A stretch of 51,649 nucleotides of DNA from Paracoccaceae bacterium (GTDB lineage Bacteria > Pseudomonadota > Alphaproteobacteria > Rhodobacterales > Rhodobacteraceae), in NCBI GenBank assembly GCA_020832445.1, contig JAFIEO010000010.1, positions 1 through 51,649 on the forward strand, read 5' to 3'. The notes beneath the pieces are model-generated. The model was not told the DNA's origin and searched no databases. It saw only the letters and a program-made list of their open reading frames with translations. Below, piece by piece: positions 1-51,649 of this stretch (positions are counted from its first letter, which is position 1; every line of letters begins with the position of its first letter). The translations under genes and the position numbers were made by a program.

Positions 1-1
1 A

Positions 2-139
2 ATGGTGATGCCGGGCGACAACCTGAAATTCACGGTTGAACTGATCGCGCCCATCGCCATGGAAGAGAAACTGCGCTTCGCCATCCGTGAAGGCGGCCGC
101 ACCGTCGGCGCCGGCGTCGTTGCAAAAATCATCGAGTAA
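2..139 (+). CDS. tuf: Elongation factor Tu, C-terminal end (partial)
   Basis: The reading frame open from the left edge to a TAA gives the last 45 residues of EF-Tu. The beta-barrel domain III signature is visible: MVMPGDN, then [10 protein letters not shown], then [18 protein letters not shown] at the C-terminus. EF-Tu delivers aminoacyl-tRNA to the ribosome as a GTP complex. The GTPase domain lies outside the window. It sits 57 bp upstream of rpsJ on the same strand, the usual str-S10 junction. Confidence 0.97.
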
Positions 140-153
140 TCGAAACGCAGGCA

Positions 154-176
154 GGGTGCGCGGATAGCCGCGCCCC
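154..176 (+). promoter_or_regulatory. Hairpin between tuf and rpsJ
   Basis: GGG-T-GCGCGG pairs with CCGCGC-CCC around an ATAG loop, nine base pairs with one bulged T. No T-run follows, so it is more likely a processing or attenuation structure than a terminator. It lies 20 bp before the rpsJ start codon. Confidence 0.45.
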
Positions 177-196
177 TCCCAGCCGAGGACAAGACA

Positions 197-505
197 ATGC
201 AAGGTCAGAATATCCGCATCCGGCTTAAGGCATTCGATTACCGTGTACTGGACGCCAGCACACAGGAAATCGTCAATACTGCCAAACGCACGGGCGCACA
301 GGTTCGCGGTCCGATTCCGCTGCCAAACAAGATTGAAAAGTTTACGGTTCTTCGTGGTCCGCATATCGACAAGAAGTCGCGCGACCAGTGGGAGATCCGC
401 ACTCATAAACGTTTGCTCGACATCGTCGATCCGACCCCGCAGACCGTTGACGCGCTGATGAAGCTCGATCTCGCTGCAGGTGTCGATGTCGAGATCAAAG
501 TGTAA
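197..505 (+). CDS. rpsJ: 30S ribosomal protein S10
   Basis: The 102 residues start [19 protein letters not shown] and contain the family segment [19 protein letters not shown]. The length is normal for S10. It belongs to the 30S head and, in other bacteria, also forms the NusB-NusE antitermination module. It is the first gene of the S10 array, with GAGGAC upstream as ribosome binding site and rplC 12 bp downstream. Confidence 0.98.
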
Positions 506-517
506 GGAGCCAGGACA

Positions 518-1354
518 ATGCGCTCTGGAGTTATCGCAAAGAAGCTGGGGATGACCCGGTTGTTTATGGAGGACGGGCGGCAAGTTCCCGTGACTGTTCT
601 TCAGCTCGACGGTTTGCAGGTTGTGTCACAACGCACTGCTGACAAGGATGGCTACACTGCTGTTCAGCTTGGTGCTGGCGCGGCGAAAGCCAAGCGTGTT
701 TCCGCGCCGATGCGCGGGCATTACGCCAAAGCCAATGTTGCGCCCAAGCGCAAACTGGCTGAGTTCCGTGTCAGCCCTGAGAATTTGATCGAAATCGGTG
801 AGGAAATCACCGCCGATCATTATTTCGAGGGTCAGTTTGTTGACATCGCGGGCACATCGATTGGTAAGGGCTTTGCTGGTGCGATGAAGCGTCACAACTT
901 TGGCGGTCTGCGGGCCAGCCACGGTGTGTCGATCAGCCACCGTTCGCACGGGTCCACCGGTCAGTGTCAGGACCCTGGCAAGGTGTTCAAAGGCAAGAAA
1001 ATGGCCGGTCACATGGGTGCTGCGCGGATCACCACGCAAAACCTTCAGGTCGTCAAGACCGACAGTGACCGTGGCCTGATCATGGTCAAGGGTGCCGTAC
1101 CGGGGTCAAAAGGCGGGTGGGTTACGATCAAGGATGCGGTTAAAAAACCTTTCCCTGAAAACGCAATTCTGCCTGCCGCGCTGAAATCAGCCGCTGATGC
1201 TGCCCGCAAGGCCGCAGAAGAAGCCGCTGCTGCCGCCGCCGCCGAGGAAGAAGCTGCACGCAAGGCCGCGATGGAAGCCGACGCCGCAGAGCAGGATGCT
1301 GCACTGGAACAGGCTGAAGCTTCGATTGAAGCCGATAAGAAGGAAGGCGAGTGA
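518..1354 (+). CDS. rplC: 50S ribosomal protein L3 with Ala/Glu-rich C-terminal tail
   Basis: The first ~215 residues are a normal L3, an early-assembly protein near the peptidyl transferase centre. Visible segments include [16 protein letters not shown] and the loop [20 protein letters not shown]. After about residue 220 comes a tail of ~60 residues built almost only from Ala, Glu, Lys and Asp, predicted as a charged helix or coiled coil. The 278 aa total exceeds the ~209 aa of E. coli L3. I recall similar tails in Rhodobacteraceae L3. The stop codon precedes the rplD start by one base. Confidence 0.97.
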
Positions 1355-1355
1355 G

Positions 1356-1976
1356 ATGAAACTCGACGTTGTCAATCTGCAGGCAGGAACTGCCGGTGAG
1401 GTTGAGCTCAATGAGGCCATTTTTGGCCTTGAGCCACGCGCCGACATCCTGCACCGTGTGGTGCGCTGGCAGCGGGCGAAGGCCCAGGCCGGCACCCATA
1501 AGGTGAAGACCCGTTCGGAAACCAGCTACTCCACCAAGAAGATCTATCGCCAGAAGGGCACCGGCGGCGCACGCCACGGTGACCGGAACGCGCCGATCTT
1601 CCGCAAAGGTGGTGTATACAAGGGCCCGACCCCGCGCAGCCATGCATTTGATCTGCCGAAGAAAATTCGTGCACTTGGCCTGAAGCTTGCATTGTCGGCG
1701 AAAGCTGGCAGCGGCAAGCTTGTGGTTCTGGACACGACCGAGATGGCAGAAGCGAAGACTGCCATTCTGGCCAAGGCAATCAAGGATATGGGCTGGAAGA
1801 AAGCCCTTGTCATTGACGGGACAGAGGTGAACGAAAATTTTGCCCGCGCTGCCCGTAACCTTGATGGTGTTGATGTGCTGCCGTCGATCGGGGCGAATGT
1901 CTATGACATTCTGCGCCGTGACACGCTGGTGATCACCCGTGCGGGCCTGGAAGCACTGGAGGCTCGACTGGCATGA
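1356..1976 (+). CDS. rplD: 50S ribosomal protein L4
   Basis: The 206 aa product starts [18 protein letters not shown]. The L4 extended-loop region is visible as [16 protein letters not shown], which reaches into the exit tunnel. An upstream in-frame start at 1197 lies inside rplC and was discarded; ATG 1356 has GGAAGGCGAG before it. In gammaproteobacteria L4 represses its own operon by attenuation; whether that happens here is not visible. Its TGA overlaps the rplW ATG. Confidence 0.97.
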
Positions 1977-2269
1977 GTGTGAAAGCAACCCAATACGATG
2001 TGATCCGCAAGCCGGTTATCACTGAAAAAGCGACCATGGCATCGGAAGCCAATGCCGTGGTGTTCGAGGTGGCGATTGATGCCAGCAAGCCCCAGATCAA
2101 GGACGCTGTCGAAGCAATCTTTGGTGTGAAGGTCAAGGCGGTCAACACCACGATCACCAAAGGCAAGACCAAGCGCTTCCGCGGAATCGCTGGTCGGCGC
2201 AAGGACGTAAAGAAAGCATATGTTACCCTCGAAGAGGGAAATGCTATCGACGTCTCGACCGGCCTTTGA
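1973..2269 (+). CDS. rplW: 50S ribosomal protein L23
   Basis: The 98 aa product contains the L23 hallmark [15 protein letters not shown] near the N-terminus and [19 protein letters not shown]23 sits at the tunnel exit and docks trigger factor and SRP. It is coupled to rplD through an ATGA overlap. A 119 bp gap with hairpins follows before rplB, unusually long for this array. Confidence 0.97.
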
Positions 2270-2290
2270 TAAGAGACTGAACGACTCAGC

Positions 2291-2311
2291 GGCCCCGACG
2301 CATTCGGGGCC
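2291..2311 (+). promoter_or_regulatory. Hairpin after rplW (possible attenuator)
   Basis: GGCCCCGA pairs perfectly with TCGGGGCC around CGCAT. The following GTTGGTTATTT is T-rich but broken, so termination would be partial. A second small hairpin, GGACC-TTTTT-GGTCC (2351-2365), lies closer to rplB. Both sit in the rplW-rplB spacer and could tune the ratio of upstream to downstream ribosomal proteins. Confidence 0.5.
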
Positions 2312-2388
2312 GTTGGTTATTTGGCGCATTGCGCCGGATTTACAGAAACCGGACCTTTTTGGTCCAGAGCTGACGGAAGACAGAAAGC

Positions 2389-3228
2389 ATGGCACTCAAG
2401 TCGTATAAGCCGACGACGCCGGGCCAGCGTGGGCTGGTTCTGATCGACCGTTCGGAGCTTTGGAAAGGTCGTCCCGTCAAATCCCTTACACAGGGTTTGA
2501 CGAAATCGGGCGGGCGGAACAACACCGGACGGATCACTGCACGCCGCATTGGCGGTGGCGCAAAGCGTCTTTATCGTATCGTGGATTTCAAGCGCAACAA
2601 GCTTGATGTTCCGGCTGTTGTGGAACGGATCGAATACGACCCGAACCGCACCGCCTTCATCGCATTGGTCAAGTATGCCGATGGCGAGCAGGCCTACATC
2701 CTGGCGCCGCAGCGTCTGGCGATTGGTGACAAGGTTATCGCGTCCGCGAAAGCCGACATCAAGCCCGGCAATGCGATGCCGTTTTCCGGCATGCCCATCG
2801 GCACAATCGTGCACAACATCGAAATGAAGCCCGGGAAGGGTGGTCAGATCGCGCGTGCTGCTGGCACCTATGCCCAGTTTGTGGGCCGCGACGGTGGCTA
2901 TGCACAGATTCGCCTGTCATCGGGTGAGCTGCGTCTGGTGCGTCAGGAATGTTTTGCCACGGTTGGTGCCGTGTCGAACCCTGACAATTCGAACCAGAAT
3001 TTCGGTAAGGCCGGTCGTACGCGCCATCAGGGCAAACGCCCGTCGGTGCGTGGTGTTGCCATGAACCCGATCGATCACCCCCATGGTGGTGGTGAGGGTC
3101 GCACCTCGGGTGGCCGTACGCCGGTTACGCCCTGGGGCAAGGACACCAAGGGTCGCAAGACGCGCTCCAACAAGCAGACCGACCAGTATATTCTGCGGTC
3201 ACGTCACGCGAAGAAGAAGGGTCGCTAA
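2389..3228 (+). CDS. rplB: 50S ribosomal protein L2
   Basis: The 279 aa product starts [19 protein letters not shown]. It carries the conserved region [20 protein letters not shown] and the C-terminal [13 protein letters not shown], which holds the His essential for peptidyl transferase function in other bacteria. It binds 23S rRNA and bridges to the small subunit. It is followed by rpsS after 3 bp. Confidence 0.98.
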
Positions 3229-3231
3229 TCC

Positions 3232-3510
3232 ATGGCACGTTCAGTTTGGAAGGGCCCTTTCGTTGACGCTTACGTCTTGAAAAAGGCGGAGAAGTCACGC
3301 GAGTCGGGTCGTAATGAAGTTATCAAAATCTGGTCCCGCCGTTCCACCATTCTGCCCCAGTTCGTGGGTCTGACATTTGGTGTGTACAACGGCAAGAAGC
3401 ACATTCCCGTGAATGTGACCGAGGACATGATTGGCCAGAAATTCGGTGAGTATTCACCGACGCGTACCTATTACGGGCATGCGGCCGACAAAAAAGCGAA
3501 ACGGAAATAA
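3232..3510 (+). CDS. rpsS: 30S ribosomal protein S19
   Basis: The 92 aa product has the S19 signatures [25 protein letters not shown] and, near the end, [19 protein letters not shown]. It contacts S13 and 16S rRNA in the 30S head. It sits in the standard rplB-rpsS-rplV order with 3 bp spacers on both sides. Confidence 0.98.
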
Positions 3511-3513
3511 GCC

Positions 3514-3894
3514 ATGGGTAAAGAGAAGAATCCGCGCCGCGTGGCCGAAAACGAGGCCATGGCCAAGTCGCGCATGCTGCGCACCTCGCCGCAGAAACTG
3601 AATCTTGTCGCGGCCATGATCCGCGGCAAGAAAGTAGACAAGGCGCTTAGCGATCTGACCTTCTCCAAGAAGCGTATCGCGGGCGACGTCAAGAAATGTC
3701 TGCAATCGGCGATTGCCAATGCTGAAAACAACCATGGTCTGGATGTTGACGGGCTGGTGGTTGCAGAAGCATGGGTTGGCAAGAACCTTGTGATGAAACG
3801 CGGTCGTCCGCGCGCACGGGGCCGCTTTGGCAAGATCATGAAGCCGTTTTCAGAGCTGACCATCACGGTTCGCCAGGTCGAGGAGCAAGCATAA
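3514..3894 (+). CDS. rplV: 50S ribosomal protein L22
   Basis: The 126 aa product is an L22 with [18 protein letters not shown] and the C-terminal hairpin [20 protein letters not shown], which lines the exit tunnel and is the site of macrolide-resistance changes in other bacteria. The N-terminus carries a 10-15 residue extension ([14 protein letters not shown]) compared with E. coli. The last base of its TAA is the first base of the rpsC ATG. Confidence 0.98.
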
Positions 3895-4595
3895 TGGGTC
3901 AGAAGGTTAATCCGATCGGTATGCGCCTTCAGGTGAACCGCACCTGGGACAGCCGTTGGTTCGCTGAAAGCAAGGATTACGGCGATCTGTTGCTGGAGGA
4001 TCTGAAGATCCGCGATTTCATCCATGATGAATGCAAGGCCGCAGGCATCAGCCGCGTGATTATCGAGCGTCCGCACAAGAAGTGCCGCGTGACAATTCAC
4101 ACAGCACGTCCCGGCGTCATCATCGGCAAAAAAGGCGCCGATATTGAAACGCTGCGCAAGAAGCTGGCCAATCTGACTTCGTCAGACCTGCATCTGAACA
4201 TTGTCGAGATTCGCAAGCCGGAACTGGACGCGCAACTGGTGGCAGAAAGCATTTGCCAGCAGCTGGAGCGTCGCGTCAGCTTCCGCCGTGCCATGAAACG
4301 GTCTGTGCAGAACGCCATGCGTATGGGTGCACTGGGTATCCGTGTGAACCTTGCCGGTCGTCTGGGCGGTGCGGAAATCGCGCGGACCGAATGGTATCGT
4401 GAAGGTCGCGTTCCGCTGCACACGCTGCGCGCGGATATCGATCACGCACATTCCGAGGCGCACACAGCCTATGGCATCATCGGTGTGAAGGTCTGGATCT
4501 TCAAGGGCGAGATCATGGAACATGATCCGCAGGCCCGTGACCGCCGGCATCAGGAACTTCAGGACAGCGGCGGCGCACAGCGCCCGCGTCGCTGA
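3894..4595 (+). CDS. rpsC: 30S ribosomal protein S3
   Basis: The 233 aa product starts [20 protein letters not shown]. It has the KH-domain motif [17 protein letters not shown] (about residues 73-90) and the C-terminal domain with [20 protein letters not shown]. The open frame extends upstream into rplV, but ATG 3894 matches the family start. S3 helps form the mRNA entry tunnel. Confidence 0.98.
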
Positions 4596-4616
4596 TCCGA
4601 CTGAAGGAGAGACACC

Positions 4617-5030
4617 ATGTTGCAACCAAAACGGACCAAGTTCCGCAAACAGCACAAGGGCCGCATCAAAGGCGACGCAAAGGGCGGGTTTGACCTGAAC
4701 TTTGGTAGCTATGGCCTGAAAGCTGTCGAACCAGAGCGTATTACGGCACGCCAGATCGAAGCTGCGCGTCGTGCCATGACGCGCCACATGAAACGCCAGG
4801 GCCGTGTCTGGATCCGCATCTTTCCTGATGTTCCGGTCACGTCCAAACCCACCGAAGTTCGTATGGGTAAGGGTAAAGGCTCTGTTGATTTCTGGGCAGC
4901 CAAGGTCAAACCCGGCCGTGTGATGTTCGAGATTGACGGCGTCAATGATGCAATCGCCCGCGAGGCATTGCGTCTGGCGGCGATGAAACTGCCGATCAAG
5001 ACGCGCGTTGTCGTTCGCGAAGATTGGTAA
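4617..5030 (+). CDS. rplP: 50S ribosomal protein L16
   Basis: The 137 aa product starts [19 protein letters not shown] and includes [20 protein letters not shown] and [15 protein letters not shown]. It is needed for the A-site region of the 50S subunit. GAAGGAGAG precedes the start. In most bacteria rpmC follows within a few bases; here a terminator and a ~200 bp gap follow. Confidence 0.98.
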
Positions 5031-5074
5031 GAAGGGCGGCGCCCGTTGGGTCGCCACCTGAACACAACGGGAAT

Positions 5075-5108
5075 GCCCCGGCCTAAGGTTGGCCGGGGCG
5101 TTTTCTTT
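5075..5108 (+). terminator. Intrinsic terminator after rplP
   Basis: GCCCCGGCC pairs perfectly with GGCCGGGGC around TAAGGTT, nine base pairs, then GTTTTCTTT. This is a canonical Rho-independent terminator placed inside the S10 gene array, between rplP and rpmC. Confidence 0.8.
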
Positions 5109-5120
5109 CGGGCAAAAGCC

Positions 5121-5149
5121 TTGCCAAAGCCCGCCAAGACGCCTATACG
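5121..5149 (+). promoter_or_regulatory. Candidate sigma-70 type promoter for rpmC onward
   Basis: TTGCCA and TATACG are separated by exactly 17 bp, directly after the rplP terminator. Transcription would start near 5156 and give a leader of ~75 nt before the rpmC start. The -35 matches 4 and the -10 about 4 of the 6 consensus bases. Its placement supports a split operon. Confidence 0.55.
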
Positions 5150-5176
5150 GCACGCTCATCCACCTCCGCCGGGAAT

Positions 5177-5197
5177 CAGGGTGACCCTGTCACAGGG
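5177..5197 (+). promoter_or_regulatory. Two mutually exclusive hairpins in the rpmC leader
   Basis: CAGGG (5177-5181) can pair with CCCTG (5185-5189), or that same CCCTG can pair with CAGGG (5193-5197). The loops are only TGA and TCA. The shared central strand makes the two folds exclusive, as in attenuators or protein-binding leader switches. The stems are five base pairs, so this could be chance. Confidence 0.35.
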
Positions 5198-5232
5198 GGC
5201 TCTCCGGTGATTGTTGACTGAAGGAAATGGCC

Positions 5233-5436
5233 ATGAAAGCCGAAGATTTACGTTCCAAGACGCCGGACCAGCTGCGCGACGAATTGGTATCGTTGAAGAA
5301 AGAAGCGTTTAACCTGCGCTTCCAGAAGGCAACGAACCAGTTGGACAACACCGCACGGGTCCGCAAAATCCGTCGTGACGCTGCACGCGTTTCGACCATT
5401 CTCAACGAAAAAGCCCGCGAAGCGGCGGCGAATTAA
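5233..5436 (+). CDS. rpmC: 50S ribosomal protein L29
   Basis: The 67 aa helical product, [19 protein letters not shown], has the L29 core [19 protein letters not shown]. An ATG at 5227 is also in frame, but AAGGA at 5221-5225 sits 7 bp from ATG 5233 and only 1 bp from the upstream one, so 5233 is preferred. L29 lies near the tunnel exit next to L23. Confidence 0.96.
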
Positions 5437-5447
5437 GGAGCTGGCAC

Positions 5448-5687
5448 ATGCCCAAACGCATACTGCAAGGCAAAGTGACGAGCGACAAGAACGACCAGAC
5501 CGTAACGGTTCTGGTAGAGCGCCGCTTCACGCACCCTGTCATGAAGAAAACGGTTCGTAGCACGAAGAAATATCGCGCCCATGATCCGCTTAACCAATTC
5601 AAGGTCGGTGATTCAGTTCGCATCAGCGAATGCGCACCTATCTCGAAAACCAAGCGCTGGGAGGTTGTGACTGAAGCTTCGGCTTAA
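5448..5687 (+). CDS. rpsQ: 30S ribosomal protein S17
   Basis: The 79 aa OB-fold product contains [20 protein letters not shown] and the second-half motif [20 protein letters not shown]. It is a primary 16S rRNA binder. AAGGAG lies 7 bp upstream of the start. It is followed by a 62 bp spacer before rplN that contains a TGGGT/ACCCA mini-hairpin. Confidence 0.97.
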
Positions 5688-5749
5688 GTCACACCTCTCC
5701 AGACTTATCGAAACCCTGGGTTGAATACCCAAAGGTCGGGAGAAACCAA

Positions 5750-6118
5750 ATGATCCAGATGCAGACCAATCTGGATGTCGCTGACAACTCCGGCGCACGC
5801 CGGGTGCAGTGCATCAAGGTTCTGGGTGGTTCCAAGCGACGCTACGCGTCGGTGGGCGACATCATCGTGGTGTCGGTCAAGGAAGCCATCCCGCGGGGCC
5901 GCGTAAAGAAAGGCGATGTGCGTAAAGCTGTCGTCGTGCGCACCGCAAAAGAAGTCCGTCGCGAAGACGGCACCGCAATCCGCTTTGACCGCAACGCTGC
6001 GGTTATCCTGAGCAATACCAACGAACCCGTCGGCACCCGTATTTTCGGGCCAGTGGTGCGTGAATTGCGCGCGAAGAACTTCATGAAGATTATCTCGCTC
6101 GCGCCGGAGGTGTTGTGA
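5750..6118 (+). CDS. rplN: 50S ribosomal protein L14
   Basis: The 122 aa product starts [20 protein letters not shown] and contains the L14 signature [19 protein letters not shown]. Length equals the family norm. L14 sits at the subunit interface and, in other bacteria, is the docking site of silencing factor RsfS. Its TGA shares its last base with the rplX ATG. Confidence 0.98.
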
Positions 6119-6423
6119 TGGCTGCGAAACTGAAAAAAGGTGACAAGGTCGTCATCCTGACTGGCAAGGACAAAGGCAAGACCGGCGAAATCAGCCGCAT
6201 CATGCCCAAGGACGAAAAAGCCGTCATCGAAGGCCTGAACATTTCCATCCGTCACACCAAACAGGGCCAGGACAGCCAGGGCGGGCGTTTGCCACAGGCA
6301 ATGCCGATCCACCTGTCCAATCTTGCGCTGGTCGACGGCAATGGCAAGGCAACGCGCGTTGGCTTCCGTGTCGAGGACGACAAGAAAGTTCGCTTCGCCA
6401 AAACAACCGGGGAGGCGATCTGA
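6118..6423 (+). CDS. rplX: 50S ribosomal protein L24
   Basis: The 101 aa product starts [20 protein letters not shown], the KOW motif of L24. A GTG one codon upstream is also in frame, but ATG 6118 overlaps the rplN stop (TGATG) as expected for coupled genes. L24 starts 50S assembly. Its stop overlaps the rplE ATG. Confidence 0.97.
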
Positions 6424-6983
6424 TGCTTGATCAAGCCAATTACACCCCCCGCCTGAAAGGGGTCTATAAAGACCAGGTTCGTGCGGTTCTGAAAGAAGAG
6501 TTCGGCTACAAGAACGACATGCAGATCCCCAAGCTCGACAAGATAGTGCTGAACATGGGCATCGGCGAAGCCGTTAAGGACAGCAAGAAAATCAAATCCG
6601 CTCAGGCAGATCTGACTGCGATTGCTGGCCAGAAAGCCGTTATCACCAAGGCGCGCAATTCCATCGCGGGTTTCCGCGTTCGTGAAGAAATGCCGCTGGG
6701 CGTGAAGGTCACCCTGCGCGGTGAGCGCATGTATGAATTCCTTGACCGCCTGATCACCATCGCCCTGCCGCGCGTGCGCGACTTCCGCGGTGTCAAAGGC
6801 ACGTCGTTTGACGGTCGTGGCAACTATGCCATGGGTATCAAGGAACATATCGTATTCCCCGAAATTAACTTCGATCAGATCGACGAAGTCTGGGGCATGG
6901 ATGTGATCATCTGCACCACCGCGAAAACCGACGCGGAAGCAAAGGCGCTGTTGAAAGCTTTCAACATGCCCTTCAATAGCTGA
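6423..6983 (+). CDS. rplE: 50S ribosomal protein L5
   Basis: The 186 aa product contains [20 protein letters not shown] and the C-terminal region [21 protein letters not shown]5 binds 5S rRNA and contacts the P-site tRNA. It is coupled to rplX by a TGATG overlap. Confidence 0.98.
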
Positions 6984-7002
6984 CGCGAGAGGGAGAGAAC
7001 CA

Positions 7003-7308
7003 ATGGCTAAAAAAGCAATGGTCGAGCGCGAGAGAAAGCGTCAGCGTCTGGTGGCAAAATATGCAACCAAACGCGCAGAGCTGAAAGCAATCGCCGCCGA
7101 CGCCGAACGCCCGATGGAAGAGCGCTTCAAGGCAAACCTGAAACTGGCAAAACTGCCGCGCAACTCCTCCGAGACGCGCTTGCACAACCGCTGCCAGCTG
7201 ACAGGTCGTCCGAAGGCTTACTATCGTAAATTGAAACTGTCGCGGATCGCGCTTCGTGATCTGGCCTCCAAGGGTCAGATTCCGGGCATGGTCAAGTCGA
7301 GCTGGTAA
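7003..7308 (+). CDS. rpsN: 30S ribosomal protein S14 (zinc-free form)
   Basis: The 101 aa length and the C-terminal half [20 protein letters not shown] identify S14. The CXXC pairs of the short zinc-binding form are absent, so this is the long zinc-independent type. GAGAGGGAGAG supplies a strong ribosome binding site. Confidence 0.98.
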
Positions 7309-7320
7309 GGAGATCGCAAG

Positions 7321-7719
7321 ATGTCGATGAACGATCCTCTCGGCGATATGCTGACACGCATCCGCAACGCGCAGATGCGTGGCAAATCAACCGTCCGCAC
7401 CCCCGCATCGAAGCTTCGTGCATGGGTTCTGGATGTGCTGAAAGATGAAGGCTACATCCGTGGCTATGAAAATGTGACGGCTGCGACCGGACATGCAGAA
7501 CTGGAAATTTCGCTGAAATATGCGGATGGCCAGCCTGTTATCCGCGAGTTGAAGCGCATTTCCACACCCGGTCGCCGCGTCTATTCCGGTGTGCAGAACA
7601 TCCCGCAAGTCCGTAACGGTCTGGGTATTTCTGTCGTTTCGACGCCCAAAGGTGTCATGTCCGATGCAGCAGCACGGGCCGCCAATGTTGGTGGCGAAGT
7701 GCTCTGCCGCGTGTTCTAA
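7321..7719 (+). CDS. rpsH: 30S ribosomal protein S8
   Basis: The 132 aa product has [20 protein letters not shown] at the start and the C-terminal RNA-binding part [23 protein letters not shown] 7321 is chosen over ATG 7327 because AAGGAG (7307-7312) is 8 bp away. In E. coli S8 represses the spc operon by binding the rplE leader. Confidence 0.98.
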
Positions 7720-7730
7720 GGAGGGCTGAA

Positions 7731-8264
7731 ATGTCTCGTATTGGCAAAAAGCCTGTTGAACTGCCTTCGGGTGTGTCCGCGCAGGTGTCTGGCCAGACTA
7801 TCGAAGTCAAAGGGCCGAAAGGCACCCGCAGCTTCACGGCCGGTGACGATGTGGATATCATCATTGATGGCAATGTTGTCACGATCAAGCCTCGCGGCCT
7901 GTCCAAGCGCGCGCGCCAGCAATGGGGTATGACCCGTTCGATGGTTGCAAACCTGGCCGAAGGCGTGACCGGTGGTTTCAAGAAGGAACTGGAACTGGTC
8001 GGCGTTGGTTACCGTGCAGCGATGCAGGGCAAGGACCTGAAACTTTCGCTTGGCTACAGCCACGAAGTGATCTTCGAGGTGCCTGCCGGTGTGACAGTAT
8101 CCACACCCAAGCAAACCGAAGTCGTGGTTGAAGGTATTGACCAGCAACTGGTCGGTGAAACCGCAGCAAATATCCGCAAGTGGCGTCGTCCCGAACCCTA
8201 TAAGGGTAAAGGTATCCGCTATAAGGATGAGTATATCTTCCGTAAGGAAGGCAAGAAGAAGTAA
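7731..8264 (+). CDS. rplF: 50S ribosomal protein L6
   Basis: The 177 aa product starts [18 protein letters not shown] and ends with the signature region [20 protein letters not shown]. Two homologous halves are visible (about residues 1-80 and 81-177). L6 lies near the factor-binding site of the 50S. TAAGGAGG overlaps the rpsH stop. Confidence 0.98.
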
Positions 8265-8275
8265 GGGCGCGAAAG

Positions 8276-8635
8276 ATGGCGAACACTAAGCTAAAGCTGT
8301 TCCAAAAACGCCGCCTGCGCGTTCGGAACAAGTTAAAGAAATTGGCCAACGGGCGTCCGCGCCTGACTGTACACCGTTCAAACAAGAACATCAGCGTTCA
8401 GCTGATCGACGATGTGAATGGTGTTACACTGGCTTCGGCCTCGACACTGGAAAAAGATTTCGGCGTCGTGGGTGTCAACAACAAGGACGCTGCTGCCAAG
8501 GTTGGTATCGCGATTGCCGAACGTGCGAAAGCCGCCGGCATCGAGGAATGCTATTTCGACCGCGGTGGGTTCATCTTTCACGGGAAGGTAAAGGCTTTGG
8601 CCGATGCTGCCCGTGAAGGCGGCCTGAAGTTCTGA
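8276..8635 (+). CDS. rplR: 50S ribosomal protein L18
   Basis: The 119 aa product carries [20 protein letters not shown] and the C-terminal [20 protein letters not shown]. It is the 5S rRNA binder, in the standard rplF-rplR-rpsE order. It lies 11 bp after rplF and 10 bp before rpsE. Confidence 0.98.
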
Positions 8636-8645
8636 GGAGACGATT

Positions 8646-9200
8646 ATGGCAGAAAGAGATAACCGCCGGGACCGTCGCGAACGCGAAGAAAACCCGGAAT
8701 TCGCCGATCGTCTGGTTGCGATCAACCGCGTCTCGAAAACCGTGAAGGGTGGTAAACGCTTCGGCTTCGCCGCACTTGTGGTGGTCGGTGACCAGCGTGG
8801 CCGCGTAGGCTTCGGCAAAGGCAAGGCCAAAGAGGTGCCCGAAGCAATTCGCAAGGCCACCGAACAGGCGAAGCGTCAGATGATCCGCGTGCCGTTGCGC
8901 GATGGTCGCACCCTGCATCACGACATCGAAGGTCGTCATGGCGCAGGCAAGGTGATCATGCGTCAGGCCGTACCGGGGACCGGCATCATTGCCGGTGGTC
9001 CGATGCGCGCTGTGTTCGAGATGCTGGGCCTTCAGGATGTTGTGGCAAAGTCGCAAGGCAGCCAGAACCCCTATAACATGGTTCGGGCCACATTTGACGC
9101 GCTGCGCAATTCCGCAAGCCCGCGTCAGGTGGCACAGCGTCGCGGCAAGAAAGTGGCCGAGATCCTGCGCAAGCCCGAAGCTGAAACCGCAGACGCGTAA
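8646..9200 (+). CDS. rpsE: 30S ribosomal protein S5
   Basis: The 184 aa product has the dsRBD-like N-terminal domain with [20 protein letters not shown] and [20 protein letters not shown], followed by the second domain with [18 protein letters not shown]. It acts in decoding fidelity and in the mRNA entry helicase site. The C-terminus is ~15 residues longer than in E. coli. Confidence 0.98.
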
Positions 9201-9214
9201 GGGGAGCATCGGAT

Positions 9215-9403
9215 ATGCCAAAAACCATCGTGGTCAAACAGATCGGGTCCCCGATCCGTCGTCCCGCCATTCAGCGTGCAACCCTGAAAGGGTTGGGCCT
9301 GAACAAGATGCACCGTGTGCGCGAACTTGAAGACACACCATCCGTGCGCGGTATGGTTGCCAAGGTTTCGCATATGGTAGAAATCATCGAAGAGCGCGAA
9401 TAA
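9215..9403 (+). CDS. rpmD: 50S ribosomal protein L30
   Basis: The 62 aa product is a clear L30: [20 protein letters not shown], then [20 protein letters not shown]. It is the last ribosomal gene in the window. In the canonical spc operon rplO and secY come next; here a strong terminator and an opposite-strand gene follow. Confidence 0.97.
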
Positions 9404-9429
9404 AGGCGGTCACGCCCGGACGCAGAATA

Positions 9430-9466
9430 AAAGCCGCCCCGCAGTCATTTGCGGGGCGGCTTTATG
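9430..9466. terminator. Bidirectional terminator at the end of the ribosomal array
   Basis: AAAGCCGCCCCGC pairs with GCGGGGCGGCTTT, 13 perfect base pairs around AGTCATTT. TTTATGTTT follows on + and TTTTATT on -. It can end both the rpmD transcript and the convergent thioesterase-recQ transcript. Confidence 0.88.
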
Positions 9467-9490
9467 TTTGGCGATACTGCTTTGCGCGGT

Positions 9491-10024
9491 TCAATCGCGG
9501 GCCGGTGGCCATGCGCGTTCGCTGTCGGCGGCAATCCATGCCTGCACCCAAGCGGGCAGGGCGGGGCTGTCCGTTCCGGGGCTTAGTTCCTGCACAACCT
9601 GTGCTGGCGGGATTATCCCTTTGGGGCTGGTAAATGCCGAACGGATCAGGATGTGGTTCGCGCAAACGCTGCCCTTCCACATGCTTTGCTCGACATAGAT
9701 AAACCTGTCATCCCAGCCAACGCAGCGGCTGCGCAGTTCAAAACGTTCAAACGCGCGTATGCGTTGGCGATACCGTGTGCTGTTGCCCGCAACGGTTATG
9801 CCCCATCTGTTGCGGCGCAGCACGCCTGTAAGCCCTGTGCGCATTGCCATCGGGATACGCCCCAGATCATATAATGTCAGGGTGCGGCCGTTGTTCAATT
9901 CAATCCACGGGTCCAGATCCCATGGCCAGCATCGATGATAGGACACATGTGTTTCCAGCAATCCCAGTTTCGGGGCATTGCGGTATTTCAGGGCTTCTTT
10001 GGCAAAACGCACGAAGGGATACAT
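9491..10024 (-). CDS. Acyl-CoA thioesterase-like hotdog protein
   Basis: The 177 aa product resembles the 4HBT_2/THEM6-like thioesterases: an N-terminal RFAKEALKYRNAP lead-in, then ETHVSYHRCWPWDLDPWIELNNGRT split over residues 25-49, with the D-x-x-x-E/N positions typical of hotdog active sites. No signal peptide is seen. AAGGAGC lies 8 bp before the ATG. It is downstream of recQ on the same strand after a 66 bp gap, so it may be co-transcribed. The substrate is unknown, and assignment rests on motif memory only. Confidence 0.75.
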   Translation of the reverse strand: MYPFVRFAKEALKYRNAPKLGLLETHVSYHRCWPWDLDPWIELNNGRTLTLYDLGRIPMAMRTGLTGVLRRNRWGITVAGNSTRYRQRIRAFERFELRSRCVGWDDRFIYVEQSMWKGSVCANHILIRSAFTSPKGIIPPAQVVQELSPGTDSPALPAWVQAWIAADSERAWPPARD

Positions 10025-10090
10025 ATCTGGCGCTCCTTTTGGGTTCAGACCTGACGGGCGAAGGGGGCAGGGTCAAGTCGCGCCGTGGCG

Positions 10091-12151
10091 TCAAATCGTG
10101 TTCAAATGGTTAATGATGGCATCACCGAAGCGCTCGGCCCGCGCATCATCCATGCCCTTTATGCGCATTAACCCGGCCAGCGTCTGGGGTTTGGATTCTG
10201 CGATGGCGCGCAATGTCGCGGGGCTAAGTGTCAGCAGCTTTTGCGTGCCATCCGCGCCGTGTTCCAGATCGCGGGCCAGTTTGTGCAGATCATCATAGAT
10301 TGCGCCTGCATCGCGCCCTGCCAGTTTGCGCCGCGTCGGGTGTTGCGGGGCGGGGGCGCTGCCGGTGATGACCGCCAGAAAGGCCGCGCCATAGCGTTCC
10401 AGTTTGGTTGCGCCCACGCCGGTGATCTGCGCCATCGCATCCATTGTGTCGGGGCGGCGTTCCGCCATTTCGATCAGGGTGCGGTCGGTAAAGATGACAT
10501 AGGCGGGCACGCGCGCGGCTTCCGCCAGACTGCGGCGCTTGGCTTTCAGCGCGGACAACAGGGGCGCGTCTTCTTCAGATACAAGCATGCGCGGTGCAGG
10601 TCCGTCGCGTGCGGTGCTGATGCTGTCTTCGCGCAGCTGTATGTCGGATTCGCCACGCAAAATCGGGCGCGCGGCATCGGTCATGCGCAGCGCGCCGTGG
10701 CGTTCAGGGTCCGGTCGCACCAGATCGCGCCCCATCATCTGGCGGAACACCGCCTGCCATTTCGCGCGGCTCAGGTCTTTGCCGACCGCGAAGGTGGGCA
10801 GTTGGTCATGCCCGCGATCACGCACTTTCGGCGTCGCCGTGCCTGTCAGAATATCGACAAGATGCCCCACGCCAAAACTCTCTCCCGTGCGCAAAATGGC
10901 AGACAGGGCTTTGCGCACCGGCGTTGTTGCGTCGAACAGTTTTGCCGGTGTAGTGCACAGGTCGCAATTGCCACAAGGGGATGATGCCTCGCCGAAATAG
11001 GACAGCAGCATCTGGCGGCGGCACTGTGTTGCCTCGGCCAGACCCAGCAGGGCGTTCAGGCGTGCATGATCTGCAGATTTGCGTTCAAAGGGCGCGGGGC
11101 TTTCATCAATCTGCGCGCGGCGCAGTCGAATATCATCCTGCCCGAACAAGGTCATGGTGTCTGCGGGCGCCCCGTCGCGCCCTGCGCGGCCAATTTCCTG
11201 ATAATAGGATTCAATGGATTTGGGCAAATCCGCATGCGCCACCCAACGGATATCGGGCTTGTCCACGCCCATACCAAAGGCGATGGTGGCAACAACAATC
11301 AGGTCATCATCGCGCTGAAACAATTCTTCGACCATGCGGCGGGTATGCGCGTCCATGCCGCCATGATAGGCGCGCGCATTGTGCCCCGCATCGGTCAGCG
11401 CCTTCGCGATGGATTCGGTGCGCGCGCGGGTTGCACAATACACAATGCCCGACTGGCCCTTGCGGGCCTGCGCATAGCTCAGGATCTGGTCGCGTGGCCG
11501 GTTCTTGACCATGAAGCGCAAGTGAATATTGGGCCGGTCGAACCCGCGCAAGAAAATCTTGGGCATCCCTGTGCCGAACAGGCGTTTGATAATCTCGGTG
11601 CGGGTTTCGGCATCGGCGGTGGCGGTGAATGCGGCCAGTGGCACATCAAGCGTGCGGCGCAATTCGCCGATCCGCAGGTAATCAGGCCGGAAATCGTGGC
11701 CCCACTGGCTGACGCAATGCGCTTCATCCACGGCAATCAGGCTGCATCCGGCACGGCGCAGCATGTCGATTGTGCCGGTGGACGCAAGACGTTCAGGCGC
11801 GATATACAGCAATTTCAGCGCACCATTGGCCAAGGCAGAATAGACTGCGTCCGTTTCGGCGTCGGTGTTGCCGGATGTCAGCGCACCGGCGGACACACCC
11901 ACTTCCTGCAACCCGCGCACCTGGTCGCGCATCAGGGCAATCAATGGTGAAATCACCAGTGTCAGCCCGTCACGGCACAGCGCCGGCAGTTGATAGCACA
12001 ATGATTTGCCGCCGCCTGTGGGCATGATGGCCAGCGTATCCTGACCCTGACGCACCGCATCGACGATTTCTGCCTGACCGGGGCGAAACTCCGCAAAGCC
12101 GAAAACGCGCGCCAGCAGGGCGTCTGGTGTGTCGCTGATATCTGTCTGCAT
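10091..12151 (-). CDS. recQ: ATP-dependent DNA helicase RecQ
   Basis: The 686 aa product is a full RecQ 3'-5' helicase. Walker A PTGGGKS is at 44-50. A DEAH box followed by CVSQWGHDFRPDY is near residue 137. Motif VI reads YYQEIGRAGRDG. The RQC zinc site has C-X(n)-CGNCDLC near residue 380. Two HRDC-like domains follow (about 525-600 and 620-686); E. coli RecQ, at 609 aa, has one. It starts 5 bp after the yggT stop, so the two are one transcript. Confidence 0.96.
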   Translation of the reverse strand: MQTDISDTPDALLARVFGFAEFRPGQAEIVDAVRQGQDTLAIMPTGGGKSLCYQLPALCRDGLTLVISPLIALMRDQVRGLQEVGVSAGALTSGNTDAETDAVYSALANGALKLLYIAPERLASTGTIDMLRRAGCSLIAVDEAHCVSQWGHDFRPDYLRIGELRRTLDVPLAAFTATADAETRTEIIKRLFGTGMPKIFLRGFDRPNIHLRFMVKNRPRDQILSYAQARKGQSGIVYCATRARTESIAKALTDAGHNARAYHGGMDAHTRRMVEELFQRDDDLIVVATIAFGMGVDKPDIRWVAHADLPKSIESYYQEIGRAGRDGAPADTMTLFGQDDIRLRRAQIDESPAPFERKSADHARLNALLGLAEATQCRRQMLLSYFGEASSPCGNCDLCTTPAKLFDATTPVRKALSAILRTGESFGVGHLVDILTGTATPKVRDRGHDQLPTFAVGKDLSRAKWQAVFRQMMGRDLVRPDPERHGALRMTDAARPILRGESDIQLREDSISTARDGPAPRMLVSEEDAPLLSALKAKRRSLAEAARVPAYVIFTDRTLIEMAERRPDTMDAMAQITGVGATKLERYGAAFLAVITGSAPAPQHPTRRKLAGRDAGAIYDDLHKLARDLEHGADGTQKLLTLSPATLRAIAESKPQTLAGLMRIKGMDDARAERFGDAIINHLNTI

Positions 12152-12156
12152 GCGTG

Positions 12157-12444
12157 TCAGACGAACATGCCCACATTGTTGATCAAGATGATGCGCAACC
12201 CGTAGATGATAAGCAATGCAACCAGCGGCGCCAGATCAATACCCCCAAGATCGGGCAGAAACTGGCGAATGCGCGTATAGGCGGGTTCCAAAAGCCGGTT
12301 AAGCCCGTCCCAGATAGAGCCGACGATAGGTGAATTCAGGCTAAGAACCTGAAAATTGATCAGCCAGCTCAGGATGATATGCGCAAGGATCATGAATTGC
12401 GCCACATTCAGAACAAGCAGGATAATCTGGATCAGGGACAGCAT
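12157..12444 (-). CDS. YggT family membrane protein
   Basis: The 95 aa product has two hydrophobic segments (about 1-30 and 68-92) flanking a loop with LLEPAYTRIRQFLPDLGGID, the YGGT family signature. In other bacteria YggT proteins are linked to cell shape, osmotic stress or photosystem assembly; the exact role is unclear. It is first in the yggT-recQ-thioesterase unit, transcribed away from yaaA. Confidence 0.9.
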   Translation of the reverse strand: MLSLIQIILLVLNVAQFMILAHIILSWLINFQVLSLNSPIVGSIWDGLNRLLEPAYTRIRQFLPDLGGIDLAPLVALLIIYGLRIILINNVGMFV

Positions 12445-12579
12445 GTTTTGCCTCTAGCGTTGATTTACGGGGAAACTAGGGGTTGGGGGCGGGAAGGGCA
12501 ACCATTTAAGGCAATGCTGGCTGGACAATTCCGCGCCATTGGCTAGGTAGTTCGACGAAGTTTGCTTATAGGGGTTTTC

Positions 12580-13353
12580 ATGCTCGTTGTTTTGTCGCCT
12601 GCAAAAAAGCTGGATTGGTCCGTAGATGGCGAACAGCGCAGATTAAGCCCGCCGCATTTTCAGGGCAATGCCGCCGAACTGGCGCAGCTTGCGCGCGGTG
12701 TGGGGGTGGATGGTCTGAAAAAGCTGATGCATATCAGCGACAAATTGGCCGCCCTGAATCTGGAACGGTTCGATGCATTTGCGCCAGACCCCGAACCTCA
12801 GATGACGCGCGCGGCGATTTACGGCTTCGCGGGCGATACCTATACCGGGCTTGATGCGCGCTCGCTTGACCGTGACGCGCTGGACTGGGCCGATGGCCAT
12901 TTGCGAATATTGTCTGGCCTCTATGGTGTGCTGCGCCCGTTTGATGCTTTGCAGCCCTACAGGTTGGAAATGGGCAGCCGCCTTGCAGGACCGCATGGCA
13001 AGAACCTGTATGACTATTGGGGCGACAAGATATCGCGCGCGCTGAACGACGCGGCGGATGCCGTGGGCGCGCAGATACTGGTGAATTGTGCATCGCAGGA
13101 ATATTTCGGCGCTGTCGATGCCGCGTCGTTGAACCTGCGTGTGATTACCCCTGTGTTCATGGAATCCCGCGACGGGGCCGCGCCGAAGGTTGTCAGTTTC
13201 TATGCAAAAAAGGCGCGCGGTGCGATGGCACGCTTTATCGTGGAAAACCGGCTGCGCGACCCCGATGCCTTGCTGGATTTCAACACAGCAGGCTATGAAT
13301 TTGACCCCGAGATGTCGGAACAGGGCAGACCTGTATTCGTGCGCGCCATTTGA
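12580..13353 (+). CDS. yaaA: YaaA/DUF328 peroxide stress protein
   Basis: The 257 aa product starts MLVVLSPAKKLDW, the family N-terminus, and has RLEMGSRLAGPHGKNLYDYW near the middle and VVSFYAKKARGAMARFIVEN near the end. E. coli YaaA limits free iron during H2O2 stress. The frame extends upstream through a TTG at 12562, but ATG 12580 with AGGGG just before it matches the family start. It ends 7 bp from the convergent sensor kinase gene, with no terminator between. Confidence 0.95.
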   Translation: MLVVLSPAKKLDWSVDGEQRRLSPPHFQGNAAELAQLARGVGVDGLKKLMHISDKLAALNLERFDAFAPDPEPQMTRAAIYGFAGDTYTGLDARSLDRDALDWADGHLRILSGLYGVLRPFDALQPYRLEMGSRLAGPHGKNLYDYWGDKISRALNDAADAVGAQILVNCASQEYFGAVDAASLNLRVITPVFMESRDGAAPKVVSFYAKKARGAMARFIVENRLRDPDALLDFNTAGYEFDPEMSEQGRPVFVRAI

Positions 13354-13359
13354 TTTTTG

Positions 13360-15558
13360 CTACGGTGCAGGGCTGTGGCGGGATATGGCGTCCAGCAGGT
13401 CTGCCTTGCGCAAGGGTTTTGTCAGCGTGCCATTCATCCCCGCCGATAGCATTCTTTCTGTCTCCTCCTTCATGGCATGTGCTGTCAGTGCAATAATTGG
13501 AACGGCCCTGCCATTGGCATGCGCGCGGATATGGCGGGTGGCTTCGCGGCCATCCATTTCGGGCATGGAAACATCCATGAAGATTATATCCGGCTGCAAT
13601 TCGGTGAATTTTTCCACCGCTTCGCGCCCGTTCACAGCGAAATGCAGGTCCAGATCAAGCCCCTGAACCATCTTGGAAAATACCAGACGGTTTGTTGCAT
13701 TATCTTCGGCATACAGAACCGTCAGCAGGTTTTGACGGGGGGCAGGATGGCAGGGCGTTGGGGGCGCCGAAAGTGCGGGATGCGCGCTGTTGGCGGGCTG
13801 CTCTGGTGTCAGGGCTGCGCAGATGGACACGGCGACATCGCGCCACAGCAACGGCTTTGGCAAGGCGTGCCGCACACCGCCCGTGCCCGCAGGGATCGAG
13901 TGGTCCGCCATGGCCGAACACATCATGATTGCCGGACATCCGGGCGCTTGTTGTTCAATCATGCCCGCGATTTGCGCGGCATCATCCGATGTCAGGTCCT
14001 GATCGATCAGCACCAGATCAATCTTGTGTTGTCCCAGCAGGCGCAGGGCGGGCACGGCCTGTGTTGCGGTCAGGGTCTTGACACGGGCCGACTGGAAATG
14101 GCGTTCCAGAATGCCACGGCTGATCAAATGATCGCTGACAAGCAAGACCTGATGCAGCACTGACGGCAGCGGTGGCGGAAAGCTATGGCCCGCATCCGCA
14201 GCAAGGTCCAGATGCAGCGAGCACCCGAAACAAGACCCGACCCCCGGTTCGGATTCCAGCCAGATGCTGCCCCCCATCAATTCGATGATGCGCCGTGAAA
14301 TCGCAAGCCCAAGGCCGGTTCCTTCAAAACGCCGGTTGGTTGCATCTTCAACTTGCTGAAACTCCGAGAAGACATGTTCAAGATGTTCGGCGGCAATACC
14401 TATGCCGGTATCTTCGATTGTGATGTGAACCAGCTGGCCTTGTTCGGATTTATGCACCCCGACCGCGCGGACAAGGACATAGCCGGTTTCGGTAAACTTG
14501 ACCGCATTGCCGATCAGGTTGGTCAGAACCTGCCGCACACGGCCGGGATCGGCCTTGAAATGCCGCGGCAGGAAAATGTCGTAATCCAGTATCAATTCGA
14601 TAGATTTTCCGCGCGCCGCAGGCGCCAGCAAGGTTAGCACTTCGTGGATAATTTTTTCCAGATCAAAGTTTTCAGGATACAGGTCCATCTTGCCCGCATC
14701 CATCTTGGAGAAATCCAGAATATCGTTGATGATGGTGACCAGCGCCTGCCCGCTGTTGCGGATGGTTTCGGCATAGATGCGTTGTTCATTGTTCAGGTTC
14801 GTTTCGGCCAGCAGATCGGCCATGCCGACAACCCCGTTCATGGGCGTGCGGATTTCGTGGCTCATATTTGCCAGAAACACTGATTTGGCCTGCACTGCGG
14901 CCTCTGCCTGGGTTTGCGCGTCAATCAACTGGGCCTGATACCGCAAGCTGCGTGTAATGTTGCGCACAAGACTGACATAGTCGCCATTGGGAACGCGCCG
15001 GTCCATCAGGCGGACACTGATCCCATTGGTGAAATGCATTTCATGCGGTTTGATCTGTGCAAGCGTCCAGCGCGCCAGCATGGACTGTACCCAATCCCCC
15101 GGTTCGGTGCCCTGCAGGTCTACAAGCCCTTCATAGGCGCAGATTTCAAGAATGCGGTTATACCCGATCCCTTTGGTCACTTCGGAAAACCCGTCAAAGA
15201 TGCTCAGATAAGCCTGATTGGCCAGCACCAGCTTTTGCCCGTTGTCGAAAACGGCAAATCCGTCAGTGATCGTCTCAATCGCTTCGCGCAGCCGGATATC
15301 AGCCAGATCGGCAACGCAATGGGCTTGCCGCAATTCCTGTGCGGTTTGGGTATTCACCCCTTCAAGTTCTTGCGCAATGCTGCGCATATCGTGCAATTCG
15401 GCGCGTTGTTCGATGATTTGGTCGGACAGGCTGAACGCGTGCGCTTTCAACCGTTCATTGGCTGCGGTCAGTTCCATTCGCGCATGTTCCAGCAAACGCT
15501 CCGCGCGCAAACGCGCCCGGCGTTCGCACATGACCTGATCTGCTAAGCGAGTAGACAT
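13360..15558 (-). CDS. Hybrid sensor histidine kinase with two receiver domains
   Basis: The 732 aa product has, in order: a charged coiled coil (1-90); a PAS_7-like domain (about 92-205); HisKA with NMSHEIRTPMNG and phospho-His 234; the ATPase with NLIGNAVKFTETG and GTGLGLAISRRIIELMGGS; a receiver (about 490-600); and a C-terminal receiver with YAEDNATNR and IIFMDVSMPEMDG. The first receiver keeps the Asp in VLIDQDL and the Lys in LPKP but has Ser for one acidic-pocket residue. No membrane segment is seen, so it is cytosolic. The frame runs on to 15810, but MSTRLADQV matches relatives. The signal is unknown. Confidence 0.9.
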   Translation of the reverse strand: MSTRLADQVMCERRARLRAERLLEHARMELTAANERLKAHAFSLSDQIIEQRAELHDMRSIAQELEGVNTQTAQELRQAHCVADLADIRLREAIETITDGFAVFDNGQKLVLANQAYLSIFDGFSEVTKGIGYNRILEICAYEGLVDLQGTEPGDWVQSMLARWTLAQIKPHEMHFTNGISVRLMDRRVPNGDYVSLVRNITRSLRYQAQLIDAQTQAEAAVQAKSVFLANMSHEIRTPMNGVVGMADLLAETNLNNEQRIYAETIRNSGQALVTIINDILDFSKMDAGKMDLYPENFDLEKIIHEVLTLLAPAARGKSIELILDYDIFLPRHFKADPGRVRQVLTNLIGNAVKFTETGYVLVRAVGVHKSEQGQLVHITIEDTGIGIAAEHLEHVFSEFQQVEDATNRRFEGTGLGLAISRRIIELMGGSIWLESEPGVGSCFGCSLHLDLAADAGHSFPPPLPSVLHQVLLVSDHLISRGILERHFQSARVKTLTATQAVPALRLLGQHKIDLVLIDQDLTSDDAAQIAGMIEQQAPGCPAIMMCSAMADHSIPAGTGGVRHALPKPLLWRDVAVSICAALTPEQPANSAHPALSAPPTPCHPAPRQNLLTVLYAEDNATNRLVFSKMVQGLDLDLHFAVNGREAVEKFTELQPDIIFMDVSMPEMDGREATRHIRAHANGRAVPIIALTAHAMKEETERMLSAGMNGTLTKPLRKADLLDAISRHSPAP

Positions 15559-15721
15559 CCTACTGATACGCACCACCTGACGAAAGCTGAGATATACTAT
15601 CAAGATCACCTGTGAATATGGACTTAACGCTATGTGCATCCGCACTGTGCCCCCACGCACCAAGGCTGGACATGTGTGGAAATTTGCCTGAAACAGATGC
15701 GGCCCTTTGTGAAAGCCCCCG

Positions 15722-16852
15722 ATGACCGACCCGCTTGTTGCCCTGCGCCATGATCTGCACCGCCATCCCGACCTGTCAGGGGATGAAGGGGCGACCGCAC
15801 GCCGAATCACGGCATTTCTGTCGCAAAGCCCCCCTGACCAGATTGTTTGCGATCTTGGCGGGCATGGTGTGGCCGCAATTTATCAGTCCGCGCAAGCGGG
15901 GCCGACGATAATGGTGCGCGCCGAACTGGACGCCTTGCCAATACAGGAACGCAGCGCTGCGGCGCATCGATCGGGCAGGGATGGCGTGGCGCATTTATGC
16001 GGGCATGACGGGCATATGGCAATTCTGGCGGGGCTGGGTCGCAGCCTGACCGACACGCCGCCGGGCGCGGGCCGCGTTATATTGCTGTTTCAACCCGCCG
16101 AAGAAACCGGCGCGGGCGCGCGCGCGGTGCTGGCCGATCCGCGCTTTGCAGCGCTGCGCCCTGACTGGGCATTTGCGCTGCATAACATGCCGGGGCTGGC
16201 GCTGGGGCATGTTGCCGTGGCGGCGGGGCCTGCGGCCTGCGCATCAGTGGGGCTGCGGGTGTGCCTGCTTGGGCGCGAGGCGCATGCGGCCCAGCCCGAA
16301 ACCGGGCAATCCCCCGCGCCGGTGCTGCAATCGCTGCTGGCATGGGTGCATCGGTTCCAGCAACCGCGCGCGGATCAGGACGGGCGGCTTGCAACCTTGT
16401 GCCATCTGAATATGGGCCAGCCCGCATTCGGGATTGCCCCCGCACAGGCAGAGGTCTGGATAACCCTGCGCGCCATCACCGACCCCGCACTGACCATGTT
16501 CGAGCATGAATTGCGCAGCATGGCGGAAACGCTGGGCCGTCAGCATGGGCTGGATGTGCAGATCAGCCGCCATGACCATTTCAACGCCAGCGTGAATGAC
16601 CCCGCCGCCGCCGCTATTGTCGCGCGTGCCGCTGCCAGGTCGGGTATGCCTGCGGGGGATTTTGCCCTGCCTATGCGCGCCTCGGAAGATTTTGGTGCGT
16701 TCAGCGGCACCTCGCGCACGGCGCTGTTTTTTCTGGGGGCGGGGCTGGGTGTGCCGAACCTGCACAACCCCGATTATGATTTTCCCGATGAATTGATTAC
16801 GCCTGCCGTGGGCGTGTTCCGTGCCATTCTGGACGAATGCCCGCAGGCGTAA
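15722..16852 (+). CDS. M20 family amidohydrolase/carboxypeptidase
   Basis: The 376 aa product has LRHDLHRHPDLSGDE at the start, the metal-site segment HLCGHDGHMA, EETGAGARAV with the catalytic Glu, and a C-terminal RASEDFGAFS. This matches hippurate hydrolase/IAA-amino acid hydrolase-like M20D enzymes that cleave N-acyl amino acids in the cytosol; the real substrate cannot be told. Ribosome binding is weak (GAAAG). It is divergent from the sensor kinase across 163 bp. Confidence 0.9.
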   Translation: MTDPLVALRHDLHRHPDLSGDEGATARRITAFLSQSPPDQIVCDLGGHGVAAIYQSAQAGPTIMVRAELDALPIQERSAAAHRSGRDGVAHLCGHDGHMAILAGLGRSLTDTPPGAGRVILLFQPAEETGAGARAVLADPRFAALRPDWAFALHNMPGLALGHVAVAAGPAACASVGLRVCLLGREAHAAQPETGQSPAPVLQSLLAWVHRFQQPRADQDGRLATLCHLNMGQPAFGIAPAQAEVWITLRAITDPALTMFEHELRSMAETLGRQHGLDVQISRHDHFNASVNDPAAAAIVARAAARSGMPAGDFALPMRASEDFGAFSGTSRTALFFLGAGLGVPNLHNPDYDFPDELITPAVGVFRAILDECPQA

Positions 16853-16945
16853 GGCGACGTGTCAGCCCTTGGCGGCGTCATGTCAGAATAGACGCCCGAG
16901 GCTCGGGGTCTTGCCTGAAAGGGGGGGCGTTGGGGCCATGAACAA

Positions 16946-17119
16946 AGCCCGCGCTATCGGTGGGCCGGGGTCTGCCGATCCGACGTTGGAGCAGTTCACT
17001 TTATGCCTGCTGCATACTCCCAAGATCATAGGCTTGGCGTGTCACTGGCCAAATCGGCAGGCCGCGGGACGGCCCGCCGATGGCGCGGCGGGCTGAAGCC
17101 CTTTGCTCCGCGCCTTGGG
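16946..17119 (+). repeat. Dispersed palindromic repeat, copy 1
   Basis: This is one of three copies of an intergenic repeat. The left arm, 16956-16979 (ATCGGTGGGCC..CTGCCGAT), and the right arm, 17053-17081 (ATCGGCAGGCC..CGCCGAT), are imperfect inverted repeats. Flanking AGCCCGC (16946) and GCGGGCT (to 17094) extend the stem. A conserved tail CCTTTGCTCCGCGCCTTGGG ends the unit. The preceding GGCCATG-AC-A block (16935-16945) is shared with copy 3. It fills the 295 bp gap between the convergent M20 and Sua5 genes; no other feature is seen there. Confidence 0.9.
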
Positions 17120-17147
17120 AAACTCCAACGCCACGCGAACTGAAGTT

Positions 17148-18128
17148 TTAACCTGATCCGGTCTCGTTCTGGCGCGGGGCTGCGGCACGGCGCAGCCTGT
17201 CATTGATGGCCAGCCCCAGCCCGCGTTCCGGCACAGGGGCCACGGCAATGGGGCGGCCTGTGGCATCGGCCATATGCAGAATCGCGAACAGTTGCGCTGC
17301 GGCTTCGGCCAGATCGCCCGTGGCGGACAGGTTGAAATCGGCGCCTGCGCAGTCCGGCCCGAAGCCTATCCAAACTTCAGTCCCTGCGGGGACAGCCGCG
17401 TTCAGGCGCACTGTCGCGCGCGGCGCATAATGCGATGCAAGCTGGCCGGGGGCCGTGATGGTGGCAGATTGTGTGGATGCAGGGATGTAGCCCAGCACAT
17501 CGGCCATCATCTCGGGGCTGATGCCACCTGCGCGCAGCACAACCGCGCGGCCCGTGTCATCTGTGCCGATGATGGTGGATTCCACACCAATCGGACAGGC
17601 CCCGCCATCCAGCACGGCGGCAATGCGCCCCGACAGGCCCGCCATAACATGCGCAGGCGTGGTCGGGCTGATCTGGCCGGACGGGTTGGCAGACGGTGCG
17701 GCAACCGGCCCGCCGAATTCAGCCAGCAGCGCCTGTGCCGCGGGGTGTGCGGGCATACGCAGCGCGACTGTGCCCAAGCCTGCGGTCACCGCAGGGGCCA
17801 GCCCGTGTGCCGCGTGCAACGGGGCCACCAGCGTCAGCGCACCGGGCCAGAACGCTTGTGCCAGCGCGCGCGCGGTCGGGTCCAGTTGCGCCAGTTCCAG
17901 CGCCGCGTCCAGTCCTGCAACATGCACAATCAGCGGGTTATGCGCGGGCCGCCCCTTGGCCGCGAAAATGGCGGCAATCGCTGCGGGGTTGCGCGCATCG
18001 CCCGCCAGCCCGTAGACTGTTTCCGTGGGCATCGCGACCAGTCCGCCACTGTGCAAAATGGTGCTGGCGCGGGAAATGCCCTTGGGTGTCGTGTCCAGTT
18101 GTTCGGTCTGATCATGTTCGGGCAGCAT
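17148..18128 (-). CDS. L-threonylcarbamoyladenylate synthase (Sua5 type)
   Basis: The 326 aa product has the YrdC domain, with VAMPTETVYGLAGDARN near residue 33, KGRPAHNPLIVHV, and PSANPSGQISPTTPAHV. A separate C-terminal Sua5 domain (about 225-326) follows, longer than TsaC proteins of ~190 aa. It makes threonylcarbamoyl-AMP from Thr, bicarbonate and ATP, the first step of t6A37 tRNA modification. No good ribosome binding site precedes ATG 18128, so the start is the least certain part. It is divergent from the acyl-CoA dehydrogenase. Confidence 0.95.
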   Translation of the reverse strand: MLPEHDQTEQLDTTPKGISRASTILHSGGLVAMPTETVYGLAGDARNPAAIAAIFAAKGRPAHNPLIVHVAGLDAALELAQLDPTARALAQAFWPGALTLVAPLHAAHGLAPAVTAGLGTVALRMPAHPAAQALLAEFGGPVAAPSANPSGQISPTTPAHVMAGLSGRIAAVLDGGACPIGVESTIIGTDDTGRAVVLRAGGISPEMMADVLGYIPASTQSATITAPGQLASHYAPRATVRLNAAVPAGTEVWIGFGPDCAGADFNLSATGDLAEAAAQLFAILHMADATGRPIAVAPVPERGLGLAINDRLRRAAAPRQNETGSG

Positions 18129-18258
18129 GTTGTGACGTGGCGTCCTTGTTTGGGAATCTGCGCCTGCGGGCTAGAACAACGTTCATAGGGTGGGCGATGC
18201 ATGTTGCCAAGTGTCGCGGCACCCGCAAAACAGTATCTGCACCTTGTCAGGAGGCCCC

Positions 18259-19965
18259 ATGCCCTACCGCGCCCCGCTTCAGGATTTCGGCTTTTTGCTG
18301 GATCATATCGTCGCCTTCGATCAGGTGCGCCAGACCGAACGGTTCGCCGAAGCCACGCCAGACACGACCAACGCCATTCTGACCGAAGCGGCGCGCCTGT
18401 GTGAAGCTGTGCTGCAACCTTTGCAGCGCAATGGCGATCTGCACCCGGCACGGCTGGAAAACGGGGTTGTGCGCACAGCGCCCGGCTATGCAGACGGGTT
18501 CCGCGCCATTGCTGAAGGGGGGTGGCTGGGTATTGCCGCAGATCCCGAATACGGGGGCATGGGCCTGCCGCAGACATTGGCGGTCGTGCTGAATGACATG
18601 ATGTCGTCGGCCTGTTTGTCGCTGGAATTGTGCCCGCTGATGTCGCAAGGCCAGATCGAGGCGCTGGAGCATCATGCCGATGACTGGATGAAGGCGCTGT
18701 ATCTGCCGAAACTGATTTCCGGTGAATGGACCGGCACCATGAACCTGACCGAACCGCAGGCGGGCAGTGATGTAGGTGCGTTGCGCAGCAAGGCAGACCC
18801 GCAACCGGATGGCAGTTTCCGTATTTCAGGGCAGAAAATCTATATCAGTTGGGGTGATCATGACATGGCAGAAAACATCTGTCATCTGGTCCTTGCCCGT
18901 CTGCCCGATGCCCCGCAAGGCACCAAGGGGATAACCCGGTGCATGGTGCCGAAATTCATACCGGATGCAGACGGCAATCCGGGCGCGCAGAACAGCCTGC
19001 GTGTGGTGTCGCTGGAACACAAGATGGGCCTGCACGGATCGCCCACGGCGGTGATGGAATATGACAATGCCACCGGCTGGATGGTGGGCGCCCCAAACAA
19101 GGGGATGGCCGCAATGTTCACAATGATGAACAATGCGCGCGTTGGCGTTGGCGTTCAGGGGATCGGGGCCGCCGAAGGCGCATTCCAGCACGCTCTGGCC
19201 TATGCGCGTGACCGCAAGCAGGGCCGCACGCCAACCAATGACACCGGCACCATCATCGAGCATGCCGATGTGCGCCGCATGCTGTCCATGATGAAGGCCG
19301 AGATTTTTGCCATCCGCGCCATTGCGCTGGCCAATAGCGTGGCCATCGATATGGCCCGCGCCACCGGGTCTGATGAATGGGCGGCGCGTGCGGCACTTCT
19401 GACCCCCATTACCAAGGCACAGGGCACCGATACCGGCATCGAGGTTGCAAGCACTGGGATACAGGTTCATGGTGGCATGGGTTTCATTGAAGAAACCGGC
19501 GCGGCACAGTTTCTGCGCGATGTGCGGGTAACCGCAATCTATGAAGGAACAAACGGGATTCAGGCCATGGACCTTGTCGGTCGTAAAATGATGGATGGTG
19601 GCGAGGCGGCATTCCGGCTGTTGCAGGAAGTCGAGGATTTTGCCGAATCCGCGCGCGGCCCCTTTCCCGACATGGCCGAAGACGTCTGGCAAGCCGCCGA
19701 AACGCTGCGCGAAACCACCGAATGGCTGGTCGCGCAGGATATGACAGACCGTGCCGCAGGGGCAGTGCCCTATCTGCGCGCCTTCGCCCGTGTTCTGGGG
19801 GCACATTACCACCTGAAGGCGGCCATTGAAGGGGACAGCGCACGTCAGGCGCTTGCGCGGGTGTTCATCACGCGCCTTCTGCCCGAACATGCGGGTTTGT
19901 TGGTGCAGGTACGTGCGGGTGCGGACGCGCTTTATGCATTGTCCGATGATGAACTGGCGGCCTGA
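18259..19965 (+). CDS. Acyl-CoA dehydrogenase, long form
   Basis: The 568 aa product has an N-terminal domain starting MPYRAPLQDFGFLLDHIV, the FAD/substrate segment GTMNLTEPQAGSDVGALRSK, SGQKIYISWGDHD, and the catalytic region AIYEGTNGIQAMDLVGRKM. An extra C-terminal domain (after ~residue 455) places it with the FadE-like long-form enzymes that oxidise acyl-CoA to enoyl-CoA. The open frame begins at 18190, but CAGGAGG at 18248-18254 sets ATG 18259. Its TGA overlaps the next ATG, so it is translationally coupled to the MBL hydrolase. Confidence 0.95.
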   Translation: MPYRAPLQDFGFLLDHIVAFDQVRQTERFAEATPDTTNAILTEAARLCEAVLQPLQRNGDLHPARLENGVVRTAPGYADGFRAIAEGGWLGIAADPEYGGMGLPQTLAVVLNDMMSSACLSLELCPLMSQGQIEALEHHADDWMKALYLPKLISGEWTGTMNLTEPQAGSDVGALRSKADPQPDGSFRISGQKIYISWGDHDMAENICHLVLARLPDAPQGTKGITRCMVPKFIPDADGNPGAQNSLRVVSLEHKMGLHGSPTAVMEYDNATGWMVGAPNKGMAAMFTMMNNARVGVGVQGIGAAEGAFQHALAYARDRKQGRTPTNDTGTIIEHADVRRMLSMMKAEIFAIRAIALANSVAIDMARATGSDEWAARAALLTPITKAQGTDTGIEVASTGIQVHGGMGFIEETGAAQFLRDVRVTAIYEGTNGIQAMDLVGRKMMDGGEAAFRLLQEVEDFAESARGPFPDMAEDVWQAAETLRETTEWLVAQDMTDRAAGAVPYLRAFARVLGAHYHLKAAIEGDSARQALARVFITRLLPEHAGLLVQVRAGADALYALSDDELAA

Positions 19966-21005
19966 TGGACGGTGCACCCAAATCAGGTTTGCGGTATCCT
20001 TTTCCCGCCCCGCCTGACGCGGGGCAGGTGATACCAGTTGCCGATGGGGTGTTCTGGGCGCGTCTGGCCCTTCCGATGGCGCTGGACCATGTGAATGCAT
20101 ATGTGCTTGATGATGGTGATGGCTGGACTGTCTTTGACACAGGGTTTGATGATTCTGCCACGCGGGATGCATGGACTGCCCTGCTGGCGGGGCCGTTGAA
20201 GGGCAAGCGGGTCCAGCGCGTGATCGCAAGCCACCATCACCCTGACCATATCGGCCTTGCTGGCTGGTTTCAGGCGCAGGGCGCAGAGTTGTGGACCACC
20301 CGCACCGCGTGGCTTATGGCCCGGATGATGGTGCTGGATGAACAGGACCGCCCGAACCGCGAAACGCTGGAGTTCTGGCGGCGTGTGGGCATGGACCCGG
20401 ACATTCTGGCGCAGCGCGCGACAGAACGCCCGTTCAATTTCTGCGACCGCGTTGCGCCCTTGCCCTTGGGCTATCATCGGGTCGCGGACGGGGATGTTGT
20501 GCATGCGGGCGCGCGCGACTGGGTGGTGCGGCTGGGGCAGGGCCATGCCCCTGACCAGATTACCCTGTGGTCAACAAGCTGCAATCTGGTGCTGGGGGCT
20601 GACCAGTTGCTGCCGTCAATTTCGGCCAATCTGGGGGTTTATGCGACAGAACCCGATGCCGATCCGGTTGCGGAATGGCTGGCCACCTGCGACGGGCTGA
20701 AGGAATTTGCGTTTGATGACCATTTGGTTTTGCCCGGCCACAAGCTGCCCTTCACCGGCCTGCCATTACGGTTGCGCCAAATGATCGAAAACCATCAGGG
20801 TGCATTGAAGCGCCTGCACGGGCATCTGGCCACGCCGCGCAAGGCGGGGGAGTGTTTTGCCCCCCTGTTCAAGCGCGAGATTACACAGGCGGTCTATGGG
20901 CTGGCGCTGGTCGAGGCGGTGGCCCATCTGAACCATTTGACAGCCACAGGCCGCGCGCGACGATGGGCAGACGCGGATGGCGTGTATTTGTGGCAGGCCG
21001 TTTAG
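19965..21005 (+). CDS. MBL-fold metallo-hydrolase
   Basis: The 346 aa product carries the metal motif [12 protein letters not shown] (H90-H92-D94-H95), further ligands in [12 protein letters not shown] and a late His in [14 protein letters not shown]. The C-terminal part (about 260-346) looks like the winged-helix extension of lactamase-B-like hydrolases, with [13 protein letters not shown]. It shares a transcript with the acyl-CoA dehydrogenase (ATGA overlap), which suggests a thioester or related ester as substrate; that is inference. Confidence 0.9.
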
Positions 21006-21096
21006 AAAACTTCGCGGCGAAGGTGGTGCAAGCAGGGGTGACAGATGCCGCGCGATATTATATCCGGTTCGGGAAACGAACGAACAGGAGCGCCTG

Positions 21097-21231
21097 ATGG
21101 CCAAACATGAACATGGTAAAATGGATATCCGGGAACAGGAAAAGACCTTTGCAGGTTTCATCCGTTATTCGGTATGGGTTACTGCGATTTCGATCGCTGT
21201 GTTGATCTTTCTTGCCCTGGCAAACTCCTGA
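21097..21231 (+). CDS. aa3-type cytochrome c oxidase subunit IV
   Basis: The 44 aa product, with [19 protein letters not shown] then one transmembrane helix (about 23-42), matches the very small fourth subunit of alphaproteobacterial aa3 oxidases. AGGAG at 21086-21090 sets ATG 21097; the longer open frame upstream is ignored. It is an accessory subunit not required for catalysis in model systems. It stands alone: no ctaC, ctaD or ctaE is in the window. Confidence 0.9.
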
Positions 21232-21284
21232 CGCCTATGTGCCCGTTTATGTATGGGTGATTGGTTCCTAAAAGAGGTTGGTCA

Positions 21285-21923
21285 ATGCCAGTAATCCTTA
21301 TGCCCTTGGGCTTTGTTCGGGGCATAATGCCGGTTGGCCTGTTGCTGGCCGCATTTTTGGTGCTGACCGCGTGTGCGGGGCAGCAAACATGGGCCAGTGA
21401 TGAAGCGGTGTCCGCCGCGCGCCATGTTCATGGCGGCGCACCGGAACTGACGCTTGTGACGATCATGCACCACAGGTCCGGCAACGGACATCACACGGCG
21501 CTGTTCATAAATGGTGCGGAGCGTGTGTTGTTCGACCCGGCAGGCAGCTGGCATCTGGAGGCAGCACCCGAACGCAATGATGTGCATTACGGCATGACAT
21601 CCGCTGTGGGCGCGTCCTTTTATCTTAGCCATGTGCGGGAAACGCATTATGCGGTGGTGCAGCGCCTGCGGGTCACCCCCGATGTTGCGGCACAGGCGAT
21701 GGCACTTGCGCAGCAGGCCGGACCTGTCGGACCTGCGCGATGCGCCATTTCCACATCAGCCCTGTTGCGGGCGCTGCCAGGATTCGATGGCATCAGCAGC
21801 AACTGGCACCCGCACCGCCTGATGCAGGATTTTGCGCAGCTTCCCGGTGTCATAACGGTGGAATTGCACCATGATGACCCGGATGTGCTGCGCAAGGCAT
21901 ATGCAGCGCAACAACCGCTATAA
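21285..21923 (+). CDS. Conserved lipoprotein of unknown function
   Basis: The 212 aa product has a lipoprotein signal: a hydrophobic stretch ending in VLTAC, with Cys 30 as the likely lipidated residue. The mature part contains HHRSGNGHHTALFINGAERV, then FDPAGSWH, and reads like a membrane-anchored globular domain; an NlpC-like or C39-like fold is conceivable because of a late Cys (PARCAIS) and His pair, but this is a guess. ATG 21285 follows AGAGG; the TTG upstream at 21261 is not used. Confidence 0.75.
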   Translation: MPVILMPLGFVRGIMPVGLLLAAFLVLTACAGQQTWASDEAVSAARHVHGGAPELTLVTIMHHRSGNGHHTALFINGAERVLFDPAGSWHLEAAPERNDVHYGMTSAVGASFYLSHVRETHYAVVQRLRVTPDVAAQAMALAQQAGPVGPARCAISTSALLRALPGFDGISSNWHPHRLMQDFAQLPGVITVELHHDDPDVLRKAYAAQQPL

Positions 21924-21967
21924 GCCACAGCGACGGGCATTTCGCACATATGCGCGACATGCCCGTA

Positions 21968-22477
21968 TCAGTCGGCCAGTGTTTCGGGCACGATCAGGCG
22001 GGTCTGATACTGTATCAACGGGGCAATGCGGCGCAGGCTGGCAGGCGACAGGCCAATGCATCCGGCCGTCGGAAAGCCCGGCCTGCGCCATTGGTGGATG
22101 AAGATGGCCGATCCCTTGCCGCGTTCCGCGCGGGGCCAGTTCCAACCCGTCAGAATGACCAGATCATATAGCGGGTCCGCGCGCCGCAAGCGTTCATGAC
22201 TGAACGGATAGGGCGCGCGCACCATCAGGTTATAATCTTCATGCGCGGGGTCGTCGGACCACAGGTCGCGCGGGCCAATCGGCATGGCCCAATCGGCAGG
22301 CTTCGCAATGCGGTCGGGCCTGTATAGCATACCCACCAGCCGATGCACGCCTGTGGGCGTTGCGCCATCACCTTCGCGTTTGTCGCTGCGCACGCCGCCG
22401 CGCCCGATGGTGCAGGGCCATGTCCGCCCCATGAAGCGCAGCCCCTGCCGTGTCAGAACCATATCGAAGCGTGTCAT
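21968..22477 (-). CDS. L,D-transpeptidase (YkuD) family protein
   Basis: The 169 aa product has an early [20 protein letters not shown] segment and the active site [18 protein letters not shown], where His and Cys fit the HX(n)-[ST]XGC YkuD pattern; the usual SHGC is TAGC here. No signal peptide is evident, so it may be cytosolic or exported by another route. Family members cross-link peptidoglycan or attach lipoproteins. Its ATG overlaps the ribA stop codon (ATGA), so the two are coupled. Confidence 0.88.
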
Positions 22478-23562
22478 AGAAAATGCCCTGATTTTGCCGC
22501 CTTGGTCGCCAGATAGGCGCGGTTTTCGGCGGTTTCGCCCACACGCAGCGGCACACGTTCCACAACGTTCAGGCCATTGTCGTTCAGCATGTCGACCTTG
22601 CGCGGGTTGTTGGTCAGCAGCCGCACCTGATGAAAGCCCATTTTGCGCAGCAATGCAGCCCCGATGCGGAAATCACGTTCATCATCTTCAAACCCCAGCC
22701 GGTGGTTTGCCTCGACCGTGTCGAACCCCTGATCTTGCAGCGAATAGGCGCGCATTTTATTGGCAAGCCCGATCCCGCGCCCTTCCTGGTTCAGATATAG
22801 CAAAACACCCGCCCCTTCATGGCCCATTTGCGTCAGCGCAGCCTGAAGTTGCGGGCCGCAATCGCATTTCAGACTGCCCAGAACGTCGCCCGTGAAACAG
22901 GCGGAATGCAGCCGCGCCAGCACAGGCGCCGCGCGGTCCGGTTTGCCGATTTCAATGGCGTAATGTTCCACCCCGCCATCGCGCGGGCGGAAAATATGCA
23001 CGCGCCCTGCCTGTGCAGCGGCCATGGGCAGGCGCGCGCTGATGACTGCGGAAAGGTCACTTTCGCGCGCCAGTTCGGTGTTCAGCTCCGCGATGGGCAA
23101 TTCGGTCAAGCCCGCATTTTCCACCGCCATAACATTGTCTAGGGGCAACACCAGTGCAGCGGGCAACAGTTGCGCTGATTTTGTCAGGGCAAGCGCTGCG
23201 CGGTGTAAATCTGCCGAACCGTCGCGTTCAGTGTGCAACGGTCCCTTCATCGGGTGGCGCAGGTCGTCGGCGGGGTCGGCCAGCGCGCGCACCCACGCCA
23301 CCTGTGCGCCTGCGGGCACAAGGACGCGCGCCAGATCACCATCATAGCAGCGTGCCTTCAGGGTGTCGGCGCGGTGCCGCGTCAATGCAAGAACCAGTGA
23401 CGGCCCCAGAACCTGCAATTCGGCCAGCCGTTCGGGCGTGGCCATTTCGGCGGCCAGAATAACTGCGGCAGTCACACCGTCACGCAAGATAACGGGAACG
23501 CCCAGCCGCAAATCCGCGCGGGCGCGGTTAATCAATTCCACTGGTGTCAGGCCAAGTATCAT
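22474..23562 (-). CDS. ribA: GTP cyclohydrolase II with extra N-terminal domain
   Basis: From about residue 175 the 362 aa product is a full GCH II: zinc ligands Cys222, Cys233 and Cys235 ([15 protein letters not shown]), then [27 protein letters not shown] and [12 protein letters not shown]. It starts riboflavin synthesis by opening GTP. The first ~170 residues resemble a RibB (DHBP synthase) fold in position and size but lack the acidic DRENEGD-type catalytic loop, so that half is probably inactive. The start is uncertain: ATG 23562 is taken, with in-frame ATG 23595 and GTG 23640 as alternatives. No FMN riboswitch is seen upstream. Confidence 0.9.
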
Positions 23563-23724
23563 GTGCCAATCCCGCTTCGCTATAGTCTTTGACATAGACC
23601 GATGGCAGGGAAATTGAAACATATTGCCCACATCCGACACGACCGCGTGAGTCTATTGTAGCAAATCTTGTCCTGCGGGCCTGCCCCTCACATTTATGAG
23701 AGAGAAAGAACAGGAGTATTTTCA

Positions 23725-24411
23725 ATGCCCAAACTGAACAAGGTGCTATTGGTCGATGATGACGATGACCTGCGCGAAGCGCTGTCTGAGCAACTGGTCA
23801 TGACCGATGAATTCGACGTGTTCGAGGCAGCGAACGGGGCCGAGGCCATGGAAAAGGTTCGCGCAGGCCAGTTTGATCTGGCGATACTGGATGTGGGCTT
23901 GCCCGACACGGATGGACGCGAATTGTGCAAGCGTATGCGCAAGGCGGGCTTCAAATCGCCGGTCATCATGCTGACAGGGCATGATTCGGATGCCGACACC
24001 ATTCTGGGGCTGGATTCGGGGGCGAATGATTACATCACCAAACCGTTCAAGCTGCCGGTTCTGCTGGCGCGTCTGCGCGCCCAGCTGCGCCAGCACGAGC
24101 AATCGGAAAACGCGGTGTTCCAGCTTGGTCCCTATCTGTTCAAACCGGCGCAGAAAATGCTGATTGACGAAAATGACCGCAAGATCAGGCTGACCGAGAA
24201 GGAAACCAATATTCTGAAATTCCTGTATCGCGCGCCCGAAGGTGTGGTGCCGCGCGATGTGCTGCTGCACGAAGTGTGGGGCTATAACGCGGGCGTGACA
24301 ACGCATACGCTGGAAACCCATATTTACCGCCTGCGCCAGAAGATTGAACCGGACCCGTCCAACGCAAGCCTGCTGGTGACGGAATCAGGGGGCTATCGTC
24401 TGGCCGCGTGA
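23725..24411 (+). CDS. cenR: OmpR-family response regulator, CenR-like
   Basis: The 228 aa product has a receiver with VLLVDDDDDLREAL, phospho-Asp 56 (AILDVGLPDTDGRE) and TKPFK, then a winged helix with RLTEKETNILKFLYRA and YNAGVTTHTLETHIYRLRQK. This agrees closely with my memory of CenR of Caulobacter and Rhodobacter, an essential regulator of envelope and division genes. The kinase partner CenK is not in the window. CAGGAG precedes ATG 23725. It is divergent from ribA and ends in its own terminator. Confidence 0.75.
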   Translation: MPKLNKVLLVDDDDDLREALSEQLVMTDEFDVFEAANGAEAMEKVRAGQFDLAILDVGLPDTDGRELCKRMRKAGFKSPVIMLTGHDSDADTILGLDSGANDYITKPFKLPVLLARLRAQLRQHEQSENAVFQLGPYLFKPAQKMLIDENDRKIRLTEKETNILKFLYRAPEGVVPRDVLLHEVWGYNAGVTTHTLETHIYRLRQKIEPDPSNASLLVTESGGYRLAA

Positions 24412-24501
24412 ATACCGCGAACAGGCCCTATTGTTGCCAAATTCCAGCGCAATAACGGGATCAAGAAGCGATTGTTCTTCTTTTCCTCCTCCCCTCCCTC
24501 T

Positions 24502-24533
24502 GGTCCGGACATTGTGTCCGGACCTTTTTCTTT
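24502..24533 (+). terminator. Terminator after cenR-like gene
   Basis: GGTCCGGACA pairs with TGTCCGGACC, ten perfect base pairs around TTG, followed by TTTTTCTTT. It lies 90 bp after the stop codon and 66 bp before xthA, so it separates the two transcripts. Confidence 0.9.
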
Positions 24534-24598
24534 GCGGATCAGGGTTGTCGTGCGCGCGTGCACTGTGCATGAAGGGGGCAGTCAGCCGGAGATTTCTT

Positions 24599-25387
24599 AT
24601 GCCGTTTACCCTTGCCACCTGGAACATCAATTCTGTTCGGTTGCGCGCCGAACTGGTGCTGAAACTGCTGCGCGAAGAAAGCCCCGATGTTTTGTGTTTG
24701 CAGGAATGCAAAAGCCCTGTGGACAAAATACCCTTCGATCTGTTCGCGCAGGCGGGCTACGGGTATTGGGCGGCGCGCGGCCAGAAGGGTTATAACGGCG
24801 TTGCCATCCTGTCGCGCCTGCCGCTGGAAGATGCGGGGCATATCGACTGGTGCGGGCGCGGCGATGCGCGCCATGTGGCGGCGCGGCTGGAAAACGGGGT
24901 TGTCATTCACAACTGCTATATTCCGGCGGGTGGCGATGTGCCGGACCGCAGCGTGAACGAAAAATTCGGCCATAAGCTGGATACGCTGACAGAATTGCGC
25001 GACCATTTCGGGGCAAACCGGCCCGAAAAATCGATTCTGGTGGGGGATCTGAACATTGCCCCGCGCGAAGATGATGTGTGGTCGCACAAGCAGCTTCTGA
25101 AGGTGGTCAGTCACACCCCGATCGAGGTGGAGCATCTGGCCGATGCGCAGGATGCGGGCACATGGGTGGATATTACCCGCGCCGATATTCCCGAAGGGCA
25201 GTTATATTCGTGGTGGTCCTACCGCGCGCGTGACTGGGATGCCGCCGACAAGGGGCGCAGGCTGGACCATATCTGGGCCAGCCGCGATATTGCGGGCGCG
25301 GGTCACGGGTCGCGCATTCTGCGCGATGCACGCGGCTGGACGCAACCATCCGATCATGCGCCGGTTTTCGCGACATTTGATCTGTAG
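24599..25387 (+). CDS. xthA: Exodeoxyribonuclease III
   Basis: The 262 aa product has the AP-endonuclease/exonuclease motifs: LATWNINSVRLR, CLQECKSP with the metal-binding Glu, VGDLNIAPREDDVW, and a C-terminal QPSDHAPVFA with the catalytic Asp-His pair. It repairs abasic sites and digests 3' ends. ATG 24599 matches the family start; the open frame extends upstream across the cenR terminator and is ignored. Confidence 0.96.
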   Translation: MPFTLATWNINSVRLRAELVLKLLREESPDVLCLQECKSPVDKIPFDLFAQAGYGYWAARGQKGYNGVAILSRLPLEDAGHIDWCGRGDARHVAARLENGVVIHNCYIPAGGDVPDRSVNEKFGHKLDTLTELRDHFGANRPEKSILVGDLNIAPREDDVWSHKQLLKVVSHTPIEVEHLADAQDAGTWVDITRADIPEGQLYSWWSYRARDWDAADKGRRLDHIWASRDIAGAGHGSRILRDARGWTQPSDHAPVFATFDL

Positions 25388-25416
25388 GGGCTGCGTTCGA
25401 CCACGCGCAGGGGTTG

Positions 25417-25887
25417 TCAGAAATAATCTGCCGCGAAATTTTCAAGCACGATGCGCCACCAGTCGAATGTGTCGTCCAGATTTTGCGCACTGACGCCGCC
25501 AAACAGGTTCACGTCCCATTCGATGACAGGGTCGTTTTCAAAATCCAGATACGCCTTGCCAAAACGCTTGTCCTGATTCCACAGGTTCATGTCATCCAGC
25601 GTAAGCTCGCCGGGGTTTTTCCAACCCGCCTGAAACTGGACTGTGGTGCAATCTGCCCCGTCGGTGCAGCCATAAAAATTGACCGTATATAAAACCCCGT
25701 TTATCCGGCCCAGAATTTGCGGATCGCCGACACTATCGGTCTGGATGGTGGCAGACCCATAGCCGCGCGCGATATTGGCAATGGCATCCACATCGCCCGC
25801 GTCGATCAGGGATTGGGCGATGGTCGCAGGGGCAAGGGCGAAACTGCCCATGAATGCCAATACCGGCGGAATTGCTGCGAAGCGCAT
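25417..25887 (-). CDS. Secreted YbjN-domain protein
   Basis: The 156 aa product has a signal peptide (about 1-24, ending TIAQ) and a YbjN-like domain with GYTVNFYGC-like residues (VLYTVNFYGCTDGADC) and a C-terminal DTFDWWRIVLENFA. Two cysteines in that segment may form a disulfide in the periplasm. YbjN proteins influence motility and stress in enterobacteria; the role here is unknown. AAAGGAA sits 8 bp before ATG 25887. Confidence 0.85.
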   Translation of the reverse strand: MRFAAIPPVLAFMGSFALAPATIAQSLIDAGDVDAIANIARGYGSATIQTDSVGDPQILGRINGVLYTVNFYGCTDGADCTTVQFQAGWKNPGELTLDDMNLWNQDKRFGKAYLDFENDPVIEWDVNLFGGVSAQNLDDTFDWWRIVLENFAADYF

Positions 25888-26020
25888 GTGGAAAATTCCT
25901 TTGTTTGTCGACAAGATCCCAGCTTTGCGCTGTTGCGGTGCGTCGCGCAAGTCGTATTTGATGGCCGCGCGGTGGGAATGCGCTTGTGCTGGGGGGGCTT
26001 GCTGCGCCATGGTCTGGCGC

Positions 26021-26671
26021 ATGTCTGATATGGTTTATACCCCGCCCCCCGATACGCCCGTAATCCTGCATGATGATGAGGATGTGGTTTTTGTAGACAA
26101 ACCTGCGGGCCTGTTGTCGGTGCCCGGTCGCGGGCCGGACAAGAGTGATTGCATGATTGCCCGTCTGGCGCGGATTTATCCTGACATCCTGCTGGTGCAC
26201 CGGCTGGATCAGGACACGTCTGGTGTGATGGTTTTCGCGCGCACCGCCGCCGCGCAGCGCCATCTGGGGCAGCAGTTCGAAACCCGAAAGACACGCAAAT
26301 ATTATATCGCGCGGGTCGCAGGCCACGTTGGCGAAACCGAAGGGCATGTGGACCTGCCGTTGATCGTGGACTGGCCCAACCGCCCGTTGCAAAAAGTCTG
26401 CCATGAAACCGGACGCCCCGCCCAGACGGACTGGAAACTTATCCGCCATGAACAGGGGGCGTCCCGTTTGCGCCTGATGCCGGTGACCGGTCGCAGCCAT
26501 CAGTTGCGCGTTCATATGCTGGCCATAGGGCATGTTATTCTGGGGGATACGCTTTATGCGACGGGGGATGCGCTGGAGCATCCGCGCTTGATGCTGCATG
26601 CGCAATCCCTGCGGCTGAAACACCCTGCGACGGGACATAGCATGACCATTACGGCCCCGGTTCCGTTTTGA
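26021..26671 (+). CDS. rluA: Pseudouridine synthase RluA
   Basis: The 216 aa product follows E. coli RluA along its length: DKPAGLLSVPGRGPDKSD, the catalytic HRLDQDTSGVM with Asp63, DLPLIVDWPNRPLQKVCHET, and TGRSHQLRVHMLAIGH. RluA makes pseudouridine at 23S rRNA 746 and tRNA position 32. No S4 domain is present, as in RluA. The start could instead be ATG 26009 or 26030; none has a clear ribosome binding site. Confidence 0.92.
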   Translation: MSDMVYTPPPDTPVILHDDEDVVFVDKPAGLLSVPGRGPDKSDCMIARLARIYPDILLVHRLDQDTSGVMVFARTAAAQRHLGQQFETRKTRKYYIARVAGHVGETEGHVDLPLIVDWPNRPLQKVCHETGRPAQTDWKLIRHEQGASRLRLMPVTGRSHQLRVHMLAIGHVILGDTLYATGDALEHPRLMLHAQSLRLKHPATGHSMTITAPVPF

Positions 26672-26766
26672 ATGATTGGGGCGCATCTGGAACCTGATCC
26701 GATCAGGTTGCATCATGCGGTTCATGGGTGGTTTTGGGTCTTTTGCCGCCCTTCACGCTTGGATAC

Positions 26767-26940
26767 AGCCCGCGCCATCGGTGGGCCGGGGTCTGCCGAT
26801 CCTACGTAAGTGAAGTTCACTTTATGCAGGCTGCATATCCCTTACTTCGAAGGCTTGGACTGCCATCAGCCAAATCGGCAGGCCGCGGGACGGCCCACCG
26901 ATGGCGCGGCGGGCTGCGCCCTTTGCTCCGCGCCTTGGGG
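26767..26940 (+). repeat. Dispersed palindromic repeat, copy 2
   Basis: This copy has the best arm pairing. The left arm is 26777-26800 and the right arm 26874-26902; the outer GCGCCATCGGTGGGCC and GGCCCACCGATGGCGC are exact reverse complements over 16 bases. The tail CCTTTGCTCCGCGCCTTGGG is identical to copy 1. The centre carries TGCAGGCTGCA and an inner GTAAGTGAAG/CTTAC pairing. It lies in the 484 bp gap between convergent rluA and the DEAD-box gene; 26672-26766 and 26941-27054 show nothing else. Confidence 0.92.
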
Positions 26941-27054
26941 CTTTTCGATGTCTGCAAAAGGCCAGAATCAACCAGCCTTGCGATTCCATTTTACATGACA
27001 CTGCTATAGCGCGCGTCGCGGTCATTTGCATTTATGTGACCCACTCTGACCTTG

Positions 27055-27112
27055 TGATAACGCGTGTCCGCGAAGCGCAAAACCGGTTCGCAGTTTTGCG
27101 CGACATGCTCTG
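27055..27112. repeat. RIME-like intergenic palindrome
   Basis: GCGCAAAAC (27075-27083) and GTTTTGCGC (27093-27101) are a perfect 9 bp inverted repeat, followed by GACATGCTCT. On the minus strand it begins AGAGCATGTCGCGCAAAACT. I recall nearly this consensus from interspersed palindromes of Rhizobiales genomes. It appears once here. It may also help end rluA transcripts, though no T-run follows. Confidence 0.55.
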
Positions 27113-27116
27113 GCAT

Positions 27117-27142
27117 AAAAAAAGGGGCGCAAATCGCGCCCC
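27117..27142 (-). terminator. Terminator of the DEAD-box helicase gene
   Basis: Read on the minus strand, GGGGCGC and GCGCCCC form a 7 bp stem around a 5-base loop, followed by seven T (27117-27123). It lies 13 bp beyond the stop codon. Confidence 0.88.
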
Positions 27143-27155
27143 TGTTCGTGCCAGA

Positions 27156-28496
27156 TCAGGCAGACCGGCGGTGGCGGTCCTTGCCGCCGGATTGTCCGGC
27201 GGGTTTGCCCGACCCTGCCCGTTTGCCAAAGGCTTTTGGGCGTGGCTTGCGGTTTTGACCTTCTGCGCCATCATGTGACGGGCCGGAGCGCTGCTGCGGG
27301 CGGCCACCACCGCCACGCTGCGGGCCGCGTTTGCGCGCAGCGGCGCGGGCGGGGCCTGCCAGATCGTCGGCCCATGGGGTGCCACCGGCCACGGCCAGTT
27401 CAATGCGCATCAGCTTTTCGATGGCGCGCAGGTCCCCCATTTCGGCGGGTGCGCAAAATGCCAGTGCGCGGCCGGTCGCACCTGCACGGGCTGTGCGGCC
27501 AATGCGGTGGACGTAGTTTTCCGGCACTTCCGGCAGGTCATAGTTATAGACATGGCGCATGTCGGGAATGTCGATGCCGCGTGCGGCCACATCCGTGGCG
27601 ACCAGCACCTTGACCTTGCCTTCGCGGAACCCCTGCAAGGTGCGTTCGCGTTGCCCCTGACTTTTGTTGCCGTGAATGGACCCGGCCGGTATGCCCCAGC
27701 CGTTCAGCAGTTTCATCAGTTTTTCTGCACCGTGTTTGGTGCGTGAAAAGACCAGCGCCAGTTCTTCGGGATGGGCTTTCAGATACCCTTCCAGCACGCG
27801 CGCTTTCTCGCCTTGCGCCACAAAATGCACGGATTGGTCAATCTTGTCGGCAGGGCGGCCCGGTGCGGACACCTGAATACGCTCTGGCCGGTCCAGATAG
27901 GCATCGGCAATTTCGTTCATCTGCTTGTTCATCGTCGCCGAGAACATCAGCGTCTGGCGTTCTTTCGGCAGCAGGGATGCAATTTTGCGCAGCGCATGGA
28001 TAAAGCCCAGATCAAGCATCTGGTCGGCTTCGTCCAGAACCAGCATCTGCGTTGCATGCAGTGTCAGCGCACGCCGTTCCAGCAGGTCCAGCAAACGGCC
28101 CGGTGTTGCCACCAGAATATCGCAGCCTTTGGCCAGTTTCTGGATTTGCGGGTTCAGGCCAGCACCGCCGACAACGCGCTGAACTTTCAGCGGGGTCTTG
28201 CGGGCAAAGTTGTCAAGTGTTGTCGCGATCTGGGTCACCAGTTCGCGTGTGGGCGCAAGGATCAGCGCGCTTGTGGTTTTCGGCGCGGGCCGCTCGCCGC
28301 TCAGCAGGGCATGCATCACAGGCAGGCCAAAGGCCAGCGTTTTGCCGGTGCCGGTCTGGGCCAGACCCAGTATGTCGCGGCCTTGCATGATCATCGGGAT
28401 CGCGCGGGCCTGAATCGGGGTGGGGGTGCCAAAGCCTTGTGCTTCAAGGCTTGTCATCAGCACCGGGCGCAGCCCGAACATGGTAAAATCAGTCAA
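27156..28496 (-). CDS. DEAD-box RNA helicase (RhlE-like)
   Basis: The 446 aa product has the Q motif GFGTPTPIQ (21-29), motif I AQTGTGKT (46-53), PTREL, TPGR, DEAD (155-158), SAT (186-188) and HRIGRTAR near residue 330. After ~residue 370 comes a basic Gly/Arg/Lys/Pro tail typical of RhlE/DeaD-type RNA chaperones. The start is TTG 28496 (LTDFTMFGLRP): AGAGGA is 7 bp before it, while the next ATG is 15 bases too far. Two hairpins sit just upstream. It is involved in RNA unwinding, ribosome assembly or cold adaptation in relatives. Confidence 0.93.
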   Translation of the reverse strand: MTDFTMFGLRPVLMTSLEAQGFGTPTPIQARAIPMIMQGRDILGLAQTGTGKTLAFGLPVMHALLSGERPAPKTTSALILAPTRELVTQIATTLDNFARKTPLKVQRVVGGAGLNPQIQKLAKGCDILVATPGRLLDLLERRALTLHATQMLVLDEADQMLDLGFIHALRKIASLLPKERQTLMFSATMNKQMNEIADAYLDRPERIQVSAPGRPADKIDQSVHFVAQGEKARVLEGYLKAHPEELALVFSRTKHGAEKLMKLLNGWGIPAGSIHGNKSQGQRERTLQGFREGKVKVLVATDVAARGIDIPDMRHVYNYDLPEVPENYVHRIGRTARAGATGRALAFCAPAEMGDLRAIEKLMRIELAVAGGTPWADDLAGPARAAARKRGPQRGGGGRPQQRSGPSHDGAEGQNRKPRPKAFGKRAGSGKPAGQSGGKDRHRRSA

Positions 28497-28512
28497 AATA
28501 AGTCCTCTCACG

Positions 28513-28553
28513 GCCTGTCCGCACAGGCGTAGTGCCCCTGGCAGGGCAGGGGC
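28513..28553 (-). promoter_or_regulatory. Two hairpins in the helicase mRNA leader
   Basis: GCCTGT/ACAGGC (28513-28528, 4-base loop) and GCCCCTG/CAGGGGC (28534-28553, 6-base loop) are perfect stems lying just upstream of the ribosome binding site of the DEAD-box gene. The outer one could instead be the weak end of the upstream membrane-protein transcript, but no T-run follows. Confidence 0.45.
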
Positions 28554-28725
28554 GGGTTTGGGGGCGCATGTCGGATGCGCCGCCCCCCACGCGTGATGTC
28601 GGGAAGCAATGGTCGGGCCGAATGCCCTGCCCACAACGGATCAAGTGCTCACGCGGCACGTTGTGGATGTGTGCCAAATGGGCGTGATGCACCCAAAAGT
28701 CAAGACATTATGCCGCAAAGGCCGG

Positions 28726-29082
28726 TTAATGCGGGTCTGGCTTACGCGCGGCAAGGGCCAGAACGCCTGCCAGCGCGCACATGGAAATGGGGAACATGGT
28801 GAAAACACCAAAGCCGAATGTGACATACATCCCGACGCTGGACACCAGCAGCAAGACCCCGCCCACAACATTGGATGACCGCGCCATTGCACCGCCCGCG
28901 ATGGCCAGAACCGGTGCGACAAGGCTCATGACGCGGATCAGGCCCATATTGGCGACCCCGCCTGTCACATCGGCAAGTTCGGGATAGCGAATCAGCAAAT
29001 CCGTGTATCCGAAGCTGAAAAAACCAATCAGCATGCCCCAAAGCCCGCCGATAAGCCCCAGCACCAAAGCTGCATTGCGCAT
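28726..29082 (-). CDS. Small multi-pass membrane protein
   Basis: The 118 aa product is mostly hydrophobic with about four transmembrane segments: residues 3-25 (ALVLGLIGGLWGMLIGFFSF), ~48-66, ~70-90 and ~92-112. It resembles DUF4064-like small membrane proteins, without catalytic motifs. AAGGA precedes ATG 29082 by 9 bp. It lies upstream of the helicase gene on the same strand, 229 bp away, and is divergent from cspA. The function is unknown. Confidence 0.75.
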   Translation of the reverse strand: MRNAALVLGLIGGLWGMLIGFFSFGYTDLLIRYPELADVTGGVANMGLIRVMSLVAPVLAIAGGAMARSSNVVGGVLLLVSSVGMYVTFGFGVFTMFPISMCALAGVLALAARKPDPH

Positions 29083-29247
29083 GATCAGGCATCCTTCCGA
29101 AAAATTGGTCATTTGATCGTCATGCTTGTCACATATACGCAAAACTCTTGCGTTTTAACCCGCATATGGCAGGATCAAGCTGGGATGACAGACTTTCTAC
29201 GACCGCCTCTGTTTTCGCAGCCGGCACTAGAAGACCTGGCTGAACGG

Positions 29248-29270
29248 CCCGAAGGCAATTCCGCCTTGGG
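29248..29270 (+). promoter_or_regulatory. Hairpin in the cspA leader
   Basis: CCC-G-AAGGC pairs with GCCTT-GGG around AATTCC, eight pairs with one bulge, ending 25 bases before the cspA start codon and just before the GGAG ribosome binding site. Cold-shock mRNAs often have structured leaders; a temperature role here is inference. Confidence 0.35.
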
Positions 29271-29294
29271 GGACAGAACATGCGGAGTGAACAG

Positions 29295-29501
29295 ATGCCC
29301 ACAGGCACAGTCAAATGGTTCAACACCACCAAAGGTTTCGGTTTCATCGCGCCTGACGGGGGCGGCAAGGATGTATTCGTGCATATTTCCGCCGTGGAGC
29401 GTGCAGGACTTACCGGTCTGGCCGATAACCAGAAGATTGAATATGAGCTGAGCGCCGGACGCGACGGGCGTGAATCGGCAAGCGATCTGAAGCTTCTATA
29501 G
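29295..29501 (+). CDS. Cold-shock protein (CspA family)
   Basis: The 68 aa single cold-shock domain has GTVKWFNTTKGFGFI with RNP1 (KGFGFI) and RNP2 (VFVHIS). These proteins bind single-stranded RNA and melt structure. GGAG at 29284-29287 sets ATG 29295. Two upstream ORF codons are ignored. It lies 800 bp from a DEAD-box helicase gene on the other strand, a functionally related pair. Confidence 0.95.
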   Translation: MPTGTVKWFNTTKGFGFIAPDGGGKDVFVHISAVERAGLTGLADNQKIEYELSAGRDGRESASDLKLL

Positions 29502-29550
29502 GCGCGCCCCACTTGCCCCGGCGTTCTTATGTGCCGGGACGCGGGCGTGA

Positions 29551-29871
29551 TCAGACGCCAAGGGCTGCCTGAACATCCGGTTTCCAGCCCAGCAAAAGGG
29601 TGTCGCCCGTGTCGATAACGGGGCGTTTCATCAAGGTCGGGTGATCGGCCAGAAGGTCCGCGGCGGGCCGCTGCCTGTCGTGCTCGGACAACCCACGCCA
29701 TGTGGTTGATGACTTGTTGACCAATGCATCCCCGAACGCGTGCAGAAAACGTGCGATTGTCGCGCTGTCCAGTGGCGTTTCGCGCAGGTCATGAAACTGC
29801 GCATCAGGCAGGGCCTTGCGGGCCTTGCGGCAGGTGTCACAGGTTTTGATGCCATAGAGTGTCAGTGCCAT
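29551..29871 (-). CDS. ArsC/Spx/YffB family protein
   Basis: The 106 aa product has the thioredoxin-fold lead LYGIKTCDTCRKARKAL with a CXXC pair, LMKRPVIDTGDTLLLGWKPD and a length typical of the YffB/Spx branch. True arsenate reductases need an Arg triad around the active Cys, which cannot be confirmed. It is probably a glutaredoxin-like reductase or regulator of unknown target. It is monocistronic by spacing. Confidence 0.88.
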   Translation of the reverse strand: MALTLYGIKTCDTCRKARKALPDAQFHDLRETPLDSATIARFLHAFGDALVNKSSTTWRGLSEHDRQRPAADLLADHPTLMKRPVIDTGDTLLLGWKPDVQAALGV

Positions 29872-29931
29872 GTCGTTCCCTTTCGCAGGTGGTGTGGCGA
29901 TATAGGTGCAGCGCCCCGTCGGGGCAACAGG

Positions 29932-30867
29932 TCAGCGTGAGGCTTGTTCGAACAGGGCGCATGCGTGGTTCAGAAAATCCGTGCGCATTTTCGGCTGTTC
30001 CATCAGCAATTCATGCAAGGCGCCGTCAAACATGTCCAACCGGCCCTGTGGCCATGCGGCCATGCGCGCCTGAATGGCATCGCCCGATACAATGCGTTCG
30101 CGCGTGCCCAATCCGCAATAGGCGGGCAGTGCAGGGGCGGGCAGCTTGCCAAGGGCCGTTGTTTCGGCCAGCGCCGCCATCAGCCAGCGCAGCGATGGTG
30201 CCCCCAGCCGCAAGTCAGGGCAGGTCTGAACCTGTTTTTGCATCCATTCATATGTGGTGCGATCACTGGTCAGATCATTGTTGTCGAACGGGTTTTCCCA
30301 CAGCCGGAATTCTATGCCCGCGCCGGGAATTTCGCGTATGTCCAGCCGTGTCATGCCCAAGGCGGGCCGCAAGGCTGTGAAGGCCCCGCGCAACGCGCCG
30401 GTCAGCGGCAGGCCCCACATTGGCGCGCTGAACGCAATAGCACGCGCGGGAAACCCGTTGATCAGCGCGCGCAATGCAATACACCCGCCCATTGAATGGG
30501 CCAGCGCAAAGCGCGGGGCGCCTGCGGCATGCGTATCCAGCATCTGGCGAAAGGTGGCCACATCGCGCTGAAAATTGGCGAAATCGGGGACATCGCCCAA
30601 TAGTGGCTTGTCGGGCAAGCGGTCCGACAGTCCTTGACCGCGCCAGTCAATCACGGCCGCGCCATATCCGCGCTGCGCAAGGTCGGTGACAACGCGGCCA
30701 TATTTTTCGATCATTTCTGTGCGGCCGGGGAATATGGCCACCATGCCGCGTGGACCGGCGGGCCACAGGGCCAGCCGCAACCGCGTTCCGTCATCGGCAT
30801 GCGCCCAGACCACCCGTTCAGGGGGCGGGGCATCTGCTATTTTGATGTGGAATGGCGCGGGGTTCAT
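29932..30867 (-). CDS. Alpha/beta hydrolase (lysophospholipase-like)
   Basis: The 311 aa product has IFPGRTEMIEKYGRVVTDLA, DWRGQGLSDR and the nucleophile elbow AHSMGG with Ser125, followed by a cap region and a C-terminal DGALHELLMEQ with the probable catalytic His. This is the PldB-like serine aminopeptidase S33 type. It lies 5 bp behind the SCP2 gene, so the two are co-transcribed and may act on lipids; the lipid link is inference. Confidence 0.9.
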   Translation of the reverse strand: MNPAPFHIKIADAPPPERVVWAHADDGTRLRLALWPAGPRGMVAIFPGRTEMIEKYGRVVTDLAQRGYGAAVIDWRGQGLSDRLPDKPLLGDVPDFANFQRDVATFRQMLDTHAAGAPRFALAHSMGGCIALRALINGFPARAIAFSAPMWGLPLTGALRGAFTALRPALGMTRLDIREIPGAGIEFRLWENPFDNNDLTSDRTTYEWMQKQVQTCPDLRLGAPSLRWLMAALAETTALGKLPAPALPAYCGLGTRERIVSGDAIQARMAAWPQGRLDMFDGALHELLMEQPKMRTDFLNHACALFEQASR

Positions 30868-30872
30868 TGGCC

Positions 30873-31160
30873 CTAGCTAAGCGCCGCGCCCAGTTTCATG
30901 GCCATGCCCATATTTCCTTCGATCTTCAGTTTGCCGGACATGAAGGCCATGGTGGGGTTCACGTCCCCTTCGATAATGCCCTGAAATGTTTCCGCGCTGG
31001 CAATCATGGTCACATCGGTGTCGTCATCGCCTTCACGCACACCTGATTCGTCCACCACGATGGAACCTTCGCCCTCGATCTGGAATTTTGCGCTGCCTTC
31101 AAACCCCTCCCCAAGTTTTTCTGTGAGTGCTGCAATTGCGTGGGTCAGGATATCGCTCAT
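30873..31160 (-). CDS. SCP2 sterol-carrier domain protein
   Basis: The 95 aa single SCP2 domain has VTMIASAETFQGIIEGDVN, then TMAFMSGKLKIEGNMGMAMK. SCP2 domains bind lipids or acyl-CoA in a tunnel. It is first in the two-gene unit with the hydrolase and divergent from the TPR protein gene over 65 bp. Confidence 0.92.
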   Translation of the reverse strand: MSDILTHAIAALTEKLGEGFEGSAKFQIEGEGSIVVDESGVREGDDDTDVTMIASAETFQGIIEGDVNPTMAFMSGKLKIEGNMGMAMKLGAALS

Positions 31161-31225
31161 GTTGTGCTCCGTTTTGTGATCTTTGGGCAGTGGAATTACT
31201 GCGGCAATGCGTTACATTCGTCACT

Positions 31226-31783
31226 ATGACCATTCGGCGCATCATTCTCAATCCTGTCGTTGCGGCATTTGTTTTGCTGGCACTGCCCGCTATGGCGGAC
31301 ACACATGGCAGTGACACGTCAGAATTGCTGGAAAAGCTGCGCGAACCGGATCTGGAAAACTGGCAACGTGTGGAACGGCAGTTGTTTCGCGAATGGTCGC
31401 GGTCGGGGTCGGCAAGTGCTGATTTGCTGCTGCAACGCGGGCGTGCGGCGCTGGAACGTGGTGATGCGTCAGCGGCGATCGAGCATCTTTCAGCGCTAAT
31501 TGATCATGCGCCGGATTTCGCCGAAGGGTGGAACACGCGCGCCACGGCATGGTTTATGGCGCGAAATTACGGGCTTGCGCTGAACGACATACGCGAAACG
31601 CTGGCCCGCAATCCGAACCATTTTGCCGCCCTGATCGGCCTTGGCCGGATTATGGAAGACCTTGAGCGCTATGATGACGCACGCCGCGCATGGAATGCGG
31701 CGGCGGCTATACATCCCCACCGTCGTGACGTAAAAGCAGCGCTGGAACGACTTGACAGAAAGTTGCAGGGCACCTCCCTCTGA
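31226..31783 (+). CDS. Periplasmic TPR protein
   Basis: The 185 aa product has a signal peptide (about 1-24, ending PAMA) and three TPR-like helical pairs, around ADLLLQRGRAALERGDASAA, GWNTRATAWFMARNYGLALN and IGLGRIMEDLERYDDARR. It is a scaffold for an unknown partner. It lies 12 bp upstream of the large helicase gene, so likely co-transcribed. The in-frame start at 31127 overlaps the divergent SCP2 gene and is rejected. Confidence 0.85.
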   Translation: MTIRRIILNPVVAAFVLLALPAMADTHGSDTSELLEKLREPDLENWQRVERQLFREWSRSGSASADLLLQRGRAALERGDASAAIEHLSALIDHAPDFAEGWNTRATAWFMARNYGLALNDIRETLARNPNHFAALIGLGRIMEDLERYDDARRAWNAAAAIHPHRRDVKAALERLDRKLQGTSL

Positions 31784-31795
31784 TAAAGGGGCGGG

Positions 31796-34630
31796 ATGCA
31801 AGCAAGGGGTTTGCGGATGAATATTCGCGCAAATGCGCGCACGGTTGCCGTGCTTGGCCCCACCAATACCGGCAAGACCCATTACGCCATTGAACGTATG
31901 CTTGCGCACAGAACGGGGGTCATCGGTCTGCCGCTGCGCCTGCTGGCGAGAGAGGTGTATGACCGCATTCTGGCGCTGCGCGGCCCCGATTGCGTGGCAT
32001 TGGTGACAGGAGAGGAGCGTATCGTTCCCGACCGCACCCAATACTGGGTTTGCACTGTCGAGGCGATGCCAATCGAGATTGGCGCCGATTTTGTTGCCGT
32101 GGATGAAATCCAGTTATGTGCGGACCCTGATCGCGGGCATGTGTTTACCGACCGTTTGCTGCATGCGCGGGGCTTGCATGAAACATTGTTCATGGGGTCG
32201 GACACAATGCGTTCGGCGATTGCAGCACTGGTGCCGGGCGTGCAGTTCCAACGGCGTGAACGGCTGTCGCAACTGACCTATTCGGGGTCCAGAAAAATCA
32301 GCCGGATGCCGCCGCGCAGTGCCATCGTGGGCTTCAGTGTCGAGAATGTCTATGCCATTGCCGAGCTGATTCGCCGCCAGAAGGGCGGTTGTGCGGTTGT
32401 CATGGGCGCATTGTCGCCGCGCACCCGCAACGCACAGGTTGCGCTGTATCAAAATGGCGATGTCGATTTTCTGGTGGCAACCGATGCAATTGGCATGGGG
32501 CTGAATCTGGACATCAAGCATGTGGCGTTTTCGGCCACGCATAAATTCGACGGCCACCGCATGCGCCCCCTGAACCCTGATGAACTGGCGCAGATTGCCG
32601 GTCGCGCAGGGCGCTATCAGACAAGCGGCAGTTTTGGCGTGACCGGCGAGGCACGGCCTTTGGCCGACGAGGTGATTTCCGCAATCGAGAATCATGAATT
32701 CCTGCCCGTGCGCAAATTGCAATGGCGCAACGGGCGGCTGGAATTCGGCACGGTTGCACGGCTTATCGCGTCGCTGGAGCACCAGACGCAGAATGAATGG
32801 CTGACCCGTGCGCGCGATGCGGATGATCTGACCGCGTTGAAAACCCTTGTTGCGCAACCCGAAACGCTGGACCGGCTGACCAGCCCGCGCGATGTGCGTT
32901 TGCTGTGGGATGTGTGCCGCATACCCGACTTTCGCGGCATTTCAGCGGCGGAACATGCAGGGCTGCTGGCGCGCGTGTTCGAGTTTTTGCAAGGCAGCGG
33001 GCGGATCGCGCCGGACTGGCTGGCGCGCAACATCCAGCGCATTGACCGCACCGATGGTGACATTGATGCATTGTCGCGCCGATTGGCGTATATCCGCACA
33101 TGGACATATATTACACAGCGCAAGGGTTGGGTTGATGACGAAAAGCATTGGCGCGCCGCCTCGCGCGCTGTAGAAGACCGTTTGTCGGATGCATTGCATG
33201 ACCGGCTGACGCAGCGATTTGTTGACCGGCGCACCTCGGTGCTGATGCGGCGGTTGAAGCAGAAGGAGAGCCTTGTGGCTGACGTGAACGACAAGGGCGA
33301 AGTGACTGTTGAAGGTGAACTGATCGGACGGCTGGAAGGCTTCCGTTTCCGGCAGGACAAGACCGACAGTCCGGATGAAGCAAAGACATTGCGTCAGGCG
33401 TCGATTTCCGCGCTGGTGCCGTTATTCCATCTGCGGGCCGACAAATTCTATAACGCCCCCGATACCGAATTCGACTTCACCGAACAGGGTGGGTTGATGT
33501 GGGGCGACACGGCGGTCGGCAAGCTGGTCAAGGGCGATGACCCCATGCGCCCGCAGATCACGGCCTTTGTCGATGATGAGGCGGGCCATGACGTGGCAGA
33601 AAAAGTGCGCCGCCGTTTGCAGCATTTCATGGATCGCAAGATTGCCGCGTTGTTTGAACCGCTTTTGAACATGTCACGCGATGAAACCCTGTCGGGGCTG
33701 GCGCGCGGTGTGGCGTTTCAACTGGTCGAGGCGATGGGTGTGATCCCGCGTGAACAGATCGCACAGGACATCAAGGCGCTGGATCAGGATGCGCGCGGCA
33801 TGTTGCGCAAGCATGGCGTGCGTTTCGGGCAATACACGGTTTTCCTGCCGCTGCTGTTGAAACCCGCGCCCACGCGGCTGCGTCTGGTGCTGAAATCCCT
33901 TGCCGAAGGGCTGGATGAATTCCCCGAAAGTCCGCCAGCGGGTCTGGTGACAATCCCGCATCTGTCGGAAATTCCATCGGCACATTACAGCATGTCAGGC
34001 TACCGCCCCGCCGGTGCGCGCGCGATTCGCATCGATATGCTGGAACGGCTGGCCGATTTGCTGCGCGGCTGTGACAGCCGTGCAGGGTTCGAGGCAACGC
34101 CGGATATGCTGTCGATTACCGGCACCACGCTGGAGCAATTCGCCGACATGATGCAGGGGTTGGGCTATGCCGCTGAAAAGGGTGAACGCCCCAAGGTGAA
34201 GGCCGAACCTGTGCAGCCGCCGGTTGACAGCACTGCGGATGCGCCCGAAGCGCCTGCCGCAGAAGATACCGCAGCCAGCGCGCCCGCAGATGCCGACATC
34301 CCCGATGCGCCCGCCGCAGCAGATGCAGATACCCCTGCGGCCGAGCCGAAAGGCGCTGATAAGCCCGAGGACCAGATCGAGCTGTTCTATACTTTCACAT
34401 GGGCACCCCGCCCCCGCCGCGACGCGCGCCCTGCGCGCAAACCACAGCAGGCGGACGCGCGCGGTGATCAGCGCAAAGGGCAGGGGCAAAAGCCGAAAAC
34501 CGGCAAGCCCAAGGGCAAGAAGCCCGAAAACAAACCCCGCGACTACAGTGCAGGCCCGCGCAAATCCGACCGTATTGACCCCGACAACCCCTTTGCAGCC
34601 GCACTTATGGGGCTGAAAACCAAGGGCTGA
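31796..34630 (+). CDS. SUV3-like helicase with disordered C-terminal tail
   Basis: The 944 aa product begins with Walker A GPTNTGKT (21-28) and motif II DEIQ (103-106); SATHKFDG and QIAGRAGRYQTSG serve as motifs V/VI. DEIQ and this layout match SUV3-type RNA helicases, known in mitochondria and alphaproteobacteria. A long middle region follows, then residues ~800-944 of Ala/Pro/Asp then Lys/Arg-rich low complexity ending AALMGLKTKG. ATG 31817 is an alternative start. It is followed 6 bp later by the S4 gene, suggesting RNA degradation or ribosome work. Confidence 0.9.
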   Translation: MQARGLRMNIRANARTVAVLGPTNTGKTHYAIERMLAHRTGVIGLPLRLLAREVYDRILALRGPDCVALVTGEERIVPDRTQYWVCTVEAMPIEIGADFVAVDEIQLCADPDRGHVFTDRLLHARGLHETLFMGSDTMRSAIAALVPGVQFQRRERLSQLTYSGSRKISRMPPRSAIVGFSVENVYAIAELIRRQKGGCAVVMGALSPRTRNAQVALYQNGDVDFLVATDAIGMGLNLDIKHVAFSATHKFDGHRMRPLNPDELAQIAGRAGRYQTSGSFGVTGEARPLADEVISAIENHEFLPVRKLQWRNGRLEFGTVARLIASLEHQTQNEWLTRARDADDLTALKTLVAQPETLDRLTSPRDVRLLWDVCRIPDFRGISAAEHAGLLARVFEFLQGSGRIAPDWLARNIQRIDRTDGDIDALSRRLAYIRTWTYITQRKGWVDDEKHWRAASRAVEDRLSDALHDRLTQRFVDRRTSVLMRRLKQKESLVADVNDKGEVTVEGELIGRLEGFRFRQDKTDSPDEAKTLRQASISALVPLFHLRADKFYNAPDTEFDFTEQGGLMWGDTAVGKLVKGDDPMRPQITAFVDDEAGHDVAEKVRRRLQHFMDRKIAALFEPLLNMSRDETLSGLARGVAFQLVEAMGVIPREQIAQDIKALDQDARGMLRKHGVRFGQYTVFLPLLLKPAPTRLRLVLKSLAEGLDEFPESPPAGLVTIPHLSEIPSAHYSMSGYRPAGARAIRIDMLERLADLLRGCDSRAGFEATPDMLSITGTTLEQFADMMQGLGYAAEKGERPKVKAEPVQPPVDSTADAPEAPAAEDTAASAPADADIPDAPAAADADTPAAEPKGADKPEDQIELFYTFTWAPRPRRDARPARKPQQADARGDQRKGQGQKPKTGKPKGKKPENKPRDYSAGPRKSDRIDPDNPFAAALMGLKTKG

Positions 34631-34636
34631 TCGCGG

Positions 34637-35020
34637 GTGTCTGAACTGGCCACCCGCGACACAATCCGTCTGGACAAATGGCTGTGGCACGCGCGGTTTG
34701 TCAAAACCCGGTCGCTTGCCGCCAAGCTGGTGTCGGGGCCGGGGGTGCGGGTGAATGCTCTGCCGGTGTCGAAACCAGCGGCGCAGGTGGGCGCCGGTGA
34801 TGTGCTGACATTTGCCTTGGGGACGCGTGTTGTCGTGGTGCGGGTGTTGGCATGCGGTGTGCGTCGCGGCCCCGCACCTGAAGCGCAGGCGCTTTATGAA
34901 GATATGTCGCCCCCGCCGCCGCCCAGGGATTTGTCGCGCCCCGTGCCCGTGGCTGGCGGGCGGCCTGACAAACGCGACCGTCGCCGATTTGCCGCATCTG
35001 CACCGGATCGGCTTGATTGA
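34637..35020 (+). CDS. S4-domain RNA-binding protein (Hsp15-like)
   Basis: The 127 aa product starts with GTG and has the S4 domain IRLDKWLWHARFVKTRSLAA (residues ~9-28) and VSGPGVRVNALPVSKPA. This is the Hsp15 (HslR) type that binds stalled 50S subunits carrying nascent chains. The C-terminus is basic (DKRDRRRFA). It is 6 bp behind the helicase gene. Confidence 0.92.
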   Translation: MSELATRDTIRLDKWLWHARFVKTRSLAAKLVSGPGVRVNALPVSKPAAQVGAGDVLTFALGTRVVVVRVLACGVRRGPAPEAQALYEDMSPPPPPRDLSRPVPVAGGRPDKRDRRRFAASAPDRLD

Positions 35021-35105
35021 TCGCATGTGCTGGATTATGTCCCCCATCAAATGCGTGTGCGCCTTGCGGGGCAGGCATTGAATTCAGACAGAAGGACCGG
35101 ATCTG

Positions 35106-35444
35106 ATGACATATGTGGTGATCGACAACTGCATTGCGTGCAAATACACCGATTGCGTGGAAGTTTGCCCTGTCGATTGCTTCTATGAGGGCGAGAATAT
35201 GCTCGTCATTCATCCGGATGAATGCATCGATTGCGGTGTTTGTGAACCGGAATGCCCCGCAGATGCCATTCGGCCCGACACCGAACCCGACATGGAAGAC
35301 TGGGTCGAGTTCAACCGGAAGTATTCGGAAATGTGGCCGGTGATCATCACGAAAAAAGACCCGCTGCCTGATGCGGCGGATCGGGATGGTGAACCCGACA
35401 AGCGCGACAAATATTTTTCCGAAAACCCCGGCGAGGGTGGCTGA
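35106..35444 (+). CDS. fdxA: 7Fe ferredoxin FdxA
   Basis: The 112 aa product holds cluster ligands C9, C17, C21 and C40, C43, C46, C50 with [20 protein letters not shown], the 3Fe-4S plus 4Fe-4S type FdxA/FdII. The C-terminal half, with [13 protein letters not shown], is the extra helical part of this family. It is an electron carrier, essential in several alphaproteobacteria. It lies 85 bp after the S4 gene. Confidence 0.96.
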
Positions 35445-35505
35445 TACAGTCCTTGGTGTCGCAGCGTTTTTTGCCCGCCATTTACGGGTTTCCAATCATG
35501 TCACT

Positions 35506-35533
35506 TTGATTCGTGGCATTTTTGTGATATAGA
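35506..35533 (+). promoter_or_regulatory. Candidate promoter between fdxA and carD
   Basis: TTGATT and TATAGA are 16 bp apart. A transcript from ~35540 would hit the terminator at 35562-35589 almost at once, or read through into carD. Confidence 0.45.
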
Positions 35534-35561
35534 ATCAGAAGAATATGAAACTGTCCCGAAC

Positions 35562-35589
35562 CGGCAGGGCCGTTACCTGCCGTTTTTTT
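35562..35589 (+). terminator. Terminator or attenuator upstream of carD
   Basis: CGGCAGG pairs with CCTGCCG around a 7-base loop, followed by TTTTTTTG. It ends fdxA transcription or, given the promoter-like site upstream, a ~50 nt leader or small RNA. Confidence 0.8.
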
Positions 35590-35672
35590 GTCCGCAAGTT
35601 CCAGATGCTTCAGGAAAATTTTCCTGACGTGTTCTTTTTTGCGCGATTCCGGGGCCTGTAGGGGAAAACTGA

Positions 35673-36182
35673 ATGTCCAAAACCAAAAAGTCCGAGTTTC
35701 GCCCGAATGAATATGTGGTCTATCCTGCCCATGGGGTTGGCCAGATCGTTTCGATTGAGGAACAGGAAATTGCCGGTCTGAAACTGGAACTTTTCGTCAT
35801 TTCCTTCGAGAAGGAAAAGATGACATTGCGCGTGCCGACCCACAAGGCCGCGACTGTGGGCATGCGCTCGCTTTCGTCGCCTGAAATTGTGGACAAGGCA
35901 CTTGCAACGCTGAAGGGCAAGGCCCGCGTGAAGCGTGCAATGTGGTCGCGCCGCGCGCAGGAATATGAACAGAAGATCAATTCCGGCGATCTGCTGGCCA
36001 TTGCAGAAGTGGTGCGCGACCTGCACCGCAATGACGACCAGCGCGAACAATCCTATTCCGAGCGGCAGTTGTATGAAGCCGCACTGGAACGTCTGACCCG
36101 CGAAGTCGCGGCCGTGGCCGGCGGGGACGAGGCGATTGCGCAAAAGCAGGTCAGCGATGTCTTGGTGTCGCGCGCTGCGTGA
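35673..36182 (+). CDS. CarD family transcription regulator
   Basis: The 169 aa product starts MSKTKKSEFRPNEYVVYPAH with the CarD/TRCF RNA polymerase-interaction domain (1-60, including GVGQIVSIEEQEIAGLKL) and a helical C-terminal DNA-binding part with KRAMWSRRAQEYEQKINSGD. CarD/CdnL binds the RNAP beta subunit and stabilises open complexes, notably at rRNA promoters. Conserved order with fdxA is recalled for this family of bacteria. It has its own terminator. Confidence 0.95.
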   Translation: MSKTKKSEFRPNEYVVYPAHGVGQIVSIEEQEIAGLKLELFVISFEKEKMTLRVPTHKAATVGMRSLSSPEIVDKALATLKGKARVKRAMWSRRAQEYEQKINSGDLLAIAEVVRDLHRNDDQREQSYSERQLYEAALERLTREVAAVAGGDEAIAQKQVSDVLVSRAA

Positions 36183-36204
36183 CCTGACGCCAATGTCGTG
36201 AAAG

Positions 36205-36229
36205 CGCCCGCATCAGCGGGCGTTTTTAT
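36205..36229 (+). terminator. Terminator after carD
   Basis: CGCCCGC pairs with GCGGGCG around ATCA, then TTTTTATT; 7 bp stem, 24 bp after the stop codon. Confidence 0.88.
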
Positions 36230-36347
36230 TGCGCAGGCCGGTTCTACATAGTGCTGGCCGTCCTTCATTACCCAGTGCAGGGCTTGCCTAGCCCCCGCGC
36301 CCTGGATTATGAAACCCCGATAACCAGCATAATACCGGAGTTCACAG

Positions 36348-37088
36348 ATGGCAGGCCATTCCAAATGGGCCAATATCCAGCATCGCAAGGGCCGTCAGGA
36401 TGCGGTGCGTGCGAAGCTTTTTTCCAAACTGTCCAAGGAAATTACCGTGGCCGCCAAAATGGGCGACCCGGACCCTGACAAGAACCCGCGCCTGCGTCTG
36501 GCCGTGAAAGAGGCCAAGGCCGTTTCCATGCCCAAGGACAATATCGAGCGCGCGATCAAGAAATCGCAAGGCGGCGATGCGGAAAACTACGATGAAATCC
36601 GCTATGAGGGTTATGGCCCCAACGGCGTTGCAATCATTGTCGAGGCGATGACCGACAATCGCAATCGCACCGCGTCAAACGTGCGGTCCACATTTTCCAA
36701 GAATGGTGGCAATCTGGGTGAAACCGGATCGGTGGCTTTTATGTTCGACCGCAAGGGCCAGATTTTCTATCCGGCCAGTGTGGGCGATGCCGATACCGTA
36801 TTGCTGGCCGCGATTGATGCCGGTGCCGAAGACGTGGAAAGCAACGAAGACGGGCATGTCATCTGGTGTGCCGATACTGACCTTGCGGCCGTGTCATCCG
36901 CGCTGGAAGATGCCTTGGGCGAGTCTGAAAGCACCAAACTGGTGTGGAAGCCGCAGACCACCACAGAACTGGATCTGGATGGGGCGCGGACGCTGATGAA
37001 GCTGATTGATGCGCTGGAAGATGATGACGATGTCCAGAACGTCACGGCGAATTTTGAAATCTCGGACGAGGTGATGGCCGAATTGTAA
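36348..37088 (+). CDS. YebC/PmpR family protein
   Basis: The 246 aa product has the family start [19 protein letters not shown], then [20 protein letters not shown] and [16 protein letters not shown], and three visible domains. Members act as transcription regulators or, as recently shown, in relieving ribosome stalls at prolines. No terminator separates it from the convergent EamA gene 4 bp away. Confidence 0.96.
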
Positions 37089-37092
37089 GGCG

Positions 37093-38016
37093 TTATTGCG
37101 CGCCCGTCCTTTTGTGGTCGGGCGCGGCAGCCGCGCGCCTTGCTTGCTGGCGCAGGCGTGCTTCGCGCACGGTGATGAACAGCACCGACCCCATGATCAC
37201 CCCGCCGCCAAGAATGACAAACAGGTCAACGGCTTCGCCAAAGGCGATTGCGCCCAGCAACACCGCCCAGACAAGTTGCAGGAATGTGACGGGTTGTGTC
37301 ACGGTAATGGGCGCGGCAGCAAAGGCCAGTGTCATGGCAAAATGCCCCCCCGTCGCAAAGGCCGCGACCCAGAACAGCCAGAATATTTGCGTCCATGTGG
37401 GCGGCACCCATACGACCCACGCAAAGGGCGCCAGAAAAACAGTGACCGTGATGGACAACATTCCCACCACCACTGCGGCATTCACCTGACCTGACATGCG
37501 CTTGGCCATCAGATAGGACGCGGCAAACAGGATGGCTGTTCCGATCATGGCAATATGTCCGCTGGACACTTCGCGCAGGCCGGGGCGCAGGATGATCAGC
37601 GCCCCAATAAAGGCCACCAGCACGGCCAGAATGCGGCGCATGGCCAGTTTTTCGCCCAGAAACAGCGCGGCCCCCAATGTGACATAGATGGGCGACAGGT
37701 AGTTCATTGCCGTGACCTCGGCCAAGGGAATGCGGGTCATGGCATAGAACCACAAGATAACCCCCAACGCATGCAGGAACCCGCGCAGGGTGAACATGGT
37801 CATGTTCTGGCGCGTCATGGTCAGTGCGCGCAGCGATGGCAGCATGGGCAGCAAAAACACCAGCCCCAGCGCATAGCGCAAAAACGCTGATTGTGCCGCA
37901 GGCATATCATCGCCCAGATACTTGACCAGCGCAGTGACCGCGACAAAGCAAACGCCGGTCACCAGCATCCAGAAAATGCCAAGCAGGGGGCGGGATGTGG
38001 CAGGGGTATTTATCAT
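37093..38016 (-). CDS. EamA/DMT-family permease
   Basis: The 307 aa product has about ten hydrophobic segments in two EamA repeats: residues ~12-150 (GIFWMLVTGVCFVAVTALVK) and ~155-290, the second containing GAIAFGEAVDLFVILGGGVI. It is a drug/metabolite transporter superfamily exporter of unknown substrate. The C-terminus is basic. ATG 38016 fits the family start; the longer frame is ignored. A GTGCAA-N4-TTGCAC palindrome abuts the start codon. Confidence 0.92.
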   Translation of the reverse strand: MINTPATSRPLLGIFWMLVTGVCFVAVTALVKYLGDDMPAAQSAFLRYALGLVFLLPMLPSLRALTMTRQNMTMFTLRGFLHALGVILWFYAMTRIPLAEVTAMNYLSPIYVTLGAALFLGEKLAMRRILAVLVAFIGALIILRPGLREVSSGHIAMIGTAILFAASYLMAKRMSGQVNAAVVVGMLSITVTVFLAPFAWVVWVPPTWTQIFWLFWVAAFATGGHFAMTLAFAAAPITVTQPVTFLQLVWAVLLGAIAFGEAVDLFVILGGGVIMGSVLFITVREARLRQQARRAAAAPDHKRTGAQ

Positions 38017-38032
38017 GTGCAATATCTTGCAC
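38017..38032. promoter_or_regulatory. Inverted repeat at the EamA gene start
   Basis: GTGCAA-TATC-TTGCAC is a perfect 6+6 palindrome next to the start codon of the permease gene and in the intergenic region shared with the hydrolase. It could be an operator or a start-blocking hairpin. A weak promoter-like pair TTGCGC-16 bp-TATAGC (38175-38202) lies nearer the hydrolase. Confidence 0.35.
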
Positions 38033-38257
38033 GACCTGCGGGTGCAGACAAGGAAAATGGCAGCGCCGTGCACCGGTTGATCGTCCGGCTGAGTGGCCTT
38101 GTGTGCCGTTGGCTGGGCCGCATGCGTATGTTCTGCGGTCTTACACATTATTGGCGCAGATGCTTTTGCAAAGCTTGCGCCGCCCGCGCTGATGCCTATA
38201 GCCTGCGGCCCATGCGCGGCGCATCATGGATGCGGCCACACGAAACAAGGGGAAGAC

Positions 38258-39091
38258 ATGCAAGACCGCACCGGTATTGACTGGACTGATGCATTTGCCA
38301 ACCGGCCTTATATTTATCAGGCGGACAGCTATCCCGCAGCATGGGCCACTTGCGCGCAGCTGTTTCGCGATACCGTGCAGGGTGCCCGTCTGAATATGCC
38401 CTATGGTACGTCCCCGCGAGAGGTGTTTGACCTGTTTGCACCCGCCAGCGCCCCGCCCAAGGGGGTGATGGTTTTTGTACATGGCGGCTACTGGATGGCG
38501 TTTGACAAATCCCATTGGTCCCATCTGGCCCAAGGGGCACTGGCGCAGGGATGGGCTGTTGCGATGCCGCAATACAGTCTGGCCCCCGATGCCGGAATTG
38601 ACCAGATGACAGTCCAGATTGGCCGCGCCATCACCGAAGTGGCGCAGCATGTGGCCGGCCCCATTGTTCTGGCGGGCCATTCGGCGGGTGGACATCTGGT
38701 GACGCGCATGGTTTGCGAAGATGCGCCCGTGTCGCCCGATGTGCAGGCCCGCATTCGCCATGTGCTGTCGATTTCCGGCCTGCACGACCTGCGCCCGCTG
38801 CAAATGACGGCGATGAATGCAACATTGGGCCTGACAGAGCAGATTGCGCAACGCGAAAGCCCCGCGCTTCTGCGTCCGGTGGGCGGGGTTGCGGTGACGG
38901 CATGGGTCGGGGGGCATGAACGGCCGGAATTCCTGCGCCAGTCCGCCTTGTTGCGCGAGGCATGGTCGCGGTGCGGCGTGCCGGTGCGGCTGGTGGTGGA
39001 TGACGGATTGCATCATTTCAATGTCATTGACGGGTTGGCCGACGCGGGCAGTAAGTTGACCTGCGCCCTGCTGCAACTGCCCGAGGGGTAG
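38258..39091 (+). CDS. Alpha/beta hydrolase (arylformamidase-like)
   Basis: The 277 aa product has the oxyanion motif HGGYW (75-79), nucleophile elbow GHSAGG with Ser142, and late HHFNVID with the probable catalytic His. HGG[YW]W plus GHSAGGH resembles kynurenine formamidase-type esterases; no other tryptophan pathway gene is nearby, so a general esterase is equally possible. ACAAGGGGAAG precedes ATG 38258. Confidence 0.88.
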   Translation: MQDRTGIDWTDAFANRPYIYQADSYPAAWATCAQLFRDTVQGARLNMPYGTSPREVFDLFAPASAPPKGVMVFVHGGYWMAFDKSHWSHLAQGALAQGWAVAMPQYSLAPDAGIDQMTVQIGRAITEVAQHVAGPIVLAGHSAGGHLVTRMVCEDAPVSPDVQARIRHVLSISGLHDLRPLQMTAMNATLGLTEQIAQRESPALLRPVGGVAVTAWVGGHERPEFLRQSALLREAWSRCGVPVRLVVDDGLHHFNVIDGLADAGSKLTCALLQLPEG

Positions 39092-39162
39092 CTGAACCTG
39101 TGCTGGTTGAAATGGCCCGTTTTTGGGGGGCGGTCTTTTGCTGAAGTTGAGGCCATGGACAA

Positions 39163-39336
39163 AGCCCGCGCCATCGGTGGGCCGGGGTCTGCCGATCCGG
39201 CGTTTGAGGGATGCAGTTTATGCAGGCTGCATACTCCTTAATTGAACAGCTTGGCGTGCCACCAGAGTAATCGGCAGGCCGCAGGACGGCCCGCCGATGG
39301 CGCGGCGGGCCTCGCCCTTGATGCCGCGCCTTGCGG
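39163..39336 (+). repeat. Dispersed palindromic repeat, copy 3
   Basis: The left arm is 39173-39196 and the right arm 39270-39298. The preceding GGCCATGGACAA (39151-39162) matches copy 1. The centre again has TTTATGCAGGCTGCATA, then diverges; the end tail is CCCTTGATGCCGCGCCTTG, the least conserved tail. It fills much of the 379 bp gap before the amino-acid transporter genes; 39337-39470 holds only the SBP leader, with no clear promoter. Confidence 0.9.
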
Positions 39337-39470
39337 TGTCAGCCGTCGCGATCATCGTTTCAACACCGCGTGGGGGAATTTCTACCAAAGGGGCAGGGAA
39401 ACTTTACTTTTCCCCCAACCTTGCGCAAGACTGTGACCAAAGATCAGATAATCAGGGAGACGGGGACAAA

Positions 39471-40613
39471 ATGAAGTCATTTAAACACGCGGCGCTTGCC
39501 GCAACGCTGGCGGTGGGCACTGTGTCCATGGCGCAGGCAGACACTGTCAGCGTAGGCATGATTACAACATTGTCGGGCGGCGGCGCGGGGCTTGGCGTCG
39601 ATGTGCGCGACGGGTTCCAGCTGGCGCTGGACATGGCCGGTGAACACAACATCCGGCTGGTTGTCGAAGATGATGCGCAGCGGCCCGAACTGGCCGTCCA
39701 GATTGCCGAGCGTATGATCCAGTCGGAACGTGTGGACATCCTGACCGGCATCATCTGGTCGAACCTTGCCATGGCCGTTGTGCCGTCGGCAGTGGCGCAG
39801 GACATATTGTATCTGTCCCCGAATGCCGGCCCGTCCGCGCTGGCAGGGGCAAATTGTCATCCGAATTATTTCAATGTCGCATGGCAAAATGACATGCTGC
39901 ATGAAGGGGCCGGGGCATATGCCAATGAACTGGGCTATGAAAACACATTCATCATGGCGCCCAATTACCCCGCAGGCACAGATGCACTGAACGGGTTCAA
40001 ACGCTATTACGAGGGCGAATTGGCGGGCGAGTTGTTCACCCAAGTTGGCCAGACAGATTATGCCGCCGAACTGGCGCAGATCCGAGCATCCGGCGCGGAT
40101 TCGATTTTCATTTTCCTGCCCGGTGGCATGGGGATCAGTTTCATGCGTCAGTATGAACAATCCGGCCTTGATCTGCCGATTGTTTCGGCCGCGTTTACAT
40201 TCAGTCAGGACATGCTTCCTGCCGTGGGCGCTGCCGCGCTGGGCGTGTTCAATGCAAGCCAATGGTCGCCCGATCTGGACAATGACGCCAATCAGGAATT
40301 TGTCGCGGCGTTCCGCGCGGAATTCGGGCGCATCCCGTCGCTGTATGCCAGTCAGGGGTTTGATACGGCCAATCTGATCCTGTCTGCCGCCGCGAAGGCA
40401 GATGTCAGTGACCGCGATGCATTCCGCCAGGCACTGCTGGAGGCCGATTTCGCATCGGTGCGCGGTGAATTCGCTTGGGGGCCGAACCAGCACCCGATCC
40501 AGCGTGTCTATATCCGCGAAGTGGTCGAGGTGGATGGCGAAATTACCAACCGCATCATTGGGACCGCATTTGAAGCGCATTCCGATGTGCATGGCGAGAA
40601 CTGCAATATGTAA
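39471..40613 (+). CDS. Substrate-binding protein, branched-chain amino acid-type ABC importer
   Basis: The 380 aa product has a signal peptide ending AQA (about residue 23), then VSVGMITTLSGGGAGLGVDV and the type I periplasmic fold with PELAVQIAERMIQSERVDIL. It is the LivK/HAAT family. The ligand cannot be read; relatives bind amino acids, amides or aromatic acids. It is first in the operon and separated from livH-like by a hairpin, which would raise its level over the membrane parts. Confidence 0.9.
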   Translation: MKSFKHAALAATLAVGTVSMAQADTVSVGMITTLSGGGAGLGVDVRDGFQLALDMAGEHNIRLVVEDDAQRPELAVQIAERMIQSERVDILTGIIWSNLAMAVVPSAVAQDILYLSPNAGPSALAGANCHPNYFNVAWQNDMLHEGAGAYANELGYENTFIMAPNYPAGTDALNGFKRYYEGELAGELFTQVGQTDYAAELAQIRASGADSIFIFLPGGMGISFMRQYEQSGLDLPIVSAAFTFSQDMLPAVGAAALGVFNASQWSPDLDNDANQEFVAAFRAEFGRIPSLYASQGFDTANLILSAAAKADVSDRDAFRQALLEADFASVRGEFAWGPNQHPIQRVYIREVVEVDGEITNRIIGTAFEAHSDVHGENCNM

Positions 40614-40624
40614 CATGCGCAACC

Positions 40625-40652
40625 AGACCCCGGCGCAGGCGCGGGGTCTTTT
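40625..40652 (+). terminator. Attenuating hairpin between SBP and permease genes
   Basis: AGACCCCG pairs with CGGGGTCT, eight perfect base pairs with a 9-base loop, followed by TTTGCCAATTTT. It is a partial terminator or mRNA stabiliser, the usual way to give more SBP than permease. Confidence 0.6.
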
Positions 40653-40674
40653 GCCAATTTTCCAAAGGTTTTAA

Positions 40675-41592
40675 ATGACACTCGCGCTGATGCTCGAGCA
40701 ACTGCTCAACGGTGTGCAATTCGGGCTGATGCTGTTTCTGATGTCAGCGGGCCTGACGTTGGTGTTCGGCGTCATGGGGCTGATCAATCTGGCGCATGGG
40801 TCGCTTTATATGATCGGGGCGTTCCTGTGTGCCGCCGTGGCGGGGGCTACGGGCAATTTCTGGCTTGGGCTTATGGCGGGAATTGCTGCCGCCGCTGCGG
40901 CGGGGGCGTTGATCGAAGTGGTGGTTATCCGCAGGCTTTATGACCGCGACCATCTGGATCAGGTTCTGGCAACATTCGCGCTTATCCTGATTCTGTCGGA
41001 AGGGGTGCGTATGGTTTTCGGGCCGTTCCCGCTGTATCTGAACGTGCCCGATATGTTTCGCGGCACTGTGAATCTGGGGATTGTGGATTATTCCCTGTAC
41101 CGTCTGGCGCTGATTGGCTTCGGGTTGGCGGTGGCCGTGGGCCTGTGGGCGCTGATTGCGAAAACCCGTCTGGGGATTCGTATTCGCGCAGGTGAATCGG
41201 ACCGCGAGATGATCGCGGCGCTTGGGGTGAATATCCGCGCGCTTTATACGGTGGTGTTTGCCCTTGGGGCGGCGCTGGCGGGGCTTGCGGGCGCATTGGT
41301 CGGCGCGATCCAGTCAGTGCAGGTGGGCATGGGGGAACCCGTGCTGATTCTGGCCTTTGTCGTCATTGTCATTGGGGGCATAGGGTCCATCAAGGGGGCC
41401 ATGGTGGGCGCGTTGCTGGTGGGGGTCATCGACACGATGGGGCGGTTCCTGCTGCCGCGTCTGTTCGCGCTGTTTCTGGATACATCGCAGGCCATGGGGG
41501 TGGGTGCGGCGCTGGCGTCGATGCTGATTTACCTGCTGATGGCGCTGATCCTGATCTTCCGGCCTAAAGGACTGTTTCCCGCCAATGGATAA
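40675..41592 (+). CDS. Branched-chain amino acid-type ABC permease (LivH-like)
   Basis: The 305 aa product has about eight transmembrane helices. It starts MTLALMLEQLLNGVQFGLML and contains FGVMGLINLAHGSLYMIGAF and the coupling-loop segment AGESDREMIAALGVNIRALY. It overlaps the next gene by 8 bp. It is one half of the inner-membrane channel. Confidence 0.95.
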   Translation: MTLALMLEQLLNGVQFGLMLFLMSAGLTLVFGVMGLINLAHGSLYMIGAFLCAAVAGATGNFWLGLMAGIAAAAAAGALIEVVVIRRLYDRDHLDQVLATFALILILSEGVRMVFGPFPLYLNVPDMFRGTVNLGIVDYSLYRLALIGFGLAVAVGLWALIAKTRLGIRIRAGESDREMIAALGVNIRALYTVVFALGAALAGLAGALVGAIQSVQVGMGEPVLILAFVVIVIGGIGSIKGAMVGALLVGVIDTMGRFLLPRLFALFLDTSQAMGVGAALASMLIYLLMALILIFRPKGLFPANG

Positions 41593-42562
41593 CGCACGCA
41601 AGGAATGGGGGCTGAATGCCATATTGGCGCTGGTGCTGTTTGCCGTGCCCCTTTGGGCATGGCTGGCGAATGAGCCGTTCATCATTACCCTTGCCACGCG
41701 GGTGGCCATTCTGGCGATTGCGGCCGTGGGGCTGAATATTGCGCTGGGGCTGGGGGGCATGGTGTCATTCGGGCATGCGCTGTATCTGGGGCTTGGCGGC
41801 TATGTGGCAGGGATTGCCGCGCATCATGCGTTCAACGGCACGCCCGTTCTGGGGCTGGCTGGCACGAACCAGATGCTGCCGATCTGGGCGATTGCCATGC
41901 TGGTATCGGGGGCGGTGGCGGGCGTGGTGGGCGCGCTGTCGCTGCGCACATCGGGCATTTTCTTTATCATGATCACGCTGGCTTTCGCGCAGATGGGGTT
42001 CTTTTTCGCGCTGTCATGGCCCGCTTATGGCGGCGAGGATGGCTTGCCCATTTTCATGCGCAACCAGTTTCCCGGTATGAACACCAGCCGCCCTTGGGAT
42101 TTGTTTGTGATCGCATATGGTGTGCTGATGGTGGCATTGCTGCTTTTTGCGCTGCTGCGCGGTGCGCGGTTCGGGGCCGCCCTTATGGCCATCCGGCAAA
42201 ATCCCGACCGCGCGGCTGCGGTCGGCATTTCCCCGTTCGGCATTAAGCTGACGGCTTTTGTGCTGTCGGGCATGCTGACGGGGCTTGCGGGTGCGATGAT
42301 GGCGGACCTGACGCGCTTTGTCAGTCCGGCGATGATGGCATGGACGATGTCGGGCGAATTGATTGTCATCATCATATTGGGCGGGGTGGGCCGGTTGTTC
42401 GGCCCTGTTGCCGGTGCTGCAATTCTGGTGGGATTCGAGGTGTTTTTCGGCGGCCTTACCGAACACTGGAAGCTGTGGCTGGGTCTTGTGCTGCTGGCGG
42501 TGGTGCTGTTCGCGCGCGGCGGGCTGATCGGGCTGATTGCGGGACGGGCGCGGCATGGATGA
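41585..42562 (+). CDS. Branched-chain amino acid-type ABC permease (LivM-like)
   Basis: The 325 aa product has about nine to ten helices, with LGLGGMVSFGHALYLGLGGY and the coupling segment MAIRQNPDRAAAVGISPFGI, the LivM hallmark. It is the second channel half. Its end overlaps the ATPase gene start by 8 bp. Confidence 0.95.
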   Translation: MDNARKEWGLNAILALVLFAVPLWAWLANEPFIITLATRVAILAIAAVGLNIALGLGGMVSFGHALYLGLGGYVAGIAAHHAFNGTPVLGLAGTNQMLPIWAIAMLVSGAVAGVVGALSLRTSGIFFIMITLAFAQMGFFFALSWPAYGGEDGLPIFMRNQFPGMNTSRPWDLFVIAYGVLMVALLLFALLRGARFGAALMAIRQNPDRAAAVGISPFGIKLTAFVLSGMLTGLAGAMMADLTRFVSPAMMAWTMSGELIVIIILGGVGRLFGPVAGAAILVGFEVFFGGLTEHWKLWLGLVLLAVVLFARGGLIGLIAGRARHG

Positions 42563-43310
42563 TGTGGTGCTGGAATTGCGTGGCATGTGCCGGAGTTTCG
42601 GCGCGCTGAAAGCCACAGATGATGTGTCCCTGACATTGCGGCACGGCGAGGTTCATGCGCTGATCGGTCCCAATGGTGCGGGGAAATCCACCTTGATGGG
42701 GTTAATCTCGGGCAGGACCACGCCGGATGCAGGCAGCGTCTGGCTGGCCGGACAGGACATCACCGGCCTGTCGGTGGCCCAGCGTGCGCGGCTGGGGCTT
42801 GCGCGCAGTTTTCAGGTGTCGTCGCTGATCCCCGAATATTCGGCGCTGCGCAATGTGATGCTGGCCTTGCAGGCAGGCGAAGGGCACAGTTACCGTTTTC
42901 TGCGCCCTGTGGTGTTTGACCGCACGTTGCAGCGCGTCGGGCGCGACATACTGGACCGCGTGGGGCTGGCTGCGCGCGCGTCGGTCGATGCTGCATTCCT
43001 TAGCCATGGCGAGCGGCGCCTGCTGGAAATAGCTGTTGCGCTGGCAATGAAGCCGCAGTGCTTTTTGCTGGATGAACCTATGGCGGGGCTTGGGGTCGAA
43101 GGCACGGCGCGGCTGATCACATTCCTGCAAGGGTTGAAACAGCAAGCGCCCATCCTGCTGGTCGAACATGACATGGATGCCGTGTTCCGGCTGGCAGACC
43201 GCATTTCGGTGCTGGTCTATGGCCGTATTATCGCAAGCGGAACGGTTGCCGAAATTCGCGCCAACCCGCTTGTGCGTGCCGCCTATCTGGGCGAGGAGAG
43301 CACGCAATGA
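42555..43310 (+). CDS. ABC ATPase (LivG-like)
   Basis: The 251 aa product has Walker A GPNGAGKST, the variant signature LSHGERRLLEIAVAL and Walker B CFLLDEPMAGLG. The C-terminus has the LivG-specific extension with NPLVRAAYLGEE. ATG 42555 is chosen over the open-frame start because it matches the family and overlaps livM-like. It overlaps the next ATPase by 4 bp. Confidence 0.95.
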   Translation: MDDVVLELRGMCRSFGALKATDDVSLTLRHGEVHALIGPNGAGKSTLMGLISGRTTPDAGSVWLAGQDITGLSVAQRARLGLARSFQVSSLIPEYSALRNVMLALQAGEGHSYRFLRPVVFDRTLQRVGRDILDRVGLAARASVDAAFLSHGERRLLEIAVALAMKPQCFLLDEPMAGLGVEGTARLITFLQGLKQQAPILLVEHDMDAVFRLADRISVLVYGRIIASGTVAEIRANPLVRAAYLGEESTQ

Positions 43311-43996
43311 CTGCGCTTTTGCAACTGGATGATCTGCATGTCTTTTACGGCGCGTCACAAGCGCTGGACGGCGTGTCGTTGCAGGTGGATGAAGGGCAGG
43401 CCGTGGCGCTGATGGGGCGCAATGGTATGGGCAAGACGACCACGATTTCCACCGCCCTGCGCATGTTGCCGTTGCGCAAGGGGCGTGTGGTGTTCGCGGG
43501 GCAGGACATCAGCACCTTGCCGTCATTTCGTGCGGCGCGTCTTGGTATGGGGTTGGTGCCCGAAGGGCGGCGGTGCTTTCCCAACCTGACGGTGCATGAA
43601 AACCTGATTGCGGCGGCGCGCAGCGGCTACTGGGATCTGGGCCGCGTGCAGCAGTTGTTTCCCCGCCTTCAGGAACGCGCGGATCAATATGCCGTCAGCC
43701 TGTCGGGGGGCGAGCAGCAGATGCTGGCCATCGGACGCGCCTTGATGACCAACCCGCGCTTGTTGATTCTGGATGAAGCGACCGAAGGGCTGGCCCCTGT
43801 CATACGCCGCGAAATCTGGTCCGCCATCACACGGCTGCGCAGCGAAGGGTTGTCCATCCTTCTGGTGGATAAAACACTGTCCGAGATACTGCCTTTTGCC
43901 GATGCCTGCGTTATTCTTGACCGTGGGCGTGTGGTCTGGCAAGGGGCGCCGGACGGACTGACTGCGGATTTGCAACATACCTATCTTGGGGTGTGA
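43307..43996 (+). CDS. ABC ATPase (LivF-like)
   Basis: The 229 aa product has Walker A GRNGMGKTT, the phosphate-loop context GLVPEGRRCFPNLTVHENL typical of LivF, signature LSGGEQQMLAIGRAL and Walker B LLILDEATEGLAP. It closes the five-gene importer. Confidence 0.96.
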   Translation: MTALLQLDDLHVFYGASQALDGVSLQVDEGQAVALMGRNGMGKTTTISTALRMLPLRKGRVVFAGQDISTLPSFRAARLGMGLVPEGRRCFPNLTVHENLIAAARSGYWDLGRVQQLFPRLQERADQYAVSLSGGEQQMLAIGRALMTNPRLLILDEATEGLAPVIRREIWSAITRLRSEGLSILLVDKTLSEILPFADACVILDRGRVVWQGAPDGLTADLQHTYLGV

Positions 43997-44031
43997 TCCG
44001 GCGCATTGTTGCGTTGATTATATATGTAGCA

Positions 44032-44061
44032 TTGAAGCAGTTTCGACAGCTTGGGCATAAT
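44032..44061 (+). promoter_or_regulatory. Candidate promoter for the BMP-type transporter genes
   Basis: TTGAAG and CATAAT are 18 bp apart, 88 bp before the ATPase start. It would uncouple the second ABC system from the first. Confidence 0.45.
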
Positions 44062-44148
44062 TTCTGCTTGCCACGACACGTGCTTGCAGCTTTGCTTTCA
44101 ACACGGGCAAGCGCTGGAACAAGCGCACCTACAACACGGGAAGGAGAC

Positions 44149-45681
44149 ATGCCGATGCGCGCGCCTTTGCTGCGCCTTGAAGGGCTAACCAAGGCTTATC
44201 CCGGTGTTATTGCCAATGACGACGTCTCGTTTGAAATTGGCGAAGGGCAGATGCACGCGCTTCTGGGTGAAAACGGGGCGGGAAAATCCACACTGGTCAA
44301 GATGATCTACGGCCTTGTCAAACCCGACAAGGGCCAGATGACCTTGCGCGGGGAACCCTTTGCGCCCACGCAGCCGTCAGACGCACGGCGCAAAGGTGTG
44401 GCAATGGTGTTCCAGCATTTCAGCCTGTTCGATGCGCTGGATGTGGCCGAAAATGTTGCGCTGGGCATGGAAAATCCGCCCCCCCTGCGTGATCTGGCGC
44501 GGCGTATCTGCGATGTGTCCGAAGAATACGGCCTGCCGCTGGACCCCGCGCGATGGGTGGGTGAACTGTCGGCGGGCGAACGCCAGCGTGTGGAGATTGT
44601 GCGCTGCCTGCTGCAAGACCCCAAGCTGCTGATCATGGATGAACCGACATCGGTTCTGACCCCGCAGGAAGTGGATATTCTGTTTCTGACGCTGCGCAAG
44701 CTATCGGCAGAAGGGACGGCCATTCTGTATATCTCGCACAAGCTGGAAGAAATCCGTGCGTTGTGTGACGAAGCCACCATTTTGCGGGGCGGGCGCAAGA
44801 TTGCCACCTGCGACCCGCGCGAAAATTCCGCCCGCGATCTGGCGGAATTGATGGTGGGCCAGATACTGACACCGCCCGAACGCCCCGCCAGGCCCAAGGG
44901 CGATATCGTGCTGGAAGTGGATAACCTGTCGCTGGCATCCAACAACCCGTTCGGCACCTCGTTGAAGAATGTCAGCCTGACCCTGCGCAAGGGCGAGGTT
45001 CTGGGCATTGCCGGTGTGGCGGGCAATGGTCAGGACGAATTGCTGGTCATGTTGTCGGGTGAATTGCTGGCCCCGTCAGCGCAGGTCAAGCTGAAGGGCA
45101 AGCCTGTCGGGCATCTGGGGCCAAACGGGCGGCGTGCGCAGGGCCTTGTGGCCGCGCCTGAAGAACGCCTTGGCCATGCGGCAGCCCCAGACATGAGCCT
45201 GACAGAAAACGCGCTGCTGTCGGCATCAAGGCGCAAGGGGCTTGCGACCCAAGGTTTCATCAACTGGCCCAAAACCGAAACCTTCGCGCGTGATATCATT
45301 GCGCGGTTTGATGTGCGCACGCCGGGGCCGCATATTCTTGCCCGTGCGCTGTCGGGTGGGAATTTGCAGAAGTTTGTCATTGGCCGCGAGATTGAACTGG
45401 ACCCTGATGTGATCATCGTGAACCAACCAACCTGGGGTGTGGATGCGGCGGCTGCCGCGACCATCCGGCAGGCGCTTCTGGATCTGGCAGGCAAGGGGGC
45501 GGGGGTGCTGGTTATCAGTCAGGATCTGGACGAATTGCTGGAAATTTCCGACAGCTTTGCCGCGCTGAACGAAGGGCGGCTGACAGATATCCGGCCCGCC
45601 AAAGGGCTAAGTGTGGAAGATATTGGCCTGATGATGGGGGGCGCGGGCGATATGCATGTCGCACATGAGGCAAGCGCATGA
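44149..45681 (+). CDS. BMP-type ABC importer ATPase (two domains)
   Basis: The 510 aa product has two nucleotide-binding domains. The first has Walker A GENGAGKST, signature LSAGERQRVEIVRCLL and LLIMDEPTSVLTP. The second has the degenerate GVAGNGQDELLV without the Walker A Lys, and LSGGNLQKFVIGREIELDPD. This is the RbsA/NupO (YufO) architecture of nucleoside/BMP importers. AAGGAG (44141-44146) sets ATG 44149; the open frame from 43993 is ignored. Confidence 0.94.
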   Translation: MPMRAPLLRLEGLTKAYPGVIANDDVSFEIGEGQMHALLGENGAGKSTLVKMIYGLVKPDKGQMTLRGEPFAPTQPSDARRKGVAMVFQHFSLFDALDVAENVALGMENPPPLRDLARRICDVSEEYGLPLDPARWVGELSAGERQRVEIVRCLLQDPKLLIMDEPTSVLTPQEVDILFLTLRKLSAEGTAILYISHKLEEIRALCDEATILRGGRKIATCDPRENSARDLAELMVGQILTPPERPARPKGDIVLEVDNLSLASNNPFGTSLKNVSLTLRKGEVLGIAGVAGNGQDELLVMLSGELLAPSAQVKLKGKPVGHLGPNGRRAQGLVAAPEERLGHAAAPDMSLTENALLSASRRKGLATQGFINWPKTETFARDIIARFDVRTPGPHILARALSGGNLQKFVIGREIELDPDVIIVNQPTWGVDAAAAATIRQALLDLAGKGAGVLVISQDLDELLEISDSFAALNEGRLTDIRPAKGLSVEDIGLMMGGAGDMHVAHEASA

Positions 45682-46763
45682 TCCGGCTGGAAAAACGCAA
45701 GGAACCGTCAAAATTCTGGCGCATCGCCAACCCGTTTCTGGCAGTTGCCCTGACAATGCTTGCTGGCGCGGCGATGTTTGCCATGCTGGGCAAGGACCCC
45801 GTGGTTGCCATCCGGTTGATTTTCTTTGACCCCATCTTTTCTGAAACCTTCGGCAGTTATTCCCGCCCGCAATTGCTGACCAAATCGGCGCCCCTGATCT
45901 TGATCGCAGTGGGCCTTGCCATCGGGTTCAAGGCCAATATCTGGAATATCGGCGCAGAGGGGCAGTATATCATGGGGGCGCTGTTCGGGGCCGGTGTCGC
46001 GCTGGCCTTCTTTCCCGCGCCGGGGTGGTATATTTTTCCGCTTATGGTGCTGGCAGGCGCTTTTGGCGGGTTTTTATGGGCGATGATTCCGGCCATTTTG
46101 AAAACCCGCTTCAATACGAATGAAATCCTTGTATCGCTGTTGCTGGTCTATGTCGCCGAGCGGATTCTGGCGGCAATGGCGTTGGGGCTGATGCGCAACC
46201 CTGACATTGCCGGCTTTCCCGGCTCGCGCGATCTGCGCCGGTATGAGGCCGCGCACAATGCTGAGCTGTTTGCCAATACCGGCATTCATTGGGGCGTTGT
46301 CGCCGCCCTGATCGCGGTCATCTTTGCTTACGTCATGATGACGCGGCATATGCTGGGCTTTCACGTCAAGCTTGCCGGTCAGGCCCCAAGGGCGGCACGG
46401 TTCGCCGGTGTGGCGCCTGCGCGTCTGGTGATTGTCTGTCTGGGCATTTCAGGGGCGCTGGCAGGGCTTGCCGGAATGTTCGAAGTGTCCGGTCCCGGTG
46501 GTCAGGTGCGCATCGAATTTGCCGCAGGCTACGGGTTCACGGCGATTATCGTGGCCTTTCTGGGGCGGTTGAACCCGATTGGTATTGTGCTGGCGGGGCT
46601 GTTGCTGGGGCTTACCTATATCGGCGGGGAACTGGGGCAGATGATGCTGCAATTGCCCGGTGCGGCGATTCAGGTCTTTCAGGGGATGCTTTTGTTCTTC
46701 CTGCTGGCGCTTGATTTCCAGACAAACTACCGGATGCGGCTGACACGGGGGGTGCGGACATGA
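45678..46763 (+). CDS. BMP-type ABC permease, first subunit (NupP-like)
   Basis: The 361 aa product has about nine to ten helices, with AVGLAIGFKANIWNIGAEGQ and FKTRFNTNEILVSLLL-like KTRFNTNEILVSLLLVYVAE, the NupP (YufP) signature. It overlaps the ATPase by 4 bp and the next permease by 4 bp. Confidence 0.94.
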   Translation: MIRLEKRKEPSKFWRIANPFLAVALTMLAGAAMFAMLGKDPVVAIRLIFFDPIFSETFGSYSRPQLLTKSAPLILIAVGLAIGFKANIWNIGAEGQYIMGALFGAGVALAFFPAPGWYIFPLMVLAGAFGGFLWAMIPAILKTRFNTNEILVSLLLVYVAERILAAMALGLMRNPDIAGFPGSRDLRRYEAAHNAELFANTGIHWGVVAALIAVIFAYVMMTRHMLGFHVKLAGQAPRAARFAGVAPARLVIVCLGISGALAGLAGMFEVSGPGGQVRIEFAAGYGFTAIIVAFLGRLNPIGIVLAGLLLGLTYIGGELGQMMLQLPGAAIQVFQGMLLFFLLALDFQTNYRMRLTRGVRT

Positions 46764-47692
46764 TTTTGGGGTCAATCAATCCGGCGGTGCTGATGGCGGC
46801 CCTTATGGTGGCGGCAACGCCCATTCTGCTGGCCGCGATTGGTGAGTTGGTGGTGGAAAAGTCGGGTGTTCTGAACCTTGGGGTCGAGGGGATGATGATC
46901 ATGGGCGCTTGTGTGGGGTTCATCGTCGCGGTGAATTCTGGCAGCCCGTTCATTGGCTTCATCGGGGCTGCACTGGGCGGGATGGCGTTGTCCCTGTTGT
47001 TTGCGTTGCTGACACAGGCATTGATGACCAATCAGGTGGCCTCGGGGCTTGCGTTGACACTGTTCGGGCTGGGGTTAACGGCGCTTCTTGGGCAGAAATA
47101 TGTGGGCATCACCCCGCCACGCACCCCGAAGCTGGATCTTGGCGTGTTGTCGGATATTCCGTTTCTGGGGCGTGCGGTCTTTTCGCATGATATTGTGGTG
47201 TATCTGACGATTGCACTGGTCGGCGCGGTCTGGTGGTTCCTGAAATACAGTCGCGCCGGTATGATCTTGCGTGCGGTGGGCGAAAACCATGACGCCGCCC
47301 ACGGGCTGGGCTATCATGTCAAACGCGTGCGGGTGCTGGCCATTATGTTCGGCGGGGCCTGTGCTGGGTTGGGGGGCGCATATTTGTCGCTGATCCGCGT
47401 GCCGCAATGGACCGAAGGCATGACCGTGGGCGCGGGCTGGATCGCGCTGGCGCTGGTTGTGTTTGCAAGCTGGCGTCCGTGGCGGGCCATGGCGGGCGCA
47501 TATCTGTTTGGCGGGGTCGTCGTGTTGCAGTTGAATTTGCAGGCTGCTGGCGTACGAATCCCGGTCGAGTACTTGTCAATGTCGCCCTACCTGATAACCA
47601 TCGCTGTGCTTGTTGTTATTTCCTCCGGCAAGGCGCGCGGGTCGCTTAATGCACCCGGATCGCTGAACCGGCCTTTCCATGCCTCTAGCTGA
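46760..47692 (+). CDS. BMP-type ABC permease, second subunit (NupQ-like)
   Basis: The 310 aa product has GELVVEKSGVLNLGVEGMMI and ILRAVGENHDAAHGLGYHVK, the NupQ (YufQ) signatures, and about nine helices. It partners the first permease. Confidence 0.94.
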   Translation: MILGSINPAVLMAALMVAATPILLAAIGELVVEKSGVLNLGVEGMMIMGACVGFIVAVNSGSPFIGFIGAALGGMALSLLFALLTQALMTNQVASGLALTLFGLGLTALLGQKYVGITPPRTPKLDLGVLSDIPFLGRAVFSHDIVVYLTIALVGAVWWFLKYSRAGMILRAVGENHDAAHGLGYHVKRVRVLAIMFGGACAGLGGAYLSLIRVPQWTEGMTVGAGWIALALVVFASWRPWRAMAGAYLFGGVVVLQLNLQAAGVRIPVEYLSMSPYLITIAVLVVISSGKARGSLNAPGSLNRPFHASS

Positions 47693-47727
47693 GGCCATAA
47701 CTTCGCTGCCAACAGGGAGAATTCAAA

Positions 47728-48792
47728 ATGAAAAAACTGATATCTGCGGCTGTGCTAAGTGCTGCACTCGCCACTCCGGCGCTGGCCGACACCACCAAGG
47801 TCGGCTTCATCTATATCGGCCCGGTGGGCGATTTCGGCTGGACCGCAGGCCATGACCGTGCCCGTCAGGAATTACAGGGCCATTTTGGTGATGCCGTGGA
47901 AACCAACATTGTCGAGAATGTCGATTACGGTGCGGATGCCGAGCGCGTCATGACACAGATGGCCCTGTCGGGCACCGACATGATCTTTGCGGCCTCGTTC
48001 GGATATGGGCCGGATGTCAACGCCGTGGCGGGGAATTTCCCCAATGTGGCCTTCCAGCATGCGACGGGCTACATTCAGGAACACGACAACATCTCGCTTT
48101 ATGACGCGCGCTTCTATGAAGGGCGCGCGGTTCTGGGCCATATCGCGGGCAAGATGACTGAAACCAACACCATCGGGTATATCGCATCTTATCCGATTCC
48201 GGCTGTCGTCTCGGGGATCAATTCCGCGTATCTGCATGCCAAGGCCGTCAACCCCGATGTGAATTTCCGCATCATCTGGACCTATTCGTGGTTTGATCCG
48301 GCACTGGAAGCGGACGCTGCCGAAACGCTGATCGAACAGGGCGCGGATGTCATCATGCAGCACACCGATTCGACCGCCGCCGTGCGCGTGGCCGAAGATG
48401 CGGGCGTCATGGCCTTTGGTCAGGCCAGCGACATGGTCGAGTTTGGCCCGACAGCCCATCTGTCTGCCATCGTCGACCGCTGGGCGCCTTATTATATCAG
48501 CCGCGTTCAGGCGCTGAAGGACGGCACATGGGAAGCGCAGAATTCGTGGATGGGCTTCGCCGAGGGCGTCATCGAGATGGCCCCGTGGAATGACCGCATC
48601 CCGACCGAATTGCAGGAAGAGGCCGATGCCCTGATCGCGGCGATTTCTGCGGGTGAGTATCACCCCTTCACTGGCCCGATCAACCGTCAGGACGGCACGC
48701 CATGGCTTGCCGATGGCGAAGTGGCGGATGATGGTGCGCTTGCCACGATGGATTTCTATGTCGAAGGTATCACGTCCGATTTCCCGAACTGA
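47728..48792 (+). CDS. BMP-family substrate-binding protein
   Basis: The 354 aa product has a signal peptide ending PALA (about residue 20), then TKVGFIYIGPVGDFGWTAGH, the BMP start. The family binds purine nucleosides or related compounds in the periplasm; this subfamily, with GPVGDFGWT, may bind adenine or guanine-like ligands, which is recall, not proof. It is last in its operon, followed by a terminator. Confidence 0.93.
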   Translation: MKKLISAAVLSAALATPALADTTKVGFIYIGPVGDFGWTAGHDRARQELQGHFGDAVETNIVENVDYGADAERVMTQMALSGTDMIFAASFGYGPDVNAVAGNFPNVAFQHATGYIQEHDNISLYDARFYEGRAVLGHIAGKMTETNTIGYIASYPIPAVVSGINSAYLHAKAVNPDVNFRIIWTYSWFDPALEADAAETLIEQGADVIMQHTDSTAAVRVAEDAGVMAFGQASDMVEFGPTAHLSAIVDRWAPYYISRVQALKDGTWEAQNSWMGFAEGVIEMAPWNDRIPTELQEEADALIAAISAGEYHPFTGPINRQDGTPWLADGEVADDGALATMDFYVEGITSDFPN

Positions 48793-48817
48793 TCTGACGA
48801 CAGGTTCGCGTATTCTG

Positions 48818-48847
48818 GCCCCCCGGCACATGTCGGGGGGCTTTTTT
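48818..48847 (+). terminator. Terminator after the BMP transporter genes
   Basis: GCCCCCCG pairs with CGGGGGGC around GGCACATGT, then TTTTTTG. It is a strong end of the ABC region. Confidence 0.9.
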
Positions 48848-48996
48848 GTTTGCATAATATTTCGAAGGGATGATTGCTATTGCAAGTAGCAAATCCCGCT
48901 GATAGTTACACATGATAACAGTTAACTAGGTTTCGTGCTTTGCTGGGGCACGTGCCGCCGCATGTTCCGGCATGCCTGACTTGATGAGGTTGCGAT

Positions 48997-49764
48997 TTGG
49001 AAATCTTGAACACCATTGCATTGGTCACGGGTGGCGGCAGCGGTTTGGGGGCGGCAACGGCGCGCAGGCTGGCCGCTGCGGGCGCGAAGGTTGCTGTTCT
49101 TGATCGCAGCATGGATGCGGCCCAGACTGTGGCTACGGAAATTGACGGTCTGGCGGTTGTGGCGGATGTGTCCGACACTGCCAGTGTTGCCGCAGCGTTT
49201 GCTGCCACGGTTGCCGCGTTCGGTGCGGTCCCGCGAATTGTGGTGAATTGCGCAGGCATTGGCACCGCATCGCGCATACTGCCGCGCGACGGTGACCTGC
49301 CGATTGACCTGTTTGAACGCACGCTGCGTGTCAATCTGCTGGGCACCTATATCGTGTTGTCGCATGCGGCCAAGGGTATGGCAGACATGGACCCTGTTGA
49401 CAGTGACGGGGCGCGCGGCGTGATCGTCAACACCACATCGGTGGCGTGGCAGGACGGGCAGATCGGGCAGGCGGCCTATGCCGCATCCAAAGGCGGCGTG
49501 GCGTCCCTGACATTGCCTGCCGCACGCGAACTGGCGCGGGTGGGCGTTCGGGTCATGGCCGTTGCGCCGGGTTTGTTTGAAACCGGGATGAGTGCGGGGT
49601 TGACGCCGGAAATCCGCAGATCGCTGGAAGCAAGCCTGCCGTTTCCGTCGCGCCTTGGGTATCCCGACGAATTTGCGATGCTGGTGCAACAGATCGTTGA
49701 AAACCCGATCCTGAACGGCGAGGTGATCCGTCTGGACAGCGCCGTTCGTCTGGCCCCCAAGTAA
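48997..49764 (+). CDS. SDR oxidoreductase (HSD10-like)
   Basis: The 255 aa product starts with TTG, backed by GAGG 7 bp upstream, and has the NAD motif TGGGSGLG (11-18), NCAG, Ser148, and the catalytic YAASK (Tyr161, Lys165). The length and layout fit type II 3-hydroxyacyl-CoA dehydrogenase/HSD17B10. It is paired with an acyl-CoA dehydrogenase 11 bp downstream, so a branched or short acyl-CoA oxidation step is likely. Confidence 0.9.
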   Translation: MEILNTIALVTGGGSGLGAATARRLAAAGAKVAVLDRSMDAAQTVATEIDGLAVVADVSDTASVAAAFAATVAAFGAVPRIVVNCAGIGTASRILPRDGDLPIDLFERTLRVNLLGTYIVLSHAAKGMADMDPVDSDGARGVIVNTTSVAWQDGQIGQAAYAASKGGVASLTLPAARELARVGVRVMAVAPGLFETGMSAGLTPEIRRSLEASLPFPSRLGYPDEFAMLVQQIVENPILNGEVIRLDSAVRLAPK

Positions 49765-49775
49765 GGACACAGGCA

Positions 49776-51380
49776 ATGACCCCGTTCGCAGCCCCTGTTG
49801 ATGATATTCTGTGGTCGCTGGATTTTGCCGGTGCTGCCAGCATTCCACATTGGGACCGCGACCTGACCGCCGAGATTGTCCAGCATTTCGCAGCATTCGC
49901 CCAAGGCCGCATTGCACCCCTGGATGAGGCGGGCGACCGGCAAGGGTGCCGGTTGCAAAACGGGCGCGTGTTCATGCCTGACGGGTTTGATGCGGTGTTT
50001 GGGGAACTGGCGGGCGGTGGCTGGCAGGGGCTGAGCGCGCCCGAAGCCTTTGGCGGGCAGGGGATGGGGGGCGCGGTTCACGCCGCGATATCGGAAATCT
50101 TCTCAGGGGCGTGCCATTCCTTGCAGATGGTGACGGGGCTTGTGCCCGGCGCCATCCGCCTGCTTATGGATTTTGGCAGTGCCGATCAGCAGGCGCGGTT
50201 CATTCCGCCATTGGTGGCGGGGGACTGGCTGGCAACCATGTGCCTGACGGAACCGGGCGCAGGGTCGGATTTGTCGGCCATCCGCACCAAGGCCGAAGAT
50301 ACCCCACAGGGGTGGCAGATCAGTGGCGAGAAGATCTTCATCTCTGGTGGGGACCAGAACCTTAGTGACAATATCCTGCATCTGGTGCTGGCGCGCACCG
50401 GACCTGACAGGGTGAAGGGCCTTAGCCTGTTTGCCTGTCCCGCAGTGCTGGACGGTGGCGCGCGCAATGCAGTCACAGTCACGCGGATTGAAGAAAAGAT
50501 GGGTCTGCATGCCTCGCCCACATGCCAGATGGCGTTTGACGGCGCGCAGGGCGAATTGATCGGCGCGCCGGGGCAGGGGTTGGCGGCAATGTTCACCTTG
50601 ATGAATCATGCGCGCCTTGACGTGGCCTTGCAGGGTGTGGCCCATGCCGCGCGCGCGCATGCTGTTGCATCCGCCTATGCGTCGCAGCGCGTGCAGGGGC
50701 GCGGGGCTGACGGGCTGCCCGCCACATTGGACCAGCACCCCGATGTGCGCCGCATGATCGACCGCGCCGATGCGCACGCTGTGGCCGCGCGCGCCCTGAC
50801 GCATTCCGCACTTGTCGCGCTGGAAACCGGCAATCAGGCGCTGGCGGATTTTCTGACACCTGTTGCCAAGGTCTGCGGGTCGGATGCGGGAACGCAGGCC
50901 GCCGAACTGGCAGTGCAGGTTCTGGGCGGGTATGGCTATCTGCATGAATACCGCGTTGAACAAACCTACCGCGATGCGCGCATCTGCGCGATCTATGAAG
51001 GAACGAACGGTATTCACGCAGCGAGTATTGCCACGCGCGGGCTGTCCTATAATGGTGGCGTGCAGGCAGATGCGTTTGCGACATGGATTGGCGGGATCGC
51101 AGATGATACGCATTCGGGCAGTTTGGCGGCCGCCTTGCAAGACTGGATTGCGTTGCGTGAAACGACCAGTGCCGCCCCGCGTGATATGGCGCCTGCCTTC
51201 ATGCAAGTGACCATCGCACTGGCCGAACTGGGCTTTTGGGTGCGGGTTGGGGCCGATGATACTGCCCCGGCTCGGATTCGCGCCTTGGCCCGGGAACGCA
51301 GCGCCTTGCTGCCGGGGCAGGTTTCGCATCTGGCGGCGCAAGCGCGGATCAAGGCGGAACTGTCAGGCGACACGCGCTAG
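49776..51380 (+). CDS. Acyl-CoA dehydrogenase, second paralog
   Basis: The 534 aa product has TMCLTEPGAGSDLSAIRTKA, SGEKIFISGGDQNLSDNILH, KMGLHASPTCQMAFDG and the catalytic IYEGTNGIHAASIA. It is shorter at the C-terminus than the paralog at 18259 and starts at a normal ATG with AAGGACAC before it. It forms a pair with the SDR gene. An insertion sequence begins 1 bp beyond its stop codon. Confidence 0.94.
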   Translation: MTPFAAPVDDILWSLDFAGAASIPHWDRDLTAEIVQHFAAFAQGRIAPLDEAGDRQGCRLQNGRVFMPDGFDAVFGELAGGGWQGLSAPEAFGGQGMGGAVHAAISEIFSGACHSLQMVTGLVPGAIRLLMDFGSADQQARFIPPLVAGDWLATMCLTEPGAGSDLSAIRTKAEDTPQGWQISGEKIFISGGDQNLSDNILHLVLARTGPDRVKGLSLFACPAVLDGGARNAVTVTRIEEKMGLHASPTCQMAFDGAQGELIGAPGQGLAAMFTLMNHARLDVALQGVAHAARAHAVASAYASQRVQGRGADGLPATLDQHPDVRRMIDRADAHAVAARALTHSALVALETGNQALADFLTPVAKVCGSDAGTQAAELAVQVLGGYGYLHEYRVEQTYRDARICAIYEGTNGIHAASIATRGLSYNGGVQADAFATWIGGIADDTHSGSLAAALQDWIALRETTSAAPRDMAPAFMQVTIALAELGFWVRVGADDTAPARIRALARERSALLPGQVSHLAAQARIKAELSGDTR

Positions 51381-51381
51381 A

Positions 51382-51513
51382 TGGACCTGTCGCGGTTTGG
51401 TGCCGCTCCTTTGATAGCGTAACGTGCAGCAAAGGAGATGACTCATGGGCACAGGAAGAACCGACGAATTTCGTAAGGATGCGGTGCGAATTGCGCTGAG
51501 TTCGAATGCTTAG
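51382..51513 (+). pseudogene. IS3-family element, left end and OrfA start, truncated
   Basis: TGGACCTGTCGCGGTTTGGT at 51382 begins with TG as IS3-family ends do and is the likely left inverted repeat. AAAGGAG then precedes ATG 51445 and the OrfA start MGTGRTDEFRKDAVRIALSS. The frame meets TAG after 22 codons, where the second element begins. OrfA/OrfB beyond that are displaced or lost. Confidence 0.7.
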
Positions 51514-51649
51514 GGCGTAGACCTATAAACTGATTTGTGTTTCAAGACATGGAACGAAGGAGGTTTCATGTCTGACAATTTCTGGCTCTCAGAGGAACAG
51601 TTCAACAAGATCAAACCGTTGTTGCCAAACAAATCGCGCGGGGTGGCGC
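51511..51649 (+). mobile_element. IS5-family element, left end (runs off the window)
   Basis: New sequence starts at about 51511-51514 (TAGGGCGTAGACC), inside the IS3 OrfA. A transposase gene follows 55 bp later. The right end and the target duplication are outside the window, so the exact border is inferred from where IS3 homology stops. Confidence 0.65.
51568..51649 (+). CDS. IS5-family transposase, N-terminus (partial)
   Basis: The frame opens with AAGGAGG and ATG 51568 and gives MSDNFWLSEEQFNKIKPLLP, the N-terminus of IS5/IS427-group DDE transposases. The catalytic residues are outside the window. Confidence 0.85.
   Translation, partial: MSDNFWLSEEQFNKIKPLLPNKSRGVA

What the first reader, a model, noticed from the sequence alone, without database searches (positions are those of the whole stretch)
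16946..39336. Undescribed family of ~175 bp palindromic intergenic repeats
Three copies (16946-17119, 26767-26940, 39163-39336) share arms, order and a conserved 3' tail, all in the same orientation. The outer arms pair with each other over ~33 bp. Each right arm also folds alone, with stems ATCGG/CCGAT and GGCC/GGCC, so a single long hairpin and a multi-arm fold are both possible. No gene is inside. This fits a non-autonomous MITE, a REP/BIME-like element or an abundant structured RNA. Presence and structure are seen; the family being new is only what I could not match from memory.
Basis: partly seen in the sequence, partly recalled or inferred. Interest (0 to 1): 0.78.

Follow-up and report, generated by a model that had tools for sequence, protein, structure and literature searches.

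The report
Palindromic repeats that swap and flip
The three repeats belong to an apparently undescribed family of roughly 170-letter hairpin elements found in many members of one bacterial family; at fixed places in the genome one copy is often replaced by another copy in random orientation, which suggests a way for such repeats to stay alike without a known jumping enzyme.

Summary
The copies are real. The host genome has about 120 (122 places at >=52 bits by my count). Full-length relatives occur in 101 of 244 genomes of the order, 52 of 100 genera; in a class-wide sample of 289 only the host matched. A long hairpin is supported by covariation (20 of 36 pairs change on both sides over 69 sequences). 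No Rfam family matches. No RAYT and no transposon with these ends was found in the host.

Unexpected: of 32 orthologous sites in G000 and G020, 31 are occupied in both. Thirteen hold best-matching copies, all in the same orientation; 18 hold an unrelated copy, 11 of them inverted, although flanks stay 80-99% identical. Elements prefer convergent gene ends without sense bias. In several genera a copy sits between pheS and pheT, in either orientation.

Best reading: a REP/MITE-like family whose copies overwrite each other in place. Replacement is shown; the mechanism is inferred.

The parts
16946..17114 (+). copy 1, conserved core
   Evidence: inverted and different copy at the orthologous G020 site
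26767..26934 (+). copy 2, conserved core
   Evidence: inverted and different copy at the orthologous G020 site
39163..39330 (+). copy 3, conserved core
   Evidence: same orientation and 96.3% identical at the orthologous G020 site
16925..17141 (+). copy 1, longer cassette as matched by the G000-based profile (outer ends degenerate)
26732..26966 (+). copy 2, longer cassette with outer inverted ends (TTTTGC at 26741-26746; GCAAAAGGCCA at 26954-26964)
39132..39351 (+). copy 3, longer cassette (outer ends degenerate)
26770..26788 (+). copy 2, left outer arm of the hairpin (L1), complementary to 26891-26909
   Evidence: sequence; helix 1
26793..26800 (+). copy 2, left inner arm (L2), complementary to 26874-26881
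   Evidence: sequence; helix 2
26874..26884 (+). copy 2, right inner arm (R1)
   Evidence: sequence; helix 2
26891..26909 (+). copy 2, right outer arm (R2)
   Evidence: sequence; helix 1
26911..26921 (+). copy 2, small tail hairpin GGGC...GCCC
   Evidence: sequence; helix 3 (9 of 69 sequences have the compensatory G-C/C-G exchange at one pair)
26695..26737 (+). flanking repeat shell B beside copy 2
   Evidence: E 7e-9
26960..27003 (-). flanking repeat shell A beside copy 2
   Evidence: E 3.9e-12

Best explanation
A family of palindromic, strongly hairpin-forming intergenic elements of Rhodobacteraceae (core ~170 nt; ~240-nt cassette in G000/G020), REP/MITE-like in number and placement but without RAYT in the host. 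SHOWN: the family, its covarying hairpin, its preference for gene 3' ends, and that at fixed sites one copy is replaced by another in either orientation, the site's flank often running unchanged to TGGCCT and the cassette changing from there inward. INFERRED: the replacement is ectopic recombination between copies (gene conversion or gap repair), started when the long palindrome is extruded and cut during replication (SbcCD-type processing, general knowledge). Because both ends of a copy read inward the same way, a broken site can be filled from a donor in either orientation, so no transposase is needed for turnover. INFERRED: the host tolerates the element, and at pheS-pheT may use it, as an orientation-insensitive hairpin in transcripts or DNA; it is not an intrinsic terminator. 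My odds: family real 0.97; replacement in place 0.85; recombination between copies as its cause 0.5.
For: 122 places in the host; 101 of 244 genomes. Covariation: 94.2% of cells paired against 83.9 shuffled and 33-46 slid; 233 cells changed on both sides against 67 shuffled. Of 32 sites, 31 occupied in both G000 and G020; 13 hold each other's best match among the copies held, all same orientation; 18 hold a copy no closer than unrelated ones, 11 inverted (Fisher p=0.0004, 11:7 fits random orientation). By eye 14 of the 18 replaced sites keep the flank up to a TGGCC-like junction at one end or both. Partial swaps: L019 and C33:150157 keep the core and change both ends, L012 differs in an inner patch. 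One likely donor pair: in G020 the copies at sites L019 and L022 are 95.5% identical, and at L022 the copy is inverted relative to G000. No clean empty site among the 32. No Y1 transposase in the host.
Against: Recombination normally needs longer homology than the short outer ends, and the swap reaches those ends instead of stopping in the longer inner arms. Only ~35 of ~120 copies per genome were compared, so donors are unknown for nearly all swaps. In more distant G017, 8 of 20 mapped sites hold no element (3 of these with only one flank found), so gain or loss also happens. 4 of the 18 replaced sites hold truncated copies in G020, so their identities rest on 46-143 positions. The outer ends are clear in only 1 of 9 G017 copies printed and in 0 of 39 relatives' flanks (35 distinct loci), so the end-based argument cannot be applied to other genera.
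Confidence: 0.5

Rival explanations
1. Site-specific mobility by an unidentified enzyme: cassettes excise and others reinsert at the same GGCC-centred sites in either orientation, or lineages independently receive insertions at the same hot sites.
For: Sharp junctions at TGGCCT on both sides with a palindromic GGCC centre; complete exchange including the tails; sites shared even across genera at pheS-pheT.
Against: 18 swaps but no clean empty site among 32; mosaic swaps; no transposon with the ends in the host; no recurrent helper gene recognised among the 14 largest gene clusters beside elements.
Confidence: 0.3
2. A functional structured RNA or cis-acting RNA element of the family, kept for example in the pheST operon, that was amplified SINE-like in some genera.
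For: Covariation; G.U cells outnumber A.C cells 94 to 22 (50 to 21 without the two largest contributors), favouring folding of one strand; five g46 genomes and G239 keep the copy at pheS-pheT with element identity 72-89% while 26 of 30 comparisons of the adjacent 60 nt fall below 40%; the conserved unit has sharp limits there.
Against: No conserved upstream stretch that could be a promoter in the six pheS-pheT loci (by eye); no sense bias (17 sense, 20 antisense); both orientations at pheS-pheT; both strands fold almost equally well. Transcription was not tested.
Confidence: 0.17
3. Assembly artefact: the draft G000 contigs hold wrongly placed copies.
For: G000 is a 99-contig draft, and at least 14 of the listed elements lie within about 250 nt of a contig end.
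Against: Swapped cassettes differ from the junction inward, directly beside unique flank; G020 has 6 contigs; G017 and the pheS-pheT site in other genera also show inversions.
Confidence: 0.02
4. Simple in-place inversion between the element's own arms, followed by ordinary divergence.
For: Long inverted arms; such inversion is reported for Correia elements (passage in PMC10969869).
Against: None of the 11 inverted copies keeps ortholog-level identity (74-83%), while 10 non-inverted ones keep 92.7-98.7%.
Confidence: 0.03

Closest known systems
REP / BIME / REPIN with RAYT (TnpA-REP)
   Same: High-copy palindromic intergenic repeats, vertically persistent; an origin by gene conversion was proposed for REPs (Higgins 1988, seen only as a title in reference lists).
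   Different: REPs are 20-40 bp (abstract start of PMC3733652); this core is ~170 nt. No RAYT in the host, 1 of 20 multicopy genomes.
MITEs, in particular Correia elements of Neisseria
   Same: Small, no gene, terminal inverted ends in G000/G020; Correia elements are reported to invert (passage in PMC10969869).
   Different: No autonomous parent with the same ends, no target duplication established; inversion here comes with replacement by another copy.
RIME, Bru-RS and enterobacterial RU elements
   Same: Palindromic intergenic repeats of about 100-170 nt (RU sizes from the abstract start of PMC2759123; the rest recalled).
   Different: Other taxa; not compared by sequence here.
Rfam RF02600 BASRCI27
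   Same: It came up in the search of a copy's locus.
   Different: The weak match (26.3 bits, cut-off 59.8) lies beside the element in another repeat, not in it.

Membership tests
REP/REPIN-RAYT | A RAYT (Y1 transposase, PF01797) in the genome | tested here: not met
   0 in G000 at E<=0.001; over the cut-off in 1 of 20 multicopy genomes, G189; G020 has one match below the cut-off
REP/REPIN-RAYT | 20-40 bp unit | tested here: not met
   conserved unit ~170 nt; size of REPs from the abstract start of PMC3733652
MITE | Terminal inverted repeats | tested here: met
   TGGCCTTTTGCGGTCATT or TGGCCTGAAGC at many G000/G020 copies; 41 matches, reversed control 0. Not seen in other genera
MITE | Target-site duplication | tested here: inconclusive
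   GGCC stands at both ends of many cassettes, but no clean empty site was found to compare
MITE | Autonomous parent with the same ends | tested here: not met
   40 of 41 end matches in G000 abut or overlap an element, one (C36:65612) stands alone; only one end form and only G000 searched
Structured RNA family | Covarying secondary structure | tested here: met
Structured RNA family | Transcription of a defined RNA | not testable with these tools
   no expression data
Known Rfam family | Match on the element | tested here: not met
Intrinsic terminator | T-run after the hairpin | tested here: not met
   TTTT within 14 nt: 0 of 101 on the 3' side, 2 of 101 on the other
Correia / RIME / Bru-RS | Sequence relation | not tested
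   no reference sequences were fetched

The most novel reading that the evidence does not exclude
An ancient host-maintained hairpin element, best kept between pheS and pheT, gave rise to a bacterial SINE-like family that persists without any transposase: copies break at their own palindrome and are refilled from any other copy in random orientation, so that sites, not sequences, are inherited.
Probability: 0.2. Interest if true: 0.85.

Novelty: new variant of a known kind. Interest (0 to 1): 0.64.

Why it matters
Bacterial intergenic repeats are usually explained by a transposase, acting or lost. Here the number of elements, the fixed sites and the random reorientation at those sites can be read from close genomes, so the old idea that such repeats evolve by gene conversion becomes directly testable. 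The family also gives ~120 dispersed, foldable, orientation-neutral marks in one genome, and a candidate functional copy between pheS and pheT.

Tried and rejected
RAYT-driven REP: rejected for this genome. Known Rfam RNA: rejected; the one promising match (BASRCI27) lies beside the element. Autonomous parent with the same ends: not found in G000. Intrinsic terminator: rejected. Simple in-place inversion without replacement: disfavoured. A recurrent helper gene beside elements: of the 14 largest clusters looked at by eye, those I could name were pheS/pheT and their neighbours; the rest looked like host genes or spurious frames and were not searched further. Conserved sites other than pheS-pheT across genera: none clear in the loci held, some one-sided matches not followed. 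Empty sites in G017 were sought for insertion footprints but could not be aligned to the base. Plasmid collection: 5 records, of which 2 nearly full length. Nine paper searches listed no description of this family; I saw listings with abstract starts, and passages by term in PMC3116915, PMC8049555, PMC10969869 and PMC3733652, no whole paper.

Dropped before counts: L010 from the alignment; L001, L005, L010 and the three C33 copies L006, L017, L021 from the pooled flanks (L001 and the C33 copies were compared in the other set; L005 and L010 were not compared with G020). Of 101 long elements, 91 could be placed between two called genes; two loci in that sample are held twice (L150 = L202, L157 = L228).

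Full report
Observation. The window holds one three-copy family at the coordinates given. Searching the host genome (G000, 4.08 Mb, 99 contigs; the window is contig C83) with copy 2 gave 40 matches, all of the 40 candidates that were scored out of 163. A sequence-only model built from 25 copies (A1) gave 148 rows. By my count of the listing, 122 places score 52 bits or more, 4 are weaker partial places, and 22 are reverse-strand echoes of the palindrome. Only 150 of 3710 first-look candidates were scored, so ~120 is a lower bound, although two pairs of contig-end pieces may be the same DNA. That is one copy per ~33 kb.

Extent. The core (AGCCCGCGCC...CCGCGCC) is embedded in tails that end in inverted repeats, TGGCCTTTTGCGGTCATT or TGGCCTGAAGC.... 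A pattern search for the first form gave 41 matches and 0 in the reversed control; held against, 40 of the 41 abut or overlap an element. Outside these ends lie further flanking repeats: with seeds taken from these very sites, 30 of 70 flanks at 35 sites scored as shell A or shell B, and 7 sites have A on one side and B on the other, with the cassette in one orientation at 4 and the other at 3. In ~741 kb of contiguous sequence the shells were found beside elements, the two exceptions at E<0.01 being separated from an element or remnant by another repeat. The long ends belong to G000 and G020: they are clear in 1 of 9 G017 copies printed, and in 0 of 39 relatives' flanks (35 distinct loci). 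In genus g46 conservation starts at CAAGCCGCGC and stops at CCGCGCC.

Family. By DNA search 19 of 60 genomes match, the host included, all labelled the same genus. With the model, 101 of 244 genomes of the order match at E<=1e-5, in 52 of 100 genera; 11 candidates per genome were scored, so copy numbers are not counts. In a class-wide sample of 289 genomes only G000 matched; 9 candidates per genome were scored with stricter filters, three listed same-family genomes had none, and the kinship of 268 unlisted genomes was not shown. Contig lengths identify G017 as Roseinatronobacter sp. HJB301 (178,811, 221,764 and 480,647 bases). G020 is probably Roseinatronobacter sp. S2, a plasmid of which carries copies (inference).

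Structure. On 69 chosen relatives (A2) the consensus is one long hairpin plus a small tail hairpin. In the pair count 94.2% of cells pair (shuffled 83.9, slid 33-46); 20 of 36 pairs have a change on both sides (shuffled 11.9); 233 cells do (shuffled 67); the covariation score is 0.264 (shuffled 0.090). None of 500 shuffles reached any of these values; relatedness inflates that control, and the structure was derived from the same alignment. In the hairpin G.U cells outnumber A.C cells 94 to 22; without the two pairs that contribute most it is 50 to 21. That moderately favours folding of this strand, as RNA or single-stranded DNA. Against it, consensus and single-copy folding energies of the two strands are nearly equal. 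Without covariation-tuned scoring the base of the hairpin competes with a tail stem.

Turnover at fixed sites. For 8 sites in contiguous stretches and 24 sites located with pooled flanks, G000 was compared with G020. Of 32 sites 31 are occupied in both; at L014 G020 has other DNA. Identities fall into groups. Ten copies are 92.7-98.7% identical and three more (86.5-88.3%) are still the best match among the G020 copies held; all 13 have the same orientation. The other 18 are 73.1-84.0% identical, the level of unrelated copies (median 79.3% within G000), and none is the best match held. Eleven of these 18 are inverted (0/13 against 11/18, Fisher p=0.0004; 11:7 fits random orientation). Flanks of the replaced sites are 93-99% identical, except C33:211863 (85/91) and L022 (97/80); L002 and L011 have one flank only. 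Four replaced sites (L002, L009, L030 and window copy 1) hold truncated copies in G020, so their identities rest on 46-143 positions. At 14 of the 18, by eye, the flank continues to a TGGCC-like junction at one end or both and the cassette changes from there inward; the other four have degenerate ends or differ only further in. Partial swaps exist: L019 and C33:150157 keep the core and change both ends; L012 differs in an inner patch. One likely donor pair was found: in G020 the copies at sites L019 and L022 are 95.5% identical, and at L022 the copy is inverted relative to G000. In G000 the copies L014 and C33:211863 are 97.9% identical.

In the more distant G017, of 20 mapped sites 10 hold an element (4 same, 6 inverted), 2 a short remnant and 8 none, 3 of those 8 with only one flank found. 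Of the window's three sites two are empty there and one has a remnant. No clean empty site between G000 and G020, together with 18 swaps, argues against independent insertion; mosaic swaps argue for recombination between copies. The step that starts it is not shown.

Placement. Gene calls here are my own rough ORF calls. In G000 and G020 stretches 11 of 22 placed elements lie between convergent genes against 73 of 436 intergenic regions in all (orthologous sites are counted in both genomes). Those calls missed the true neighbours of window copies 1 and 2, which are convergent too. Among relatives 47 of 91 lie between convergent genes against 49 of 368 regions without an element, 7 of 91 between divergent genes against 81 of 368, and in tandem contexts 17 are sense and 20 antisense. 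Many of these loci were found through the tail pattern, the g46 loci are orthologous, and two loci are held twice, so this is not a random sample. The element is not an intrinsic terminator: TTTT follows in 0 of 101 and 2 of 101 cases.

pheS-pheT. In five genomes of genus g46 and in G239 the copy lies in the pheS-pheT interval (genes named from their sequence by recall), with collinear flanks. Element identity is 72-89%; the adjacent 60 nt on each side are 9-70% identical, 26 of 30 values below 40. Of 30 genomes probed with PheT, four carry a copy there (G239, G080, G187, G072). Only ~1.5 kb beside the match was held, so more distant copies would be missed; G092 of g46 and the host G000 showed none. 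Roseovarius aestuarii (L194) also has it, and Alterinioella (L176) has one near pheT. Orientation is antisense to pheST in g46, g92, g80 and g37 and sense in g43 and Roseovarius. In G187 and G072 it is the only match that one search lists. So a site is shared across genera while orientation differs. Whether this is one old insertion or several is not shown.

Verdict. The family is real and, as far as Rfam and nine paper searches reach, undescribed. It works like REP/BIME repeats but fails the RAYT test; of the MITE features one is met, one not met and one inconclusive. Replacement of copies in place with random orientation is the main finding. A gene-conversion origin of REPs has been proposed before and Correia elements are reported to invert, so this is a new variant of a known kind.

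Noticed in passing
L002:1684-1855; G000 C33 near 28.2 kb and 48.5 kb; flanks of L018 and L026: A second repeat (GAGCATG...GGGAACCGG...CATGCTCTAA), weakly like Rfam BASRCI27 (26.3 bits, cut-off 59.8); at C33 28.2 kb it stands between shell A and an element remnant.
   Followed up: partly
G000 contigs C3, C4, C5, C6, C15, C25, C28, C67, C68, C74, C89, C91, C92, C95: At least 14 listed elements lie within about 250 nt of a contig end, so the repeats break this assembly.
   Followed up: no
L134:1535-2098 (G149): Tandem array of about four element units, period 153.
   Followed up: partly
L104 (G017, site of L015): Two elements in a row in the same orientation at one site.
   Followed up: no
L084 and L102 (G020 at sites L009 and L030): Elements with the interior deleted and outer parts joined, as expected from slippage at a hairpin.
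   Followed up: no
G000 C33:150157-150387 and its G020 ortholog: Both outer ends changed together (TGAA...TTCA against TTTT...AAAA) while the core stayed ~95% alike; why both ends change together is unexplained.
   Followed up: partly
window 19516-19565 and 50970-51019: Two 50-nt stretches 80% alike, probably an IYEGTNGIQ-like motif of two acyl-CoA dehydrogenase genes (motif recalled, not searched).
   Followed up: no
L152:5381-5432 (G097): Match to Rfam ffh sRNA RF01793, 66.8 bits, above its cut-off of 35.
   Followed up: no
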